Shown here: positions 1-64,000 of the stretch, piece after piece
Numbering within the stretch: the first letter of the stretch is position 1
Layout of the letters: every line of letters starts with the position of its first letter
Origin: Enterobacter asburiae
GTDB taxonomy: Bacteria > Pseudomonadota > Gammaproteobacteria > Enterobacterales > Enterobacteriaceae
DNA length: 64,000 nt
Assembly: GCF_007035645.1 (NCBI RefSeq)
Contig: NZ_AP019632.1
Location: 248,001 to 312,000, forward strand
Reading direction: 5' to 3'
Program-made: the position numbers and the translations under genes
The notes under the pieces: generated by a model
What the model saw: the letters and a program-made list of their open reading frames with translations, nothing else
Databases searched by the model: none
What the model was told of the DNA's origin: nothing

Positions 1-1
1 C

Positions 2-3496
<3,495 letters not shown>

Positions 3497-3517
3497 ATCA
3501 CTTTTCCTTACAACAAA

Positions 3518-3550
3518 CAGGGCGCTCATGGGGCGCCCTGTCTCTTTCTT
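3518..3550 (+). terminator. metH intrinsic terminator
   Basis: An 8-bp stem, CAGGGCGC paired with GCGCCCTG, with a 7-nt loop is followed by a T-rich run (TCTCTTTCTT). It starts 21 nt after the metH stop codon and before the yjbB ribosome-binding site, so it fits the end of the metH transcript. Confidence 0.8.
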
Positions 3551-3611
3551 ACGTTTAAACCCTTATACTGAACCTATGGAAAACGAATAACGATAAGGAG
3601 GAAAACCTTCC

Positions 3612-5243
3612 GTGCTGACCCTGTTACACCTGCTCTCTGCAGTCGCCCTGCTCGTATGGGGCACCCATATCGTCCGTACCGGCGTGATGCGCGTATTTGG
3701 CGCGCGCTTGCGTACCGTTCTCAGCAGCAGCGTTGAGAAGAAGCCGCTCGCCTTCTGCGCGGGCATTGGCGTCACGGCACTGGTGCAGAGCAGTAACGCC
3801 ACGACCCTGCTTGTCACCTCCTTTGTGGCGCAGGATCTGGTGGCGCTGGCCCCGGCGCTGGTGATTGTGCTGGGTGCGGATGTAGGTACCGCGCTGATGG
3901 CGCGTGTTCTGACCTTCGATCTCTCCTGGCTGTCGCCGCTGCTGATTTTTCTCGGCGTCATCTTCTTCCTCGGCCGCAAACAGACGCGCGCCGGGCAGCT
4001 CGGGCGCGTAGGAATTGGCCTCGGGCTGATCCTGCTGGCGCTGGAGCTGATTGTGCAGGCGGTCACGCCAATCACCGAGGCCAATGGCGTTCAGGTCATC
4101 TTCGCCTCCCTGACCGGGGACATCATGCTGGACGCGCTCATTGGCGCGGTGTTTGCTATCGTCAGCTACTCCAGCCTGGCGGCGGTTCTGCTGACGGCCA
4201 CGCTTACCGCCGCAGGGGCGATCTCTTTCCCGGTAGCGCTGTGTCTGGTGATCGGGGCCAACCTCGGCTCAGGCCTGCTGGCGATGCTTAACAACAGCGC
4301 CGCCAACGCCGCCGCCCGCCGCGTGGCGCTGGGCAGCCTGCTGTTTAAGCTGGTGGGCAGCCTGATTATCCTGCCCTTTATCCACCCGCTGGCGAACCTG
4401 ATGGACAATCTCCCGCTGCCGAAGGCGGAGCTGGTGATCTACTTCCACGTGTTCTACAACCTGGTGCGCTGCCTGGCGATGGTCCCTTTTGCCGGGCCGA
4501 TGGCCCGCTTCTGCGAGCGTCTCATTCAGGACGAACCGGAGCTGGATGCGCGCCTGAAGCCGAAGCACCTGGATACGTCCGCTCTGGATACCCCGGCGCT
4601 GGCGCTGGCGAATGCCGCGCGCGAGACGCTGCGCATGGGCGACGCAATGGAAACCATGCTCGAAGGCCTGCAAAAGGTGATGCACGGCGAGCCGCGTGAA
4701 GAGAAAGAACTGCGCAGACTGGCGGACGATATCAACGTGCTCTATACCGCTATCAAGCTTTACCTGGCGCGTATGCCGCAGGACGAGTTGGCGGAAGAGG
4801 AGTCCCGCCGCTGGGCGGAAATCATCGAGATGTCGCTTAACCTTGAGCAGGCCTCGGATATCGTGGAGCGTATGGGCAGCGAGATCGCCGACAAATCCCT
4901 TGCCGCGCGTCGTGCGTTTTCAGGTGAAGGCCTGAAGGAGCTGGAAGCGCTGCACGAACAGCTGGTCAGCAACCTCAAGCTGGCGATGCTGGTCTTCTTC
5001 TCCAGCGACGTGCCGAGCGCGCGCCGCCTGCGCCGCAACAAGCATCGTTTCCGCATTCTGAACCGCCGCTACTCGCACGCCCACGTTGAGCGTCTGCACC
5101 AGCAGAACGTGCAGAGTATCGAAACCAGTTCGCTGCACTTGGGGCTGCTGGGGGATATGAAGCGTCTCAACTCGTTGTTCTGCGCGGTGGCGTACAGCGT
5201 GATGGAACAGCCGGATGAAGACGACGAGCGGGATGAGTATTAA
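3612..5243 (+). CDS. yjbB: YjbB, Na/Pi-cotransporter family membrane protein
   Basis: Inner-membrane protein of the PNaS (NptA-type) family. E. coli YjbB is linked to phosphate export. The first half has two related hydrophobic repeats with the family signature QSSNATT at residues 59-65 and a second GANLGSG loop. The last ~240 residues form a soluble helical PhoU-like domain. The length, 543 residues, equals that of E. coli. The start is GTG, chosen because it gives the family N-terminus MLTLLHLLSAVALLVWG; AAGGAGG lies at 3595-3601. Its TAA stop overlaps the stop codon of the convergent antitoxin gene. Confidence 0.95.
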   Translation: MLTLLHLLSAVALLVWGTHIVRTGVMRVFGARLRTVLSSSVEKKPLAFCAGIGVTALVQSSNATTLLVTSFVAQDLVALAPALVIVLGADVGTALMARVLTFDLSWLSPLLIFLGVIFFLGRKQTRAGQLGRVGIGLGLILLALELIVQAVTPITEANGVQVIFASLTGDIMLDALIGAVFAIVSYSSLAAVLLTATLTAAGAISFPVALCLVIGANLGSGLLAMLNNSAANAAARRVALGSLLFKLVGSLIILPFIHPLANLMDNLPLPKAELVIYFHVFYNLVRCLAMVPFAGPMARFCERLIQDEPELDARLKPKHLDTSALDTPALALANAARETLRMGDAMETMLEGLQKVMHGEPREEKELRRLADDINVLYTAIKLYLARMPQDELAEEESRRWAEIIEMSLNLEQASDIVERMGSEIADKSLAARRAFSGEGLKELEALHEQLVSNLKLAMLVFFSSDVPSARRLRRNKHRFRILNRRYSHAHVERLHQQNVQSIETSSLHLGLLGDMKRLNSLFCAVAYSVMEQPDEDDERDEY

Positions 5244-5533
5244 TCTTCGGCGTGTTTGATTGTTAGCCCAAGACCCAATGCTTTCATGACCGCCAGAGTG
5301 GTTTTAAGCGTTGGGTTTCCTTTATCACTGAACGATCGATACAGTTGCTCTCGTGATAGGCCAGTTTGCTGTGAAATGGTCGACATTCCTTTCGCTCGCG
5401 CGATGACGCCCAGAGCTTTAGCAATATACGCTGAGTCGCCCGTTTCTAAGGCATCAGCCATAAACACGGCGATTTCCTCGTCATCCACCAGCGCATTGGC
5501 TGGATCGTAGGGTGTTAATTTATGCATGCTCAT
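5240..5533 (-). CDS. Antitoxin of a RelE/ParE-type TA pair (addiction module antidote, HTH)
   Basis: A 97-residue protein with an acidic N-terminus (DPANALVDDEEIAVFMADALETGD) and a helix-turn-helix half (MSTISQQTGLSREQLYRSFSDKGNPTL, about 50-76). This pattern is typical of the antidote family that pairs with Gp49/HigB-like killers. It should neutralise the toxin and repress the operon. Its first ATG directly follows the toxin stop codon. The GGAG in the last toxin codons is better spaced for the second ATG (5527), giving a protein two residues shorter. The stop overlaps the yjbB stop by 4 nt, tail to tail. E. coli has pepE here, so this is an accessory locus. Confidence 0.88.
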   Translation of the reverse strand: MSMHKLTPYDPANALVDDEEIAVFMADALETGDSAYIAKALGVIARAKGMSTISQQTGLSREQLYRSFSDKGNPTLKTTLAVMKALGLGLTIKHAED

Positions 5534-5836
5534 TCACTCCTGCCATTGGGATACATTGCTCAGCATTTTTGCCATAAGTATGTCTCTGGCCTGGCTGCTT
5601 TTGTCACCACCACACAACAGCACGATGATGCAATTGCCCTGGTCTTTAAAATAGATTCTGTAGCCCGGACCATAGTGGATCCTCAGCTCACTTATACCTT
5701 CGCCCACGGGTTTAATGTCGCCCGCTAAACCATTTGCCAACCGAAAGAGGCGGGAAGCGATAATGGTTTTCGCTCGCCGATCTTTTAAGTTTTGCTCCCA
5801 GCGTTGGAAGGATTCTGTCTGAACGATCTCCTTCAT
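5534..5836 (-). CDS. RelE/ParE-family toxin (Gp49/HigB-like killer protein)
   Basis: A 100-residue protein of the phage-derived Gp49/HigB branch of the RelE/ParE superfamily. The diagnostic segments are WEQNLKDRRAKTIIASRL (N-terminal helices), VGEGISELRIHYGPGYRIYF and LLCGGDKSSQARDI. Family members are usually ribosome-dependent mRNA endonucleases; the target here is unknown. The toxin gene comes first in the operon, as in higBA and unlike relBE, with the antitoxin abutting it. GGAG lies 4 nt before the ATG. Both proteins are full length and look intact. Confidence 0.9.
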   Translation of the reverse strand: MKEIVQTESFQRWEQNLKDRRAKTIIASRLFRLANGLAGDIKPVGEGISELRIHYGPGYRIYFKDQGNCIIVLLCGGDKSSQARDILMAKMLSNVSQWQE

Positions 5837-5860
5837 ATTACTCCATGTGATTTATAAACT

Positions 5861-5872
5861 ACAAATAATTGT
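5861..5872. promoter_or_regulatory. Candidate operator of the TA operon
   Basis: ACAAATAATTGT is a short imperfect palindrome with ACAA/TTGT arms, about 25 nt upstream of the toxin start codon. It is beside an AT-rich TTTATAAA stretch that could hold the -10 element. Antitoxins of this class bind palindromes at this position. It is a prediction from position and symmetry only. Confidence 0.3.
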
Positions 5873-6033
5873 CTCTGGAGAGTAAAGCTAAAAGGAGTTA
5901 GCTCAAGGATAAATGGCCTGACGCTAAATCCTGAAAGCGTCTCGCAAAATAAAAAACCCGTCTCAGTAACCGTCGGCTAATCTTTTTTTCCAGCCCATAC
6001 CTAAGGTATATTTCGCCCTTCACAGGAGAAACT

Positions 6034-6906
6034 ATGCTGCAAACTCAATCAACCCGATTAAACAAATACATTAGCGAGAGCGGGATCTGCTCACGTCGCG
6101 AGGCTGACCGTTACATTGAACAAGGTAACGTGTTTCTTAACGGCAAACGCGCCACCATCGGCGACCAGGTGGTCCCTGGCGATGTGGTTAAAGTGAATGG
6201 TCAGGTCATCGAACCGCGTGATGCTGAAGACCTAGTGTTTATCGCGTTGAACAAACCGGTTGGGATTGTCAGCACCACGGAAGACGGTGAGCGGGACAAC
6301 ATCGTTGATTTCGTGAACCACAGCAGCCGTATCTTCCCGATTGGCCGTCTGGATAAAGACTCTCAGGGGCTGATTTTCCTCACCAACCACGGCGATCTGG
6401 TCAACAAAATTCTGCGTGCCGGTAATGACCACGAGAAAGAGTATGTCGTTACGGTGAACAAGCCGGTGACGGACGAATTTATTCGCGGCATGGGCGCCGG
6501 GGTGCCGATCCTCGGTACCGTCACGAAAAAGTGTAAGGTGAAGAAAGAAGCGCCGTTCGCGTTCCGCATTACGCTGGTGCAGGGCTTAAACCGCCAGATC
6601 CGCCGTATGTGCGAGCACTTCGGTTATGAAGTGACGAAGCTGGAACGCACGCGCATCATGAACGTCAGCCTGTCCGGTATCCCGCTGGGCGAGTGGCGCG
6701 ATTTAACGGATGATGAGCTGATTGAACTCTTCAAGCTTATCGAGAACTCCTCGTCCGAAGCGAAGCCGAAGGCCAAAGCAAAACCGAAAACCCAGGCGAT
6801 TAAGCGCCCGGTGGTGAAGGCGCCTCAGGCGGAAGATAAGGGGCGAGGCAAGCCGGGTAATGGAAAACGCTTTACCCAGCCGGGGCGCAAAAAGAAAGGG
6901 CGCTGA
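6034..6906 (+). CDS. rluF: RluF, 23S rRNA pseudouridine(2604) synthase
   Basis: Isomerises U2604 of 23S rRNA, and also U35 of tRNA-Tyr in E. coli. An N-terminal S4 RNA-binding domain ([26 protein letters not shown]) precedes the RsuA-family catalytic domain. The catalytic aspartate is Asp107 in [10 protein letters not shown], and the family motif GLNRQIRRM is present. The C-terminal tail from about residue 245 is very basic and Lys/Pro/Ala-rich, probably disordered RNA-binding sequence. Length is 290 residues, as in E. coli. CAGGAG lies 8 nt before the ATG. Its stop codon abuts the convergent yjbD stop with no spacer. Confidence 0.97.
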
Positions 6907-6914
6907 TTAGCGCC
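6886..6914 (-). terminator. yjbD terminator spanning the rluF and yjbD stop codons
   Basis: GGCGCT-GATT-AGCGCC (6899-6914) is a perfect 6-bp stem. Read on the minus strand it is followed by CCCTTTCTTTTTGCG, a T-rich run suited to ending yjbD transcription. The stem contains the TGA of rluF and the TAA of yjbD. On the plus strand no T-run follows, so it may stop rluF transcription only weakly. Confidence 0.65.
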
Positions 6915-7179
6915 TTCCACGGGTAGACGTTGTGGCGGACCAGGAAAAGGTCGCCTCTGCATCGGGTTTATAAGCCTGCTCTTTTTTAAGCTTGCGGGCT
7001 TTTTTCGCCGCGGCGTCACGCTGCGCCATCAGCTTATCGATGTACTCTTTTTTCACCTGATTGGTTTCGGCGTTCGTCAGCGTGCGGCCATGTGCGATAC
7101 GGGCACGGTCGAGAAGCGTTTTCAGTTCGCGCTGCTCGGCTTCCGTCATGTCTTTCTGGGTCAAACGTGGTGTAGCCAT
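6907..7179 (-). CDS. yjbD: YjbD, small basic protein (DUF3811)
   Basis: A 90-residue cytoplasmic protein of unknown function, matching E. coli YjbD along its length: MTEAEQRELKTLLDRARIAHGR, a Lys/Ala-rich helix (DAAAKKARKLKKEQAYKPD) and an RGRR end. It is strongly charged with a likely long helix and has no membrane segment or catalytic motif. AGGAGG lies 8 nt upstream of the ATG but inside a 10-bp hairpin. It may be co-transcribed with panS, 50 nt upstream on the same strand. The function cannot be inferred from sequence. Confidence 0.9.
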   Translation of the reverse strand: MATPRLTQKDMTEAEQRELKTLLDRARIAHGRTLTNAETNQVKKEYIDKLMAQRDAAAKKARKLKKEQAYKPDAEATFSWSATTSTRGRR

Positions 7180-7181
7180 TG

Positions 7182-7209
7182 CTGAAGCCTCCTGATAGAG
7201 AGGCTTCAG
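7182..7209 (-). promoter_or_regulatory. Hairpin occluding the yjbD ribosome-binding site
   Basis: On the minus strand CTGAAGCCTC pairs perfectly with GAGGCTTCAG around an 8-nt loop. The stem ends 2 nt before the yjbD ATG. The Shine-Dalgarno AGGAGG (7188-7193) begins in the loop and runs into the stem. No T-run follows, so it does not look like a terminator for panS. It may limit yjbD translation or couple it to upstream transcription. Confidence 0.55.
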
Positions 7210-7229
7210 TGTAAAGCAAGCCGCGTAAA

Positions 7230-8174
7230 TTAACCCTGCTTCACCGCATCTTTTTTCGTTTGTTCATCAATCGGTTTGCCGGACCAGTAGCCCGCCAGCA
7301 GCGAGCCGGAGAGGTTATGCCAGACGGAGAACAGCGCGCCAGGCAGGGCCGCCAGCGGGGAGAAGTAAATTTTACCGAGCGCCGCCGCCAGGCCGGAGTT
7401 CTGCATGCCTACCTCGATTGCCAGCGTGCGGCAGGTCGATTCGTCAAAACCGAACAGCTTCCCGCCCCAGTAGCCGCCCAGCAGGCCAATAGTGTTATGC
7501 AGCACCACGGCGATGATTACCACAAAGCCCACGGAGGCAATGTGCGATGCGGAACCCGCCACCACGGCGCTGATGATTGCCAGAATGCAGACCATCGAAA
7601 ACGCGGGCAGGTACGGCTCAACGGCCTTCACCACGCGCGGGAAAAGATGGTGAATGACCAGCCCCAGCGCAATCGGGATCACCACAATCTGCAGAATGCT
7701 GAGCAGCATGCCCATCACGTCCACCTGAATATGCGCGTCCACGTACAGGCGGGTTAACAGCGGCGTGGCAATCACGCCAACCAGCGTTGAAACGGAGGAG
7801 ATGGTGACGGAGAGCGCCACGTCGCCTTTTGCCAGGTAGATCATGACGTTGGACGCCGTGCCGCTGGCCACGCTGCCCACCAGCACCATCCCGGCGGAGA
7901 GATCGGGCGGCATCTTAAAGGCCATCGCCAGCAGCCACGCCGCAAGCGGCATCACGAGGTAGTGCAGGAAGATCCCTGCGGCGACGGGCGCAGGGCGAGA
8001 CAGCACGCGTTTAAAGTCGTCGATTTTCAGATGCACGCCCATACCGAACATGATCAGCATCAGCAGCGTGGCGACCCACGGACCAATGCCCGTGAACGTG
8101 GCGGGGGTGTAATACGCGAGTACGGAGAGCAGCAGCGCCCATAACGGGAACAGCCGCGTAACGGCGGATAACAT
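7230..8174 (-). CDS. panS: PanS-like transporter, bile acid:sodium symporter (BASS) family
   Basis: An inner-membrane protein of 314 residues with about ten hydrophobic segments. Family signatures include [18 protein letters not shown] (about 44-61), [20 protein letters not shown] and [15 protein letters not shown], the unwound helix-crossing motifs of BASS proteins. It closely resembles Salmonella PanS, shown to move ketopantoate/pantoate into the cell. Substrate assignment here is by similarity. E. coli K-12 has no gene at this position. It sits between yjbD and lysC on the same strand, with AAGGA before the ATG. Confidence 0.82.
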
Positions 8175-8213
8175 AGTGGATTCCTTGCAGTATTGTCGTG
8201 TTGTTTAGTTATG

Positions 8214-8238
8214 AAAAAGCCGGGTCTGTGCCCGGCTT
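8214..8238 (-). terminator. lysC intrinsic terminator
   Basis: AAGCCGGG and CCCGGCTT form an 8-bp stem around a 6-nt loop. On the minus strand the stem runs into TTTTTC. It lies 30 nt after the lysC stop codon and before panS, so panS probably has its own promoter. Confidence 0.8.
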
Positions 8239-8267
8239 ATAGGTATTGTTTATCGTGCTAACGAATT

Positions 8268-9617
8268 TTATTCAAACAAATTCTGATGAAGTTTCTGCAC
8301 GACCTGCTCGGCCTGATCGGCAGGCACCAGGAAGCAGAGGTTGTAGCTGGATGCGCCGTAGCAGATCATGCGGATGCTGAACGGGTCGAGCACGCCGAAC
8401 ACCTCTTTACCCACGCCGCAGGCGCGCGACAGCTTGTTGCCGATGATGGCAACCAGCGCCAGGTCTTCTTCTACTTCCACGCGGCACAGCTCAGACAGCT
8501 CAATCAGCAGCGACTGCGTCAGCAGCGTGTCGCCGGTGGAGGTCGAGCCGGTGGTGTCCAGCGTTAGCGCAATGCTCACTTCAGAGGTGGTGATCAGATC
8601 CACCGAAATATTGTGGCGCGCCAGAATGCCAAACACTTCCGCCAGGAAACCGCGTGAATGCAGCATATTGTGGCTGTGGAGCGTCACCAGCGTCTGGCGA
8701 CGGCGCAGGGCCAGGGCGCGGAACAGAGGTGGGTTTTCCGTTTTCTTGCAGACCAGCGTCCCGCCCGCTTTCGGATCTTTGCTGGAGCCGACGAAGACCG
8801 GAATATCGCTGCGTACGGCCGGCAGCAGCGTTGCCGGGTGCAGCACTTTCGCACCGAAGGTGGCCATTTCAGCCGCTTCTTCAAAGGCGATCACATCAAT
8901 ACGTTTAGCCGCAGAAACGACGCGCGGGTCGGTGGTGTAAATGCCCGGAACGTCCGTCCAGATATCCACGCGCGTTGCATGCAGGGCTTCGCCCAGCAGC
9001 GCGGCGGTGTAGTCGCTGCCGCCGCGGCCAAGCGTGGTGGTGCGGCCTTTCGCTTCACTGCCGATAAAGCCCTGGGTAATCACGATACCGTCTGCCAGGC
9101 GTGGTGCCAACTGCTGATTGGTCAGCTCCGCCAGCGCCTCAACGTCCGGCTCGGCGCGGCCAAAGCGATCGCTGGTACGCATCACTTTACGCACGTCAAA
9201 CCACTGCGCCTGAACGTTACGCTCGCGCATGATTTCAACAAACAGCAGGGTAGACATCAGCTCGCCGTGGCTGACCAGTTCGTCGGTCAGGGCGGTGGAG
9301 GTAGCCAGAGACGCCGCTTCTGCCAGAGTGGTGATATTTTCCAGCAGACGTTCCACTTCCTCGCGGATGACGTTTGGGTTCTGCAGACGTTCAAGGATGT
9401 CGAACTGAATTTTGCGCAGTGCATCCAGCTTCACGAAACGTTCTGTCGCTTCCAGTCCTTCAGACAGAGAAACCAGCAGGTTCGTCACGCCGGCGGAGGC
9501 AGACAGCACCACCAGGCGGGTATTCGGATCGGCCAGCACCACATCGGCGCTGCGGTTCATGGCATCGTAATCGGCCACACTGGTGCCGCCAAATTTGGCG
9601 ACCACAAAACTCGTCAT
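8268..9617 (-). CDS. lysC: LysC, lysine-sensitive aspartokinase III
   Basis: Phosphorylates aspartate, the first step toward lysine, threonine, methionine and diaminopimelate; in E. coli this isozyme is inhibited by lysine. The 449 residues match E. coli in length. The kinase motif KFGGTS is at 8-13, GRGGSDYTAALLG binds aspartate and ATP, and ATFGAKVLHP ends the kinase domain. Two C-terminal ACT domains follow (RGFLAEVFGILARHNISVDLITTSEVSIALTL, then the region around VAIIGNKLSRACGVG) and form the lysine site. The 5' region lacks a recognisable lysine riboswitch. Confidence 0.97.
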   Translation of the reverse strand: MTSFVVAKFGGTSVADYDAMNRSADVVLADPNTRLVVLSASAGVTNLLVSLSEGLEATERFVKLDALRKIQFDILERLQNPNVIREEVERLLENITTLAEAASLATSTALTDELVSHGELMSTLLFVEIMRERNVQAQWFDVRKVMRTSDRFGRAEPDVEALAELTNQQLAPRLADGIVITQGFIGSEAKGRTTTLGRGGSDYTAALLGEALHATRVDIWTDVPGIYTTDPRVVSAAKRIDVIAFEEAAEMATFGAKVLHPATLLPAVRSDIPVFVGSSKDPKAGGTLVCKKTENPPLFRALALRRRQTLVTLHSHNMLHSRGFLAEVFGILARHNISVDLITTSEVSIALTLDTTGSTSTGDTLLTQSLLIELSELCRVEVEEDLALVAIIGNKLSRACGVGKEVFGVLDPFSIRMICYGASSYNLCFLVPADQAEQVVQKLHQNLFE

Positions 9618-9700
9618 AACAACCTCGTGTCAGGGAATGAATAAGCGACCTTGGCACAAGAGTGAAACGAAAACAGGTGCAGGCGCAAAATACGGCCCTA

Positions 9701-9719
9701 TAAATAAAATGCGGGGGAG

Positions 9720-9729
<10 letters not shown>
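9701..9729 (-). promoter_or_regulatory. lysC: Candidate lysC promoter
   Basis: On the minus strand a perfect -35 hexamer TTGACA (9724-9729) is followed after 17 nt by TATTTA (9701-9706). Initiation near 9693 would give a leader of only about 75 nt. The last 45 nt before the lysC ATG (CTTGTGCCAAGG, then CCCTGACACGAGG) resemble the end of the E. coli leader. An upstream promoter is not excluded. Confidence 0.5.
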
Positions 9730-11641
<1,912 letters not shown>

Positions 11642-11660
11642 TTAAAACGTCATGAAAACG

Positions 11661-11686
11661 TGCCGGCTTAATGCCGGCATTTTTTT
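11661..11686 (+). terminator. pgi intrinsic terminator
   Basis: TGCCGGC-TTAAT-GCCGGCA forms a 7-bp stem followed by seven T residues, beginning 19 nt after the pgi stop codon. This is a textbook Rho-independent terminator. Confidence 0.92.
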
Positions 11687-12008
11687 ATCGGATAATTCCT
11701 GATGTCTGTTAGTTAACTCAAATTCTGAATCTGAGTTTAATCCGAAAAAGACGCTTAACCCGTTAATTGCTGCGGTTTATTTTAAGAAAATACGTAGTGG
11801 TTCATTAATATTCTTATATTATAACTTATTGATTTATAGTGGTTATATATTTATGTTATTTGTCTTTCATTTCCCTTTTAACCATTAGTCCGAAAACCCT
11901 CTCCCTATTTCCCCTTACGGCAAACCCACGGCAGTAGTTGTGTATACTCGATTCCGCCTGAAATTCTTTTCGGGCAAATCTCCATTCATTCATTGAAGGG
12001 AAATTGTT
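11687..12008 (+). promoter_or_regulatory. Upstream control region of yjbEFGH with RcsAB-like box
   Basis: An AT-rich 320-nt leader. TAAGAAAATACGTA (11783-11796) matches the RcsAB box TAAGAATATTCCTA at 11 of 14 positions, which fits the known Rcs control of yjbEFGH in E. coli. A 23-bp near-palindrome (11715-11737, arms AACTCAAATTC and GAATCTGAGTT, one mismatch) lies further upstream. GGCAGTAG (11930-11937) resembles the ops core GGCGGTAG, and TATACT (11943-11948) is a possible -10. The roles are inferred. Confidence 0.45.
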
Positions 12009-12251
12009 ATGAAGAAAGTACTGTATGGCATTTTTGCCATATCTGCGCTTGCGGCGACATCTGTCTATGCAGCTCCGGTTCAGGTCGGGGAAGCGGCAGG
12101 TTCGGCTGCGACGTCTGCGTCTGCGGGAAGTTCTACCGCAGCCAGCGCCAGCACCGTAAGTTCAGCCGTGGGTGTCGCGCTGGCGGCAACCGGTGGCGGT
12201 GATGGCTCCAATACCGGAACCACGACCACCACGACAACCAGCACCCAGTAA
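12009..12251 (+). CDS. yjbE: YjbE, exopolysaccharide-operon small secreted protein
   Basis: An 80-residue precursor with a signal peptide ([21 protein letters not shown], cleavage near residue 21-22). The mature part is of low complexity: Ala/Ser-rich, then a Gly-rich patch, then a run of eight threonines ending in STQ. It is the first gene of yjbEFGH, which drives an extracellular polysaccharide in E. coli. The biochemical role of YjbE is unknown; the composition suggests a flexible exported protein. Only a hairpin separates it from yjbF, which could let yjbE be expressed more than the rest. Confidence 0.85.
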
Positions 12252-12270
12252 TAGCGGGTGTTTTAATCAT

Positions 12271-12295
12271 AACCACACTTCGGTGTGGTTATTTC
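12271..12295 (+). terminator. Attenuator-like hairpin between yjbE and yjbF
   Basis: AACCACAC-TTCG-GTGTGGTT is a perfect 8-bp stem with a stable UUCG tetraloop, followed by the short tract ATTTCG. Its place inside the operon and weak T-run suggest partial termination or 3'-end protection of yjbE mRNA. Confidence 0.6.
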
Positions 12296-12314
12296 GCCCC
12301 TTCGGAGAAGAGTC

Positions 12315-12953
12315 GTGAAGCGACCTGCAATCATTCTGATTTGCCTGCTGCTGCAGGCGTGCTCGGCCACCACCAAAGGGCTGGGAAACTCACTGTGGGA
12401 AAGCATGTTCGGCACACCGGGCGTGCATTTAACCGATGACGAACTTCAAAACATGCCCTATGCCAGTCAGTACATGCAGCTTAATGATGGCCCGCAGCTG
12501 TTTGTGGTGCTCGCTTTCGATGAAAACGGGCAGCAGAAATGGGTGACGCAGGATCAGGCCACCATCGTGACGCAGCATGGTCGTATCGTGAAAACCCTGT
12601 TGGGCGGCGACAACCTGCTGGAGGTGAATAACATCGCTGCCGATCCGCTGATCAAGCCGAACCAGATCGCCGACGGCGCAAGCTGGACGCGCACGATGGG
12701 CTGGACCGAACATAAGCAGGTGCGTTACGCCACGGCACGCTCGACCTTCCGCTGGGACGGCACGGACAGCGTGAAAGTCGGCAGCGACGAAACGCAGGTT
12801 CGCGTGCTGGATGAAGAAATCACCACCGACCAGGCCACCTGGCACAACCGCTTCTGGATCGACGAGGAAGGGCAGATCCGCCAGTCCCTGCAGTATCTTG
12901 GTGCCGGATTCTTCCCGGTGAAAACCACCCTGATCAAGGCGGCGAAATCATGA
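12315..12953 (+). CDS. yjbF: YjbF, outer-membrane lipoprotein of the exopolysaccharide operon
   Basis: A 212-residue lipoprotein (GfcB/YmcC-YjbF family). The signal peptide MKRPAIILICLLLQAC ends in a lipobox with the lipidated cysteine at residue 16. The body includes PYASQYMQLNDGPQLFVVLAF and ASWTRTMGWTEHKQVRYATARS. The GTG at 12315 was chosen as start because GGAG lies 7 nt upstream and it gives the E. coli N-terminus; an upstream ATG would add residues before the signal peptide. It overlaps yjbG by ATGA, implying translational coupling. Its homologue GfcB belongs to the group 4 capsule locus. Confidence 0.9.
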   Translation: MKRPAIILICLLLQACSATTKGLGNSLWESMFGTPGVHLTDDELQNMPYASQYMQLNDGPQLFVVLAFDENGQQKWVTQDQATIVTQHGRIVKTLLGGDNLLEVNNIAADPLIKPNQIADGASWTRTMGWTEHKQVRYATARSTFRWDGTDSVKVGSDETQVRVLDEEITTDQATWHNRFWIDEEGQIRQSLQYLGAGFFPVKTTLIKAAKS

Positions 12954-13687
12954 AAACGCTCATCCACGTTGCGCTTCTCGCCAGCCTTGCCGCACCGCTG
13001 GCATGGTCCGCAGGGACGGTGAAGGTCTACACGCCGGACAGTGAAAAACCCAAAACCTTAACCCACGCTGAGCATCTGCTCGATCTCGTCGGACAGCCAA
13101 GGCTCGCCAACAGCTGGTGGCCGGGGGCAGTGATCGCTGAACGGCAGAAGACCGCTGAAGCGGAACAACAGCACAAGGCGCTCCTTGCCAGGCTGACGGG
13201 ATTAGCGGAGCAGGAAGATGGCGACGACGCGGCGGCGATTAACAGCGTTCGCCAGCAGCTGCAGGCGCTGAAGGTGACGGGCCGTCAGAACGTGAACCTG
13301 GATCCCGACGAAGTGCGCGTCACGGAAAAGGGCAACCCCACGCTTGAAGGGGAGTATACGCTCTGGCTGCCGGAGAAGCCGACGACGGTGACCGTAATGG
13401 GGCTTATCAGCAGCCCGGGTAAAAAGCCCTTCACGCCCGGTCGTGACGTGGCGAGCTACCTCGACGAGCAGAGCCTGCTGAGCGGTGCCGATAACAGCTA
13501 CGCCTGGGTGGTTTACCCAGACGGGCACACACAAAAAGCCCCCGTCGCTTACTGGAATAAACGGCATATCGAACCTATGCCGGGCAGCATCATTTTTGTC
13601 GGTTTTGCCGACCATTTCTGGACGAAGGCGTATGACGGGCTTAACGCCGATATCCTTCACTCCCTGATTCAGCGGATACCGGAATAA
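12950..13687 (+). CDS. yjbG: YjbG, periplasmic protein of the exopolysaccharide operon (GfcC-like)
   Basis: A 245-residue exported protein with signal peptide [21 protein letters not shown]. An N-terminal stretch ([40 protein letters not shown]) precedes a helical insert of about 50 residues. Two ubiquitin-like (SLBB/beta-grasp) regions follow, as in the GfcC family ([18 protein letters not shown], then [11 protein letters not shown]). The start overlaps the yjbF stop (ATGA) and its TAA overlaps the yjbH ATG (TAATG), so the three genes are tightly coupled. The molecular role is not established. Confidence 0.88.
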
Positions 13688-15783
13688 TGAAAAGAACCTA
13701 TCTCTACAGCATGCTGGCGCTCTGCGTGAGTGCCGCCTGCCATGCAGAAACGTATCCGGCACCCATTGGCCCGTCTCAGTCAGACTTCGGCGGCGTCGGT
13801 TTACTGCAAACGCCCACCGCGCGTATGGCGCGCGAAGGCGAAATTAGCCTTAACTACCGTGATAACGACCAGTATCGCTACTACTCCGCCTCGGTGCAGC
13901 TGTTCCCGTGGCTTGAAACCACGCTGCGCTATACCGACGTGCGTACGAAACAATACAGCAGCGTAGAGGCGTTCTCCGGCGATCAGACCTACAAAGATAA
14001 AGCCTTCGACGTCAAGCTGCGCCTGTGGGAAGAGAGCTACTGGATGCCGCAGGTGTCCGTGGGCGCCAAAGATATCGGTGGTACCGGTCTGTTTGATGCG
14101 GAATACATCGTGGCCAGTAAAGCCTGGGGGCCGTTCGACTTCTCGCTCGGCCTGGGATGGGGCTATCTCGGCACCAGCGGTAACGTGAAAAACCCGTTTT
14201 GCTCCTACAGCGACAAATACTGCTACCGCGATAACAGCTATAAGAAAGCGGGCTCCATCAACGGAGACCAGATGTTCCACGGTCCGGCGTCGCTGTTTGG
14301 CGGCGTGGAGTATCAAACGCCCTGGCAGCCATTACGCCTGAAGCTGGAATATGAGGGGAATGACTACTCGCAGGACTTCGCCGGAAAGATTGAGCAGAAG
14401 AGCAAGTTTAACGTCGGCGCCATTTATCGCGTCACCGACTGGGCCGACTTTAACCTCAGCTACGAGCGCGGCAATACGGTGATGTTTGGCTTCACGCTGC
14501 GCACCAACTTTAACGACATGCGGCCGCACTACAATGATAACGCGCGCCCTGCATACCAGCCGGAGCCGCAGGATGCGATTCTGCAGCACTCCGTGGTGGC
14601 AAACCAGCTGACGCTGCTGAAATACAATGCCGGCCTGGCGGATCCGAAAATTCAGGTGAAAGGCGATACGCTGTACGTGACCGGCGAGCAGGTGAAATAC
14701 CGCGACTCGCGCGAAGGGATCGAACGCGCTAACCGGATCGTTATGAACGATCTGCCGGAAGGGATCCGCACGATCCGCGTGACGGAGAACCGTCTCAACC
14801 TGCCGCAGGTCACAACCGAAACGGACGTTGCCAGCCTCAGGCGCCATCTGGAAGGTGAGCCGCTCGGGCATGAAACCGAGCTGGTGCAAAAACGCGTAGA
14901 GCCGATCGTGCCGGAAACCACCGAGCAGGGCTGGTATATCGACAAATCGCGCTTCGATTTCCATATCGATCCGGTGCTGAACCAGTCCGTGGGCGGGCCT
15001 GAAAACTTCTACATGTATCAGCTGGGCGTCATGGCGACGGCGGATCTGTGGCTCACCGACCACCTGCTGACCACCGGCAGCCTGTTCGGCAACATCGCCA
15101 ATAACTACGACAAGTTCAACTACACCAACCCGCCAAAAGACTCGGCGCTGCCGCGCGTGCGTACCCGCGTGCGTGAGTACGTACAAAACGATGCCTACGT
15201 GAATAACCTGCAGGCCAACTACTTCCAGTACTTCGGCAACGGCTTCTACGGCCAGGTGTACGGCGGGTATCTGGAAACCATGTATGGCGGCGCGGGGGCG
15301 GAAGTGCTTTATCGTCCTGTCGACAGTAACTGGGCGTTCGGGGTGGATGCCAACTACGTCAAACAGCGTGACTGGCGCAGCGCGCAGGACATGATGAAGT
15401 TCACCGACTACAGCGTCAAAACGGGCCATCTGACCGCCTACTGGACGCCGTCGTTCGCACCTGACGTGCTGGTGAAAGCCAGCGTCGGCCAGTACCTGGC
15501 GGGCGATAAGGGCGGCACGCTCGATATCTCTAAACACTTCGACAGCGGCGTCGTGGTGGGTGGCTACGCCACTATCACCAACGTTTCGCCGGACGAGTAC
15601 GGGGAAGGGGACTTCACCAAAGGGGTCTACGTGTCGATCCCGCTGGATCTGTTCTCGTCAGGCCCAACCCGCAGCCGTGCGGCAGTGGGCTGGACGCCGC
15701 TGACGCGTGACGGGGGTCAGCAGCTTGGACGTAAGTTCCAGCTGTATGACATGACGAGCGATAAGAACATTAACTTCCGCTGA
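13687..15783 (+). CDS. yjbH: YjbH, outer-membrane beta-barrel of the exopolysaccharide operon
   Basis: A 698-residue exported protein (YjbH/GfcD family) with a signal peptide ending near ACHA. A Cys in SAAC could make it a lipoprotein, but the lipobox is poor. The mature chain is rich in alternating aromatic strands ([54 protein letters not shown]) typical of barrels. It probably contains two barrel regions around a periplasmic segment (about 290-430). It ends KNINFR with a terminal aromatic. It is predicted to export or anchor the polysaccharide with YjbF and YjbG. Confidence 0.9.
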
Positions 15784-15792
15784 TGCTTCTTT

Positions 15793-15864
15793 GCCCGGTG
15801 GCGCTGCGCTTACCGGGCCTACGTTAGCGTTTTTGTAGGCCGGGCAAACGCAGTGCCGCCCGGC
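15793..15864. repeat. BIME: two inverted REP hairpins after yjbH
   Basis: A REP unit with GCCCGGT/ACCGGGC arms (15793-15822) is followed after 12 nt by an inverted unit (15835-15864, GCCGGGC arms with GCAG in the loop). The pair lies 9 nt after the yjbH stop codon and probably protects or ends the operon mRNA. Confidence 0.85.
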
Positions 15865-15961
15865 AAGAATGCTCATGCGGACAAAACATAAACAAAAAAT
15901 ATAGATCCCCGTCACATTTTTGCGTTATACAGGAACCTCGCCCTGGAGAATGAGGTGCTGT

Positions 15962-16372
15962 ATGACATCCTTGACTCGCCCGCGCGTTGAGTTTATCTCA
16001 ACAGTCCTCCAGACCGTGCTGAACCTCGGTCTGTTGAGCCTTGGCCTGATACTGGTCGTCTTTTTGGGTAAAGAGACAGTGCATCTTGCGGATGTACTGT
16101 TCGCCCCTGAACAAACCAGCAAATATGCGCTGGTGGAAGGCCTGGTGGTCTACTTTCTCTACTTTGAATTTATCGCCCTGATTGTGAAGTACTTTCAGTC
16201 CGGCTTTCACTTCCCGCTGCGTTATTTTGTCTACATTGGGATCACTGCGATAGTGCGGCTGATCATCGTCGATCATAAGTCCCCGCTCGACGTGCTGATC
16301 TACTCGGCGGCGATCCTGCTGCTGGTGATCACCCTCTGGCTGTGCAACTCGAAGCGGCTGAAACGCGAATAA
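15962..16372 (+). CDS. psiE: PsiE, phosphate-starvation-inducible membrane protein
   Basis: An inner-membrane protein of 136 residues with four predicted helices (about 17-37, 56-75, 83-100 and 105-128). It is almost identical to E. coli PsiE, including [22 protein letters not shown] with minor changes and [14 protein letters not shown]. In E. coli it is induced by phosphate starvation and by cAMP-CRP; its function is unknown. The ATG at 15962 has GAGG 6 nt upstream, and an upstream in-frame ATG would add 14 non-conserved residues. E. coli has xylE between psiE and malG; it is absent here. Confidence 0.93.
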
Positions 16373-16397
16373 AAAAAATGGCGCTCCGAAGAGCGCC
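16371..16397 (-). terminator. malEFG operon terminator overlapping the psiE stop codon
   Basis: GGCGCTC-CGAA-GAGCGCC (16380-16397) is a 7-bp stem with a tetraloop. On the minus strand it is followed by a run of eight T residues, so it ends malG transcription 74 nt after the stop codon. The A-run that supplies these Ts includes the psiE TAA. Confidence 0.85.
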
Positions 16398-16470
16398 TAA
16401 CAACAGTCACAAGTTGGGTCAATACAATACGTCTAAAGTTGAGGGTTGCAGTGGCATAACAAAATGAAAC

Positions 16471-17361
16471 TTAACCTTTCACACCGCCCGCCGTCAGGCC
16501 GTTGACCAGCCAGCGCTGCGCCAGCAGGAACACCACGGTAATCGGGATGGCGGAAAGTACGGCCGCCGCGGCAAAGTCGCCCCACAGGTAGTTTTGCGGG
16601 TTGAGGTATTGCTGCATACCTACGGCCAGGGTGTAGCTGTTCACATCACGCAGTAACAGTGAGGCAACCGGTACTTCGGTGATCGCAGCGATAAACGACA
16701 GGATAAACACTACCGCCAGAATCGGCACCGACAGCGGCAGCAGCACCAGGCGGAACGCCTGCCACGGGGTTGCGCCATCCAGCGCGGCCGCTTCTTCCAG
16801 CGAGCCGTCGATGGTTTCGAAATAGCCTTTAATGGTCCATACATGCAGTGCGATACCGCCAAGATAGGCGAAGATCACGCCGCCGTGGGTGTTCAGGCCG
16901 ATAAACGGTACGTACTGGCCCAGACGGTCAAACAGGGCATACAACGCCACCAGCGACAGTACGGCCGGGAACATCTGGAAAATCAGCATCCCTTTCAGCA
17001 GCGTCGCTTTGCCCGGGAAACGCATGCGGGCGAAGGCATAAGCACAGGTGGTGGAAAGCGCCACGATACCAATGGCGGTAATGCCTGCGATTTTCACCGA
17101 GTTCCACAGCCACAGCAGGACCGGGAACGGCGGCGGCGTGACGCGGCCATCCGCGTGTTCCACGCTGAAGCCCAGCGCGAGCTTCCAGTGCTCCCAGGAG
17201 ATTTCGTCCGGGATCAGGCTCCCGGTGGCGAAGTTACCCGAACGCAGGGAGATGGCGATAACCATCAGCAGCGGGAACATGATCGCCGCGATGAAAATCA
17301 GCAGGCCTAAGTGCGTCGCCAGGAGGCGCAACTTCTGAGATTTGGGTTGTACCATTGCCAT
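16471..17361 (-). CDS. malG: MalG, maltose ABC transporter permease
   Basis: Inner-membrane permease of the MalFGK2 maltose/maltodextrin importer. It has 296 residues with six transmembrane helices. The EAA loop, [22 protein letters not shown], docks onto MalK. The C-terminus GLTAGGVKG inserts into the MalK dimer interface in the known structure. It is the last gene of malEFG, 14 nt after malF. The sequence is nearly identical to E. coli and intact. Confidence 0.98.
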
Positions 17362-17375
17362 GATTGATGCCCTCC

Positions 17376-18920
17376 TTAATCAAATTTCATACGTGTGGCT
17401 TTCAGGTTCACAATCGCCAGAGCGCCTACCAGCAGGAAGATCAGGGTGGCAATCGCTGCCGCCAGACCGAAGTCCTGGCCGCCGCCGCCTTCGAAGGCGA
17501 TACGGTAGGTGTAGCTCACGAGCAGGTCGGTATAGCCTGCTGGCGTCGTGGTGCCAAGGCGGTCCGGGCCGCCGTTGGTCAACAGCTGAATCAGCACGAA
17601 GTTGTTAAAGTTAAAGGCGAAGCTGGCAATCATCAGCGGCGTCAGCGGTTTAATGAGCAGCGGCAGCGTAATTTTAAAGAAGTTCTGGAATGGGCCCGCG
17701 CCGTCCATCGCCGAGGCTTCGTACAGATCGTCCGGGATAGCCTTCAGCAGGCCCATGCACAGGATCATCATGTACGGATAACCGAGCCAGGTGTTCACGA
17801 TGATAATCATCGAGCGAGCGGTGGTCGGGTCGCTGAACCAGGCCGGTTTGATGCCGAACAGGGCGCTCAGCATCATGTTGATTTCACCGAAGCTCTGGTT
17901 AAACAGCCCTTTGAAAATCAGAATCGAGATAAACGACGGTACGGCATACGGCAGGATCAGCAGCACGCGGTAAATCGCTTTGCCTTTCAGGGATTCCCAC
18001 TGGACCAGACAGGCCAGCACCATGCCCACGGCCACGGTCAGGATCACCGTCAGCACCGAGAAGACCACCGTCCAGACGAAGATGGCGAAGAACGGTTTCT
18101 GAATGCCTTCGTCGGTAAACACGCGGGTAAAGTTGTCCCAGCCGATGGTGACGGTATAGCCCGGGCTGAGCTTGTCATCACCCCATTTGCCGTCGGCAGT
18201 AATGGACTGATAGAAACCAATGTCGTTATTCGGACGATATTTCACGCCGCTCTGGTTGTTGGTCAGCGTACCGTCGTCCGCCAGGGTATACAGCGGCTGC
18301 GTGCCGGAGAACTGGCGCAGCGAGCTCATGGTCACCTTGCTGTCGTCTGGCAGCACGGCGGTGAGCTGGGTCAGCGCCTGACGGTTCTGGGTAATGACGC
18401 GCAGGTTGGCGCGTTCACCTTCCGGCAGGGCCTGTGCCTCTTTTAAGGTGAGCTTCTGCTCGCCGCCAAATTTGAACGCGTCGGAGACATAGTATTTGCT
18501 GCTTGCTTCGTCAGTAAGCGCTAACTTCCAATCGTTCCCGGCAGGATACAGGCCGAAGTTAAAGGTCTTGCCTGCCTGATATGAGCGATCCAGCAGGACC
18601 TGCTGCGCGCGTTCCTGCGCAAGCTGGTTGGTGCTGCTGTAGTTGGTAAACGCAATGGCGATGGTACAAATCAGCGGGAACAGGACAAACAGCCCCATCC
18701 CGGCCACGCCCGGATAAACATAGCGCCAGGCATAGGCTTTACGATTAGCGAAAATATACAGGCCAGCAGAGCTTAAAATCAGCGTCATGATGGCAAACAG
18801 ATATTCCCCTTGTACGTACATTAAAACAACAAGGTAACCCACCAGCAGACACAGCAGACCGATCGCTGACCACTTCAGCGCGTCGCTTTGCCACCAGCGT
18901 TTCTTTTTAATGACATCCAT
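17376..18920 (-). CDS. malF: MalF, maltose ABC transporter permease
   Basis: Inner-membrane permease that carries the sugar-binding site of MalFGK2. It has 514 residues, eight helices, and the long periplasmic P2 domain (about 93-275) that contacts MalE. The EAA loop reads [22 protein letters not shown]. The N-terminus [19 protein letters not shown] is conserved. The gene follows malE after 125 nt that contain a palindromic repeat, so expression is probably lower than that of malE. Confidence 0.98.
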
Positions 18921-18950
18921 GGGGTTTTTCCTCTACAACGTTTGATCTTT

Positions 18951-19036
18951 TCTCCCTCTCCTGGGGGAGAGGGCCGGGGTGAGGGCGTGCGGATAGCGCC
19001 AACCCTCACCCTAACCCTCTCCCGAAGGGAGAGGGG
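18951..19036. repeat. REPIN-like palindromic repeat between malE and malF
   Basis: Two hairpins of the family CCCTCTCC...GGGAGAGGG lie tail to tail: 18953-18973, followed by CCGGGGTGAGGG, then CCCTCACCCTAACCCTCTCCC ending in GGGAGAGGG near 19034. The same family occurs at four other loci in this window. In E. coli, unrelated REP sequences at exactly this operon position stabilise malE mRNA. Confidence 0.85.
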
Positions 19037-19045
19037 ACTACGTCA

Positions 19046-20606
<1,561 letters not shown>

Positions 20607-21716
20607 ATGGCGAGCGTACAGCTGCGTAATGTAACGAAAGCCTGGGGTGACGTTGTGGTGTCGAAAGACATCAATCTGGACATCAACGAAGGCGAATTCG
20701 TGGTGTTTGTTGGCCCATCAGGCTGTGGTAAATCTACTCTGCTGCGTATGATTGCCGGTCTTGAAACGATTACCAGCGGCGACCTGCTGATTGGTGATAC
20801 CCGAATGAACGACATCCCGCCTGCCGAACGTGGCGTCGGTATGGTGTTCCAGTCTTATGCACTCTATCCACACCTTTCCGTTGCCGAAAATATGTCCTTT
20901 GGCCTGAAGCTGGCCGGCGCGAAGAAAGAGGTCATTAACCAGCGCGTGACGCAGGTGGCGGAAGTGTTACAGCTGGCCCACCTGCTGGAGCGTAAACCAA
21001 AAGCGCTTTCCGGTGGTCAGCGTCAGCGTGTGGCGATTGGCCGTACGCTGGTGGCCGAACCGCGCGTGTTCCTGCTCGATGAACCTCTCTCTAACCTGGA
21101 TGCCGCCCTGCGCGTCCAGATGCGTATTGAAATCTCCCGTCTGCACAAGCGTCTTGGCCGCACGATGATTTACGTCACCCACGATCAGGTGGAAGCGATG
21201 ACCCTCGCCGACAAAATCGTGGTGCTGGATGCCGGCCGCGTGGCGCAGGTGGGTAAACCGCTGGAGCTGTACCACTACCCGGCAGACCGCTTTGTTGCGG
21301 GCTTCATTGGCTCGCCAAAGATGAACTTCCTGCCCGTCAAAGTGACCGCGACAGCCATTGAACAGGTACAGGTGGAGCTGCCAAACCGCCAGCAGGTCTG
21401 GCTGCCGGTCGACAGCGCCAACGTACAGGTCGGGGCAAATATGTCCCTCGGTATTCGTCCTGAGCACCTGCTGCCGAGCCACATCGCTGATGTGACCCTG
21501 GAAGGTGACGTTCAGGTCGTCGAACAGCTTGGTCACGAAACACAGATTCATATCCAGATCCCCGCCATCCGTCAGAACCTGGTCTACCGCCAGAACGACG
21601 TGGTGTTGGTAGAAGAGGGTGCCACATTCGCTATCGGCTTGCCGCCAGAGCGTTGCCATCTGTTCCGTGAGGATGGCACTGCATGTCGTCGGTTGCACAA
21701 AGAGCCAGGCGTTTAA
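20607..21716 (+). CDS. malK: MalK, maltose ABC transporter ATPase
   Basis: Cytoplasmic ATPase homodimer of MalFGK2. It also sequesters MalT and is inhibited by EIIA-Glc. It has 369 residues: Walker [10 protein letters not shown] at 36-44, signature LSGGQ at 134-138, Walker B with Asp158/Glu159, and THDQVEA with the switch histidine. A regulatory OB-fold domain starts near 236 ([17 protein letters not shown]). GAAGGGAGAAGGGC precedes the ATG. It is the first gene of malK-lamB-malM. The extreme C-terminus (RRLHKEPGV) matches E. coli. Confidence 0.98.
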
Positions 21717-21751
21717 GCAATCCCAAAAGAAGACACGAAACCGACAGGTGA

Positions 21752-23125
<1,374 letters not shown>

Positions 23126-23155
23126 TCCCGTCTTAACCTGACGTAATGACCAAAC

Positions 23156-23175
23156 TGAGGGGCGCAAGCCCCTCA
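23156..23175 (+). terminator. Hairpin between lamB and malM
   Basis: TGAGGGGC-GCAA-GCCCCTCA is a perfect 8-bp stem with a GNRA-type loop and no T-run. It begins 31 nt after lamB. It probably protects lamB mRNA and lowers malM expression rather than fully terminating. Confidence 0.5.
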
Positions 23176-23237
23176 ATCCTTGGGACGGCGCGCTATTGCC
23201 TGGCTACCGCTGACCTGTGCATTTTGAGGTGATAACA

Positions 23238-24191
23238 ATGAAAATGAACAAAACTCTCCTTGCCCTTTGTTTAACCGCAGGGCTGCTGGCAAGCGCGCCT
23301 GCTGTAACGCTCGCTAACGTCAATTTCGTTCCGCAAAACACAACATCCGCGCCAGCCATTCCGACAGCTGCATTGCAACAGCTTGTCTGGACCCCTGTCG
23401 ATCAGTCTAAAACCCAGACCACCCAGCTCTCAACGGCTGGTCAGTCACTTAATGTTCCGGGTATTACCGGCCCTGTCGCTGCGTATAGCGTACCCGCCAA
23501 TATTGGTGAACTGGCCATTACCTTGACCAGTGAGGTTAATAAGCAGACGAGTGTATTTGCACCAAACGTGTTGATTCTCGATCAGAACATGACGCCATCT
23601 GCCTTTTTCCCAAGTGAATACTTTACGTATCAGGAGCCCGGCGTGATGAGCGCCGACCGTCTGGAAGGCGTCATGCGCCTTACGCCAGCGCTGGGCCAGC
23701 AAAAACTCTACGTTCTGGTCTTTACCACTGAGCAAGATCTTCAGAAGACCACCACGTTGCTCGATCCGGCTAAAGCCTACGCAAAAGGTACCGGTAACGC
23801 GATTCCTGATATTCCAGACCCGATTGCTCGTCACGTCACCGACGGAACGTTAAAGCTGAAGGTGAAAACGAACAGCGGTTCAAGCGTGCTGGTCGGCCCG
23901 CTGTTTGGCTCTTCCGGTTCCGGCCCTGTCACTGTAGGTAACACAGCTGCTCCTGCCTATACCGCGCCAGCTGCCACGGCAGCCGCACCGGTAGCGACCG
24001 CAGCGCCTGCCCCGGCGAAGAAGGCCGAGCCGGTACTGAACGACACCGAAGAGTACTTCAACAACGCCATTAAGCAGGCGGTGAAGCGCGGCGATGTCGA
24101 TAAAGCGCTGAAACTGCTTGATGAAGCCGAACGTTTAGGTTCAACCACTGCCCGTTCCACCTTTATCAGCAGTGTAAAAGGCAAGGGGTAA
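23238..24191 (+). CDS. malM: MalM, periplasmic maltose-regulon protein
   Basis: A 317-residue periplasmic protein of unknown biochemical role, last gene of malK-lamB-malM. It has a signal peptide (MKMNKTLLALCLTAGLLASAPAVTLA), then NVNFVPQNTTSAPAIP and a conserved central domain (EVNKQTSVFAPNVLILDQNMTPSAFFPSEYF). An Ala/Pro-rich linker (about 235-265) precedes the C-terminal helical repeat (EEYFNNAIKQAVKRGDVDKALKLLDEAERLGS). The linker is longer than in E. coli (306 residues). The start was chosen for the conserved signal peptide; a GAGGTGATAAC leader precedes it. Confidence 0.93.
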   Translation: MKMNKTLLALCLTAGLLASAPAVTLANVNFVPQNTTSAPAIPTAALQQLVWTPVDQSKTQTTQLSTAGQSLNVPGITGPVAAYSVPANIGELAITLTSEVNKQTSVFAPNVLILDQNMTPSAFFPSEYFTYQEPGVMSADRLEGVMRLTPALGQQKLYVLVFTTEQDLQKTTTLLDPAKAYAKGTGNAIPDIPDPIARHVTDGTLKLKVKTNSGSSVLVGPLFGSSGSGPVTVGNTAAPAYTAPAATAAAPVATAAPAPAKKAEPVLNDTEEYFNNAIKQAVKRGDVDKALKLLDEAERLGSTTARSTFISSVKGKG

Positions 24192-24226
24192 CCGTTTCCC
24201 CACAGTGCTGATTTGTTAGTAGTTTG

Positions 24227-24253
24227 GTGCGCCTGAGTGGGCGCACTTTTTTT
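24227..24253 (+). terminator. malK-lamB-malM operon terminator
   Basis: GTGCGCC-TGAGTG-GGCGCAC forms a 7-bp stem directly followed by seven T residues, 35 nt after the malM stop codon. Confidence 0.92.
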
Positions 24254-24371
24254 CGTAGCCGCCAGGCTGTTGCGCCCATGTTGCGATCGTGATCGTTAAA
24301 TAACGTTTGGCCCCCCTCAATCCGTGTTTCTGCGATACAATGCCATTACGTTATGTATCGGAGAGTCTGGC

Positions 24372-24869
24372 ATGTCACACCCTGCGCTAACGCAACTGCG
24401 TGCGCTGCGCTATTTCGACCAAATACCTGCGCTTGATCCGCAGCAACTGGACTGGCTGTTGCTGGAAGATTCCATGACGAAACGTTTTGAGCAACAGGGT
24501 AAAACGGTCACGGTGACCCTGATTCAGGAAGGGTTTGTCTCTGGCGATGAGATCGCCAGCGAGCTGCCGCTGCTGCCGCAAGAGCCACGCTACTGGCTGC
24601 GCGAAATTTTACTCTGTGCTGATGGTGAGCCGTGGCTTGCCGGGCGGACGGTGGTCCCCGAGTCCACCCTTTCCGGGCCAGAGCTCGCGCTGCAACGTCT
24701 GGGGAAAACGCCTCTGGGGCGTTACCTTTTTACCTCGTCTGAGCTTACCCGGGATTTTATTGAGATTGGTCGTGATGCCGAACTCTGGGGGCGTCGTTCC
24801 CGCCTTCGCCTGAGCGGTAAACCGTTAATTCTGACGGAGCTTTTTTTACCGGCATCACCGTTGTACTAA
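24372..24869 (+). CDS. ubiC: UbiC, chorismate pyruvate-lyase
   Basis: Cytoplasmic enzyme that converts chorismate to 4-hydroxybenzoate and pyruvate, the first committed step of ubiquinone synthesis. It has 165 residues as in E. coli. The active-site stretch [20 protein letters not shown] carries the conserved arginine and flap residues, and the C-terminal [12 protein letters not shown] with its glutamate is present. The ATG at 24372 gives [15 protein letters not shown]; the upstream extension is not conserved. ubiA follows after 12 nt, in pathway order. E. coli has yjbI between malM and ubiC; it is absent here. Confidence 0.97.
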
Positions 24870-24881
24870 GAGGAAGAAAAA

Positions 24882-25751
24882 ATGGAGTGGAGCCTGACGC
24901 AGAATAAGCTGTTGGCGTATCACCGCTTAATGCGTACCGATAAACCCATTGGCGCGTTACTGCTGCTGTGGCCGACCCTGTGGGCGCTGTGGCTCGCCAC
25001 GCCGGGCGTGCCGCCGCTGTGGATCCTGGCCGTGTTCGTTGCCGGCGTCTGGCTGATGCGCGCGGCGGGCTGCGTGGTGAATGACTATGCCGATCGTAAA
25101 TTCGACGGTCATGTTAAGCGTACTGCCGGACGTCCGTTACCCAGCGGGCAGGTCACCGGGAAAGAAGCCCGCGTGCTGTTCATTGTTCTGGTGCTGCTCT
25201 CTTTCCTGCTGGTGTTAACCCTCAACACCATGACCATTCTGCTTTCCGTTGCGGCGCTGGCGTTGGCCTGGGTATATCCCTTTATGAAGCGCTATACCCA
25301 CCTGCCTCAGGTGGTGCTGGGCGCGGCGTTTGGCTGGTCGATTCCGATGGCGTTTGCGGCGGTTAGTGAGTCCTTACCGCTCAGCTGCTGGCTGATGTTC
25401 CTGGCGAACATTCTCTGGGCGGTGGCGTATGACACGCAATACGCGATGGTAGACCGCGACGATGACCTGAAAATTGGCATCAAATCCACCGCCATCCTCT
25501 TTGGTCGTCAGGACAAGCTGATTATCGGTATCCTGCAGGTCGCGGTACTGGCGCTGATGGTCGCGATCGGTCGCCTGAACGGGCTGAACTGGGAGTTTTA
25601 CTGGTCCGTGCTGGTGGCGGGACTGCTGTTTGCGTACCAGCAAAAGCTGATTGCGAAGCGTGAGCGTGACGCCTGTTTTAAAGCGTTTATGAACAACAAC
25701 TACGTCGGTCTGGTGCTGTTTTTAGGCCTGGCGATGAGCTATTTCTTATAA
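24882..25751 (+). CDS. ubiA: UbiA, 4-hydroxybenzoate octaprenyltransferase
   Basis: Integral membrane prenyltransferase that attaches the octaprenyl chain to 4-hydroxybenzoate. It has 289 residues and about nine helices. The two Mg-diphosphate motifs are NDYADRKFD (67-75) and [13 protein letters not shown] (about 190-202). AAGAGGAAGAAAAA precedes the ATG. It is the last gene before the rearrangement border; in E. coli the next gene is plsB. Confidence 0.97.
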
Positions 25752-25755
25752 AAAA

Positions 25756-25840
25756 GTCGGGTGGCGGCTTCGCCTTACCCGACCGATGAGTTAACAGGAC
25801 ATGGAGGCCCGGTAAGCGTTAGCGCCACCGGGCTTTTTTT
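25756..25840. repeat. Two REP hairpins at the ubiA/zntA border; the second also serves as a terminator
   Basis: The first unit has GTCGGGT/ACCCGAC arms (25756-25783). The second, GCCCGGT/ACCGGGC (25807-25833), is followed by seven Ts and can end ubiA transcription; the T-run reaches into the zntA stop codon. This is the left border of the block that lies elsewhere in E. coli. The second unit shares its core GGCCCGGTA with the REP at 56593. Confidence 0.85.
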
Positions 25841-28010
25841 ACCGGCGACGCAGCAGCCGGAGCGCGTTCGCCGTCACCAGCACCGTTGCCCCGGTATCCG
25901 CCAGCACCGCCAGCCACAATCCGGTCATGCCGAGCAGGGTCGTCACCAGGAAAATCCCTTTCAGCCCGAGCGCAATGCCGATGTTCTGACGGATGTTGGC
26001 CCGCGTCGCGCGCGCCAGGGCGATCGTCTGCGCCAGCCCGGTCAGGCGGTTGTGGGTCAGCGCCGCGTCGGCCGTTTCCAGCGCCACGTCGGTACCACTG
26101 CCCATTGCAATACCAATGGTGGACGCTTTCATCGCCGGGGCATCGTTAATCCCGTCACCGACCATCGCCAGCGGCGCGCGGGCGTTCAGCGCCGTCACGG
26201 CGATGACCTTATCCGCAGGCAACAGTCCGGCTTTAAACTCCAGCCCCAGCTCACCGGCAATCGCTGCCGCCGCGCGAGGGTTATCACCGGTAAGAATAAC
26301 GCCCTGCACGCCCAGCTTGTGCAGCGCCGCTACGGCTTCTTTGGCGTCATCGCGCAGGGTATCGCGCAGCGCCAGCATTCCCTTCGCCACGCCGTCCTGC
26401 ATAACGCTCACGACGGTTTGTCCGGTCTGTTCTAACGCCTCAACCTCTGGACTGGAAGACTTGCCTGCCGCGACAATCAGCACATTTTTACCGTCAACGG
26501 TGGCCTCAATCCCTGACCCGACCAGCGCCCGCTGGGCGGTTGCCGGAGGGATATTCAGCCCGCGCGACTGCGCTTCTCGCACAATCGCCTGCGCCAGCGG
26601 GTGAGTGGACCCCTGTTCAACGGCGGCGGCCAGTGTAAGCAGCTCATCTTCACTGGTTTCCTGAGGATACACGCCGGTCACCTGCGGCTTGCCCACGGTC
26701 AGCGTACCGGTTTTATCGAAGGCGATATGCTGAACCTGGCTCAGCTGCTCCAGCGCCGCGCCGCCCTTAATCAGCGCGCCGCGCCGCGCCGCCGCCGCCA
26801 GACCTGAGGTAATCGCCGCCGGGGTGGAAATCACCAGCGCGCACGGGCAGCCAATCAGCAGCAGCGTCAGCCCTTTATAAATCCAGCCCTCCCACGGGGC
26901 GCCAAAGAACAGCGGCGGGACGACGGTGACCAGCAGGGCAACCAGCATGATGGCAGGGGTATAAATCCGGCTGAAGCGATCGATAAAGCGTTCGACCGGC
27001 GCGCGGCGCTCTTCGGCCTCTTCAATCAGCTTCAGGATACGGTCGATGGCGCTGTCGCCCGGCTCGGAAAGCACGGTGAGCTGCACCAGACGGTCGACGC
27101 TGGTGGCGCCAGCAGGCACTTTTTCACCCGCGGCGCGCTCTACCGGAATGGATTCCCCGGTCAGGGCGCTTTCATCAAAGCTCGCGGTGGCGGTAAGCAG
27201 CGCGCCGTCGGCAGGCAGACGCCCCCCTGCGGCCACCTCAATCACGTCGCCCGGGCGCAGCGTATTGATGGCGACCGTTTCACGCGTGCCGTTTATCACG
27301 CGAGTGGCAGTTTCCGGCTTCAGCGCCATCAGCGCGCTGACCCCTTTACGCGCCCGGCTCGCCGCCCAGCCCTCAAGGCGTTCGCCGATTAAGAACAGCA
27401 GCAGCACCATCGCCGCTTCTGCCGTCGCGCCAATGAACAGCGCGCCGATCGCCGCCACGCTCATCAGCGTTTCGATGGCAAACCAGCTGCCGCTTTTCAT
27501 CAGGCGCAGCGCCTGACGGGCAATCGGGAACAGGCCGACCAGCGTGGTGGCGATAAACGCCAGATTGCCGAACGGATGGTTAATCTGCTCCAGCCCCCAG
27601 CTCAGGGCCATCATGATGATGAGGGTAATGAGCGGCAGGTTTTCTTTCAGGGAGGAGGCTTTTTCAACGGGCGCCGTTTCGCTGCGCAGGGTATAGCCCG
27701 CCTGGCTGACGGCAGCTTCAACCTGCTTGCTGACGTCGTTATCGGCGCTGACCAGCAGCTTTTCGGTGGCAAACAGCACCTGAACGTGGCTCACGCCCGG
27801 CACCTGCTTGACGGCGTTTTCCACCTTGCGGGCGCAGGCCGCGCAGTCCATGCCGTTGACGACCCAGCTGTAGCGGTTGCCGCTTTCAGGAAGGGGTTGA
27901 GTTGGCGTTTCGCACGCGCCTTCGCAGCAGCAGTCGTCTTTCGACGGAGCCGGGCTGAGCTTAAGTGCCGAGAATTGAGGGACTTTTTTTGGTATTTCTG
28001 GAGTCGACAT
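25839..28010 (-). CDS. zntA: ZntA, Zn(II)/Cd(II)/Pb(II)-exporting P-type ATPase
   Basis: Inner-membrane P1B-type ATPase that expels zinc, cadmium and lead. It has 723 residues. The N-terminal cytoplasmic part has a CCC...C cluster (27-33) and the metal-binding GMDCAAC at 53-59. The transmembrane metal site is CPC in IGCPCALVIS, the phosphorylated aspartate is in DKTGTLT, and MVGDGINDAPA is the hinge. The start at 28010 gives the E. coli N-terminus MSTPE. The further 23 codons upstream overlap the ZntR operator zone and were rejected. It is controlled by a typical MerR-family promoter. Confidence 0.97.
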   Translation of the reverse strand: MSTPEIPKKVPQFSALKLSPAPSKDDCCCEGACETPTQPLPESGNRYSWVVNGMDCAACARKVENAVKQVPGVSHVQVLFATEKLLVSADNDVSKQVEAAVSQAGYTLRSETAPVEKASSLKENLPLITLIIMMALSWGLEQINHPFGNLAFIATTLVGLFPIARQALRLMKSGSWFAIETLMSVAAIGALFIGATAEAAMVLLLFLIGERLEGWAASRARKGVSALMALKPETATRVINGTRETVAINTLRPGDVIEVAAGGRLPADGALLTATASFDESALTGESIPVERAAGEKVPAGATSVDRLVQLTVLSEPGDSAIDRILKLIEEAEERRAPVERFIDRFSRIYTPAIMLVALLVTVVPPLFFGAPWEGWIYKGLTLLLIGCPCALVISTPAAITSGLAAAARRGALIKGGAALEQLSQVQHIAFDKTGTLTVGKPQVTGVYPQETSEDELLTLAAAVEQGSTHPLAQAIVREAQSRGLNIPPATAQRALVGSGIEATVDGKNVLIVAAGKSSSPEVEALEQTGQTVVSVMQDGVAKGMLALRDTLRDDAKEAVAALHKLGVQGVILTGDNPRAAAAIAGELGLEFKAGLLPADKVIAVTALNARAPLAMVGDGINDAPAMKASTIGIAMGSGTDVALETADAALTHNRLTGLAQTIALARATRANIRQNIGIALGLKGIFLVTTLLGMTGLWLAVLADTGATVLVTANALRLLRRR

Positions 28011-28047
28011 GGCAGTCTCCGGCAATGATAATTTTCTCATTAACCGC

Positions 28048-28079
28048 AGCATACACTCTGGAGTCGACTCCAGAGTCAA
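28048..28079 (-). promoter_or_regulatory. zntA promoter with ZntR operator
   Basis: On the minus strand -35 TTGACT (28074-28079) and -10 TATGCT (28048-28053) are separated by 20 bp instead of 17. The spacer contains most of a perfect 22-bp palindrome at 28055-28076 with arms ACTCTGGAGTC/GACTCCAGAGT. This long-spacer layout is the mark of MerR-type activators such as ZntR, which untwist the DNA when metal binds. Confidence 0.93.
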
Positions 28080-28086
28080 GCGCTAT

Positions 28087-28713
28087 TTAGATATACAGCG
28101 AACGCACAATCAAGAAATGCCCGGCAAAGTAACACGCGGAGGCTATCGCGTTATCCGCCCGGAAGCGGCGGCGATAGTGGCTGCCCAGCCAGACGACATT
28201 CCCGATCAGCAGCAGCGCGGCGCCGAAGAACGCGGACATCGCCGGAGCGGTCGGACGGAAGAACCACAGTTCACCTGCCAGCCACACCATCACCAGCGTC
28301 ATGGCGATAAACGTACAGACCGGCAAACGCATCTCTTCCAGTCGTGACCAGATCACCGCAATCAGCAGGGCGCCAATCACCAGCAGTACCAGCGGCAGCG
28401 GCCAGAAGAAGGAGAGCGTCATCTGGCTGGCAAAGTAGATGGTATACAGCAGATGGGAGAGGAAGAACGCCCCAACGGCGTACAGCAGGCGCTGTCGCGG
28501 CAGCAGGGTTAAGGCATCGCCTATCAGGGATGCACACAGCCCGGCGAGCACCAGATAGCTGACGGCGTTGAACATCGGCGCTTGCCAGGCCAGCAGCAGT
28601 AGGAGCAACAGCGTGACCGGTTTAAACAACCAGCGCTGCCAGGTGGGACCGCGGTACGACGCATCGACATAAAGCCATGCGGAAAAACAGACAGCGATAA
28701 ATGACCAAAGCAT
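28087..28713 (-). CDS. yhhN: YhhN, lysoplasmalogenase-like membrane protein (TMEM86 family)
   Basis: An inner-membrane protein of 208 residues with about eight hydrophobic helices. The family core is [15 protein letters not shown] (about 62-76), whose acidic residues are conserved in lysoplasmalogenases, and it ends [10 protein letters not shown]. Animal homologues hydrolyse lysoplasmalogens; bacterial substrate is uncertain. It lies upstream of zntA on the same strand, but the zntA promoter starts only 8 nt after the yhhN stop codon, so zinc control should not affect yhhN. Confidence 0.9.
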
Positions 28714-28842
28714 ATTAACTCCCTGTATCTGTTAAGTCTGAATAATCAGTTTCTGATCCAGTGTAGTGACGCGGGCGGGCGTTTGGCAATGGCGGGGAAG
28801 GCAAGGTATCCTGAATTCCGCATAATCTTATGGGATTTTAGA

Positions 28843-29202
28843 ATGAGCAAGATGCCGCTTTTTTTCATTATCGTGGTGGCGATTATCGTCATTGCCGCCT
28901 CGTTCCGTTTCGTGCAGCAGCGCCGCGAGAAGGCGGATAACGATGCCGCGCCGCTGATGCAAAAGCGCGTGGTGGTGACCAACAAACGCGAGAAACCGCT
29001 CAACGACCGCCGCTCGCGCCAGCAGCAGGTGACGCCTGCGGGCACAGCAATGCGCTATGAAGCGAGCTTTAGGGCGGAAACGGGCGGCCTGGAGATGACC
29101 TTCCGCCTGGAGGCGCAGCAGTACCATCAGCTGACGGTGGGTGAGAAAGGAACGCTGAGCTACAAAGGGACGCGGTTTGAAGGGTTTGAACCGGAGCGGT
29201 AA
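28843..29202 (+). CDS. yhhM: YhhM, DUF2500 membrane-anchored protein
   Basis: A 119-residue protein matching E. coli YhhM. One N-terminal helix (LFFIIVVAIIVIAASF) precedes a soluble domain with REKADNDAAPLMQKRVVVTNKRE and YHQLTVGEKGTLSYKGTRF, which resembles a small beta-domain. The function is unknown. The start at 28843 was chosen by homology; an in-frame ATG 20 codons earlier gives a non-conserved tail. It is divergent from yhhN and convergent with yhhL. Confidence 0.88.
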   Translation: MSKMPLFFIIVVAIIVIAASFRFVQQRREKADNDAAPLMQKRVVVTNKREKPLNDRRSRQQQVTPAGTAMRYEASFRAETGGLEMTFRLEAQQYHQLTVGEKGTLSYKGTRFEGFEPER

Positions 29203-29206
29203 TTTT

Positions 29207-29289
29207 CCCCTCACCCCGGCCCTCTCCCACAGGGAGAGGGTGTAATCGTTCCCTCTCCCTGTGGGAGAGGGTTAGGGTGAGGGCATCAG
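29207..29289. repeat. REPIN-like palindromic repeat between yhhM and yhhL
   Basis: Two hairpins head to head: CCCTCTCCC-ACA-GGGAGAGGG and CCCTCTCCC-TGT-GGGAGAGGG, flanked by CCCTCACC on the left and TTAGGGTGAGGG on the right. They fill the spacer between the convergent genes yhhM and yhhL, and probably act as a two-way end for both transcripts. Confidence 0.85.
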
Positions 29290-29297
29290 GCCGCGCC

Positions 29298-29579
29298 TTA
29301 CTTCTTCACCTGCGCCTTAAACTTCTTCATCCACACCAGCAGTTCAAACACTCCGAAAATAAACACGCGCAGCTGCTGCCAGCCCGTCATCTGCGGGCCG
29401 TCTTTCGGCAGGCCGTTTTTCAGCATCACCATCTGCAGGGCGTGCATGAACGACGTGAAAATCAGCGCGACGTTAACGAAAATATTCATCGGACGCGGGA
29501 AGGGGTGTACCAGGTTGAGAATTAAAAACGCCCAGACGCCCAGCATCAGCAAACGTCCCAGGTTAATCAGTACCGGCAT
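29298..29579 (-). CDS. yhhL: YhhL, DUF1145 membrane protein
   Basis: A 93-residue inner-membrane protein with three predicted helices. The DUF1145 pattern NLVHPFPRPMNIFVNVALIF with a following MHALQMVMLK is present, and the C-terminus is basic (KKFKAQVKK). Function is unknown. Its start codon lies within the 3' end of rsmD (17-nt overlap), so translation is probably coupled. The start was chosen for the family N-terminus MPVLINLGRLL. Confidence 0.88.
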   Translation of the reverse strand: MPVLINLGRLLMLGVWAFLILNLVHPFPRPMNIFVNVALIFTSFMHALQMVMLKNGLPKDGPQMTGWQQLRVFIFGVFELLVWMKKFKAQVKK

Positions 29580-30165
29580 CGGAGCCTCCTTGTGCCTGAC
29601 GGTGATAAAGACGATAAGCGACCTGGCCGGCGACCTTTTCGCGGTGCAGATCCCAGTGGGCGGGAACCGGCGGTAAACCGTTTTCCACTTCGCTTTCAAC
29701 GTAAATTAGCGCGTCATCCGCCAGCCAGCCGTTTTGCTCAAGCAGGGATAACGTCTCTTCCAGCAGCCCCTTGCGGAACGGCGGATCGACAAACACCACG
29801 TTATGCGGCGTGCCTTTCTGCGCAAGAAAACTCAGCGTGTTGGTGTTCACGACTTTAGCGTTGCTCGCTTTCAGCGTCGCCAGATTTTGCTGCAGCGTCT
29901 GCGCAACGCCGCGCTCCATCTCCAGCAGCGTGGCGCTGGCGGCATAGCGCGACAGCGCTTCCAGGCCGAGCGCGCCGCTTCCGGCGAAGCAGTCCAGGCA
30001 GTGGGCGTCTACCATTGACGGGGCCAGCCAGTTAAACAGCGTCTCGCGCACGCGGTCGGTAGTAGGGCGTAAACCGGGGCTGTCCGGCACCGGTAATTTC
30101 CGGCCTCGCCACTGACCGCCGATAATACGAATTTGACCGGCCGGGGCGCGGTTGGGTTTCTTCAT
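29563..30165 (-). CDS. rsmD: RsmD, 16S rRNA m2G966 methyltransferase
   Basis: Methylates G966 of 16S rRNA in the assembled 30S subunit using SAM. It has 200 residues. The Rossmann SAM motif is LDCFAGSGALGLEALSR, the N-terminal recognition region is IRIIGGQWRGRKLPVPDSPGLRPTTDRVRETLFNWL, and the catalytic motif DPPF lies in VVFVDPPFRKG. It is upstream of yhhL and divergent from ftsY, as in E. coli. Confidence 0.96.
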   Translation of the reverse strand: MKKPNRAPAGQIRIIGGQWRGRKLPVPDSPGLRPTTDRVRETLFNWLAPSMVDAHCLDCFAGSGALGLEALSRYAASATLLEMERGVAQTLQQNLATLKASNAKVVNTNTLSFLAQKGTPHNVVFVDPPFRKGLLEETLSLLEQNGWLADDALIYVESEVENGLPPVPAHWDLHREKVAGQVAYRLYHRQAQGGSDAGTD

Positions 30166-30292
30166 CTCAGGAAAGCTCTGTTAACAATTGGCCTGCGATT
30201 GCGGGCGGTGATGTCAATTAAGTAAAGTGTTAGACTATTTCATCATTTTTTTAGCTTCCATGTATATAGCGCCGCGAGGAGTGTAGTCGCAG

Positions 30293-31753
30293 ATGGCAAA
30301 ACAAAAAAAACGTGGCTTCTTTTCCTGGCTGGGCTTCGGTGAAAAAGAGCAAGAAACAGAACAGAAAACCGAAGAGCAACAAGCCGTTGAAGAGCAGTCA
30401 CAGCCTGAAACGCCTGTAGAAACCGCCGCGGTTGTCGAAGCGGAAGAAACGGCGCACAGCAAAGAAGAGATTGAATCCTTTGCACAAGAGGTGGTTGAGG
30501 TCACTGAACAGGTTCAGGAGAGCGAGAAGCCAGAACCGGTTATCGTTGAGGATATTACCGAAACGCCACAGGCCGTTATCGAGCACGAAGAGCTGCCGCT
30601 GCCGGAAGAGGTGAAAGCCGAAGAGGTTTCTGCCGAAGAGTGGCAGGCGGAAGCGGAAACCGTTGAAATTGTTGAGGCGGTGGAAGAAGAAGCGGCACTC
30701 GAGCCAGAGCTGACCGACGAAGAGCTGGAAGCCCAGGCGCTGGCGGCAGAAGCCGCGGAAGAGGCGATTATCGTCGTGCCGGTTGAAGAACAGCCGGAAG
30801 AAGAGAGCGTACAGGAGCAGGAAAAACCGACCAAAGAAGGTTTCTTCGCGCGCCTGAAGCGCAGCCTGCTCAAAACCAAAGAAAACTTAGGTTCCGGATT
30901 TATCAGTCTGTTCCGCGGCAAGAAGATCGACGACGATCTCTTCGAAGAGCTGGAAGAACAGCTGCTGATTGCGGACGTCGGCGTGGAAACCACCCGTAAG
31001 ATCATCGCCAATCTGACCGAAGGGGCGAGCCGCAAACAGCTGCGCGACGCCGAAGCGCTGTACGGTCTGCTGAAAGACGAGATGGGTGAAATTCTCGCAA
31101 AAGTTGACGAACCGCTTAATATTGAAGGCAAAACGCCATTTGTTATTCTGATGGTTGGCGTAAACGGCGTGGGTAAAACCACCACCATCGGCAAGCTGGC
31201 GCGTCAGTTCGAGCAGCAGGGCAAATCGGTGATGCTGGCGGCGGGCGATACCTTCCGCGCGGCAGCGGTTGAGCAGCTGCAGGTTTGGGGCCAGCGCAAC
31301 AACATTCCGGTGATTGCCCAGCATACCGGCGCGGATTCTGCGTCCGTGATCTTCGACGCCATCCAGGCAGCGAAGGCGCGCAACGTGGACGTGCTGATTG
31401 CCGATACCGCAGGGCGTTTGCAGAACAAATCGCACCTGATGGAAGAGTTGAAGAAAATCGTCCGCGTTATGAAGAAGCTGGACGAAGACGCACCGCATGA
31501 AATTATGCTGACCATTGATGCCAGCACCGGACAGAACGCCATCAGCCAGGCGAAGCTGTTTAATGAAGCGGTAGGACTGACGGGGATCGCGCTGACCAAG
31601 CTGGACGGCACCGCGAAAGGCGGGGTGATCTTCTCCGTGGCCGACCAGTTCGGCATTCCTATCCGTTACATCGGTGTGGGCGAGCGTATTGAGGATTTGC
31701 GTCCGTTTAAGGCGGACGACTTTATTGAGGCATTATTTGCCCGAGAGGACTAA
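30293..31753 (+). CDS. ftsY: FtsY, signal recognition particle receptor
   Basis: GTPase that docks SRP-ribosome complexes at the inner membrane and passes them to SecYEG. It has 486 residues. The acidic, Glu-rich A domain (about 15-185) varies between species, and a basic amphipathic patch (EGFFARLKRSLLKTKENLGSGF) starts the NG domain. The P-loop GVNGVGKT is at 289-296, followed by DTFRAAAVEQL, DTAGRLQNK and TKLDGTAKGG. ACTCCTCGCGG-side GAGGAG lies about 12 nt before the ATG. It is followed by ftsE after 2 nt (ftsYEX operon). Confidence 0.97.
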   Translation: MAKQKKRGFFSWLGFGEKEQETEQKTEEQQAVEEQSQPETPVETAAVVEAEETAHSKEEIESFAQEVVEVTEQVQESEKPEPVIVEDITETPQAVIEHEELPLPEEVKAEEVSAEEWQAEAETVEIVEAVEEEAALEPELTDEELEAQALAAEAAEEAIIVVPVEEQPEEESVQEQEKPTKEGFFARLKRSLLKTKENLGSGFISLFRGKKIDDDLFEELEEQLLIADVGVETTRKIIANLTEGASRKQLRDAEALYGLLKDEMGEILAKVDEPLNIEGKTPFVILMVGVNGVGKTTTIGKLARQFEQQGKSVMLAAGDTFRAAAVEQLQVWGQRNNIPVIAQHTGADSASVIFDAIQAAKARNVDVLIADTAGRLQNKSHLMEELKKIVRVMKKLDEDAPHEIMLTIDASTGQNAISQAKLFNEAVGLTGIALTKLDGTAKGGVIFSVADQFGIPIRYIGVGERIEDLRPFKADDFIEALFARED

Positions 31754-31755
31754 CA

Positions 31756-32421
31756 ATGATTCGCTTTGAACACGTCAGCAAGGCCTATCTCGGTGGGAGA
31801 CAAGCGCTGCAGGGGGTGACATTCCACCTGCAGCCGGGCGAGATGGCATTCCTGACCGGCCATTCCGGCGCGGGGAAAAGTACCCTGCTCAAGCTTATCT
31901 GTGGGATCGAGCGGCCAAGCGCCGGGAAAATCTTTTTCGGCGGCCATGAGATCAGCCGCCTGAAAAACCGCGAAGTGCCGTTCCTGCGTCGTCAGATCGG
32001 CATGATTTTCCAGGATCACCACCTGCTGATGGATCGCACCGTTTTCGATAACGTGGCCATTCCGCTGATTATTGCCGGCGCCAGCTATGACGATATCCGC
32101 CGCCGCGTTTCTGCGGCGCTGGATAAGGTCGGGCTGCTGGACAAAGCGAAGAACTTCCCGATCCAGCTCTCCGGCGGTGAACAGCAGCGCGTGGGCATCG
32201 CCCGCGCGGTGGTGAACAAGCCTGCCGTACTGCTGGCGGATGAACCAACCGGTAACCTGGACGATGCCCTGTCCGAAGGGATTTTGCGTCTGTTTGAGGA
32301 ATTTAACCGCGTAGGAGTCACCGTATTGATGGCGACGCACGACATCGGGCTCATTTCCCGTCGTTCGTACCGCATGCTGACCCTGAGCGACGGGCATTTG
32401 CACGGAGGCCACGGTGAATAA
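31756..32421 (+). CDS. ftsE: FtsE, cell-division ABC ATPase
   Basis: Cytoplasmic ATPase of FtsEX, which activates septal peptidoglycan hydrolysis through EnvC and helps divisome assembly. It has 221 residues: Walker [10 protein letters not shown] at 35-43, signature LSGGEQQR, Walker [12 protein letters not shown] and ATHDIGL. It begins 2 nt after ftsY and its 3' end overlaps ftsX by 8 nt, so the three genes are transcribed together and FtsE and FtsX are translationally coupled. Confidence 0.97.
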
Positions 32422-33469
32422 GCGTGATGCAATAAACCAGATTCGGCAGTTCGGGAACCGGTTTGACCGTTTCCGTAAGCCGCAGGGCGGTGGTGACGGC
32501 AATCGTAATGCGCCGAAGCGCCAGAAGGCCGCGCCAAAACCGGCCTCCCGTAAAACCAACGTGTTTAACGAGCAGGTGCGCTACGCCTTCCACGGCGCGC
32601 TGCAGGACCTGAAAAGCAAACCGCTGGCGACGTTCCTGACGGTGATGGTGATCGCCATCTCCCTGACGCTGCCAAGCGTCTGCTATATGGTCTATAAAAA
32701 CGTCAACCAGGCGGCCTCACAGTATTATCCGTCCCCGCAGATCACGGTCTATATGGATAAAGCGCTCGACGATAACGCCGCCGCGCAGGTGGTCGGGCAA
32801 ATCCAGGCCGAGCAGGGCGTGGAGAAGGTCAACTATCTCTCCCGTGAAGACGCGCTGGGCGAGTTCCGTAACTGGTCTGGCTTTGGCGGCGCGCTGGATA
32901 TGCTCGAAGAGAACCCGCTGCCCGCCGTGGCGGTGGTGATCCCGAAGCTGGATTTCCAGGGGACCGATTCGCTTAACACCCTGCGCGATCGCATCACGCG
33001 CATTAAGGGCATTGATGAAGTGCGCATGGACGACAGCTGGTTTGCGCGCCTTGCTGCCCTGACCGGGCTGGTAGGACGCGTCGCGGCGATGATTGGCGTG
33101 CTGATGGTGGCGGCGGTCTTCCTCGTCATCGGTAACAGCGTGCGCCTGAGCATCTTTGCCCGTCGCGATACCATTAACGTGCAGAAACTGATTGGTGCGA
33201 CGGATGGTTTCATCCTCCGACCGTTCCTTTACGGTGGCGCATTGCTCGGTTTTTCCGGTGCATTTCTTTCACTGATATTGTCAGAAATTTTGGTGATGCG
33301 GCTCTCTTCTGCCGTGACTGAAGTGGCGCAGGTTTTCGGAACGAAGTTTGATATCAGTGGCTTAGGCTTCGATGAGTGTCTGTTGCTGCTGCTGGTTTGT
33401 TCGATGATTGGGTGGGTGGCAGCCTGGCTGGCAACCGTTCAACATTTACGTCACTTTACTCCCGACTAA
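32414..33469 (+). CDS. ftsX: FtsX, cell-division ABC membrane subunit
   Basis: Inner-membrane partner of FtsE. It has 351 residues and four helices, with a basic cytoplasmic N-terminus ([17 protein letters not shown]). The first helix is [20 protein letters not shown]. The large periplasmic domain that binds EnvC spans about 95-220. Three C-terminal helices end in [13 protein letters not shown] was chosen as start because it gives the conserved [14 protein letters not shown]. It lies inside the last codons of ftsE, whose GGAGG serves as the ribosome-binding site. Confidence 0.96.
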
Positions 33470-33486
33470 TAAAAGCGTGATATAAT

Positions 33487-33523
33487 CTTTCCCTGCACCG
33501 AGATGCTCGCTCTGCAGGGAAAG
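33487..33523 (+). terminator. Hairpin after ftsX, in the rpoH promoter region
   Basis: CTTTCCCTGCA and TGCAGGGAAAG form a perfect 11-bp stem around a 15-nt loop, 17 nt after ftsX. No T-run follows, so it is a weak terminator at best and may instead stabilise the ftsYEX mRNA. A perfect TATAAT (33481-33486) lies just before it. Confidence 0.45.
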
Positions 33524-33596
33524 CGTCCCTGTTGTCGCTTCCCCTGTTATCATCTTCATGTCACAATTTGTGCGTAATTTATTCACCGTTGCACCT

Positions 33597-33624
33597 GGAA
33601 CTTGTGGATAAAATCACTGTCTGA
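33597..33624 (+). promoter_or_regulatory. Sigma-E promoter (P3) and DnaA box of rpoH
   Basis: GGAACTT (33597-33603) and TCTGA (33620-33624) with a 16-nt spacer form a sigma-E promoter, as known for E. coli rpoH P3. A perfect DnaA box TGTGGATAA (33603-33611) lies in the spacer, also as in E. coli, where DnaA represses. The upstream TGTCACAATTTGTGCG stretch at 33560-33574 is conserved with the E. coli P4/P5 region. Confidence 0.88.
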
Positions 33625-33720
33625 TAAAAGAGTGAATGCTAATCTCGTTGCTCAAACGCTTTGGCATGGTTGTTGCCTGACGGGGACGACCAGGACCAGA
33701 AGAAACATTGAGAGGAATGA

Positions 33721-34578
33721 ATGACCAAAGAAATGCAAACTTTAGCTTTAGCCCCTGTTGGTAACCTGGAATCTTATATCCGGGCTGCGAACACCTGGCC
33801 GATGTTAACGGCCGAGGAAGAAAAGGAGCTTGCTGAAAAGCTGCATTACCAGGGCGATCTGGAAGCAGCGAAAAAGCTGATCCTGTCTCACCTGCGCTTT
33901 GTTGTTCACATTGCTCGTAACTATGCGGGCTATGGCTTGCCGCAGGCGGACTTGATTCAGGAAGGCAACATCGGCCTGATGAAGGCTGTGCGTCGCTTTA
34001 ACCCGGAAGTGGGTGTGCGACTCGTCTCCTTCGCTGTGCACTGGATCAAAGCAGAAATTCATGAATACGTGCTGCGCAACTGGCGTATCGTGAAAGTCGC
34101 CACGACAAAAGCGCAACGCAAACTGTTCTTCAACCTGCGTAAAGCCAAGCAGCGTCTGGGCTGGTTCAACCAGGATGAAGTGGAAATGGTGGCGCGCGAG
34201 CTGGGCGTAACCAGCAAAGACGTGCGTGAGATGGAATCCCGTATGGCCGCGCAGGACATGACCTTTGATATGTCCTCCGACGACGACGCATCTGACAGCC
34301 AGCCAATGGCGCCGGTTCTGTATCTGCAGGATAAAACCTCTAACTTTGCTGACGGCATCGAAGAGGATAACTGGGAAGATCAGGCCGCGAACAAGCTGAC
34401 CCATGCGATGGAAGGCCTCGACGAGCGTAGCCAGGATATTATCCGCGCCCGCTGGCTGGACGAAGACAACAAGTCCACGCTGCAGGAGCTGGCCGACCGC
34501 TACGGCGTTTCTGCGGAACGTGTCCGTCAGCTTGAAAAGAACGCCATGAAAAAACTTCGCGCCGCTATCGAAGCGTAA
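33721..34578 (+). CDS. rpoH: RpoH, heat-shock sigma factor sigma-32
   Basis: Directs RNA polymerase to heat-shock promoters. It has 285 residues. Region 2 includes [39 protein letters not shown], the RpoH box [18 protein letters not shown] is at about 132-149, and region 4.2 ([27 protein letters not shown]) recognises the -35. AGAGGAATGA precedes the ATG. The first codons (ATGCAAACTTTAGC) keep the E. coli translation-enhancing and thermosensor sequence, so heat control of translation is expected. It has its own terminator. Confidence 0.98.
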
Positions 34579-34598
34579 TTTTCGCGAAGTACACCGAG

Positions 34599-34634
34599 AA
34601 CCCCTGGATGAAAGTCTGGGGGTTTTGTTTTTTT
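34599..34634 (+). terminator. rpoH intrinsic terminator
   Basis: AACCCC pairs with GGGGTT around a 14-nt loop, followed by TTGTTTTTTT, 20 nt after the rpoH stop codon. Confidence 0.88.
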
Positions 34635-34714
34635 AGCGCCCGCTCTGGCGAATTCCCTCCCCCTGGCAAACACTTACTGATGCGCTAAGCAGGCGACTTT
34701 CTCAGGGGGACAGG

Positions 34715-35980
34715 GTGAAAAATAACGAACTGAACGACCGGCGTTTACAGGCGACGCCGCGCGGCATCGGCGTGATGTGTAACTTCTATGCTGATAAAGC
34801 TGAAAACGCCACGGTGTGGGACGTGGAAGGTAACGAGTACATCGACTTCGCCGCCGGGATCGCGGTGCTGAATACCGGCCATCGCCATCCAAAAGTCATT
34901 TCCGCCATTGAAAAACAGCTCCACGCGTTTACCCATACGGCGTACCAGATTGTGCCGTACGAAGGCTATGTGGCGCTTGCCGAGCGCATCAACCAGCGCG
35001 TGCCCGTTGACGGTCCGGCCAAAACCGCGTTCTTCTCCACGGGGGCAGAGGCGGTCGAAAACGCGGTCAAAATTGCCCGGGCGTACACTAAACGTCCCGG
35101 CCTAATCACCTTCGGCGGCGCGTTCCACGGCCGCACCTTTATGACCATGGCGCTGACCGGCAAAGTTGCGCCGTACAAGCTCGGCTTTGGCCCGTTCCCC
35201 GGTTCGGTGTATCACGCGCAGTATCCGAATGAACTGCACGGCGTCAGCACGGCGGAAGCGTTGAAAAGCCTGGAACGCATCTTTAAAGCGGATATCGCAC
35301 CCGACCAGGTCGCGGCCATTATTCTCGAACCGGTTCAGGGAGAGGGCGGTTTCAACATTGCGCCAGCTGATTTTATGCAGGCACTGCGCGCCCTGTGCGA
35401 CACCCACGGTATTTTGCTGATTGCCGACGAGGTGCAAAGCGGCTTTGCCCGTACCGGCAAGCTGTTCTCGATGGAACACCACTGCGTGAAGCCCGATATG
35501 ATCACCATGGCGAAAAGCCTGGCGGGCGGGATGCCGCTCTCAGCGGTATCGGGCCGTGCGGAGGTGATGGACGCCCCTGCACCGGGCGGGCTGGGCGGTA
35601 CCTACGCCGGGAACCCGCTGGCGATTGCGGCGGCGCATGCCGTGCTCGACGTGATTGATGAAGAGGATCTCTGCACGCGCTCGGCGCATCTTGGCCATCA
35701 CCTGGTGGAAGTGCTGAACAAGGCGAAGGAACACTGCCCGTATATCGCTGACATTCGCGCGCAGGGATCGATGGTGGCGGTGGAGTTTAACGACCCGCAA
35801 ACGGGCCAGCCTTCGCCGGAATTTACCCGCCAGGTGCAGGAGCGTGCGTTGCAGGAAGGGCTGCTTCTTCTGAGCTGCGGCGTCTACGGCAACGTCATTC
35901 GTTTCCTGTATCCGCTGACTATCCCTGAAGCGCAGTTCCGTAAAGCGCTGGACATTATCTCCGCGTCGCTGACACGTTAA
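34715..35980 (+). CDS. 4-aminobutyrate aminotransferase (GabT/PuuE-like)
   Basis: A PLP-dependent class III aminotransferase of 421 residues that should convert GABA and 2-oxoglutarate to succinate semialdehyde and glutamate. It looks closer to PuuE than to GabT of E. coli: RRLQATPRGIGVMCNFYA, FTHTAYQIVPYE and FGPFPGSVYH are PuuE-type. Other motifs are STGAEAVENAVKIA (cofactor phosphate), ADEVQSGFARTGK (PLP aspartate), MAKSLAGGMPLS (Schiff-base lysine) and GGLGGTYAGNPLA. The GTG start follows CAGGGGGACAGG. It is a lone gene with no puu or gab partners nearby, between rpoH and livJ, where E. coli has none. Confidence 0.88.
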   Translation: MKNNELNDRRLQATPRGIGVMCNFYADKAENATVWDVEGNEYIDFAAGIAVLNTGHRHPKVISAIEKQLHAFTHTAYQIVPYEGYVALAERINQRVPVDGPAKTAFFSTGAEAVENAVKIARAYTKRPGLITFGGAFHGRTFMTMALTGKVAPYKLGFGPFPGSVYHAQYPNELHGVSTAEALKSLERIFKADIAPDQVAAIILEPVQGEGGFNIAPADFMQALRALCDTHGILLIADEVQSGFARTGKLFSMEHHCVKPDMITMAKSLAGGMPLSAVSGRAEVMDAPAPGGLGGTYAGNPLAIAAAHAVLDVIDEEDLCTRSAHLGHHLVEVLNKAKEHCPYIADIRAQGSMVAVEFNDPQTGQPSPEFTRQVQERALQEGLLLLSCGVYGNVIRFLYPLTIPEAQFRKALDIISASLTR

Positions 35981-35988
35981 AGCCATAT

Positions 35989-36012
35989 GCCCGGCGAAAA
36001 TCCCTGCCGGGC
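35989..36012 (+). terminator. REP-like hairpin after the aminotransferase gene
   Basis: GCCCGGC pairs with GCCGGGC around a 10-nt loop, 8 nt after the stop codon, followed by the weak tract TTATCATAT. It may be a single REP half-unit acting as the transcript end. Confidence 0.6.
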
Positions 36013-36177
36013 TTATCATATATTCATTTCAAATTAGCTATTCCAAAATCATAAAAATCGGGTATGTTTTAGCAGAGTATGCTGAAAAAGCGCGGACAGC
36101 ACACCTATAACTGACATAAAGCGCTGCACAACAACATCACAACAATCGTAATAACCATAATAATGGGGAATCTCAGG

Positions 36178-37278
36178 ATGAACATGAAGGGTAAAGCGTT
36201 ACTGGCAGGATGTATCGCGTTGGCATTCAGCACCATGGCACAGGCAGACATCAAGGTGGCTGTGGTTGGCGCAATGTCCGGTCCGGTAGCACAGTACGGC
36301 GACCAGGAATTTACCGGCGCTGAACAGGCGGTTGCAGACATTAATGCTAAGGGCGGTATCAAGGGCGAAAAACTGCAGATCGTAAAATATGATGATGCCT
36401 GTGACCCGAAACAAGCGGTCGCGGTTGCGAACAAAGTGGTGAACGACGGGATCAAATACGTTATCGGTCACCTGTGCTCTTCCTCTACTCAGCCAGCGTC
36501 TGACATCTACGAAGACGAAGGTATTCTGATGATCACCCCGGCAGCGACCGCACCGGAGCTGACCGCGCGCGGCTACAAGCTGACCCTGCGCACCACCGGT
36601 CTGGACTCTGACCAGGGCCCAACCGCGGCGAAATACATCGTTGAAAAAGTGAAGCCGAAGCGCATTGCCATCGTTCATGACAAGCAGCAGTACGGTGAAG
36701 GTCTGGCGCGTTCAGTGCAGGATAACCTCAAGAAAGCGAATGCCGACGTGGTGTTCTTCGACGGGATCACCGCCGGTGAGAAAGACTTCTCCACCCTGGT
36801 GGCGCGTCTGAAGAAAGAGAATATTGATTTCGTTTACTACGGTGGCTACCACCCGGAAATGGGCCAGATCCTGCGCCAGGCGCGCGCTGCGGGCCTGAAA
36901 ACCCAGTTTATGGGCCCGGAAGGCGTGGCGAACGTTTCCCTGTCTAACATTGCGGGTGAATCAGCCGAAGGCCTGCTGGTGACCAAACCGAAGAACTACG
37001 ACCAGGTTCCTGCGAACAAACCTATCGTAGATGCCATCAAGGCGAAGAAACAGGATCCAAGCGGCGCGTTCGTCTGGACCACCTACGCGGCGCTGCAGTC
37101 TCTGCAGGCGGGCCTGAACCAGTCAGCCGATCCGGCTGAGATTGCCACCTGGCTGAAAGCGAATACCGTCGAGACCGTCATGGGACCACTCTCCTGGGAC
37201 GCGAAGGGCGACCTGAAGGGCTTCGAGTTCGGCGTGTTTGACTGGCATGCGAACGGCACGGCGACAGACGCCAAATAA
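36178..37278 (+). CDS. livJ: LivJ, Leu/Ile/Val-binding periplasmic protein
   Basis: Periplasmic receptor feeding branched-chain amino acids to LivHMGF. It has 366 residues with a signal peptide ([23 protein letters not shown]) and then [29 protein letters not shown]. The ligand-site motifs [19 protein letters not shown] and the two binding-site cysteines ([14 protein letters not shown]) are present. An alternative start two codons later (36184) is possible. It is transcribed alone, separate from livK. It is about four-fifths identical by eye to LivK, its paralogue. Confidence 0.96.
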
Positions 37279-37405
37279 TTTTCCCGTCGCCTTTCGCGCC
37301 GCAGGTGCGTTGGCTGCGTTATTCAACCCCGGTCACTTACTTATGTAAGCTCCCGGGGATTTCATAACTTGCCGCCTTCCTGCAACACGAAATGCTTGGG
37401 AAAAT
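37278..37405. repeat. ERIC (IRU) element
   Basis: A 128-bp element with terminal inverted repeats ATTTTCCC (37278-37285) and GGGAAAAT (37398-37405). The central palindrome has CCCCGG/CCGGGG arms (37327-37358) around the hallmark ACTTACTTATGTAAGC, and GCCGCCTTCCTGCAAC follows. Size and sequence match the enterobacterial repetitive intergenic consensus. Its first base is the last base of the livJ stop codon. Confidence 0.95.
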
Positions 37406-37421
37406 ACAGTGGAGAATGTAG

Positions 37422-37449
37422 GCCGGGTAAGGCGCAGCCGCCACCCGGC
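37422..37449 (+). repeat. REP hairpin between livJ and panM
   Basis: GCCGGGT and ACCCGGC arms enclose GGCGCAGCC, followed by TTTCTTTT. It lies just before the end of the convergent panM gene and, with the ERIC element, fills the whole livJ-panM spacer. It can serve as a plus-strand terminator. Confidence 0.8.
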
Positions 37450-37455
37450 TTTCTT

Positions 37456-37839
37456 TTAGCGCTTCTCCCACCCGCTTTCCTGCGCCGTAAACCCTAACGC
37501 CTGCATAAACGCCGCCATCACGCCGCGGTCTTCCACGCCCACATCAGCCATCCACCATGAGGTCACGCTCGGGTTTTCGCGGATCACTTCTTCAATTAAA
37601 TACTGTCCCACACCGCGACGACGGGTGACGTCACGCACGCGCAGCGAGTCCAGCGCCCCTTCCGTACCGCTCAGGGTTACGCGAACCGCTGCCAGCAGGC
37701 GTTCGTTAAAACGCGCGGCATAAATGCGGTGGGTCTCATCAACGCGCAGCGACGAAGGGGAATATTCCGGCCAGATCTTGCCCAGGTCGATATGATCCTG
37801 GTCGCTAAAGGTCACCAGACGCACGATAGTCAGTTTCAT
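37456..37839 (-). CDS. panM: PanM (PanZ), PanD maturation factor
   Basis: A GNAT-fold protein that triggers self-cleavage of the PanD zymogen to its pyruvoyl form for beta-alanine and CoA synthesis, and inhibits PanD when bound to CoA. It has 127 residues as in E. coli. The acetyl-CoA loop is RRRGVGQYLIEEV, and IWPEYSPSSLRVDETHRIYAARFNERL and WWMADVGVEDRGVMAAFMQALGF are conserved. The start MKLTIVRLVTFSDQD is five codons inside the longest frame. It sits between livJ and livK in opposite orientation, as in E. coli. Confidence 0.95.
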   Translation of the reverse strand: MKLTIVRLVTFSDQDHIDLGKIWPEYSPSSLRVDETHRIYAARFNERLLAAVRVTLSGTEGALDSLRVRDVTRRRGVGQYLIEEVIRENPSVTSWWMADVGVEDRGVMAAFMQALGFTAQESGWEKR

Positions 37840-38263
37840 TAGCCACTTGTCCAAATCAGATTGAGTAGGGGCAGTGTACTCAATTTATTCACTCAGCGGC
37901 TTCCTCTTTTTATTCTCATTAACCAGGTGATTAGTTTTTTGGCAACGCGTTGGGCAGTTTGAAAACACATGGATCGAAAAATAAGCAGAATTTTAACCTG
38001 AACGGTAGTGATTTATTCGGCGCTTTGTACCGTTATTTTATGCTGCAAACTGCACTTTTATTTGTTTATCTCTGCCTGATTTCAGAATATTATCTTTGCT
38101 TAATCGCCTGAAAAATAGAGATTTTAGTCTGGTTTTTGACAAAAAACTGCGCTAAACCATTAAAGGCACTGGTAAAAATAGCGTTGTTCATTAAAAGTAC
38201 AGAATGCTTTTTAACCATAATAAAACAAAATATAAACACGACATCACGAATGGGGATTCAGAG
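37840..38263 (+). promoter_or_regulatory. livK upstream region with Lrp-like sites
   Basis: A 424-nt AT-rich spacer. Two sequences match 12 of 15 positions of the Lrp consensus YAGHAWATTWTDCTR: CAGAATTTTAACCTG (37986-38000) and CAGAATATTATCTTT (38083-38097). TTGACA (38136-38141), 17 nt before ATTAAA, is a candidate promoter. Lrp represses liv genes in E. coli. I see no small gene here. Confidence 0.4.
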
Positions 38264-39373
38264 ATGAAAAGGAACGCGAAGACGTTAATCGCGGGGATGG
38301 TCGCACTGTCGATCTCGCATGCCGCTATGGCAGACGACATTAAAGTTGCGGTAGTGGGGGCGATGTCCGGCCCTGTTGCCCAGTGGGGTGACATGGAGTT
38401 CAACGGCGCGCGCCAGGCCATCAAAGACATCAACGCCAAGGGCGGTATCAAAGGCGACAAGCTGGTGGGCGTGGAATATGACGACGCCTGCGATCCTAAA
38501 CAGGCCGTCGCGGTCGCCAACAAAATCGTCAACGACGGTATTCAGTATGTGATCGGCCACCTGTGCTCATCCTCCACGCAGCCGGCGTCTGATATCTACG
38601 AAGACGAAGGCATTCTGATGATCACCCCAGGCGCAACGAACCCGGAACTGACCCAGCGCGGCTACCAGCACATTATGCGTACCGCCGGTCTGGACTCCTC
38701 GCAGGGCCCCACCGCCGCCAAATATATCCTCGAGACCGTTAAGCCACAGCGCATTGCCATTATTCATGACAAACAGCAGTACGGCGAAGGCCTGGCGCGC
38801 TCCGTGCAGGACGGCCTGAAAAAAGGCGGCGCGAACATCGTCTTCTTCGACGGCATTACCGCCGGTGAGAAAGACTTCTCCGCGCTGATTGCTCGCCTGC
38901 AAAAAGAGAATATCGACTTCGTTTACTACGGCGGCTACTACCCGGAGATGGGCCAGATGCTGCGTCAGGCGCGCGCCACCGGTCTGAAAACCCAGTTTAT
39001 GGGGCCAGAGGGCGTGGGCAACGCCTCCCTGTCTAACATCGCGGGGGATTCTGCCGAAGGCATGCTGGTGACGATGCCAAAACGCTATGACCAGGATCCG
39101 GCCAACAAGGCTATCGTGGATGCGCTCAAGGCGCAGAAGAAAGATCCGAGTGGTCCGTACGTCTGGATCACCTACGCGGCCGTACAGTCTCTGGCCACCG
39201 CGCTGGATCGCTCCGGCAGCAAAGAACCGCTGGATCTGGTGAAAGATTTAAAAGCACACGGGGCGAACACCGTGATTGGGCCGCTGAACTGGGATGAGAA
39301 AGGCGATCTGAAGGGATTTGAGTTTGGTGTCTTTAAGTGGCACGCCGACGGTTCATCCTCGGCCGCCAAATAA
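38264..39373 (+). CDS. livK: LivK, leucine-specific binding protein
   Basis: Periplasmic receptor for leucine, feeding the same LivHMGF importer as LivJ. It has 369 residues. The signal peptide is [23 protein letters not shown], with mature start [29 protein letters not shown]; the Trp in AQWGD is the LivK-type residue where LivJ has Tyr. The start at 38264 follows GGGGATTCAGAG. It is the first gene of livKHMGF, with 46 nt containing a hairpin before livH. Confidence 0.96.
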
Positions 39374-39381
39374 TTATCCCA

Positions 39382-39401
39382 CCGCCCGGCATGACGGGCG
39401 G
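39382..39401 (+). other. Hairpin between livK and livH
   Basis: CCGCCCG-GCATGA-CGGGCGG is a perfect 7-bp GC-rich stem starting 8 nt after the livK stop codon with no T-run. It is placed to protect the 3' end of livK mRNA or reduce read-through into the permease genes. Confidence 0.6.
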
Positions 39402-39419
39402 GTATAAAAAGGTTTGCAT

Positions 39420-40346
39420 ATGTCCGAGCAGTTTCTCTATTTCCTGCAGCAGATGTTTAACGGCGTTACGCTGGGAAGCACCTACGCGCTGATCGCCATC
39501 GGCTATACGATGGTTTACGGCATTATCGGCATGATCAACTTCGCCCACGGCGAGGTGTACATGATCGGTAGCTACGTCTCCTTTATGATTATCGCCGCCC
39601 TGATGATGATGGGCATCGACAGCAGCTGGCTGCTGGTCGCCGCCGGTTTTGTCGGCGCGATTGTGATTGCCAGCGCCTACGGCTGGAGCATTGAGCGCGT
39701 GGCCTACCGGCCGGTGCGCAGCTCCAAGCGCCTGATTGCGCTTATTTCCGCGATCGGGATGTCGATCTTCCTGCAAAACTACGTCAGCCTGACCGAAGGT
39801 TCGCGCGACGTGGCGCTGCCAAGCCTGTTTAACGGCCAGTGGATTGTGGGGGCCAGCGAAAACTTCGCGGCCTCTATCACCACCATGCAGCTGGTTATCT
39901 GGGTCGTGACCTTTATTGCGATGCTCGCCCTGACGCTGTTCATCCGCTACTCGCGTATGGGACGCGCCTGCCGCGCCTGCGCGGAAGACCTGAAGATGGC
40001 GAGCCTGCTCGGCATCAACACCGACCGCGTGATTGCCCTGACCTTCGTGATTGGCGCCGCGATGGCGGCGGTGGCGGGCGTCCTGCTCGGCCAGTTCTAC
40101 GGCGTGATCAACCCATACATCGGCTTCATGGCCGGGATGAAAGCCTTCACCGCGGCGGTTCTGGGCGGTATCGGCAGTATTCCGGGCGCGATGATCGGCG
40201 GCCTGATCCTGGGCGTGGCCGAAGCGCTCTCCTCGGCGTACCTGAGCACGGAGTATAAAGACGTGGTGTCGTTTGCCCTGCTGATTCTGGTTCTGCTGGT
40301 GATGCCTACCGGTATTCTGGGCCGTCCGGAGGTAGAGAAAGTATGA
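39420..40346 (+). CDS. livH: LivH, branched-chain amino acid ABC permease
   Basis: Inner-membrane permease subunit of LIV-I/LS. It has 308 residues and about eight helices, and is nearly identical to E. coli. The start is [24 protein letters not shown], and the EAA-like coupling region is [26 protein letters not shown] 39420 gives [30 protein letters not shown] precedes it. Its TGA overlaps the livM ATG (ATGA). Confidence 0.97.
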
Positions 40347-41620
40347 AACCGATGCATTTTGCAATGGCGCTGCTCTCTGCCGCCATGTTCTTCGTGCTGG
40401 CCAGCGTCTTTATGGGCGTCCAGCTTGAGCTGAATGGCACCAAACTGGTTGTCGATACCGCAGCTGACATCCGCTGGCAGTGGGTATTTATCGGCACGGC
40501 CGTAGTGTTCCTGTTCCAGCTGCTGCGTCCGCTGTTCCAGAAGACGCTGAAAAACGTCTCCGGTCCGAAATTCGTCCTGCCGGCAATCGACGGTTCTACT
40601 GTTAAGCAGAAGCTGTTCCTCGTGGCGCTGCTGGTGGCCGCCGTAGCGTGGCCGTTCGTGGTGTCGCGTGGCACCGTGGATATCGCCACTCTGACCATGA
40701 TCTACGTGATTCTCGGTCTCGGTCTGAACGTGGTCGTGGGGCTCTCGGGCCTGCTGGTGCTGGGCTACGGCGGCTTCTACGCCATCGGCGCCTATACCTT
40801 CGCGCTGCTGAACCACTATTACGGTCTCGGCTTCTGGACCTGCCTGCCGCTGGCAGGGCTGGTCTCTGCCGCTGCAGGCTTCCTGCTTGGCTTCCCGGTA
40901 CTGCGCCTGCGTGGCGACTACCTGGCGATTGTGACCTTAGGCTTCGGTGAAATCGTCCGTATCCTGCTGCTCAATAACACCGAAGTGACCGGTGGCCCGA
41001 ACGGCATCAGCCAGATCCCGAAACCGACCTTCTTCGGGCTGGAGTTCAGCCGTACCGCCCGCGAAGGCGGCTGGGATACCTTCAGCAACTTCTTCGGCGT
41101 GAAGTATGACCCGTCCGACCGCGTGATCTGGCTCTATCTGGTGGCGCTGCTGCTGGTGGTGATTACCCTGTTCGTGATCAACCGCCTGCTGCGCATGCCG
41201 CTGGGCCGCGCGTGGGAAGCGCTGCGTGAAGATGAGATTGCCTGCCGCTCCCTGGGCCTGAACCCGACCCGCATCAAGCTGACCGCGTTCACCATCAGCG
41301 CCGCGTTTGCCGGTTTCGCCGGAACGCTGTTTGCCGCGCGTCAGGGCTTCGTTAGCCCGGAATCGTTCACCTTCGCCGAATCCGCCTTTGTGCTGGCGAT
41401 TGTGGTGCTCGGCGGGATGGGCTCGCAGTTCGCCGTTATCCTCGCGGCCATCCTGCTGGTGGTCTCGCGCGAGCTGATGCGCGACTTTAACGAATACAGC
41501 ATGCTGATGCTGGGTGGTTTGATGGTGCTGATGATGATCTGGCGTCCGCAGGGTCTGCTGCCGATGACCCGTCCACAGCTGAAGCTGAAGAACGGGCAAG
41601 CGAAAGGAGAGCAGGCATGA
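40343..41620 (+). CDS. livM: LivM, branched-chain amino acid ABC permease
   Basis: Second inner-membrane permease of the branched-chain importer, paired with LivH. It has 425 residues. An N-terminal extension with two helices ([35 protein letters not shown]) precedes the conserved permease core ([31 protein letters not shown]) and the coupling loop [24 protein letters not shown]. It overlaps livH and livG by ATGA at both ends, implying coupled translation. Confidence 0.97.
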
Positions 41621-42384
41621 GTCAGCCATTATTATCCGTTAACGGTCTGATGATGCGTTTTGGCGGCCTGCTGGCGGTCAACAACGTGAATCTGGATTTG
41701 CACAAGAAAGAGATTGTCTCCCTGATTGGTCCGAACGGCGCAGGGAAAACCACGGTCTTTAACTGTCTGACCGGTTTCTACAAGCCAACGGGCGGCACCA
41801 TCATGCTGCGCGATCAGCACCTGGAAGGGCTGCCGGGCCAGCAGATCGCCCGCATGGGCGTGGTGCGTACCTTCCAGCACGTGCGTCTGTTCCGCGAGAT
41901 GACGGTGATTGAGAACCTGCTGGTGGCGCAGCATCAGCAGCTGAAAACCGGGCTGTTCTCCGGCCTGCTTAAAACCCCGGCCTTCCGCCGCGCGCAGGAT
42001 GAAGCGCTTGACCGCGCCGCCACCTGGCTCGACCGAATTGGCCTGCTGCAGCACGCCAACCGTCAGGCGAGCAACCTGGCCTACGGTGACCAGCGTCGCC
42101 TGGAGATCGTGCGCTGCATGGTGACGCAGCCGGAAATCCTGATGCTCGACGAACCGGCGGCAGGGCTCAACCCGAAAGAGACCAAAGAGCTGGACGAGCT
42201 GATTGCCGAGCTGCGCGACAGTCACGACACCACCATCCTGCTGATTGAGCACGACATGAAGCTGGTGATGGGCATTTCGGACCGTATCTACGTGGTAAAC
42301 CAGGGCACGCCGCTGGCAAACGGCACGCCGGAAGAGATCCGCAACAACCCGGACGTGATCCGCGCATACCTTGGTGAGGCATAA
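41617..42384 (+). CDS. livG: LivG, branched-chain amino acid ABC ATPase
   Basis: Cytoplasmic ATPase of the LIV importer. It has 255 residues: Walker [10 protein letters not shown] at about 38-46, [13 protein letters not shown] in place of the usual LSGGQ signature (normal for the LivG branch), Walker [13 protein letters not shown], and [33 protein letters not shown] precedes the ATG. It forms the ATPase heterodimer with LivF. Confidence 0.97.
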
Positions 42385-42385
42385 G

Positions 42386-43099
42386 ATGGAAAAAGCGATG
42401 TTAACGTTCGACAAGGTCAACGCGCACTACGGCAAGATCCAGGCGCTGCACGACGTCAGCCTGCATATCAATCAGGGTGAAATCGTGACCCTGATTGGCG
42501 CCAACGGCGCGGGCAAAACCACGCTGCTCGGCACCCTGTGCGGCGACCCGCGCGCCACCAGCGGGCGGATTGTGTTCGATGGTAAAGACATTACCGACTG
42601 GCAGACCGCCAGAATCATGCGCGAGGCGGTGGCGATTGTTCCGGAAGGGCGCCGCGTCTTCTCCCGCATGACGGTGGAGGAGAACCTGGCGATGGGCGGG
42701 TTCTTCGCTCACCGCGATGAATACCAGACCCGCATCAAGTGGGTATATGAACTCTTCCCGCGCCTGTGGGAGCGCCGCATCCAGCGTGCGGGCACCATGT
42801 CCGGCGGTGAACAGCAGATGCTGGCGATTGGCCGCGCGCTGATGAGCCAGCCGCGCCTGCTGCTGCTGGACGAACCGTCGCTCGGTCTGGCGCCGATCAT
42901 CATCCAGCAGATTTTCGACACCATCGAGCAGCTGCGCAAAGAGGGGATGACCATCTTCCTCGTCGAGCAGAACGCCAACCAGGCGCTGAAGCTCGCCGAT
43001 CGTGGCTACGTGCTGGAGAACGGCCGCGTGGTGCTGGAGGATACCGGCGACGCGCTGCTGGCGAACGAAGCGGTGCGGAGCGCGTATCTGGGCGGATAG
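42386..43099 (+). CDS. livF: LivF, branched-chain amino acid ABC ATPase
   Basis: Partner ATPase of LivG. It has 237 residues: Walker A GANGAGKTT, signature MSGGEQQMLAIGRAL, Walker B LLLDEPSLGLAP and LVEQNANQALKLADRGYVLENG. ATG 42386 lies 1 nt after the livG stop codon and gives the conserved N-terminus MEKAMLTFDKVNAHYGKIQAL. It is the last gene of livKHMGF and is followed by a terminator present in three tandem copies. Confidence 0.97.
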   Translation: MEKAMLTFDKVNAHYGKIQALHDVSLHINQGEIVTLIGANGAGKTTLLGTLCGDPRATSGRIVFDGKDITDWQTARIMREAVAIVPEGRRVFSRMTVEENLAMGGFFAHRDEYQTRIKWVYELFPRLWERRIQRAGTMSGGEQQMLAIGRALMSQPRLLLLDEPSLGLAPIIIQQIFDTIEQLRKEGMTIFLVEQNANQALKLADRGYVLENGRVVLEDTGDALLANEAVRSAYLGG

Positions 43100-43110
43100 G
43101 TAAAAGCAAA

Positions 43111-43134
43111 AAGGCAACGCAAGTTGCCTTTTTT
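43111..43134 (+). terminator. livF terminator, copy 1
   Basis: AAGGCAAC-GCAA-GTTGCCTT is an 8-bp stem with a GCAA loop followed by four more Ts, 12 nt after the livF stop codon. Confidence 0.93.
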
Positions 43135-43204
43135 AGTGTCTTCTCCCTCTCCCTGTGGGAGAGGGTTGGGGTGAGGGCACCAGACCGCACGAGGTAAAAG
43201 CAAA

Positions 43205-43228
43205 AAGGCAACGCAAGTTGCCTTTTTT
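43205..43228 (+). terminator. livF terminator, copy 2
   Basis: Exact copy of the first terminator hairpin with its T-run, 94 bp downstream. Confidence 0.9.
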
Positions 43229-43298
43229 AATGTTTTCTCCCTCTCCCCGTGGGAGAGGGGTGGGGTGAGGGCACCAGACCGCACGAGGTAAAAGCAAA

Positions 43299-43322
43299 AA
43301 GGCAACGCAAGTTGCCTTTTTT
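43299..43322 (+). terminator. livF terminator, copy 3
   Basis: Exact third copy of the terminator hairpin with its T-run, 188 bp after the first and about 100 bp before the ugpB Pho boxes. Confidence 0.9.
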
Positions 43323-43429
43323 AGTGTTTTCTCCCTCTCCCCGTGGGAGAGGGGCGGGGTGAGGGCACCAGACAGCACCTAAACCACCCCCCAGCCCCTT
43401 TCACACAACCATCATCCCCCTGACGCCTG

Positions 43430-43469
43430 GCTGTCACTTATCTGTAAACAAACAGTTATTTTTCTGTAA
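43430..43469 (+). promoter_or_regulatory. Double Pho box of the ugp operon
   Basis: Four 7-bp PhoB half-sites at an exact 11-bp period: CTGTCAC (43430), CTGTAAA (43441), CAGTTAT (43452) and CTGTAAT (43463), each pair separated by an AT-rich 4-bp spacer. This is the classic tandem Pho box and fits PhoB control of ugpBAECQ under phosphate starvation, as in E. coli. Confidence 0.92.
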
Positions 43470-43543
43470 TTCGAGCATGTCATGTTACCTCGCGAGCATA
43501 AAACGCGTGATATCGCGCATCCGGCACAATAAGAGAGATGACA

Positions 43544-44860
43544 ATGACATCGTTACGACACACAGCTTTGGGTCTGGCACTGGGTCTGGCTTTTGCGACG
43601 AACGCAATGGCTGTGACCACCATTCCGTTCTGGCATTCCATGGAAGGGGAGTTGGGTAAAGAAGTTGACTCCCTGGCGCAGCGTTTCAACGACACCCATC
43701 CGGATTACAAAATTGTGCCGGTGTACAAAGGCAACTACGAGCAGAGCCTGAGCGCGGGCATCGCCGCCTTCCGTACCGGTAACGCACCTGCGCTGTTGCA
43801 GGTTTATGAAGTGGGTACCGCCACCATGATGGCCTCCAAAGCCATCAAGCCGGTCTATGAAGTGTTCAAAGAAGCGGGCATCAACTTCGATGAGTCGCAG
43901 TTCGTGCAGACCGTAGCGGGTTACTACACCGATTCCAAAACCGGCCACCTGCTGTCTCAGCCGTTTAACAGCTCCACGCCGGTGCTGTACTACAACAAAG
44001 ACGCCTTCAAAAAAGCCGGTTTAGACCCGGAGCAGCCGCCAAAAACCTGGCAGGACCTGGCGGAGTACACCGCGAAGCTGAAAGCGGCGGGGATGAAGTG
44101 CGGCTACGCCAGCGGCTGGCAGGGCTGGATCCAGATTGAAAACTTCAGCGCCTGGCACGGCCTGCCGGTGGCGACCAAAAACAACGGCTTCGACGGCACC
44201 GACGCGGTACTGGAGTTCAACAAGCCGGAGCAGGTGAAGCACATCGCGCTGCTTGCCGATCTGAACAAGAAGGGCGACTTCAGCTACTTCGGACGTAAAG
44301 ACGAATCCACCGAGAAGTTCTACAACGGCGACTGTGCCATTACCACCGCCTCTTCCGGTTCGCTGGCGGATATCCGCCACTACGCCAAATTCAACTACGG
44401 CGTGGGCATGATGCCGTACGACGCTGACGTGAAGGGCGCGCCGCAGAACGCCATCATCGGCGGGGCGAGCCTGTGGGTGATGCAGGGTAAAGACAAGGGC
44501 ACCTACAAAGGCGTAGCCGAATTCCTCGACTTCCTGGCGAAGCCTGAAAACGCCGCAGAATGGCACCAGAAGACCGGGTACCTGCCGATCACCAAAGCCG
44601 CGTACGACCTGACCCGCGAGCAGGGCTTCTACAGCAAGAACCCGGGCGCGGACATCGCGACGCGTCAGATGCTGAACAAGCCGCCGTTGCCGTTCACCAA
44701 AGGCCTGCGTCTGGGCAACATGCCGCAGATCCGCACCATCGTGGATGAAGAGCTGGAAAGCGTGTGGACCGGTAAGAAAACGCCACAGCAGGCGCTGGAC
44801 TCTGCGGTAGAGCGCGGGAATCAGCTGCTGCGCCGCTTTGAGCAGTCGACCAAATCGTAA
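43544..44860 (+). CDS. ugpB: UgpB, sn-glycerol-3-phosphate-binding protein
   Basis: Periplasmic receptor for glycerol-3-phosphate and its diesters. It has 438 residues as in E. coli. The signal peptide [23 protein letters not shown] is followed by [26 protein letters not shown]. Ligand-contact regions [32 protein letters not shown] and IGGASLWVM are intact. The second ATG (43544) was chosen: AAGAGAG is 6 nt upstream and the length matches; the ATG at 43538 is too close to it. It is the first gene of ugpBAECQ. Confidence 0.95.
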
Positions 44861-44870
44861 TTCAAACCTG

Positions 44871-44965
44871 CCCCTCACCCTAACCCTCTCCCATAGGGGA
44901 GAGGGGACTGCGCGGAGCCGTCTTTTCTCCCTCGCCCCTTTGGGGAGAGGGCCGGGGTGAGGGGG
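44871..44965. repeat. REPIN-like palindromic repeat between ugpB and ugpA
   Basis: Head-to-head pair: CCCTCACCCTAACCCTCTCCC with its GGGGAGAGGGG partner, then CTCCCTCGCCCC with GGGGAGAGGGCCGGGGTGAGGG. It is almost the same as the copy after ggt (50766). It lies inside the operon, just after the binding-protein gene. Confidence 0.85.
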
Positions 44966-44985
44966 AATACCTACAGAGCAAACCT

Positions 44986-45873
44986 ATGTCATCATCCCGT
45001 CCGGTGTTTCGTTCCCGCTGGCTGCCCTATCTTCTGGTCGCGCCGCAGCTGGTCATCACCGTTATCTTCTTTATCTGGCCTGCGGGCGAAGCGCTGTGGT
45101 ACTCGGTACAAAGCGTCGACCCGTTCGGGCTTTCCAGCCAGTTTGTTGGCCTGGACAACTTTACCGCACTGTTCCACGACAGCTACTACCTGGACTCCTT
45201 CTGGACGACGATGAAGTTCAGCGCGCTGGTGACCGTCAGCGGTCTGGTTGCCTCGCTGTTTTTCGCCGCGCTGGTGGACTACGTGGTGCGCGGCAGCCGT
45301 ATTTATCAAACCCTGATGCTGCTGCCTTACGCCGTGGCTCCCGCCGTCGCCGCCGTACTGTGGATCTTCCTGTTTAACCCCGGTCGCGGGTTGATTACCC
45401 ACTTCCTGGCCGAGTTCGGCTACGACTGGAACCACGCCCAGAACAGCGGTCAGGCCATGTTCCTGGTGGTGTTCGCCTCGGTGTGGAAGCAGATCAGCTA
45501 CAACTTCCTGTTCTTCTTTGCCGCGCTGCAGTCCATTCCGCGCTCGCTGGTGGAAGCCGCGGCGATTGACGGCGCAGGGCCCATTCGTCGCTTCTTCAGG
45601 CTGTCGCTGCCGCTGATCGCCCCGGTGAGTTTCTTCCTGCTGGTGGTTAACCTCGTGTACGCCTTCTTCGACACCTTCCCGGTGATCGACGCGGCGACCG
45701 CAGGCGGCCCGGTGCAGGCGACCACGACGCTTATCTATAAGATCTATCGCGAAGGCTTCGCCGGTCTGGATCTCTCCGCCTCTGCCGCGCAGTCGGTCGT
45801 GCTGATGTTCCTCGTCATCATCCTCACGGTGGTGCAGTTCCGCTATGTCGAAAGTAAGGTGCGCTACCAATGA
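44986..45873 (+). CDS. ugpA: UgpA, glycerol-3-phosphate ABC permease
   Basis: Inner-membrane permease of UgpBAEC. It has 295 residues and six helices, with the MalF-type EAA loop [22 protein letters not shown]. The N-terminus [22 protein letters not shown] is identical to E. coli. The ribosome-binding site is weak (ACAGAGC), so initiation may be modest. Its TGA overlaps the ugpE ATG. Confidence 0.97.
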
Positions 45874-46715
45874 TTGAGAACCGTCGCGGGCTGACGATTT
45901 TCAGCCATACCATGCTGATTTTAGGGATCATCGTCATCCTCTTCCCGCTGTACGTGGCGTTTGTCGCCGCCACGCTGGACACCAAAGCGGTGTTCGACAC
46001 GCCGATGACGCTGATCCCCGGCGGGCATCTGTTCGAGAACATGAAGACCATCTGGACTCAGGGCGTGGGCGCCAACAGCGCGCCGTTCTGGCTGATGATG
46101 CTCAACAGCTTCATCATGGCGTTTGGCATTACGGTCGGCAAAATTACGGTGTCGATGCTTTCGGCCTTCGCCATCGTCTGGTTCCGCTTTCCGCTGCGTA
46201 ACCTCTTCTTCTGGATGATTTTTATCACCCTGATGCTGCCGGTAGAGGTGCGTATCTTCCCGACGGTAGAAGTGATTGCCAACCTGAAGATGCTCGACAG
46301 CTACGCGGGCTTAACCCTGCCGCTGATGGCCTCGGCGACCGCCACCTTCCTGTTCCGCCAGTTCTTTATGACCCTGCCGGACGAGCTGATTGAAGCGGCG
46401 CGCATCGACGGCGCGTCGCCGATGCGCTTCTTCAGGGACATCGTGCTGCCGCTGTCGAAAACCAACCTTGCAGCGCTGTTTGTGATCACCTTTATCTACG
46501 GCTGGAACCAGTACCTGTGGCCGCTGCTGATTATTCAGGACGTTAACCTCGGTACCGCCGTGGCGGGCATCAAAGGCATGATCGCCACCGGCGAAGGCAC
46601 CACCCTCTGGAACCAGGTGATGGCGGCGATGCTGCTCACCCTTATCCCACCCGTAGTCATTGTTTTAGCCATGCAGCGCGCGTTTGTCCGCGGCCTGGTC
46701 GATAGCGAGAAATAA
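45870..46715 (+). CDS. ugpE: UgpE, glycerol-3-phosphate ABC permease
   Basis: Second inner-membrane permease of the importer, paired with UgpA. It has 281 residues, six helices and the EAA loop [22 protein letters not shown]. It ends [10 protein letters not shown], matching the MalG-like tail that reaches into the ATPase dimer. It is coupled to ugpA by ATGA and lies 1 nt before ugpC. Confidence 0.97.
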
Positions 46716-46716
46716 G

Positions 46717-47787
46717 ATGGCAGGTTTAAAACTTCAGGCAGTAACCAAAAGCTGGGACGGCAAAACCCAGGTGATCCAGCCGCTGACGCTCGACGTGGCG
46801 GACGGAGAATTCATCGTGATGGTCGGCCCGTCCGGCTGCGGCAAATCCACCCTGCTGCGCATGGTGGCGGGGCTGGAGCGCGTGACCTCCGGGGATATCT
46901 GGATTGACCGTCAGCGCGTCACCGAGATGGAGCCGAAAGACAGAGGCATCGCGATGGTGTTCCAGAACTACGCTCTCTATCCGCACATGAGCGTGGAAGA
47001 GAACATGGCCTGGGGGCTGAAAATCCGCGGCATGGGCAAAGGCCATATCGACGAGCGGGTGAAAGAGGCGGCGCGCATTCTTGAGCTGGACGGCCTGCTG
47101 AAGCGCCGACCGCGCGAGCTCTCCGGCGGCCAGCGCCAGCGCGTGGCGATGGGGCGCGCCATCGTGCGCGATCCGGCGGTATTCCTGTTCGACGAGCCGC
47201 TCTCTAACCTCGACGCCAAGCTGCGCGTGCAGATGCGCCTTGAGCTGCAGCAGCTGCACCGTCGTTTGAAAACCACCTCCCTGTATGTGACCCACGATCA
47301 GGTCGAAGCCATGACCCTCGCCCAGCGCGTGATGGTGATGAACAAAGGCATCGCCGAACAGATTGGCACTCCGGTGGAAGTGTACGAGAAACCGGCCACC
47401 CGCTTTGTGGCGAGCTTTATCGGCAGCCCGGCAATGAACCTGCTGGAAGGGCGTATCAGCAGCGCGGGCACGCATTTTGAACTGGAAAGCGGGATGGCGT
47501 TGCCGATCAACTGGTACTATCGTGGCTACGCCGGGCGTAAGATGACGCTCGGTATCCGCCCCGAGCATATCGTTTTAACCTCTCAGGCGGACGGCGGCGT
47601 GCCGCTGGTGATGGACACGCTGGAGATGTTGGGTGCAGATAACCTGGCGCACGGGCGCTGGGGCGAACAAAAAATGGTGGTGCGCCTGGCACATCAGGAG
47701 CGCCCGAAAGCAGGCAGCACGCTGTGGCTGCACCTGCCGGAAAACCATCTGCACCTGTTTGACGGTGAAACAGGACAACGAGTATGA
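46717..47787 (+). CDS. ugpC: UgpC, glycerol-3-phosphate ABC ATPase
   Basis: Cytoplasmic ATPase, close relative of MalK. It has 356 residues: Walker [10 protein letters not shown] at 37-45, [15 protein letters not shown], Walker [29 protein letters not shown], and a C-terminal OB-fold regulatory domain ([19 protein letters not shown]). The start at 46717 gives [18 protein letters not shown]; an upstream frame extending into ugpE was rejected. Its TGA overlaps the ugpQ ATG. Confidence 0.97.
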
Positions 47788-48530
47788 GCAACTGGCCTTA
47801 TCCCCACGTCGTCGCCCACCGTGGCGGCGGTAAGCTGGCGCCGGAGAACACCCTGGCGGCGATTGACGTTGGCGCGCGCTACGGTCACACGATGATCGAG
47901 TTCGACGCCAAGCTGTCGAAAGACGGCGAAATTTTCCTGCTGCATGACGATAACCTCGAACGCACCAGCAACGGCTGGGGCGTGGCGGGCGAGCTGCCGT
48001 GGCGCGATCTGCTGAAAGTGGACGCCGGAAGCTGGTACAGCGGCGAATTCAAAGGCGAACCGCTGCCGCTGCTGGCGGAAGTGGCCGATCGCTGTCGCCA
48101 GCACGGCATGATGGCCAATATCGAAATCAAACCGACCACCGGCACCGGGCCGCTGACGGGCAAAGTCATTGCCCTGGCCGCGCGCGAACTGTGGGAAGGG
48201 ATGACTGCGCCGCTGCTGTCATCATTTGAAATCGATGCGCTGGAGGCCGCACAGGCGGCCGTACCGGAACTGCCGCGCGGGCTGCTGCTTGACGAGTGGC
48301 GCGAGGACTGGCGCGAGCTGATGACACGCTTAGCGTGCGTTTCTATCCATCTCAACCACAGGCTGCTGGATGAGGCGCGGGTGAAGATGCTGAAGGACGC
48401 AGGCCTGCATATTCTGGTCTACACGGTTAACAAACCCCAGCGCGCAGCCGAACTGCTGCGCTGGGGCGTGGACAGCATCTGTACCGATGCAATCGACCTG
48501 ATCGGCCCGGACTTTAGTTCTGCGGATTAA
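47784..48530 (+). CDS. ugpQ: UgpQ, glycerophosphodiester phosphodiesterase
   Basis: Cytoplasmic Mg-dependent enzyme releasing glycerol-3-phosphate from diesters brought in by UgpBAEC. It has 248 residues of the GDPD TIM-barrel type: [13 protein letters not shown] with the catalytic His12/Arg13, [26 protein letters not shown] with the metal-binding acids and second histidine, and NIEIKPT. It is the last gene of the operon, coupled to ugpC by ATGA. Its 3' end overlaps the convergent yhhA by 17 nt. Confidence 0.96.
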
Positions 48531-48891
48531 GCATACTGCCATTCGACTGCGGCGGCAGCATGTGCTGCTGTCCGCTGCCTGACGACGTCATTCCTCCTAA
48601 CATCCCGCCGTTTTTATTCGGCAGCGGCTGCTCGCGCACCTGCCCCTGCTGCACGCGCTGGGTGTTGGCGTTCATCTGATTTTGCAGGCTTTGCTGCTGC
48701 ATCTGGGTCTGCGTTTTAAGCTGCTGATTAAGCATTCCTTTCTGCTGCTGTTGCTGGCTCATCATCTCCGTCTGCATACGCTGCTGGCTCGGGATAACGT
48801 AACCCTGCTGGTTCGGGTTGTTCAGGGTGTTGAGTGGCTGTGCGAGCGCGGCAAACGGGATCAGCGCCGTAAGGATCCATAAGCGTTTCAT
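48514..48891 (-). CDS. yhhA: YhhA, Gln-rich exported protein (DUF2756)
   Basis: A 125-residue protein with signal peptide [17 protein letters not shown]. The mature part is low-complexity: [28 protein letters not shown], a glutamine/methionine-rich stretch (about 45-80), and [18 protein letters not shown]. The function is unknown. The second ATG (48891) was chosen because GGAGG is 8 nt upstream, while the first is only 2 nt from it, and it gives the E. coli N-terminus. It overlaps ugpQ tail to tail. It is shorter than the E. coli protein by about 20 residues in the C-terminal repeats. Confidence 0.85.
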
Positions 48892-49014
48892 TGTCATTTC
48901 CTCCTTTTGAGGTCTTTCTTAAGTTTACCCCGATTTCACCATGACGATGATTTTTTAGGAGTTGTGAACCAGGCTTAAGCGGGGAATATGGATCCCTTCA
49001 CCTGGAGAACAATA

Positions 49015-50760
49015 ATGATGAAACCAACGTTTTTGCGCTGGGTCGCCATCGCCGCGCTGATGGCAGGCGGTACATTTAGCGTGGCGGCCAACCCGCCAGC
49101 GGCGCCTCCGGTCTCTTACGGCGTGGAGGAAGATGTTTTTCATCCCGTGCGGGCAACCCATGGCATGGTGGCGTCGGTGGATGCGCTGGCAACCAAAGTG
49201 GGCGTCGATATTCTCAGGCAGGGCGGTAACGCGGTGGATGCAGCGGTCGCCGTCGGCTATGCGCTGGCGGTGACGCATCCGCAGGCGGGGAACCTGGGCG
49301 GCGGCGGCTTTATGATGCTGCGTACCAAAGACGGCAAAACCACCGCCATCGATTTCCGCGAAATGGCGCCTTCTCAGGCGTCCCGCGATATGTTCCTCGA
49401 CGATCAGGGTAACCCTGACAGCAAAAAATCCCTGACTTCGCACCTCGCCACCGGCACGCCGGGCACCGTTGCGGGCTTCTCGCTGGCGCTGGAAAAATAC
49501 GGCACGATGCCGCTGAACAAGGTGGTGCAGCCTGCCATCAAGCTGGCGCGCGACGGCTTTGTGGTAAACGATGCGCTGGCGGACGATCTCAAGACCTATG
49601 GCAGCGAAGTCATTCCGAATCACGAAAACAGCAAGGCCATCTTCTGGAAAGACGGTGAGCCCCTGAAGAAGGGCGATAGGCTGGTGCAGAAGAACCTCGC
49701 CAAAAGCCTGGAGCTGATTGCGGAGCACGGTCCGGACGCCTTCTACAAAGGGGCAATTGCCGACCAGATTGCGGAAGAGATGCAAAAGAACGGCGGGCTC
49801 ATCACCAAAGCGGATCTTGCGGAATACAAGGCGGTGGAGCGCGAGCCGATTAGCGGTACCTATCGCGGATACGAGGTCTTCTCCATGCCGCCGCCGTCTT
49901 CCGGTGGGATCCACATCGTGCAGATCCTCAATATTCTCGAAAACTTCGATATGCATAAGTTCGGCTTCGGCAGCGCGGACGCCATGCAGGTGATGGCGGA
50001 AGCGGAAAAACGCGCCTACGCCGACCGGTCGGAATATCTCGGCGATCCGGACTTCGTGAAGGTGCCGTGGCAGGCGCTGACCAACAAGGCGTATGCTAAA
50101 TCCATTGCCGATCAGATCGACATCAACAAGGCTAAACCGTCGAGCGAGATCCGCCCCGGCAAGCTGGCGCCGTATGAAAGCAACCAGACCACCCACTTCT
50201 CGGTGGTGGATAAAGACGGTAACGCGGTGGCGGTGACGTACACGCTCAACACCACCTTCGGCACCGGGATTGTGGCGGGCAACAGCGGTATTCTGCTGAA
50301 CAACGAGATGGATGACTTCTCTGCCAAACCGGGCGTGCCGAACGTCTACGGGCTGGTGGGCGGCGATGCGAATGCAGTAGGGCCTAAGAAACGTCCGCTG
50401 TCTTCTATGTCGCCCACCATTGTCGTGAAAGACGGGAAAATCTGGCTGGTGACCGGCAGCCCTGGCGGGAGCCGTATTATCACTACCGTGCTGCAGATGG
50501 TGGTGAACAGCATCGACTTTGGGATGAACGTCGCCGAAGCGACCAACGCACCGCGTTTCCATCACCAGTGGCTGCCGGACGAGCTGCGCGTCGAGAAGGG
50601 CTTTAGCCCGGATACGCTCAAGCTGCTTGAACAGCGCGGGCAAAAAGTGGCGGTGAAAGAGGCGATGGGCAGCACCCAGAGCATTATGGTGGGGCCGGAC
50701 GGGGCGCTGTTTGGCGCGTCGGACCCGCGTTCGGTAGATGATTTGTCGGCGGGGTATTAA
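49015..50760 (+). CDS. ggt: Ggt, gamma-glutamyltranspeptidase
   Basis: Periplasmic Ntn-hydrolase that cleaves gamma-glutamyl bonds of glutathione. It is made as one chain and self-cleaves into large and small subunits. It has 581 residues with a signal peptide (MMKPTFLRWVAIAALMAGGTFSVAA). The small subunit begins at the catalytic Thr392 in NQTTHFSVVDKDG. GNLGGGGFM, SSMSPTIV and GSPGGSRIITTVLQ are substrate-site motifs. CTGGAG lies about 9 nt before the double ATG; either ATG (49015, 49018) could be used. Confidence 0.97.
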   Translation: MMKPTFLRWVAIAALMAGGTFSVAANPPAAPPVSYGVEEDVFHPVRATHGMVASVDALATKVGVDILRQGGNAVDAAVAVGYALAVTHPQAGNLGGGGFMMLRTKDGKTTAIDFREMAPSQASRDMFLDDQGNPDSKKSLTSHLATGTPGTVAGFSLALEKYGTMPLNKVVQPAIKLARDGFVVNDALADDLKTYGSEVIPNHENSKAIFWKDGEPLKKGDRLVQKNLAKSLELIAEHGPDAFYKGAIADQIAEEMQKNGGLITKADLAEYKAVEREPISGTYRGYEVFSMPPPSSGGIHIVQILNILENFDMHKFGFGSADAMQVMAEAEKRAYADRSEYLGDPDFVKVPWQALTNKAYAKSIADQIDINKAKPSSEIRPGKLAPYESNQTTHFSVVDKDGNAVAVTYTLNTTFGTGIVAGNSGILLNNEMDDFSAKPGVPNVYGLVGGDANAVGPKKRPLSSMSPTIVVKDGKIWLVTGSPGGSRIITTVLQMVVNSIDFGMNVAEATNAPRFHHQWLPDELRVEKGFSPDTLKLLEQRGQKVAVKEAMGSTQSIMVGPDGALFGASDPRSVDDLSAGY

Positions 50761-50765
50761 CGATT

Positions 50766-50860
50766 CCCCTCACCCTAACCCTCTCCCCGCAGGGGAGAGG
50801 GGATTGCACGGTGCGGTCTTTTCTCCCTCGCCCCTGTGGGGAGAGGGCCGGGGTGAGGGA
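50766..50860. repeat. REPIN-like palindromic repeat between ggt and yhhY
   Basis: Head-to-head hairpins: CCCTCACCCTAACCCTCTCCCC with GGGGAGAGGGG, then CTCCCTCGCCCC with GGGGAGAGGGCCGGGGTGAGGG. It nearly matches the ugpB-ugpA copy. It fills the whole space between the convergent genes ggt and yhhY. Confidence 0.85.
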
Positions 50861-50866
50861 AGTGTG

Positions 50867-51355
50867 TCACTTCATTCGCGCCATATAATACGCGTCCACA
50901 TACTCGCCGTTGCGCAGGGCATAGCGTTTGCCGGTGCCTTCAATTTCGAACCCGTGTTTTTTGTACACCGCAATCGCCGGTTCGTTATCGACAAATACCG
51001 TCAGCTCAATGCGGTCAACGCGCAGCCAGTTATCGCACATATCAATCATGGTGCGCATCAGAGCGCTGGCAACGCCCCGGTTTTGCCACTGCGCGCCGAC
51101 ACAAATCCCAAAATCAGCCACATGGCTGCGGCGCGGGCGTTGCGCGACGACGATGCACAGATGGCCGGCAACATGACCGTCTATGCAGGCGACGAGCTGC
51201 TTGATTCCGGGCTGGTCGGATAGCCGTTCTTGCCACATTTGCTCAGAGGGATGAGGAACCTGTAGTGTGTTGTGGTACACCTCCGGCTGGGCGTGGATCT
51301 GACGAATGGCGTCATAATCTTTCGGTTCCGCATGGCGTATCACTATCTCACTCAT
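50867..51355 (-). CDS. yhhY: YhhY, GNAT-family N-acetyltransferase
   Basis: A 162-residue GNAT acetyltransferase. The E. coli protein (AaaT) acetylates some free amino acids such as phenylalanine and methionine. The acetyl-CoA site is FGICVGAQWQNRGVASALMRTMI (motif A, Q/RxxGxA), and ELTVFVDNEPAIAVYKKHGFEIEG is motif B. The start MSEIVIRHAEPKDYDAIRQIHAQPEVY is conserved. It is divergent from ryhB/yhhX. Confidence 0.93.
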   Translation of the reverse strand: MSEIVIRHAEPKDYDAIRQIHAQPEVYHNTLQVPHPSEQMWQERLSDQPGIKQLVACIDGHVAGHLCIVVAQRPRRSHVADFGICVGAQWQNRGVASALMRTMIDMCDNWLRVDRIELTVFVDNEPAIAVYKKHGFEIEGTGKRYALRNGEYVDAYYMARMK

Positions 51356-51440
51356 TCCTTATTCCTCAGTCAGTTAAACGTCCCTTTCAACATCAATGAC
51401 TTTAAAATTTGAGTCAACCGCTATTTTTTGCAAAAAGTAT

Positions 51441-51470
51441 TGGACAAGTGCGAATGAGAATGATTATTAT
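51441..51470 (+). promoter_or_regulatory. ryhB promoter with Fur box
   Basis: TGGACA (51441-51446) and TATTAT (51465-51470) with an 18-nt spacer. The Fur site TGAGAATGATTATTA (51455-51469) agrees with 12 of the 14 fixed positions of the 7-1-7 consensus TGATAATNATTATCA and covers the -10. Iron-bound Fur should repress ryhB. Confidence 0.9.
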
Positions 51471-51476
51471 TGCTCT

Positions 51477-51571
51477 GCATTCAGGAAGACCGCTACGGGA
51501 ACCTGAAAGCACGACATTGCTCACATTGCTTCCAGTATTACTTTAGCCAGCTTTTAGCTGGCTTTTTTTTT
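51477..51571 (+). ncRNA. ryhB: RyhB small RNA
   Basis: Hfq-dependent small RNA made under iron limitation, which silences mRNAs of iron-using proteins. The core GCACGACATTGCTCACATTG and CTTCCAGTATTACTT are as in E. coli, including the seed region. The 5' stem (CAGGAAGACC...GGGAACCTG) is present with changes in its loop. The terminator AGCCAGC-TTTTA-GCTGGCT (51545-51563) is followed by a T-run. The 5' end is placed at 51477 by comparison with E. coli GCGATCAGG. Position between yhhY and yhhX is conserved. Confidence 0.96.
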
Positions 51572-51611
51572 GTTATGGTTAGACTCAGTAACCTTCCAAA
51601 AGGACTGAGCC

Positions 51612-52649
51612 ATGACACTACATTGCGCATTTATTGGATTTGGTAAAAGTACGACCCGCTACCACCTGCCGTATGTTCTCAACCGTAAAGACAGCTGGCA
51701 CGTCGCGCACATCTTCCGCCGCCGCGCGAAGCCGGAAGAGCAATCCCCGCAGTATTCTCATATCCATTTCACCAGCGATCTTGATGAAGTACTTAACGAT
51801 CCGCAGGTCAAACTGGTTGTTGTCTGCACCCACGCCGACAGCCATTTTGACTATGCGAAACGCGCGCTGGAAGCGGGTAAAAACGTGCTGGTGGAAAAGC
51901 CGTTCACCCCGACCATCGCCGAAGCAAAAGCGCTGTTCGCGCTGGCGAAAAGTAAAGGCCTGACCGTTACGCCGTATCAAAACCGTCGCTTTGACAGCTG
52001 CTTCCTGACGGCGAAAAAGGCGATTGAAAGCGGCAAGCTGGGCGACATTGTGGAAATCGAAAGCCACTTCGATTACTACCGTCCGGTGGCGGAAACCCAA
52101 CCCGGCCTGCCGCAGGACGGCTCGTTCTATGGTCTGGGCGTGCATACGATGGACCAGATCATCTCTCTGTTTGGCCGACCGGACCACGTGACGTATGACA
52201 TCCGCAGCCTGCGTAACAAAGCCAACCCGGACGACACCTTTGAAGCGCAGCTGTTCTACGGCGACCTGAAGGCCATCGTCAAAACCAGCCATCTGGTGAA
52301 AATCGACTATCCGAAATTTATCGTTCACGGCACCAAAGGATCGTTCATTAAGTACGGCATCGACCAACAGGAGACCAGCCTGAAGGCCAACATCATGCCG
52401 GGTGAACCGGGCTTTGCGGCGGATAATTCCGTGGGCGTGCTGGAGTATGTGAACGATGAGGGCGTAACGGTCAGGGAAGAGCTGAAACCGGAAATTGGCG
52501 ACTATGGCCGCGTCTACGATGCGCTGTATGAAACTCTCACAACTAGCGCGCCGAATTACGTCAAGGAATCTGACGTTCTGACCAACCTGGAAATCCTCGA
52601 GCGGGCCTTTGAGCAGGCTTCTCCTGCCACGGTAACCCTCGCGAAATAA
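51612..52649 (+). CDS. yhhX: YhhX, Gfo/Idh/MocA-family oxidoreductase
   Basis: A 345-residue cytoplasmic NAD(P)-dependent oxidoreductase of unknown substrate. The Rossmann start is IGFGKSTTRYHLPYVL, VVVCTHADSHFDYAKRALEAGKNVLVEKPFTPT contains the EKP signature, and YGLGVHTMDQIISLFG has the conserved His of the active site. Length equals E. coli. AAAAGGACTGAGCC precedes the ATG. It begins 41 nt after the ryhB terminator. Confidence 0.95.
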   Translation: MTLHCAFIGFGKSTTRYHLPYVLNRKDSWHVAHIFRRRAKPEEQSPQYSHIHFTSDLDEVLNDPQVKLVVVCTHADSHFDYAKRALEAGKNVLVEKPFTPTIAEAKALFALAKSKGLTVTPYQNRRFDSCFLTAKKAIESGKLGDIVEIESHFDYYRPVAETQPGLPQDGSFYGLGVHTMDQIISLFGRPDHVTYDIRSLRNKANPDDTFEAQLFYGDLKAIVKTSHLVKIDYPKFIVHGTKGSFIKYGIDQQETSLKANIMPGEPGFAADNSVGVLEYVNDEGVTVREELKPEIGDYGRVYDALYETLTTSAPNYVKESDVLTNLEILERAFEQASPATVTLAK

Positions 52650-52771
52650 GCAAAAACGGCTCCTCTGCGCTTGTTCATAATTTTTGAACAGAGGAGTCAA
52701 TTTTCACCCTCTATGATCCCAGGCGGTTTGCGTCCACACTTACTCCATCGAAACGAACTGAGGGTGAAACA

Positions 52772-53467
52772 ATGATCTACTTACGCAAAGCAAACGAACG
52801 TGGTCACGCGAATCATGGCTGGCTGGACTCATGGCATTCATTCTCGTTTGCCGACTACTACGACCCGAACTTCATGGGCTTCTCCGCACTGCGCGTGATT
52901 AACGACGACGTGATTGATGCAGGCCAGGGCTTCGGTACCCACCCGCACAAAGACATGGAAATCCTGACCTATGTGCTGGAAGGGGCGGTGGAACACCAGG
53001 ACAGCATGGGCAACAAAGAGCAGGTTCCGGCGGGCGAGTTCCAGATTATGAGCGCGGGTACCGGGGTGCGTCACTCCGAGTACAACCCGAGCAAAACGGA
53101 AAAACTGCACCTGTATCAAATCTGGATCATTCCAGAAGAGACCGGCATCACGCCGCGCTACGAGCAGCGCCGCTTCGACGCGAAACAGGGCAAACAGCTG
53201 GTGCTGTCCCCGGATGCGCGTGAAGGTTCTCTGAAGGTGCATCAGGATATGGAACTGTACCGCTGGGCGCTGGCGAAAGACGAACAGTCTGTGCACCAGA
53301 TTGCCGCCAACCGCCGCGTCTGGATCCAGGTGGTGAAAGGAGAAGTGTCCATCAACGGCACCAAAGCGACAACCGCCGATGGCCTCGCCGTCTGGGATGA
53401 GCAGGCGCTCTCCGTGCATGCCGACAGCGAAAGTGAAATTCTGCTGTTTGACCTGCCGCCGGTGTAA
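52772..53467 (+). CDS. yhhW: YhhW, pirin-like quercetin 2,3-dioxygenase
   Basis: A bicupin of the pirin family, 231 residues as in E. coli, where it shows quercetinase activity. The metal ligands sit in FGTHPHKDMEILTYVLEGAVEHQDSMG (the H-x-H and the distant His/Glu of the N-terminal cupin). MSAGTGVRHSEYNPSKTEKLHLYQIWI is the pirin signature. The physiological substrate is unknown. The upstream spacer holds a hairpin with CTCCTCTG/CAGAGGAG arms (52660-52696). Confidence 0.94.
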   Translation: MIYLRKANERGHANHGWLDSWHSFSFADYYDPNFMGFSALRVINDDVIDAGQGFGTHPHKDMEILTYVLEGAVEHQDSMGNKEQVPAGEFQIMSAGTGVRHSEYNPSKTEKLHLYQIWIIPEETGITPRYEQRRFDAKQGKQLVLSPDAREGSLKVHQDMELYRWALAKDEQSVHQIAANRRVWIQVVKGEVSINGTKATTADGLAVWDEQALSVHADSESEILLFDLPPV

Positions 53468-53483
53468 TAAATCATAAATAAAT

Positions 53484-53520
53484 GCCCATCCTTCCCTTTG
53501 ACAGGGGAAGGATGGGCTTT
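53484..53520 (+). terminator. yhhW intrinsic terminator
   Basis: GCCCATCCTTCCC pairs perfectly with GGGAAGGATGGGC (13 bp) around an 8-nt loop, 17 nt after yhhW, followed by the short tract TTTGT. The T-run is weak but the stem is very stable. Confidence 0.75.
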
Positions 53521-53568
53521 GTCCGTGATAAACTGAGCAAATCTCTCACTTCAAGATTTCTCAGGACG

Positions 53569-54564
53569 ATGAAAAAGAAACGCCCCGTACTTCAGGATGT
53601 CGCCGATCGCGTCGGTGTGACCAAAATGACGGTCAGCCGTTTTTTACGTAACCCGGAACAGGTTTCCGTGGCGTTGCGTGGCAAGATTGCCGCGGCCCTT
53701 GATGAACTGGGTTATATCCCCAACCGCGCACCCGATATTCTCTCCAATGCGACCAGCCGTGCGGTGGGCGTCCTGCTTCCTTCCCTGACCAACCAGGTTT
53801 TCGCCGAAGTTTTGCGCGGCATTGAAAGCGTCACCGATGCTTTTGGCTATCAGACCATGCTCGCCCACTACGGGTACAAGCCGGAACTGGAAGAGGAACG
53901 TCTTGAATCGATGCTTTCCTGGAACATCGACGGCCTGATTTTAACCGAACGTACCCACACTGCCCGCACGCTCAAAATGATTGAAGTGGCCGGTATCCCG
54001 GTGGTGGAGCTGATGGACAGCCAGTCGCCGTGCCTCGATATCGCCGTGGGGTTCGATAACTTCGAAGCGGCGCGCCAGATGACGGCGGCCATCATTGCCC
54101 GTGGGCATCGTCATATCGCCTATCTGGGTGCGCGTCTTGATGAACGTACTATCATCAAACAGAAGGGATACGAGCAGGCGATGCTCGACGCGAACCTAAC
54201 CCCGTACAGCGTGATGGTGGAGCAGTCCTCTTCCTATACGTCGGGTATTGAGCTGATGCGCCAGGCACGACGCGAGTATCCGCAACTGGACGGTATTTTC
54301 TGTACCAACGATGACCTTGCGGTCGGCGCGGCGTTTGAGTGTCAGCGTCTGGGGCTCAAGATCCCGGATGATATGGCGATTGCCGGTTTCCACGGCCACG
54401 ACATTGGCCAGGTGATGGAGCCGCGTCTGGCGAGCGTCCTGACCCCGCGTGAACGTATGGGCCGCATTGGCGCAGAACGCCTGCTGGCGCGCATTCGTGG
54501 CGAGACGGTTACCCCAAAAATGTTAGATTTAGGTTTCACCTTGTCACCGGGTGGATCTATTTGA
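53569..54564 (+). CDS. gntR: GntR, gluconate repressor (LacI family)
   Basis: LacI-family repressor of the GntI gluconate genes, released by gluconate or its phosphate. It has 331 residues as in E. coli. The DNA-binding head is LQDVADRVGVTKMTVSRFLRNPEQVS (8-33) and the hinge helix is YIPNRAPDILS. The periplasmic-binding-type core has GVLLPSLTNQVFAEVLRGIE and AIAGFHGHDIGQ. Start 53569 (MKKKRPVLQDV) follows TCAGGACG; a longer frame crosses the yhhW terminator and was rejected. It lies just upstream of gntKU. Confidence 0.97.
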   Translation: MKKKRPVLQDVADRVGVTKMTVSRFLRNPEQVSVALRGKIAAALDELGYIPNRAPDILSNATSRAVGVLLPSLTNQVFAEVLRGIESVTDAFGYQTMLAHYGYKPELEEERLESMLSWNIDGLILTERTHTARTLKMIEVAGIPVVELMDSQSPCLDIAVGFDNFEAARQMTAAIIARGHRHIAYLGARLDERTIIKQKGYEQAMLDANLTPYSVMVEQSSSYTSGIELMRQARREYPQLDGIFCTNDDLAVGAAFECQRLGLKIPDDMAIAGFHGHDIGQVMEPRLASVLTPRERMGRIGAERLLARIRGETVTPKMLDLGFTLSPGGSI

Positions 54565-54573
54565 ACTGACAAA

Positions 54574-54671
54574 TTTGAAGTAGCTCACACTTATTCACTT
54601 CGCGCACGTTTGGATATTGCTTCTCTTTTGCCCCGGCAGGACAATGTTACCGATAACTGTTACCCGTAACA
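54574..54671 (+). promoter_or_regulatory. gntKU promoter with CRP and GntR sites
   Basis: A CRP site TTTGA-AGTAGC-TCACA (54574-54589). Promoter TTGCTT (54617-54622), 17 nt, GACAAT (54640-54645). Two GntR-type operators follow: ATGTTA-CCGA-TAACTG (54644-54659) covering the -10, and TGTTAC-CC-GTAACA (54658-54671, fully palindromic). The layout predicts gluconate induction and glucose repression, as in E. coli. Confidence 0.85.
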
Positions 54672-54690
54672 ATTGACTGAGGGACACCCT

Positions 54691-55218
54691 TTGAGCACGA
54701 CTAATCACGATCACCACGTCTACGTCCTGATGGGCGTTTCCGGTAGCGGGAAATCAGCCGTAGCCAGCGAAGTGGCGCATCAACTCCAGGCTGCGTTCCT
54801 TGATGGCGACTTCCTCCATCCGCGCAGCAACATCATGAAAATGGCCTCCGGCGAGCCGCTGAACGACGACGACCGCAAACCGTGGTTGCAGGCGCTGAAT
54901 GACGCCGCGTTCGCCATGCAGCGCACCAACAAAGTCTCCCTGATTGTCTGCTCTGCGCTGAAAAAAACCTACCGCGACCTGCTGCGCGACGGTAACCCGA
55001 ACCTCTCTTTCATCTACCTGAAAGGGGATTTCGAGGTGATTGAAAGCCGTCTGAAGGCGCGTAAAGGTCACTTCTTCAAAACCCAGATGCTGGTGACGCA
55101 GTTCGAAGCGCTGCAGGAGCCGGGTGAAGATGAGAAAGATGTCTTAGTGGTTGATATCGATCAGTCACTGGAAGGTGTTGTTGCCAGCACCATCGAGGTC
55201 ATTAATAAAAGGCAGTAA
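54691..55218 (+). CDS. gntK: GntK, thermoresistant gluconokinase
   Basis: Phosphorylates gluconate to 6-phosphogluconate for the Entner-Doudoroff and pentose phosphate routes. It has 175 residues. Walker A is GVSGSGKS (15-22), and FLDGDFLHPRSNIMKMASGEPLNDDDRKPWL is the substrate region. The start is TTG at 54691: it gives the E. coli N-terminus MSTTNHDHHVYVLMG and has GAGGG 9 nt upstream. The alternative ATG at 54673 would place six extra residues over the likely leader. Confidence 0.94.
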   Translation: MSTTNHDHHVYVLMGVSGSGKSAVASEVAHQLQAAFLDGDFLHPRSNIMKMASGEPLNDDDRKPWLQALNDAAFAMQRTNKVSLIVCSALKKTYRDLLRDGNPNLSFIYLKGDFEVIESRLKARKGHFFKTQMLVTQFEALQEPGEDEKDVLVVDIDQSLEGVVASTIEVINKRQ

Positions 55219-55221
55219 GTT

Positions 55222-56562
55222 TTGAGTACATTAACGCTAGTTTTGACAGCAGTGGGTTCCGTGTTGCTGCTGCTGTTTTTAGTGATGAAGGCGCGTATGC
55301 ACGCTTTTGTCGCTTTGATGGTGGTTTCTATAGGTGCAGGTCTCTTTTCCGGTATGCCGCTCGACAAGATCGCCGCGACGATGGAAAAAGGGATGGGCGG
55401 CACGCTGGGCTTCCTGGCGATTGTGGTCGCCCTTGGCGCGATGTTTGGCAAGATTTTGCACGAGACGGGCGCGGTCGACCAGATTGCCGTCAAGATGCTG
55501 AAATCCTTCGGCCACAGCCGCGCGCACTACGCGATTGGTCTGGCTGGCCTGATTTGCGCGCTGCCGCTGTTCTTCGAAGTGGCCGTAGTGCTGCTGATAA
55601 GCGTCGCGTTCTCCATGGCGCGCCATACCGGCACTAACCTCGTGAAGCTGGTTATTCCGCTGTTTGCGGGCGTGGCGGCGGCCGCAGCGTTCCTGCTGCC
55701 TGGGCCTGCGCCGATGCTGCTGGCGTCTCAGATGCACGCTGACTTTGGCTGGATGATCCTGATTGGCCTGTGCGCGGCAATCCCGGGGATGATTATTGCC
55801 GGTCCGCTGTGGGGCAACTTCATCAGCCGTTACGTTGAGCTACACATTCCGGATGACGTCACCGAGCCGCACCTGGGCGAGGGCAAAATGCCGTCCTTCG
55901 GCTTCAGCCTGTCGCTGATCCTGCTCCCGCTGGTTCTCGTGGGTCTGAAAACCATCGCCGCGCGCTTTGTGCCGGTGGGTTCCAGCGCCTACGAATGGTT
56001 CGAGTTCATCGGTCATCCGTTCACGGCGATCCTGGTGGCCTGTCTGGTGGCGATTTACGGCCTGGCGATGCGTCAGGGAATGCCGAAAGACCGGGTGATG
56101 GAGATCTGCGGTGCCGCGCTGCAGCCTGCGGGTATTATCCTGCTGGTGATCGGCGCTGGCGGCGTGTTCAAGCAGGTGCTGGTGGATTCCGGCGTGGGCC
56201 CGGCTCTGGGCGAAGCGCTGACCGGGATGGGCCTGCCGATTGCGGTCACCTGCTTCGTGCTGGCCGCGGCGGTGCGCATCATCCAGGGTTCCGCAACCGT
56301 GGCGTGCTTAACCGCCGTGGGTCTGGTGATGCCGGTGATTGAACAGCTGAACTACTCCGGTGCGCAGATGGCCGCGCTGTCTATCTGTATCGCGGGCGGT
56401 TCGATTGTGGTCTCTCACGTTAACGACGCGGGCTTCTGGCTGTTCGGTAAATTTACCGGCGCCACCGAAGCGCAAACCCTGAAAACCTGGACGCTGATGG
56501 AAACCATCCTTGGCACAACGGGCGCCATTGTCGGGATGATTGCTTTCACACTGCTGAGCTGA
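55222..56562 (+). CDS. gntU: GntU, low-affinity gluconate transporter
   Basis: Inner-membrane gluconate permease of the GntP family. It has 446 residues and about 12-14 helices. Conserved stretches are GGTLGFLAIVVALGAMFGKILHETGA, CALPLFFEVAVVLLISVAF and GSATVACLTAVGLVMP. The start is TTG, three bases after the gntK stop codon; it gives the E. coli N-terminus (STLTLVLTAVGSVLLLLFLVMKARMHAF). It forms an operon with gntK. The reading frame is intact. It is the last gene of the displaced block. Confidence 0.95.
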   Translation: MSTLTLVLTAVGSVLLLLFLVMKARMHAFVALMVVSIGAGLFSGMPLDKIAATMEKGMGGTLGFLAIVVALGAMFGKILHETGAVDQIAVKMLKSFGHSRAHYAIGLAGLICALPLFFEVAVVLLISVAFSMARHTGTNLVKLVIPLFAGVAAAAAFLLPGPAPMLLASQMHADFGWMILIGLCAAIPGMIIAGPLWGNFISRYVELHIPDDVTEPHLGEGKMPSFGFSLSLILLPLVLVGLKTIAARFVPVGSSAYEWFEFIGHPFTAILVACLVAIYGLAMRQGMPKDRVMEICGAALQPAGIILLVIGAGGVFKQVLVDSGVGPALGEALTGMGLPIAVTCFVLAAAVRIIQGSATVACLTAVGLVMPVIEQLNYSGAQMAALSICIAGGSIVVSHVNDAGFWLFGKFTGATEAQTLKTWTLMETILGTTGAIVGMIAFTLLS

Positions 56563-56592
56563 ATGCGGTGATTTAACAAGGCTCAAAAATAA

Positions 56593-56677
56593 GGCCCGGT
56601 AGCGTTAACGCTTACCGGGCCTTTATATTATGCAGAACGCCAGGCCGGGTCAGGTGAAACCACCAACCTGGCTTTTT
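56593..56677. repeat. REP hairpin and terminator at the gntU/plsB border
   Basis: GGCCCGGT/ACCGGGCC arms (56593-56621) form a near-perfect palindrome with TTAACGC in the centre. A second hairpin with CCAGG...CCTGG arms (56641-56670) is followed by CTTTTTC and can end gntU transcription. This is the right border of the block that lies elsewhere in E. coli; the core matches the REP at 25807. Confidence 0.85.
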
Positions 56678-56681
56678 CACA

Positions 56682-59102
56682 TCACTCGCCCTGCGTCGAG
56701 CTCTCGATCGTCAAACGCACATCCGACGTAATGAGTTCGGCCAGCATCTGGTACACCTTCAGCGTCTCTTCCGGCTCGGCATCGCCCGTATCGCTGATGT
56801 AGCCTTCGTCACGCAGCGTCAGGACCAGAGAGCTGAAGACCGCTTTGTCGAAGAACTCCGGGGCGTTAATGCCGTGCAGAACGGACAGGCGCTGTGCCAG
56901 CGTCCGGCTCTCTTTCTCCAGCGTGCCGCGGTTGATAGACGGGTTCGCACTCAGCAGCCAGAACGTAATGGCGTAGCGCTGCAGCGTTTCGCGCGCACCG
57001 GCCGCAAGCAGTTGCAGAGTTCGGGAACGCGACGGATTGATGTGCAGCTCGTCGTTTGAGACGGTGATCAGCCCCTGACGACGCAGCTCTTCCGTCAGTT
57101 TGTCCAGTTCGCCCGCCAGCTCGTCTTTGCTCCAGCGCAGGAACAGCTCCGCTTTCAGCATCGGATAGAGCGTCTCAACGTGACGCAATAGCTCCTGACG
57201 CGAAATACGGCGATGCTGGGTGATGATAGCCGCCATGAGTGACGGCAGCATCAGCATATGGGTGATGTTGTTGCGGTAGTAGGTCATCAGCACTGCCTGC
57301 TCGCGCGGCAGAATGATGATGTCGCCGATCGTGTCCTTTTCGACTTCAAACTTGTTCATCTGCAGCGCGTGATCGATAAGCTCACTGGCGGTAGCAGAAG
57401 GCACGGTTGAATCAACGGAATACGGCACGTTGCGCATCATGTCCAGATAGCAATCCAGCTGCTCCGTGAGCTGTTCGCGGGTCAGCGAGCGCTGACGCGA
57501 AGCCAGAAGCGCCGTACAGCACAGGTTCATGGCGTTAGCCGCACCGGCGTTGTTAATGCGCACCATCAGCTCGGACGCGATGCCGTTGACCGTTGGCGTC
57601 AGCCAGGCCGGACGAATCGCTTCGATAGGATCGATGGACTCGCGCCACTCGGGAACGTGATGGTTCAGATACGTCATCAGCGGCATGGGTTCGCCGAAGT
57701 TCACGTAGCCCTGACCGAGATTGCGTAGCTTGCTCAAGCCGCGCAGCATCTGCGGCAGGCTCTCTTTCTCTTTGGTCGCACCGCGCAGCTCTTTGGCGTA
57801 CGTGCCCACTTCCATCACGTGCTCATAGCCAATGTAGATTGGCACCAGCGTGATTGGACGGGTTCCTCCGCGCAGCATCGCCTGAATGGTCATCGACAGC
57901 GTGCCGGTCTTCGGATCGAGCAGACGTCCGGTACGGGAACGACCGCCCTCCACGAAGTACTCCACGGAATAGCCGCGGCTGAACAGCTCGCCCAGATATT
58001 CGCGGAACACGGTGGAGTAGAGCTTGTTGCCCTTGAAGGTGCGACGGATAAAGAACGCGCCCAGGCGGCGGAAAATCGGACCTGCTGGCCAGAAATTCAG
58101 GTTGATACCGGCAGCAATGTGCGGCGGTACCAGCCCCTGGTGATAGAGCACGTAGGAAAGAAGCAGGTAGTCCATGTGGCTGCGGTGGCAGGGAACATAG
58201 ACAATCTCATGGCCATCGTGCGCCAGCTGACGCACACGTTCAGCATTATGAACGTTGATGCCCTGATACAGGCGGTTCCAGGTAAAGCCGAGAATACGAT
58301 CGGACAGGCGAATCATCTCGTAAGAGAAGTTCGCTGCAATCTCTTCCATCAGCGCAATGGCGTTCTGCTGGGCTTTCTCATGCGATATTTTCTTGCTGCG
58401 CGCTTCGTCTTCAACGGCGCGGGCAATCGCTTTGGAGGCCAGCAGCTTGTTGAACAGATCCTGACGCGCCGGGAGACGCGGCCCTACGGCAGCGAGTCGC
58501 TGGCGGGCGAAGTGCATACGCGCCACGCGCGCCAGTTTTTGCGCGATGATCTTGTCGGTACCGTGCTCGTCCGCCATACGACGCAGCGAAACGGAAGGGG
58601 AGAAACGCACAAAGCTGTCGCGTCCCAGCCAGGAGACCGCGAAGAACTTCTGGATGCCGTTAAGCATGCGCAGCGGCGGATTCTCTTCACCTTTTTCACG
58701 GCCCGGACGACGACCAAACATCACCGATACCGGCACCATCTGCACATCCAGATCGGGGTTGCTGCGGTGCAGGTCAAGATAGTCGTGGAACAGCTTGATG
58801 GACTCTTCTTTTGGCGTGTAGTAGGTAAACACGCGCGGTCCACCGTGAATGAACACGTAGCGCGGCAGCAGCGTACCGTCAACTTCAAGCGGTTCAAGCG
58901 GGTCCGGTAAGTCATGCGCCAGACACTGGGCGCGAAGCGTCAGTAAGTCTGCCTTCGAGTTATAAGGCAAAACGTACATAATAGGACGCGACGTATCGAG
59001 CCCCAATTCCAGCGCGGGTTCTGCTGGGATAGACTTGCTTTTTACCAGGATGCTTAATGGTAAATTAAGTAATTTGTAGTAAATTCGTGGCCAGCCGGAC
59101 AT
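56682..59102 (-). CDS. plsB: PlsB, glycerol-3-phosphate acyltransferase
   Basis: Inner-membrane-bound enzyme that acylates position 1 of glycerol-3-phosphate, the first step of phospholipid synthesis. It has 806 residues. The acyltransferase motifs are in order: [14 protein letters not shown] (HX4D, about 303), [36 protein letters not shown] and [11 protein letters not shown]. The start at 59102 gives [17 protein letters not shown] as in E. coli; a 21-codon upstream extension is not conserved. It is divergent from dgkA, another phospholipid gene. Confidence 0.97.
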
Positions 59103-59256
59103 AAACGATGTAAAGCCTCTGGTTAATAATGCAATTGCGGCGCAAGGATAACAGAAAGCGCGCAAAATTTCTGTTGTTACCCGTCATACTTCAGGCTGTA
59201 GCGAAACGCGCTACAGTTCCTGTTACTGACGCTTTTTTTCATAAAAGGTTCTTTTA

Positions 59257-59625
59257 ATGGCCAATAATACCACTGGGTTAACGCGTATCATCAAAGCCGC
59301 CGGCTATTCATGGAAAGGTTTCCGTGCCGCGTGGATCAACGAAGCCGCCTTTCGCCAGGAGGGCGTCGCCGCTATCATCGCGGTGATCATCGCCTCTTTC
59401 CTTGATGTTGATGCTATTACCCGCGTACTTCTAATCGGTTCCGTGCTTCTGGTGATGATAGTGGAAATTCTTAATAGCGCTATTGAAGCCGTTGTTGATC
59501 GCATTGGTTCAGATTTCCACGAGCTTTCTGGCCGCGCAAAAGACATGGGCTCTGCTGCCGTGTTGCTGGCGATTATCACTGCCGTTATCACCTGGGTCAC
59601 GCTGCTTTGGTCACATTTCCGATGA
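59257..59625 (+). CDS. dgkA: DgkA, diacylglycerol kinase
   Basis: Trimeric inner-membrane kinase that recycles diacylglycerol, left by membrane-derived oligosaccharide synthesis, to phosphatidate. It has 122 residues as in E. coli: an amphipathic N-terminal helix, then three membrane helices. The catalytic motif is MIVEILNSAIEAVVDRIGSDFHELSGRAKDMGSAAV, with Glu70 and Glu77 (69 and 76 without Met). AAAAGGTTCTTTTA precedes the ATG. Confidence 0.97.
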   Translation: MANNTTGLTRIIKAAGYSWKGFRAAWINEAAFRQEGVAAIIAVIIASFLDVDAITRVLLIGSVLLVMIVEILNSAIEAVVDRIGSDFHELSGRAKDMGSAAVLLAIITAVITWVTLLWSHFR

Positions 59626-59670
59626 GCCTCGAGGAATAATTAAGTCCCTGGTTTTTTGTGCAGTTTTTGG

Positions 59671-59725
59671 TTCCAAAATCGCCTTTGACTGTATATACTC
59701 ACAGCATAACTGTATATACACCCAG
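59671..59725 (+). promoter_or_regulatory. lexA promoter with two SOS boxes
   Basis: -35 TTCCAA (59671-59676), 17 nt, -10 TATACT (59694-59699). LexA boxes: CTGTATATACTCACAG (59689-59704) overlaps the -10, and CTGTATATACACCCAG (59710-59725) lies 21 bp downstream. Spacing and sequence match E. coli lexA, so tight autoregulation is expected, shared by dinF. Confidence 0.96.
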
Positions 59726-59733
59726 GGGGCGGA

Positions 59734-60342
59734 ATGAAAGCGTTAACGACCAGGCAGCAAGAGGTGTTTGATCTCATCCGGGATCATATCGGCCAGACGG
59801 GTATGCCACCCACGCGTGCGGAAATCGCGCAGCGTCTGGGCTTCCGTTCTCCGAATGCTGCCGAAGAACACCTGAAAGCGCTGGCGCGTAAAGGCGTGAT
59901 TGAGATTGTTTCAGGCGCGTCACGTGGTATCCGCCTGCTGGTGGAAGAAGAGACGGGCATTCCGCTGATAGGCCGTGTTGCCGCCGGTGAGCCTTTACTG
60001 GCACAGCAGCATATTGAAGGCCACTACCAGGTTGATCCTGGCATGTTCAAACCGAGCGCAGATTTCCTGCTGCGCGTTAGCGGTATGTCGATGAAAGACA
60101 TCGGTATTCTTGACGGCGATCTGCTTGCGGTGCACAAAACGCAGGATGTGCGTAACGGTCAGGTGGTTGTCGCGCGCATTGATGATGAAGTTACCGTCAA
60201 GCGTCTGAAAAAACAGGGTAACACCGTTCAGTTGCTGCCTGAAAACAATGAGTTCTCCCCGATTGTGGTCGATCTCCGCGAACACAACTTCTCTATCGAA
60301 GGACTGGCGGTTGGGGTCATTCGCAACGGTGAATGGCTATAA
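59734..60342 (+). CDS. lexA: LexA, SOS repressor
   Basis: Represses SOS genes and self-cleaves when RecA filaments form. It has 202 residues as in E. coli. The winged HTH has [26 protein letters not shown] (25-50). The scissile bond Ala84-Gly85 is in RVAAGEPLL, the catalytic Ser is in GMSMKDIGI and the catalytic Lys in [18 protein letters not shown] precedes the ATG. It is transcribed with dinF, 63 nt downstream. Confidence 0.98.
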
Positions 60343-60405
60343 TCTCTTCCTGACAGGCTATGGCGCCGCTGTAGCCTGCTTCATTCTCCACTCCCGGTAT
60401 TTTTC

Positions 60406-61743
60406 ATGTCACTGCTGACGGAATCAGATAAGGCATTGTGGCGTCTCGCTCTGCCGATGATTTTCTCCAATATCACCGTGCCCTTGCTGGGGCTGGTCGA
60501 TACTGCCGTTATTGGTCATCTTGATTCGCCTGTTTATCTTGGCGGCGTGGCGATTGGCGCGACGGCAACCAGCTTCCTGTTTATGCTGCTGCTCTTTTTG
60601 CGCATGAGCACCACCGGGCTCACGGCACAGGCTTATGGTGCAAAAGATCCGCTGCGTCTGGCGCGCGCGCTGGTCCAGCCGCTGATCCTTGCGCTTGGCG
60701 CGGGAGTGTTAATCGTTTTATTACGTACGCCCCTGATCGACCTTGCGCTCCATGTTGTCGGCGGCAGCGAGGCGGTACTGGCTCAGGCGCGTCGTTTCCT
60801 TGAAATTCGCTGGCTCAGCGCGCCCGCCTCGCTGGCAAACCTGGTTCTGCTGGGGTGGCTACTGGGCGTGCAGTACGCCCGTGCACCGGTGATTTTGCTG
60901 GTGGCAGGCAACCTTCTCAACATTGTGCTGGATGTCTGGCTGGTAATGGGCCTGCATATGAACGTGCAGGGCGCGGCGCTGGCGACGGCGATTGCCGAAT
61001 ACGGAACCTTTATTATCGGTCTGTGGATGGTCTGGCGCGTGCTGGCGATGCGCGGGATCTCCCTGGCGCTGCTCAAAACCGCATGGCGCGGCAATATCCG
61101 TAGGCTGCTGGCGCTCAATCGTGACATCATGCTGCGCTCGCTGCTGCTTCAGCTCTGCTTCGGCGCGCTGACGGTTTTCGGGGCCCGACTGGGGCCAGAA
61201 ATCGTCGCGGTCAACGCGGTATTGATGACGCTGCTGACCTTTACCGCCTACGCGCTGGACGGATTTGCCTATGCGGTAGAAGCGCATTCCGGGCAGGCGT
61301 ACGGGGCGCGCGAAAGCGAGCAGCTTAGGGACGTCTGGCGGGCAGCCTGCCGCCAGTCTGGGCTGGTGGCGCTGGCGTTTGGCCTGGTTTACGCCTGCTT
61401 TGGTGAGCAAATTGTCGCGTTGCTTACGTCTCTTCCTGCGCTGCGCGAGCTGGCGAGTCACTATCTCATCTGGCAAGTCATCTTACCGGTGGTCGGCGTC
61501 TGGTGTTATCTGCTGGACGGCATGTTTATTGGTGCGACGCGCGGAGCGGAAATGCGTAACAGCATGGCGGTCGCGGCGGCCGGGTTTGGTCTGACGCTGC
61601 TGACGCTTCCCTGGCTGGGTAATCACGGTTTGTGGCTGGCCCTGGCCGTTTTCCTCTCGCTGCGAGGGATATCGCTGGCTTTTATCTGGCACCGCCACTG
61701 GCAAAACGATACCTGGTTCCCTTCACGTCACGATATATCGTGA
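60406..61743 (+). CDS. dinF: DinF, SOS-inducible MATE-family efflux protein
   Basis: Inner-membrane protein of the MATE family (DinF branch), 445 residues and 12 helices in two related halves (about 15-215 and 235-435). Motifs are ALPMIFSNITVPLLGLVDTAVIGHLD and AYALDGFAYAVEAHSGQAYGA. In E. coli it is made with LexA in the SOS response and has been linked to protection from oxidative stress and bile salts; its substrate is uncertain. The start MSLLTESDKALWRLALPM follows TTTTTC without a strong ribosome-binding site, so coupling to lexA is possible. Confidence 0.94.
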   Translation: MSLLTESDKALWRLALPMIFSNITVPLLGLVDTAVIGHLDSPVYLGGVAIGATATSFLFMLLLFLRMSTTGLTAQAYGAKDPLRLARALVQPLILALGAGVLIVLLRTPLIDLALHVVGGSEAVLAQARRFLEIRWLSAPASLANLVLLGWLLGVQYARAPVILLVAGNLLNIVLDVWLVMGLHMNVQGAALATAIAEYGTFIIGLWMVWRVLAMRGISLALLKTAWRGNIRRLLALNRDIMLRSLLLQLCFGALTVFGARLGPEIVAVNAVLMTLLTFTAYALDGFAYAVEAHSGQAYGARESEQLRDVWRAACRQSGLVALAFGLVYACFGEQIVALLTSLPALRELASHYLIWQVILPVVGVWCYLLDGMFIGATRGAEMRNSMAVAAAGFGLTLLTLPWLGNHGLWLALAVFLSLRGISLAFIWHRHWQNDTWFPSRHDIS

Positions 61744-61863
61744 CGGTTAAAGATTCCGAATATCAAATCAACTGCCGAATCCTTAACTACAATAATTATC
61801 ACGTCCAGCAGAAAAGAACGTAACGGACGTTACGACCCGACGCTTAACTAAGAGGACACGATG

Positions 61864-62073
61864 ATGAATAAAGACGAAATCGGCGGCAACTGGAAGCAGT
61901 TCAAAGGTAAAGCGAAAGAACAGTGGGGTAAGCTGACCGATGACGATATGACCGTCATTGAAGGTAAACGCGATCAGCTTGTCGGTAAAATCCAGGAGCG
62001 TTACGGCTACGCAAAAGACCAGGCGGAAAAAGAAGTGGGCGACTGGGAAAAACGCAACGACTACCGCTGGTAA
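61864..62073 (+). CDS. yjbJ: YjbJ, CsbD-like stress protein
   Basis: A 69-residue, highly charged CsbD-family protein: IGGNWKQFKGKAKEQWGKLTDDD, then IEGKRDQLVGKIQERYGYAKDQAEKEVGDWEKR. It is abundant in stationary-phase E. coli and is a sigma-S-dependent general stress protein of unknown function; it has no membrane segment or signal. The second ATG (61864) matches the E. coli length; the first (61861) is also possible. GAGG lies 5-8 nt upstream. TACAAT (61788-61793) may be the -10. Confidence 0.93.
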   Translation: MNKDEIGGNWKQFKGKAKEQWGKLTDDDMTVIEGKRDQLVGKIQERYGYAKDQAEKEVGDWEKRNDYRW

Positions 62074-62112
62074 CCGGGCTATACCCGCAAGTACAAGGAA
62101 GTACACCCTGAG

Positions 62113-62138
62113 GGCGGCCATGAGCCGCCTTTGCTTTT
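62113..62138 (+). terminator. yjbJ intrinsic terminator
   Basis: GGCGGC-CATGA-GCCGCC forms a 6-bp stem followed by TTTGCTTTT, in the spacer between the convergent genes yjbJ and zur. Confidence 0.75.
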
Positions 62139-62145
62139 ACTACTG

Positions 62146-62658
62146 CTAACGCGGTTTTTTCTTCACAAGAATAGAGTGGTCGTGCTGACATGCGTCCTGA
62201 TGGCGGCAGGCTTCCACTTCCACGCAGGCAGAGCACAGTCCGTGCGCTTCAATCACGTTATGACGCAGGGCAAAACCCATTTTCGCCGCCAGCGTATGCA
62301 TAATATCTTCCACGCCTTCCGCAGCCTCTTCTTTCACCACGCCGCAGCGGTCGCAGATAAACATCGCCGATGTATGGGTGGGCTGATCGAACAGATGGCA
62401 CAACACGTAGCTGTTGGTGGACTCAACTTTATGCACGAATCCTTGTTCCAGCAGGAAATCAAGGGCGCGATACACGGTTGGTGGTTTCGCCTGCGGCTCG
62501 CTTTCGCGGAGCAGGTCCAGCAGATCGTAAGCGCTGATGGCACCCTGCTGCAGGCTCATCAGACGTAAGACTTCAAGGCGCTGCGGAGTCAGGCGCACAT
62601 TGCGTTGCGAACACAGCTTTTCGGCCTGCGCTAACAGCTCTTTTGTGGACTTATCCAT
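62146..62658 (-). CDS. zur: Zur, zinc uptake regulator (Fur family)
   Basis: Zinc-sensing repressor of znuABC and related zinc-uptake genes. It has 170 residues: N-terminal winged HTH (VRLTPQRLEVLRLMSLQQGAISAYDLLDLLRESEPQAKPPTVYRALDFLLEQGFVHKVES), then the dimer domain. Structural zinc cysteines are in ICDRCGVV and LCSACVEVEAC. CHLFDQPTHTS supplies regulatory-site ligands, and the tail has CRHQDACQHDH. It is divergent from the cupin gene. In E. coli dusA follows zur instead. Confidence 0.97.
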   Translation of the reverse strand: MDKSTKELLAQAEKLCSQRNVRLTPQRLEVLRLMSLQQGAISAYDLLDLLRESEPQAKPPTVYRALDFLLEQGFVHKVESTNSYVLCHLFDQPTHTSAMFICDRCGVVKEEAAEGVEDIMHTLAAKMGFALRHNVIEAHGLCSACVEVEACRHQDACQHDHSILVKKKPR

Positions 62659-62772
62659 TTAGCACCCCGGATGTTATAGGACGGAAACCCCCACTTTATC
62701 ATGTTCTGGTAAAAACGCCGAGATCCGCCAGTCTGTGCTATACCTGACCCATTGCAAACCGGGAAATAAACA

Positions 62773-63261
62773 ATGAAAAAACCTGACTGTATTCGACACT
62801 GGCGCGACGTTGAAGGCGCGGATGATTCGACCTATCCAGATAGCGATGAGCGTTTTTCTATCGGCGCCCCGTTGGCTCGCAAGCTTGGGCTCGGGCGCAT
62901 TGGTATCCATCACGAGCGTTTACCGCCCGGGCGCAGGACGTCCTATCCGCACGCGGAAAGCGATGAAGAAGAGTTCGTTTATGTGCTCGAAGGTCATCCA
63001 GAAGCGTGGATCAATGGCTATTTATGGAAACTTGAACCGGGCGACAGCGTGGGGTTTCCTGCCGGAACCGGTATTTGCCACACCTTTATCAACAACACGG
63101 ACGAAGAGGTGCGGTTACTGGTCGTTGGCGAGGCCAATAAGAAGCACAACCGCATCTACTACCCGCTCAACCCTGTGTATGCCGCCACGCGTGAGGATCG
63201 CTGGGTAGACCACCCGCCCCAGTTTTTTGGACCGCATGATGGAAAACCTGGGAAAAAATAA
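62773..63261 (+). CDS. Cupin-domain protein of unknown function
   Basis: A 162-residue protein with a single cupin fold. Motif 1 is PHAESDEEEFVYVLEGHPEAWING and motif 2 is PGDSVGFPAGTGICHTFINNTDEEVRLLVVGE, giving likely metal ligands (His-x-x-x-x-Glu, Glu, and His in CHTF). The C-terminus (RIYYPLNPVYAATREDRWVDHPPQFFGPHDG) is family-specific. It resembles the COG3837 group of uncharacterised cupins. There is no signal peptide. It is a single gene facing away from zur; a zinc link is only a guess. AAACCGGGAAAT precedes the ATG. Confidence 0.85.
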   Translation: MKKPDCIRHWRDVEGADDSTYPDSDERFSIGAPLARKLGLGRIGIHHERLPPGRRTSYPHAESDEEEFVYVLEGHPEAWINGYLWKLEPGDSVGFPAGTGICHTFINNTDEEVRLLVVGEANKKHNRIYYPLNPVYAATREDRWVDHPPQFFGPHDGKPGKK

Positions 63262-63298
63262 TTTCCTCTTCTATAAATATTGAGGGCCGTCACAAAAT

Positions 63299-63433
63299 AT
63301 AACAGGCCGTAAGGGAGTTTTACTTAGGGATAGAAATAGCGGGTCTTTTACTACTTATTCACAGCAATAGTTCGTTCCTGTTTGGGTGATAACAGACAGG
63401 GGTTATTTCATAACAGACTATAACGGGCATACT
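63299..63433 (+). promoter_or_regulatory. Spacer with repeated ATAACAG motifs before the TraF-like gene
   Basis: ATAACAG occurs at 63299-63305, 63389-63395 and 63410-63416, and a related TATAACGG at 63419. The last two full copies extend to ATAACAGAC and are exactly 21 bp apart, two helical turns, just before the start codon. They may be binding sites for an unknown regulator. The ribosome-binding site is weak. Confidence 0.3.
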
Positions 63434-64000
63434 GTGAAAAAAAATTTTAAATTTTCGGTGGTTAGTATCGCTGTTTCCTTGTTTATGGCAAATCAGGCGG
63501 GAGCAGCTAATACCTGGACAGAATCACGTAGCGACGCAATGGGTGGCACTGGCGTTGCCTCCGGGAGCTATGGTAGCGGGGCGTTAATCAACCCCGCGTT
63601 GCTGGCAAAGGCAAAACCGGACGATGATGTGACGGTCATTTTGCCGTCCGTTGGCGTACAGGTAACGGATGAGGACAATCTTCAGGACGAGATTGATACC
63701 ATCAACGACAAAATCAATCACTATAAGGATGTGGTTGATGACCTCACGCCAAGGGAGATCATCACCAATCCGTTAGGTTCCATTAATCAATTCCAGGGCG
63801 CGGCCAAAGATCTGGCCGATGAGCTGGACTATCTCAAGGGTAAAACCGCACGCGCGACGGCAGGTGCAGGGCTTGCCGTGAGTATTCCTAACGATGTGCT
63901 TTCCGTGGCCTTTATGGCGAAAGGCTATGCCCATGGCCGGGTGAGCTCGTCTATCGATCAGCAAGATATTGATTATCTGCGCGGTATTCAACAAAGCAAA
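63434..64000 (+). CDS. TraF-family (PF13729-like) outer-membrane protein, 3' end missing
   Basis: An open frame running to the window end (189 codons). A signal peptide MKKNFKFSVVSIAVSLFMANQAGA precedes NTWTESRSDAMGGTGVASGSYGSGALINPALLAKAKPDDDVTVILPSVGVQV, the porin-like N-terminus of the 'conjugal transfer protein TraF' family found on many enterobacterial chromosomes. A coiled-coil-prone segment follows (DNLQDEIDTINDKINHYKDVVDDL), then strands (TAGAGLAVSIPNDVLSVAFMAKGYAHG). The GTG start is inferred from the signal peptide. There are no transfer genes around it, so a role in conjugation is unlikely. Function is unknown. Confidence 0.75.
   Translation, partial: MKKNFKFSVVSIAVSLFMANQAGAANTWTESRSDAMGGTGVASGSYGSGALINPALLAKAKPDDDVTVILPSVGVQVTDEDNLQDEIDTINDKINHYKDVVDDLTPREIITNPLGSINQFQGAAKDLADELDYLKGKTARATAGAGLAVSIPNDVLSVAFMAKGYAHGRVSSSIDQQDIDYLRGIQQSK

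Follow-up and report, generated by a model that had tools for sequence, protein, structure and literature searches.

Interreplichore translocation of the zntA-gntU block to the ubiA-plsB site in a clade of Lelliottia and Enterobacter chuandaensis

Blocks of genes that change the arm of the chromosome while keeping their distance from oriC and their leading-strand placement were described by Khedkar and Seshasayee (2016; PMC4889656), who surveyed about 250 pairs of genomes statistically. The translocation reported here is a further case of this known type of rearrangement, interreplichore translocation; in contrast to the survey, a single block is traced along with the site that it vacated and its position in the tree. 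Symmetric inversions about the ori-ter axis (PMC5850607) are of the same type as the individual steps proposed below, whereas the net result here is a block left on the other arm and not one inversion. Neither of these two publications mentions Enterobacter in its main text. Large rearrangements between dispersed repeats are also described for host-specific Salmonella (PMC2957434), but there the repeats are ribosomal operons (rrn), while any repeat involved here measures about 50 bp. Moreover, BoxC/TMECO loci, which are intrastrand-triplex loci, have been linked to instability in E. coli, and more than 300 such motifs are reported for some Enterobacter strains (Holder et al., 2015; PMC4666352). 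The changes described in that source are mostly small, and exchange between two distant motifs is treated as possible only in principle, whereas here a BoxC repeat borders a move of 34 kb, as a candidate agent only. The same source lists a BoxC copy at K-12 positions 3,608,684-3,608,719, which according to the K-12 gene limits is the zntA-tusA spacer. At the level of search listings, no published account of the present translocation was found in the open-licence literature.

The window, that is the whole stretch of 64,000 nucleotides that was analysed, was compared with the proteins of E. coli K-12 (E 1e-10). This comparison yielded the following features, assigned by K-12 protein similarity except where another basis is given:

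24372..25742, plus strand: ubiC-ubiA
24882..25751, plus strand: ubiA (91% identity to K-12 UbiA), after ubiC, the last gene ahead of the inserted block
25752..25838, no strand: ubiA-zntA spacer, new junction 1, with a pair of palindromes that we take to be REP-like
25839..28079, minus strand: zntA, with which the moved block opens (K-12 similarity from 28010)
28087..28713, minus strand: yhhN
28843..29199, plus strand: yhhM
29310..30165, minus strand: yhhL and rsmD
30293..33469, plus strand: ftsY-ftsE-ftsX
33721..34578, plus strand: rpoH, heat-shock sigma factor
36163..37278, plus strand: livJ
37462..37839, minus strand: panZ
38204..43099, plus strand: livKHMGF
43538..48530, plus strand: ugpBAECQ
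48526..48891, minus strand: yhhA
48988..50760, plus strand: ggt
50867..51355, minus strand: yhhY
51505..51570, plus strand: RyhB small RNA, carried along in the block (Rfam RF00057, 83.9 bits)
51612..53467, plus strand: yhhX and yhhW
53482..56562, plus strand: gntR-gntK-gntU, end of the moved block (K-12 similarity to 56559)
56563..56681, no strand: gntU-plsB spacer, new junction 2 (alignment to the canonical genome G010)
56682..59165, minus strand: plsB, the original right neighbour of ubiA (K-12 similarity to 59102)

The block thus spans 25839-56562 in the order ubiA-(zntA...gntU)-plsB, and plsB is followed by dgkA, lexA, dinF, yjbJ and zur. In K-12 the same block is found between yhgN and tusA (3.576-3.609 Mb) and plsB directly follows ubiA (4.254 Mb). 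An earlier reading of the window made from its sequence only (hereafter the sequence-only reading) had proposed both the insertion of zntA...gntU between ubiA and plsB and this K-12 reference order, and the protein comparison and the K-12 coordinates bear it out on both points. Two further genes of the K-12 block, yhhZ and yrhB, had no match in the window, in a search that did not extend to yrhA and yrhD. Judged by the position of oriC, the plus strand is leading on the present arm, and it carries 22 of the 29 block genes tallied. Matches to parts of the ubiA-zntA spacer occur at no fewer than 38 further positions of the genome. The gntU-plsB spacer aligns from 56580 onwards with the REP pair in the ubiA-plsB spacer of G010, and no source was found for its first 17 bases. 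Elsewhere in the window metH, with 93% identity to its K-12 counterpart, shows nothing unusual.

In the genome to which the window belongs (G000), asd-yhgN (C1:4275930-4277805) adjoins tusA-yhhQ-dcrB (4277964-4279665) at the place where K-12 has the block. The absence of tusA and yhgN/asd from the flanks of the block, already remarked in the sequence-only reading, is matched in the same genome by an old site at which these genes have become neighbours of each other. Both new junctions are present in 14 of 61 genomes of the genus, and the remaining 47 have the canonical order. Of the 14 derived genomes, 13 have the yhgN-tusA junction within one contig; in G065 it falls between two contigs. An assembly artefact or a chimeric contig, which the repeats at the block borders and at the old site could be taken to favor, is dismissed because the junctions recur in so many genomes, in eight of which the loci lie on one chromosome-sized contig; the reciprocal empty site argues against it as well, and we regard it as hardly credible.

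Which of the two orders is the ancestral one? Across Enterobacterales plsB follows ubiA in 75 of 80 named ubiA loci, a sample that reaches Yersinia, Pantoea, Erwinia, Serratia and Providencia. In a draw of 119 genomes from the family, including G000, made to look for intermediate or convergent arrangements, matches at E 1e-60 were obtained in 70, though not always to both genes, and none but G000 had ubiA and zntA within 5 kb of each other. That the E. coli order might be the derived state, an outcome the sequence-only reading had allowed for, is contradicted by the order at the named ubiA loci and by the trees of flanking genes, in which the derived genomes are nested as a single clade. No evidence in favor of the window order as ancestral was found, and we consider such a polarity exceedingly improbable; the data support the E. 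coli order as ancestral and the lineage of the window as derived.

Two derived genomes, G002 and G070, contain in addition a dctPQM TRAP operon between ubiA and zntA, in the orientation expected for an inverted zntA-dctMQP segment, while the other 12 of the 14 have lost it. The ancestral moved segment comprised gntU...zntA-dctMQP and measured about 34 kb, and dctPQM was deleted later, in the sublineage of the window. The block as originally delimited, zntA to gntU, did move but is incomplete as a description of the ancestral segment. Similarly, the proposal that both breaks fell between convergent genes holds for the present borders but not for the ancestral zntA-side break, which lay in the interval from the 5' end of dctP to the 3' end of tusA, genes that are not convergent. 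A REP-mediated original break at the present ubiA-zntA border was rejected, because dctPQM occupies that spot in G002 and G070.

In G000 about 332 kb separate the old site from oriC on one arm, and the block occupies the stretch 304-333 kb from it on the other, which is at odds with the suggestion that the distance of the block from the origin had probably changed. Its midpoint shifted by about 29 kb, from about 348 to 319 kb (the midpoint before the move being the present old site plus 16 kb, with coordinates entered by hand), and the shift ranges from 3 to 68 kb across eight derived genomes. Old site and block lie on opposite arms in all eight derived chromosomes measured. The two sites are near-mirror positions in canonical genomes too: 19 of 20 chromosomes have block and ubiA on different arms, and in 18 of 20 the oriC distances of the block and of ubiA-plsB agree to within about 65 kb. 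G063, although placed on the map, is left out of all the oriC-distance comparisons. If the landing site on the other arm were random, a shift as small as that of G000 would be expected in about 1.25% of cases, a figure calculated post hoc. The block is inverted relative to ubiA and has switched arms; its insertion was thus an inverted one at a near-mirror site of the other arm, and therefore its origin distance and leading-strand orientation hardly changed and leading/lagging placement was kept. This fits the view that selection protects position on the ori-ter axis rather than gene neighbourhood, and provides a polarised case of single origin in which core genes including ftsY, ftsEX and rpoH switched arms as a block, with distance and strand kept.

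Trees built with FastTree unite the 14 derived genomes in one clade, with a support of 1.0 for nine genes, 0.94 for the old-site genes and 0.999 for the new-site genes. The arrangement almost certainly goes back to a single ancestral interreplichore translocation of 31-34 kb, an event that predates the split of Lelliottia and E. chuandaensis, and it can serve as a clade marker for this group, within which the loss of dctPQM marks the Lelliottia-type sublineage. A tree of the block sequences groups the 14 derived with six canonical genomes (support 0.88) and does not recover the derived genomes as one clade; in a second such tree G008 falls outside the derived group. The region upstream of ubiA, analysed for eight derived genomes, likewise fails to unite them, and we read the conflicts in both regions as later recombination. 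Descent of the block from a foreign donor by horizontal transfer, tested by 1-kb windows and trees, was not adopted because the region upstream of ubiA conflicts with the nine-gene tree in the same way as the block does. As for a mobile element or genomic island, the window contains no tRNA, and no integrase or transposase is among the block genes matched to K-12, which are core genes.

A BoxC/triplex repeat is found in the old-site scar of all 13 contiguous derived genomes. The copy in G000 (C1:4277853-4277897), a genome with about 100 full copies, shows 0 mismatches to the 45-base pattern, and the scar repeat fits the published form CCCTCNCCC-N3-6-GGGNGAGGG-N3-GGGNGAGGG. In 10 of the 13 scars, including those of the basal G002 and G070, the repeat lies no more than about 10 bases past the yhgN stop codon and is indistinguishable from the tusA-side copy of many canonical genomes; only the scars of G000, G003 and G008 have a left arm of the greater length found in the yhgN-gntU spacer. 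Comparison of the two spacers bounding the block in 12 canonical genomes revealed a direct BoxC pair in G021 and, narrowly, in G025, an inverted pair in G016, G032 and G006, a mixed arrangement in G009, and no pair in the other six, among them the sister genome G014. No BoxC remnant could be recognised between ubiA and dctP (171 of 1000 shuffles scored as good). With the long left arm in three scars only and canonical pairs that vary, an exchange between two BoxC repeats, which would have made the scar a hybrid, is a possibility only; the BoxC repeat at the edge of the old site is a testable breakpoint candidate. More generally, it could be imagined that BoxC repeats act as short recombination substrates that relocate segments with essential genes, that selection keeps those moves that end in mirror positions, and that the block is a fixed product of this process, an idea that we put forward with considerable doubt.

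How could a segment containing ftsY and rpoH, both of which are essential, have reached the other arm? The route that we propose, and hold to be about evenly poised between right and wrong, consists of one oriC-spanning inversion followed by another. The first would have its ends at yhgN/gntU and ubiA/plsB; the second would break the new yhgN-ubiA junction again, together with the tusA-dctP junction, and so restore everything but the block, which would be left flipped beside plsB. On this route the essential genes would never be absent, and strand and origin distance would be kept. The second exchange may, as a possibility only, have run through BoxC/triplex repeats, one of which is in the scar. 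The observed order and orientation, yhgN-tusA, ubiA-(inverted dctP/zntA) and (inverted gntU)-plsB, are those of the two-inversion product. One junction has to break twice, and an intermediate after a single inversion, with yhgN beside ubiA or tusA beside plsB, is absent from the 61 genomes of the genus, an absence with which the route is still compatible.

Essential genes would equally never be missing if a second copy, from a sibling cell or a related species and delivered by transduction or conjugation, had integrated in inverted orientation at ubiA-plsB and the native copy had been deleted later, possibly between BoxC repeats. The conflict of the block trees with the nine-gene tree and the direct BoxC repeats at both block ends of G021 and, narrowly, of G025 are in line with such a course; this conflict, however, extends beyond the block to the region upstream of ubiA, the direct pairs are a minority among the 12 canonical genomes, none of the 61 genomes carries two copies of the block, and the near-mirror position and the retention of the strand are left without a reason, which makes this course, its details included, unlikely in our estimate. 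A one-step excision of the block as a circle, perhaps via direct BoxC repeats, with reinsertion into ubiA-plsB in the same lineage would account for the single BoxC repeat in the scar, but a circle with ftsY and rpoH and without a known origin would have to reintegrate immediately, and position and strand retention would be a matter of luck (about 1%, post hoc), so that we judge it distinctly improbable. As to the two oriC-spanning inversions, large changes of this kind do occur in the genus: of 28 genomes compared for the orientation of oriC relative to ubiA, G006 and G016 depart from the remaining 26, and in G007 the arm of ubiA carries the block together with both of its flanks.

Placing E. 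coli K-12 proteins on the window gave the order ubiC-ubiA, then zntA to gntU as in K-12, then plsB-dgkA-lexA-dinF-yjbJ-zur, which bears out the gene order proposed in the sequence-only reading. K-12 yhhZ and yrhB had no match in the window in this placement, and RyhB was carried along with the block. In the K-12 annotation tusA and yhgN bound zntA...gntU, and ubiA is directly followed by plsB. As that reading had suggested looking for, tusA and yhgN/asd meet at the old site of the window's own genome (G000): asd-yhgN adjoins tusA-yhhQ-dcrB at 4275930-4279665 of chromosome C1 (4,639,748 bases), the old site being empty. A query of window 24000-30000 is matched by 5375 of the 5426 genomes in the E. 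coli collection; in none does a single place cover 80% of it (median two places). For one of the 5377 matching records there, identity at the best place is 99% or higher, for the rest 60-80%.

How widespread is the moved block? A survey of the genus with three probes found the derived state in 14 of 61 genomes (G000, G064, G018, G013, G066, G065, G080, G012, G020, G075, G003, G008, G002 and G070). In all 14 ubiA is followed by zntA (G002 and G070 have 3 kb between the two), and gntU directly adjoins plsB; yhgN abuts tusA in 13, the old site of G065 being divided over two contigs. The remaining 47 are canonical: 45 have plsB within about 4 kb of ubiA and away from gntU, and G011 and G021, which lack a plsB match, have gntU beside asd and were counted as canonical. 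Among 80 named ubiA loci, plsB lies downstream within about 5 kb in 75, zntA follows ubiA in two (L021, Lelliottia nimipressuralis 51, and L024, Enterobacter chuandaensis 090028, the same as G020 and G070 of the genus survey), and neither was found in three (L036 and L082, where the sequence ends too early, and L053, with other genes). In the gene-order comparison with relatives that had been advised, the block at ubiA-plsB is the minority state in both surveys.

Insertions recur in the spacer between ubiA and plsB, the two genes lying 1.5 to 5 kb apart in several relatives. Examples are:
L053:10870-20861, a named ubiA locus with no plsB within 10 kb of ubiA, whose insert, judged from ORF sizes only, suggests a fimbrial operon
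L030:6740-10874, a named ubiA locus
L083:10867-16017, a named ubiA locus
G005 (L196), a compared genome
In the otherwise canonical G079 (L186) the sole zntA match at E 1e-60 is on another contig (C6:26994-29241, about 28 kb upstream of ubiA), with gntU and tusA at their canonical places. In three genomes of other genera (G148 C6:99226-121119, G193 C1 and G186 C1) ubiA and zntA are about 20, 115 and 200 kb apart; the two genes have the window's relative strands, but here zntA comes upstream, and independent moves may be the cause.

The TRAP transporter operon dctPQM revises the extent of the moved block. In 20 of the 27 canonical genomes examined, K-12 included, it stands between the zntA and tusA genes: 18 read zntA> <dctM <dctQ <dctP <tusA, and two (G010, G017) have it inverted; in the other seven it was not seen in the stretch examined. 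G002 and G070 read ubiA> dctP> dctQ> dctM> <zntA, an inverted block that still carries dctPQM, and none of the other 12 derived genomes has a dctPQM match at E 1e-40. Since the operon is kept at ubiA-zntA in these two and missing in the 12, the block moved with dctPQM, which was deleted later, and the REP-like pair at window 25752-25838 belongs to the state after this loss. The original zntA-side break lay between the dctP start and the tusA end, and not, as had been thought, in a spacer between convergent genes.

Trees were built with FastTree from 41 (or 40) genomes. The 14 derived genomes group as one clade in the nine-gene tree (support 1.0), in the tree of asd, yhgN, tusA, yhhQ and dcrB from the old site (0.94) and in that of ubiA plus plsB (0.999). 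In the tree of the two block genes zntA and gntU they do not, their common ancestor taking in six canonical genomes (0.88). Longer alignments, one set with three derived genomes and another with eight, uphold the clade on the plsB and tusA sides, give low support on the asd side (0.674 and 0.0) and fail to recover it for the block, with G008 outside, and, with eight derived genomes, upstream of ubiA, with G003 and G020 outside. As the failures are not confined to the block, we read them as later recombination; they count against a perfectly clean history. Window 36840-37839 (livJ end, spacer, panZ) has no match of at least 500 bases in nine of ten relatives, G008 alone being matched.

How could the block have reached its new position? 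oriC was located through mnmG-oriC-mioC matches in 28 genomes, and 20 canonical chromosomes were measured (19 of the 28 plus K-12, G063 being left out). The block and ubiA/plsB lie on opposite arms in 19 of the 20, and in 18 their distances from oriC are within about 65 kb of each other, the exceptions being G014 and G007. For G000 the distance from oriC is 332 kb at the old site, on one arm, and 304-333 kb for the block at its present site on the other, contrary to the expectation that its origin distance had changed; a random opposite-arm site would fall this near the mirror position with about 1.25% chance, a post hoc figure. Inversion together with the change of arm keeps the leading-strand genes of the block on the leading strand; they are 22 of the 29 tallied, with rpoH and ftsYEX among them. 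Starting from yhgN/gntU...dctP/tusA...oriC...ubiA/plsB, a first inversion ending at yhgN/gntU and ubiA/plsB, and a second breaking yhgN-ubiA again together with tusA-dctP, would produce exactly yhgN-tusA...oriC...ubiA-(inverted block)-plsB; two inversions in another order would reach the identical end state. Excision of the block as a circle, or a second block copy followed by deletion, would yield the same final order but leave the block's position unexplained, whereas the two inversions, because both would span oriC, would explain position and strand, with no gene absent at any stage. A single-inversion intermediate was seen in none of the 61 genus genomes, which leaves the two-inversion route an inference. 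The pattern is that of symmetric interreplichore translocation (PMC4889656, PMC5850607, PMC9584773). A literature search of open-licence papers found no description of this particular one; the kind is already known, and the Enterobacter/Lelliottia instance is a new case. In G006 and G016 the orientation of oriC relative to ubiA is unlike that in the other 26 of 28 genomes and the same as in K-12, a sign of oriC-spanning inversions, which may have gone either way. In G007 (C1:522956-562492) the whole asd-block-tusA region is on ubiA's arm, about 147-175 kb farther from oriC, a separate large rearrangement.

A BoxC-like core is present in the yhgN-tusA spacer of each of the 13 derived genomes whose old site is contiguous. 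The G000 scar perfectly matches CCCTCTCCC-NNN-GGGAGAGGG-NN-GGGGTGAGGGCATCAGGCCGCA, which fits the BoxC/TMECO motif of Holder et al. 2015 (PMC4666352). At up to three mismatches this pattern occurs 98 times in G000 (reversed control 0), and the palindromic core 175 times at up to one (control 0). Left of BoxC the scar takes two forms. The long form (G000, G003, G008) has 40-odd bases resembling the post-yhgN sequence of canonical yhgN-gntU spacers and has the look of a hybrid between the spacers bounding the block; the short form (the other ten scars, basal G002 and G070 included) reaches BoxC no more than about 10 bases past the yhgN stop and can equally well represent yhgN fused to a tusA-side spacer with its own BoxC. 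When BoxC pairs across the two bounding spacers were compared within each of 12 canonical genomes, G021 and, by a narrow margin, G025 had direct pairs, G016, G032 and G006 inverted ones, and G009 a mixture; in the other six no pair was seen. Given the two scar forms and the varying pairs, BoxC exchange is only a possible maker of the scar. The ubiA-dctP junction has no recognisable repeat. At junction 2, the gntU-plsB spacer, the DNA contains the REP pair of G010's canonical ubiA-plsB spacer (palindromes of this kind are known as REP or BIME), which places this break close to the ubiA end.
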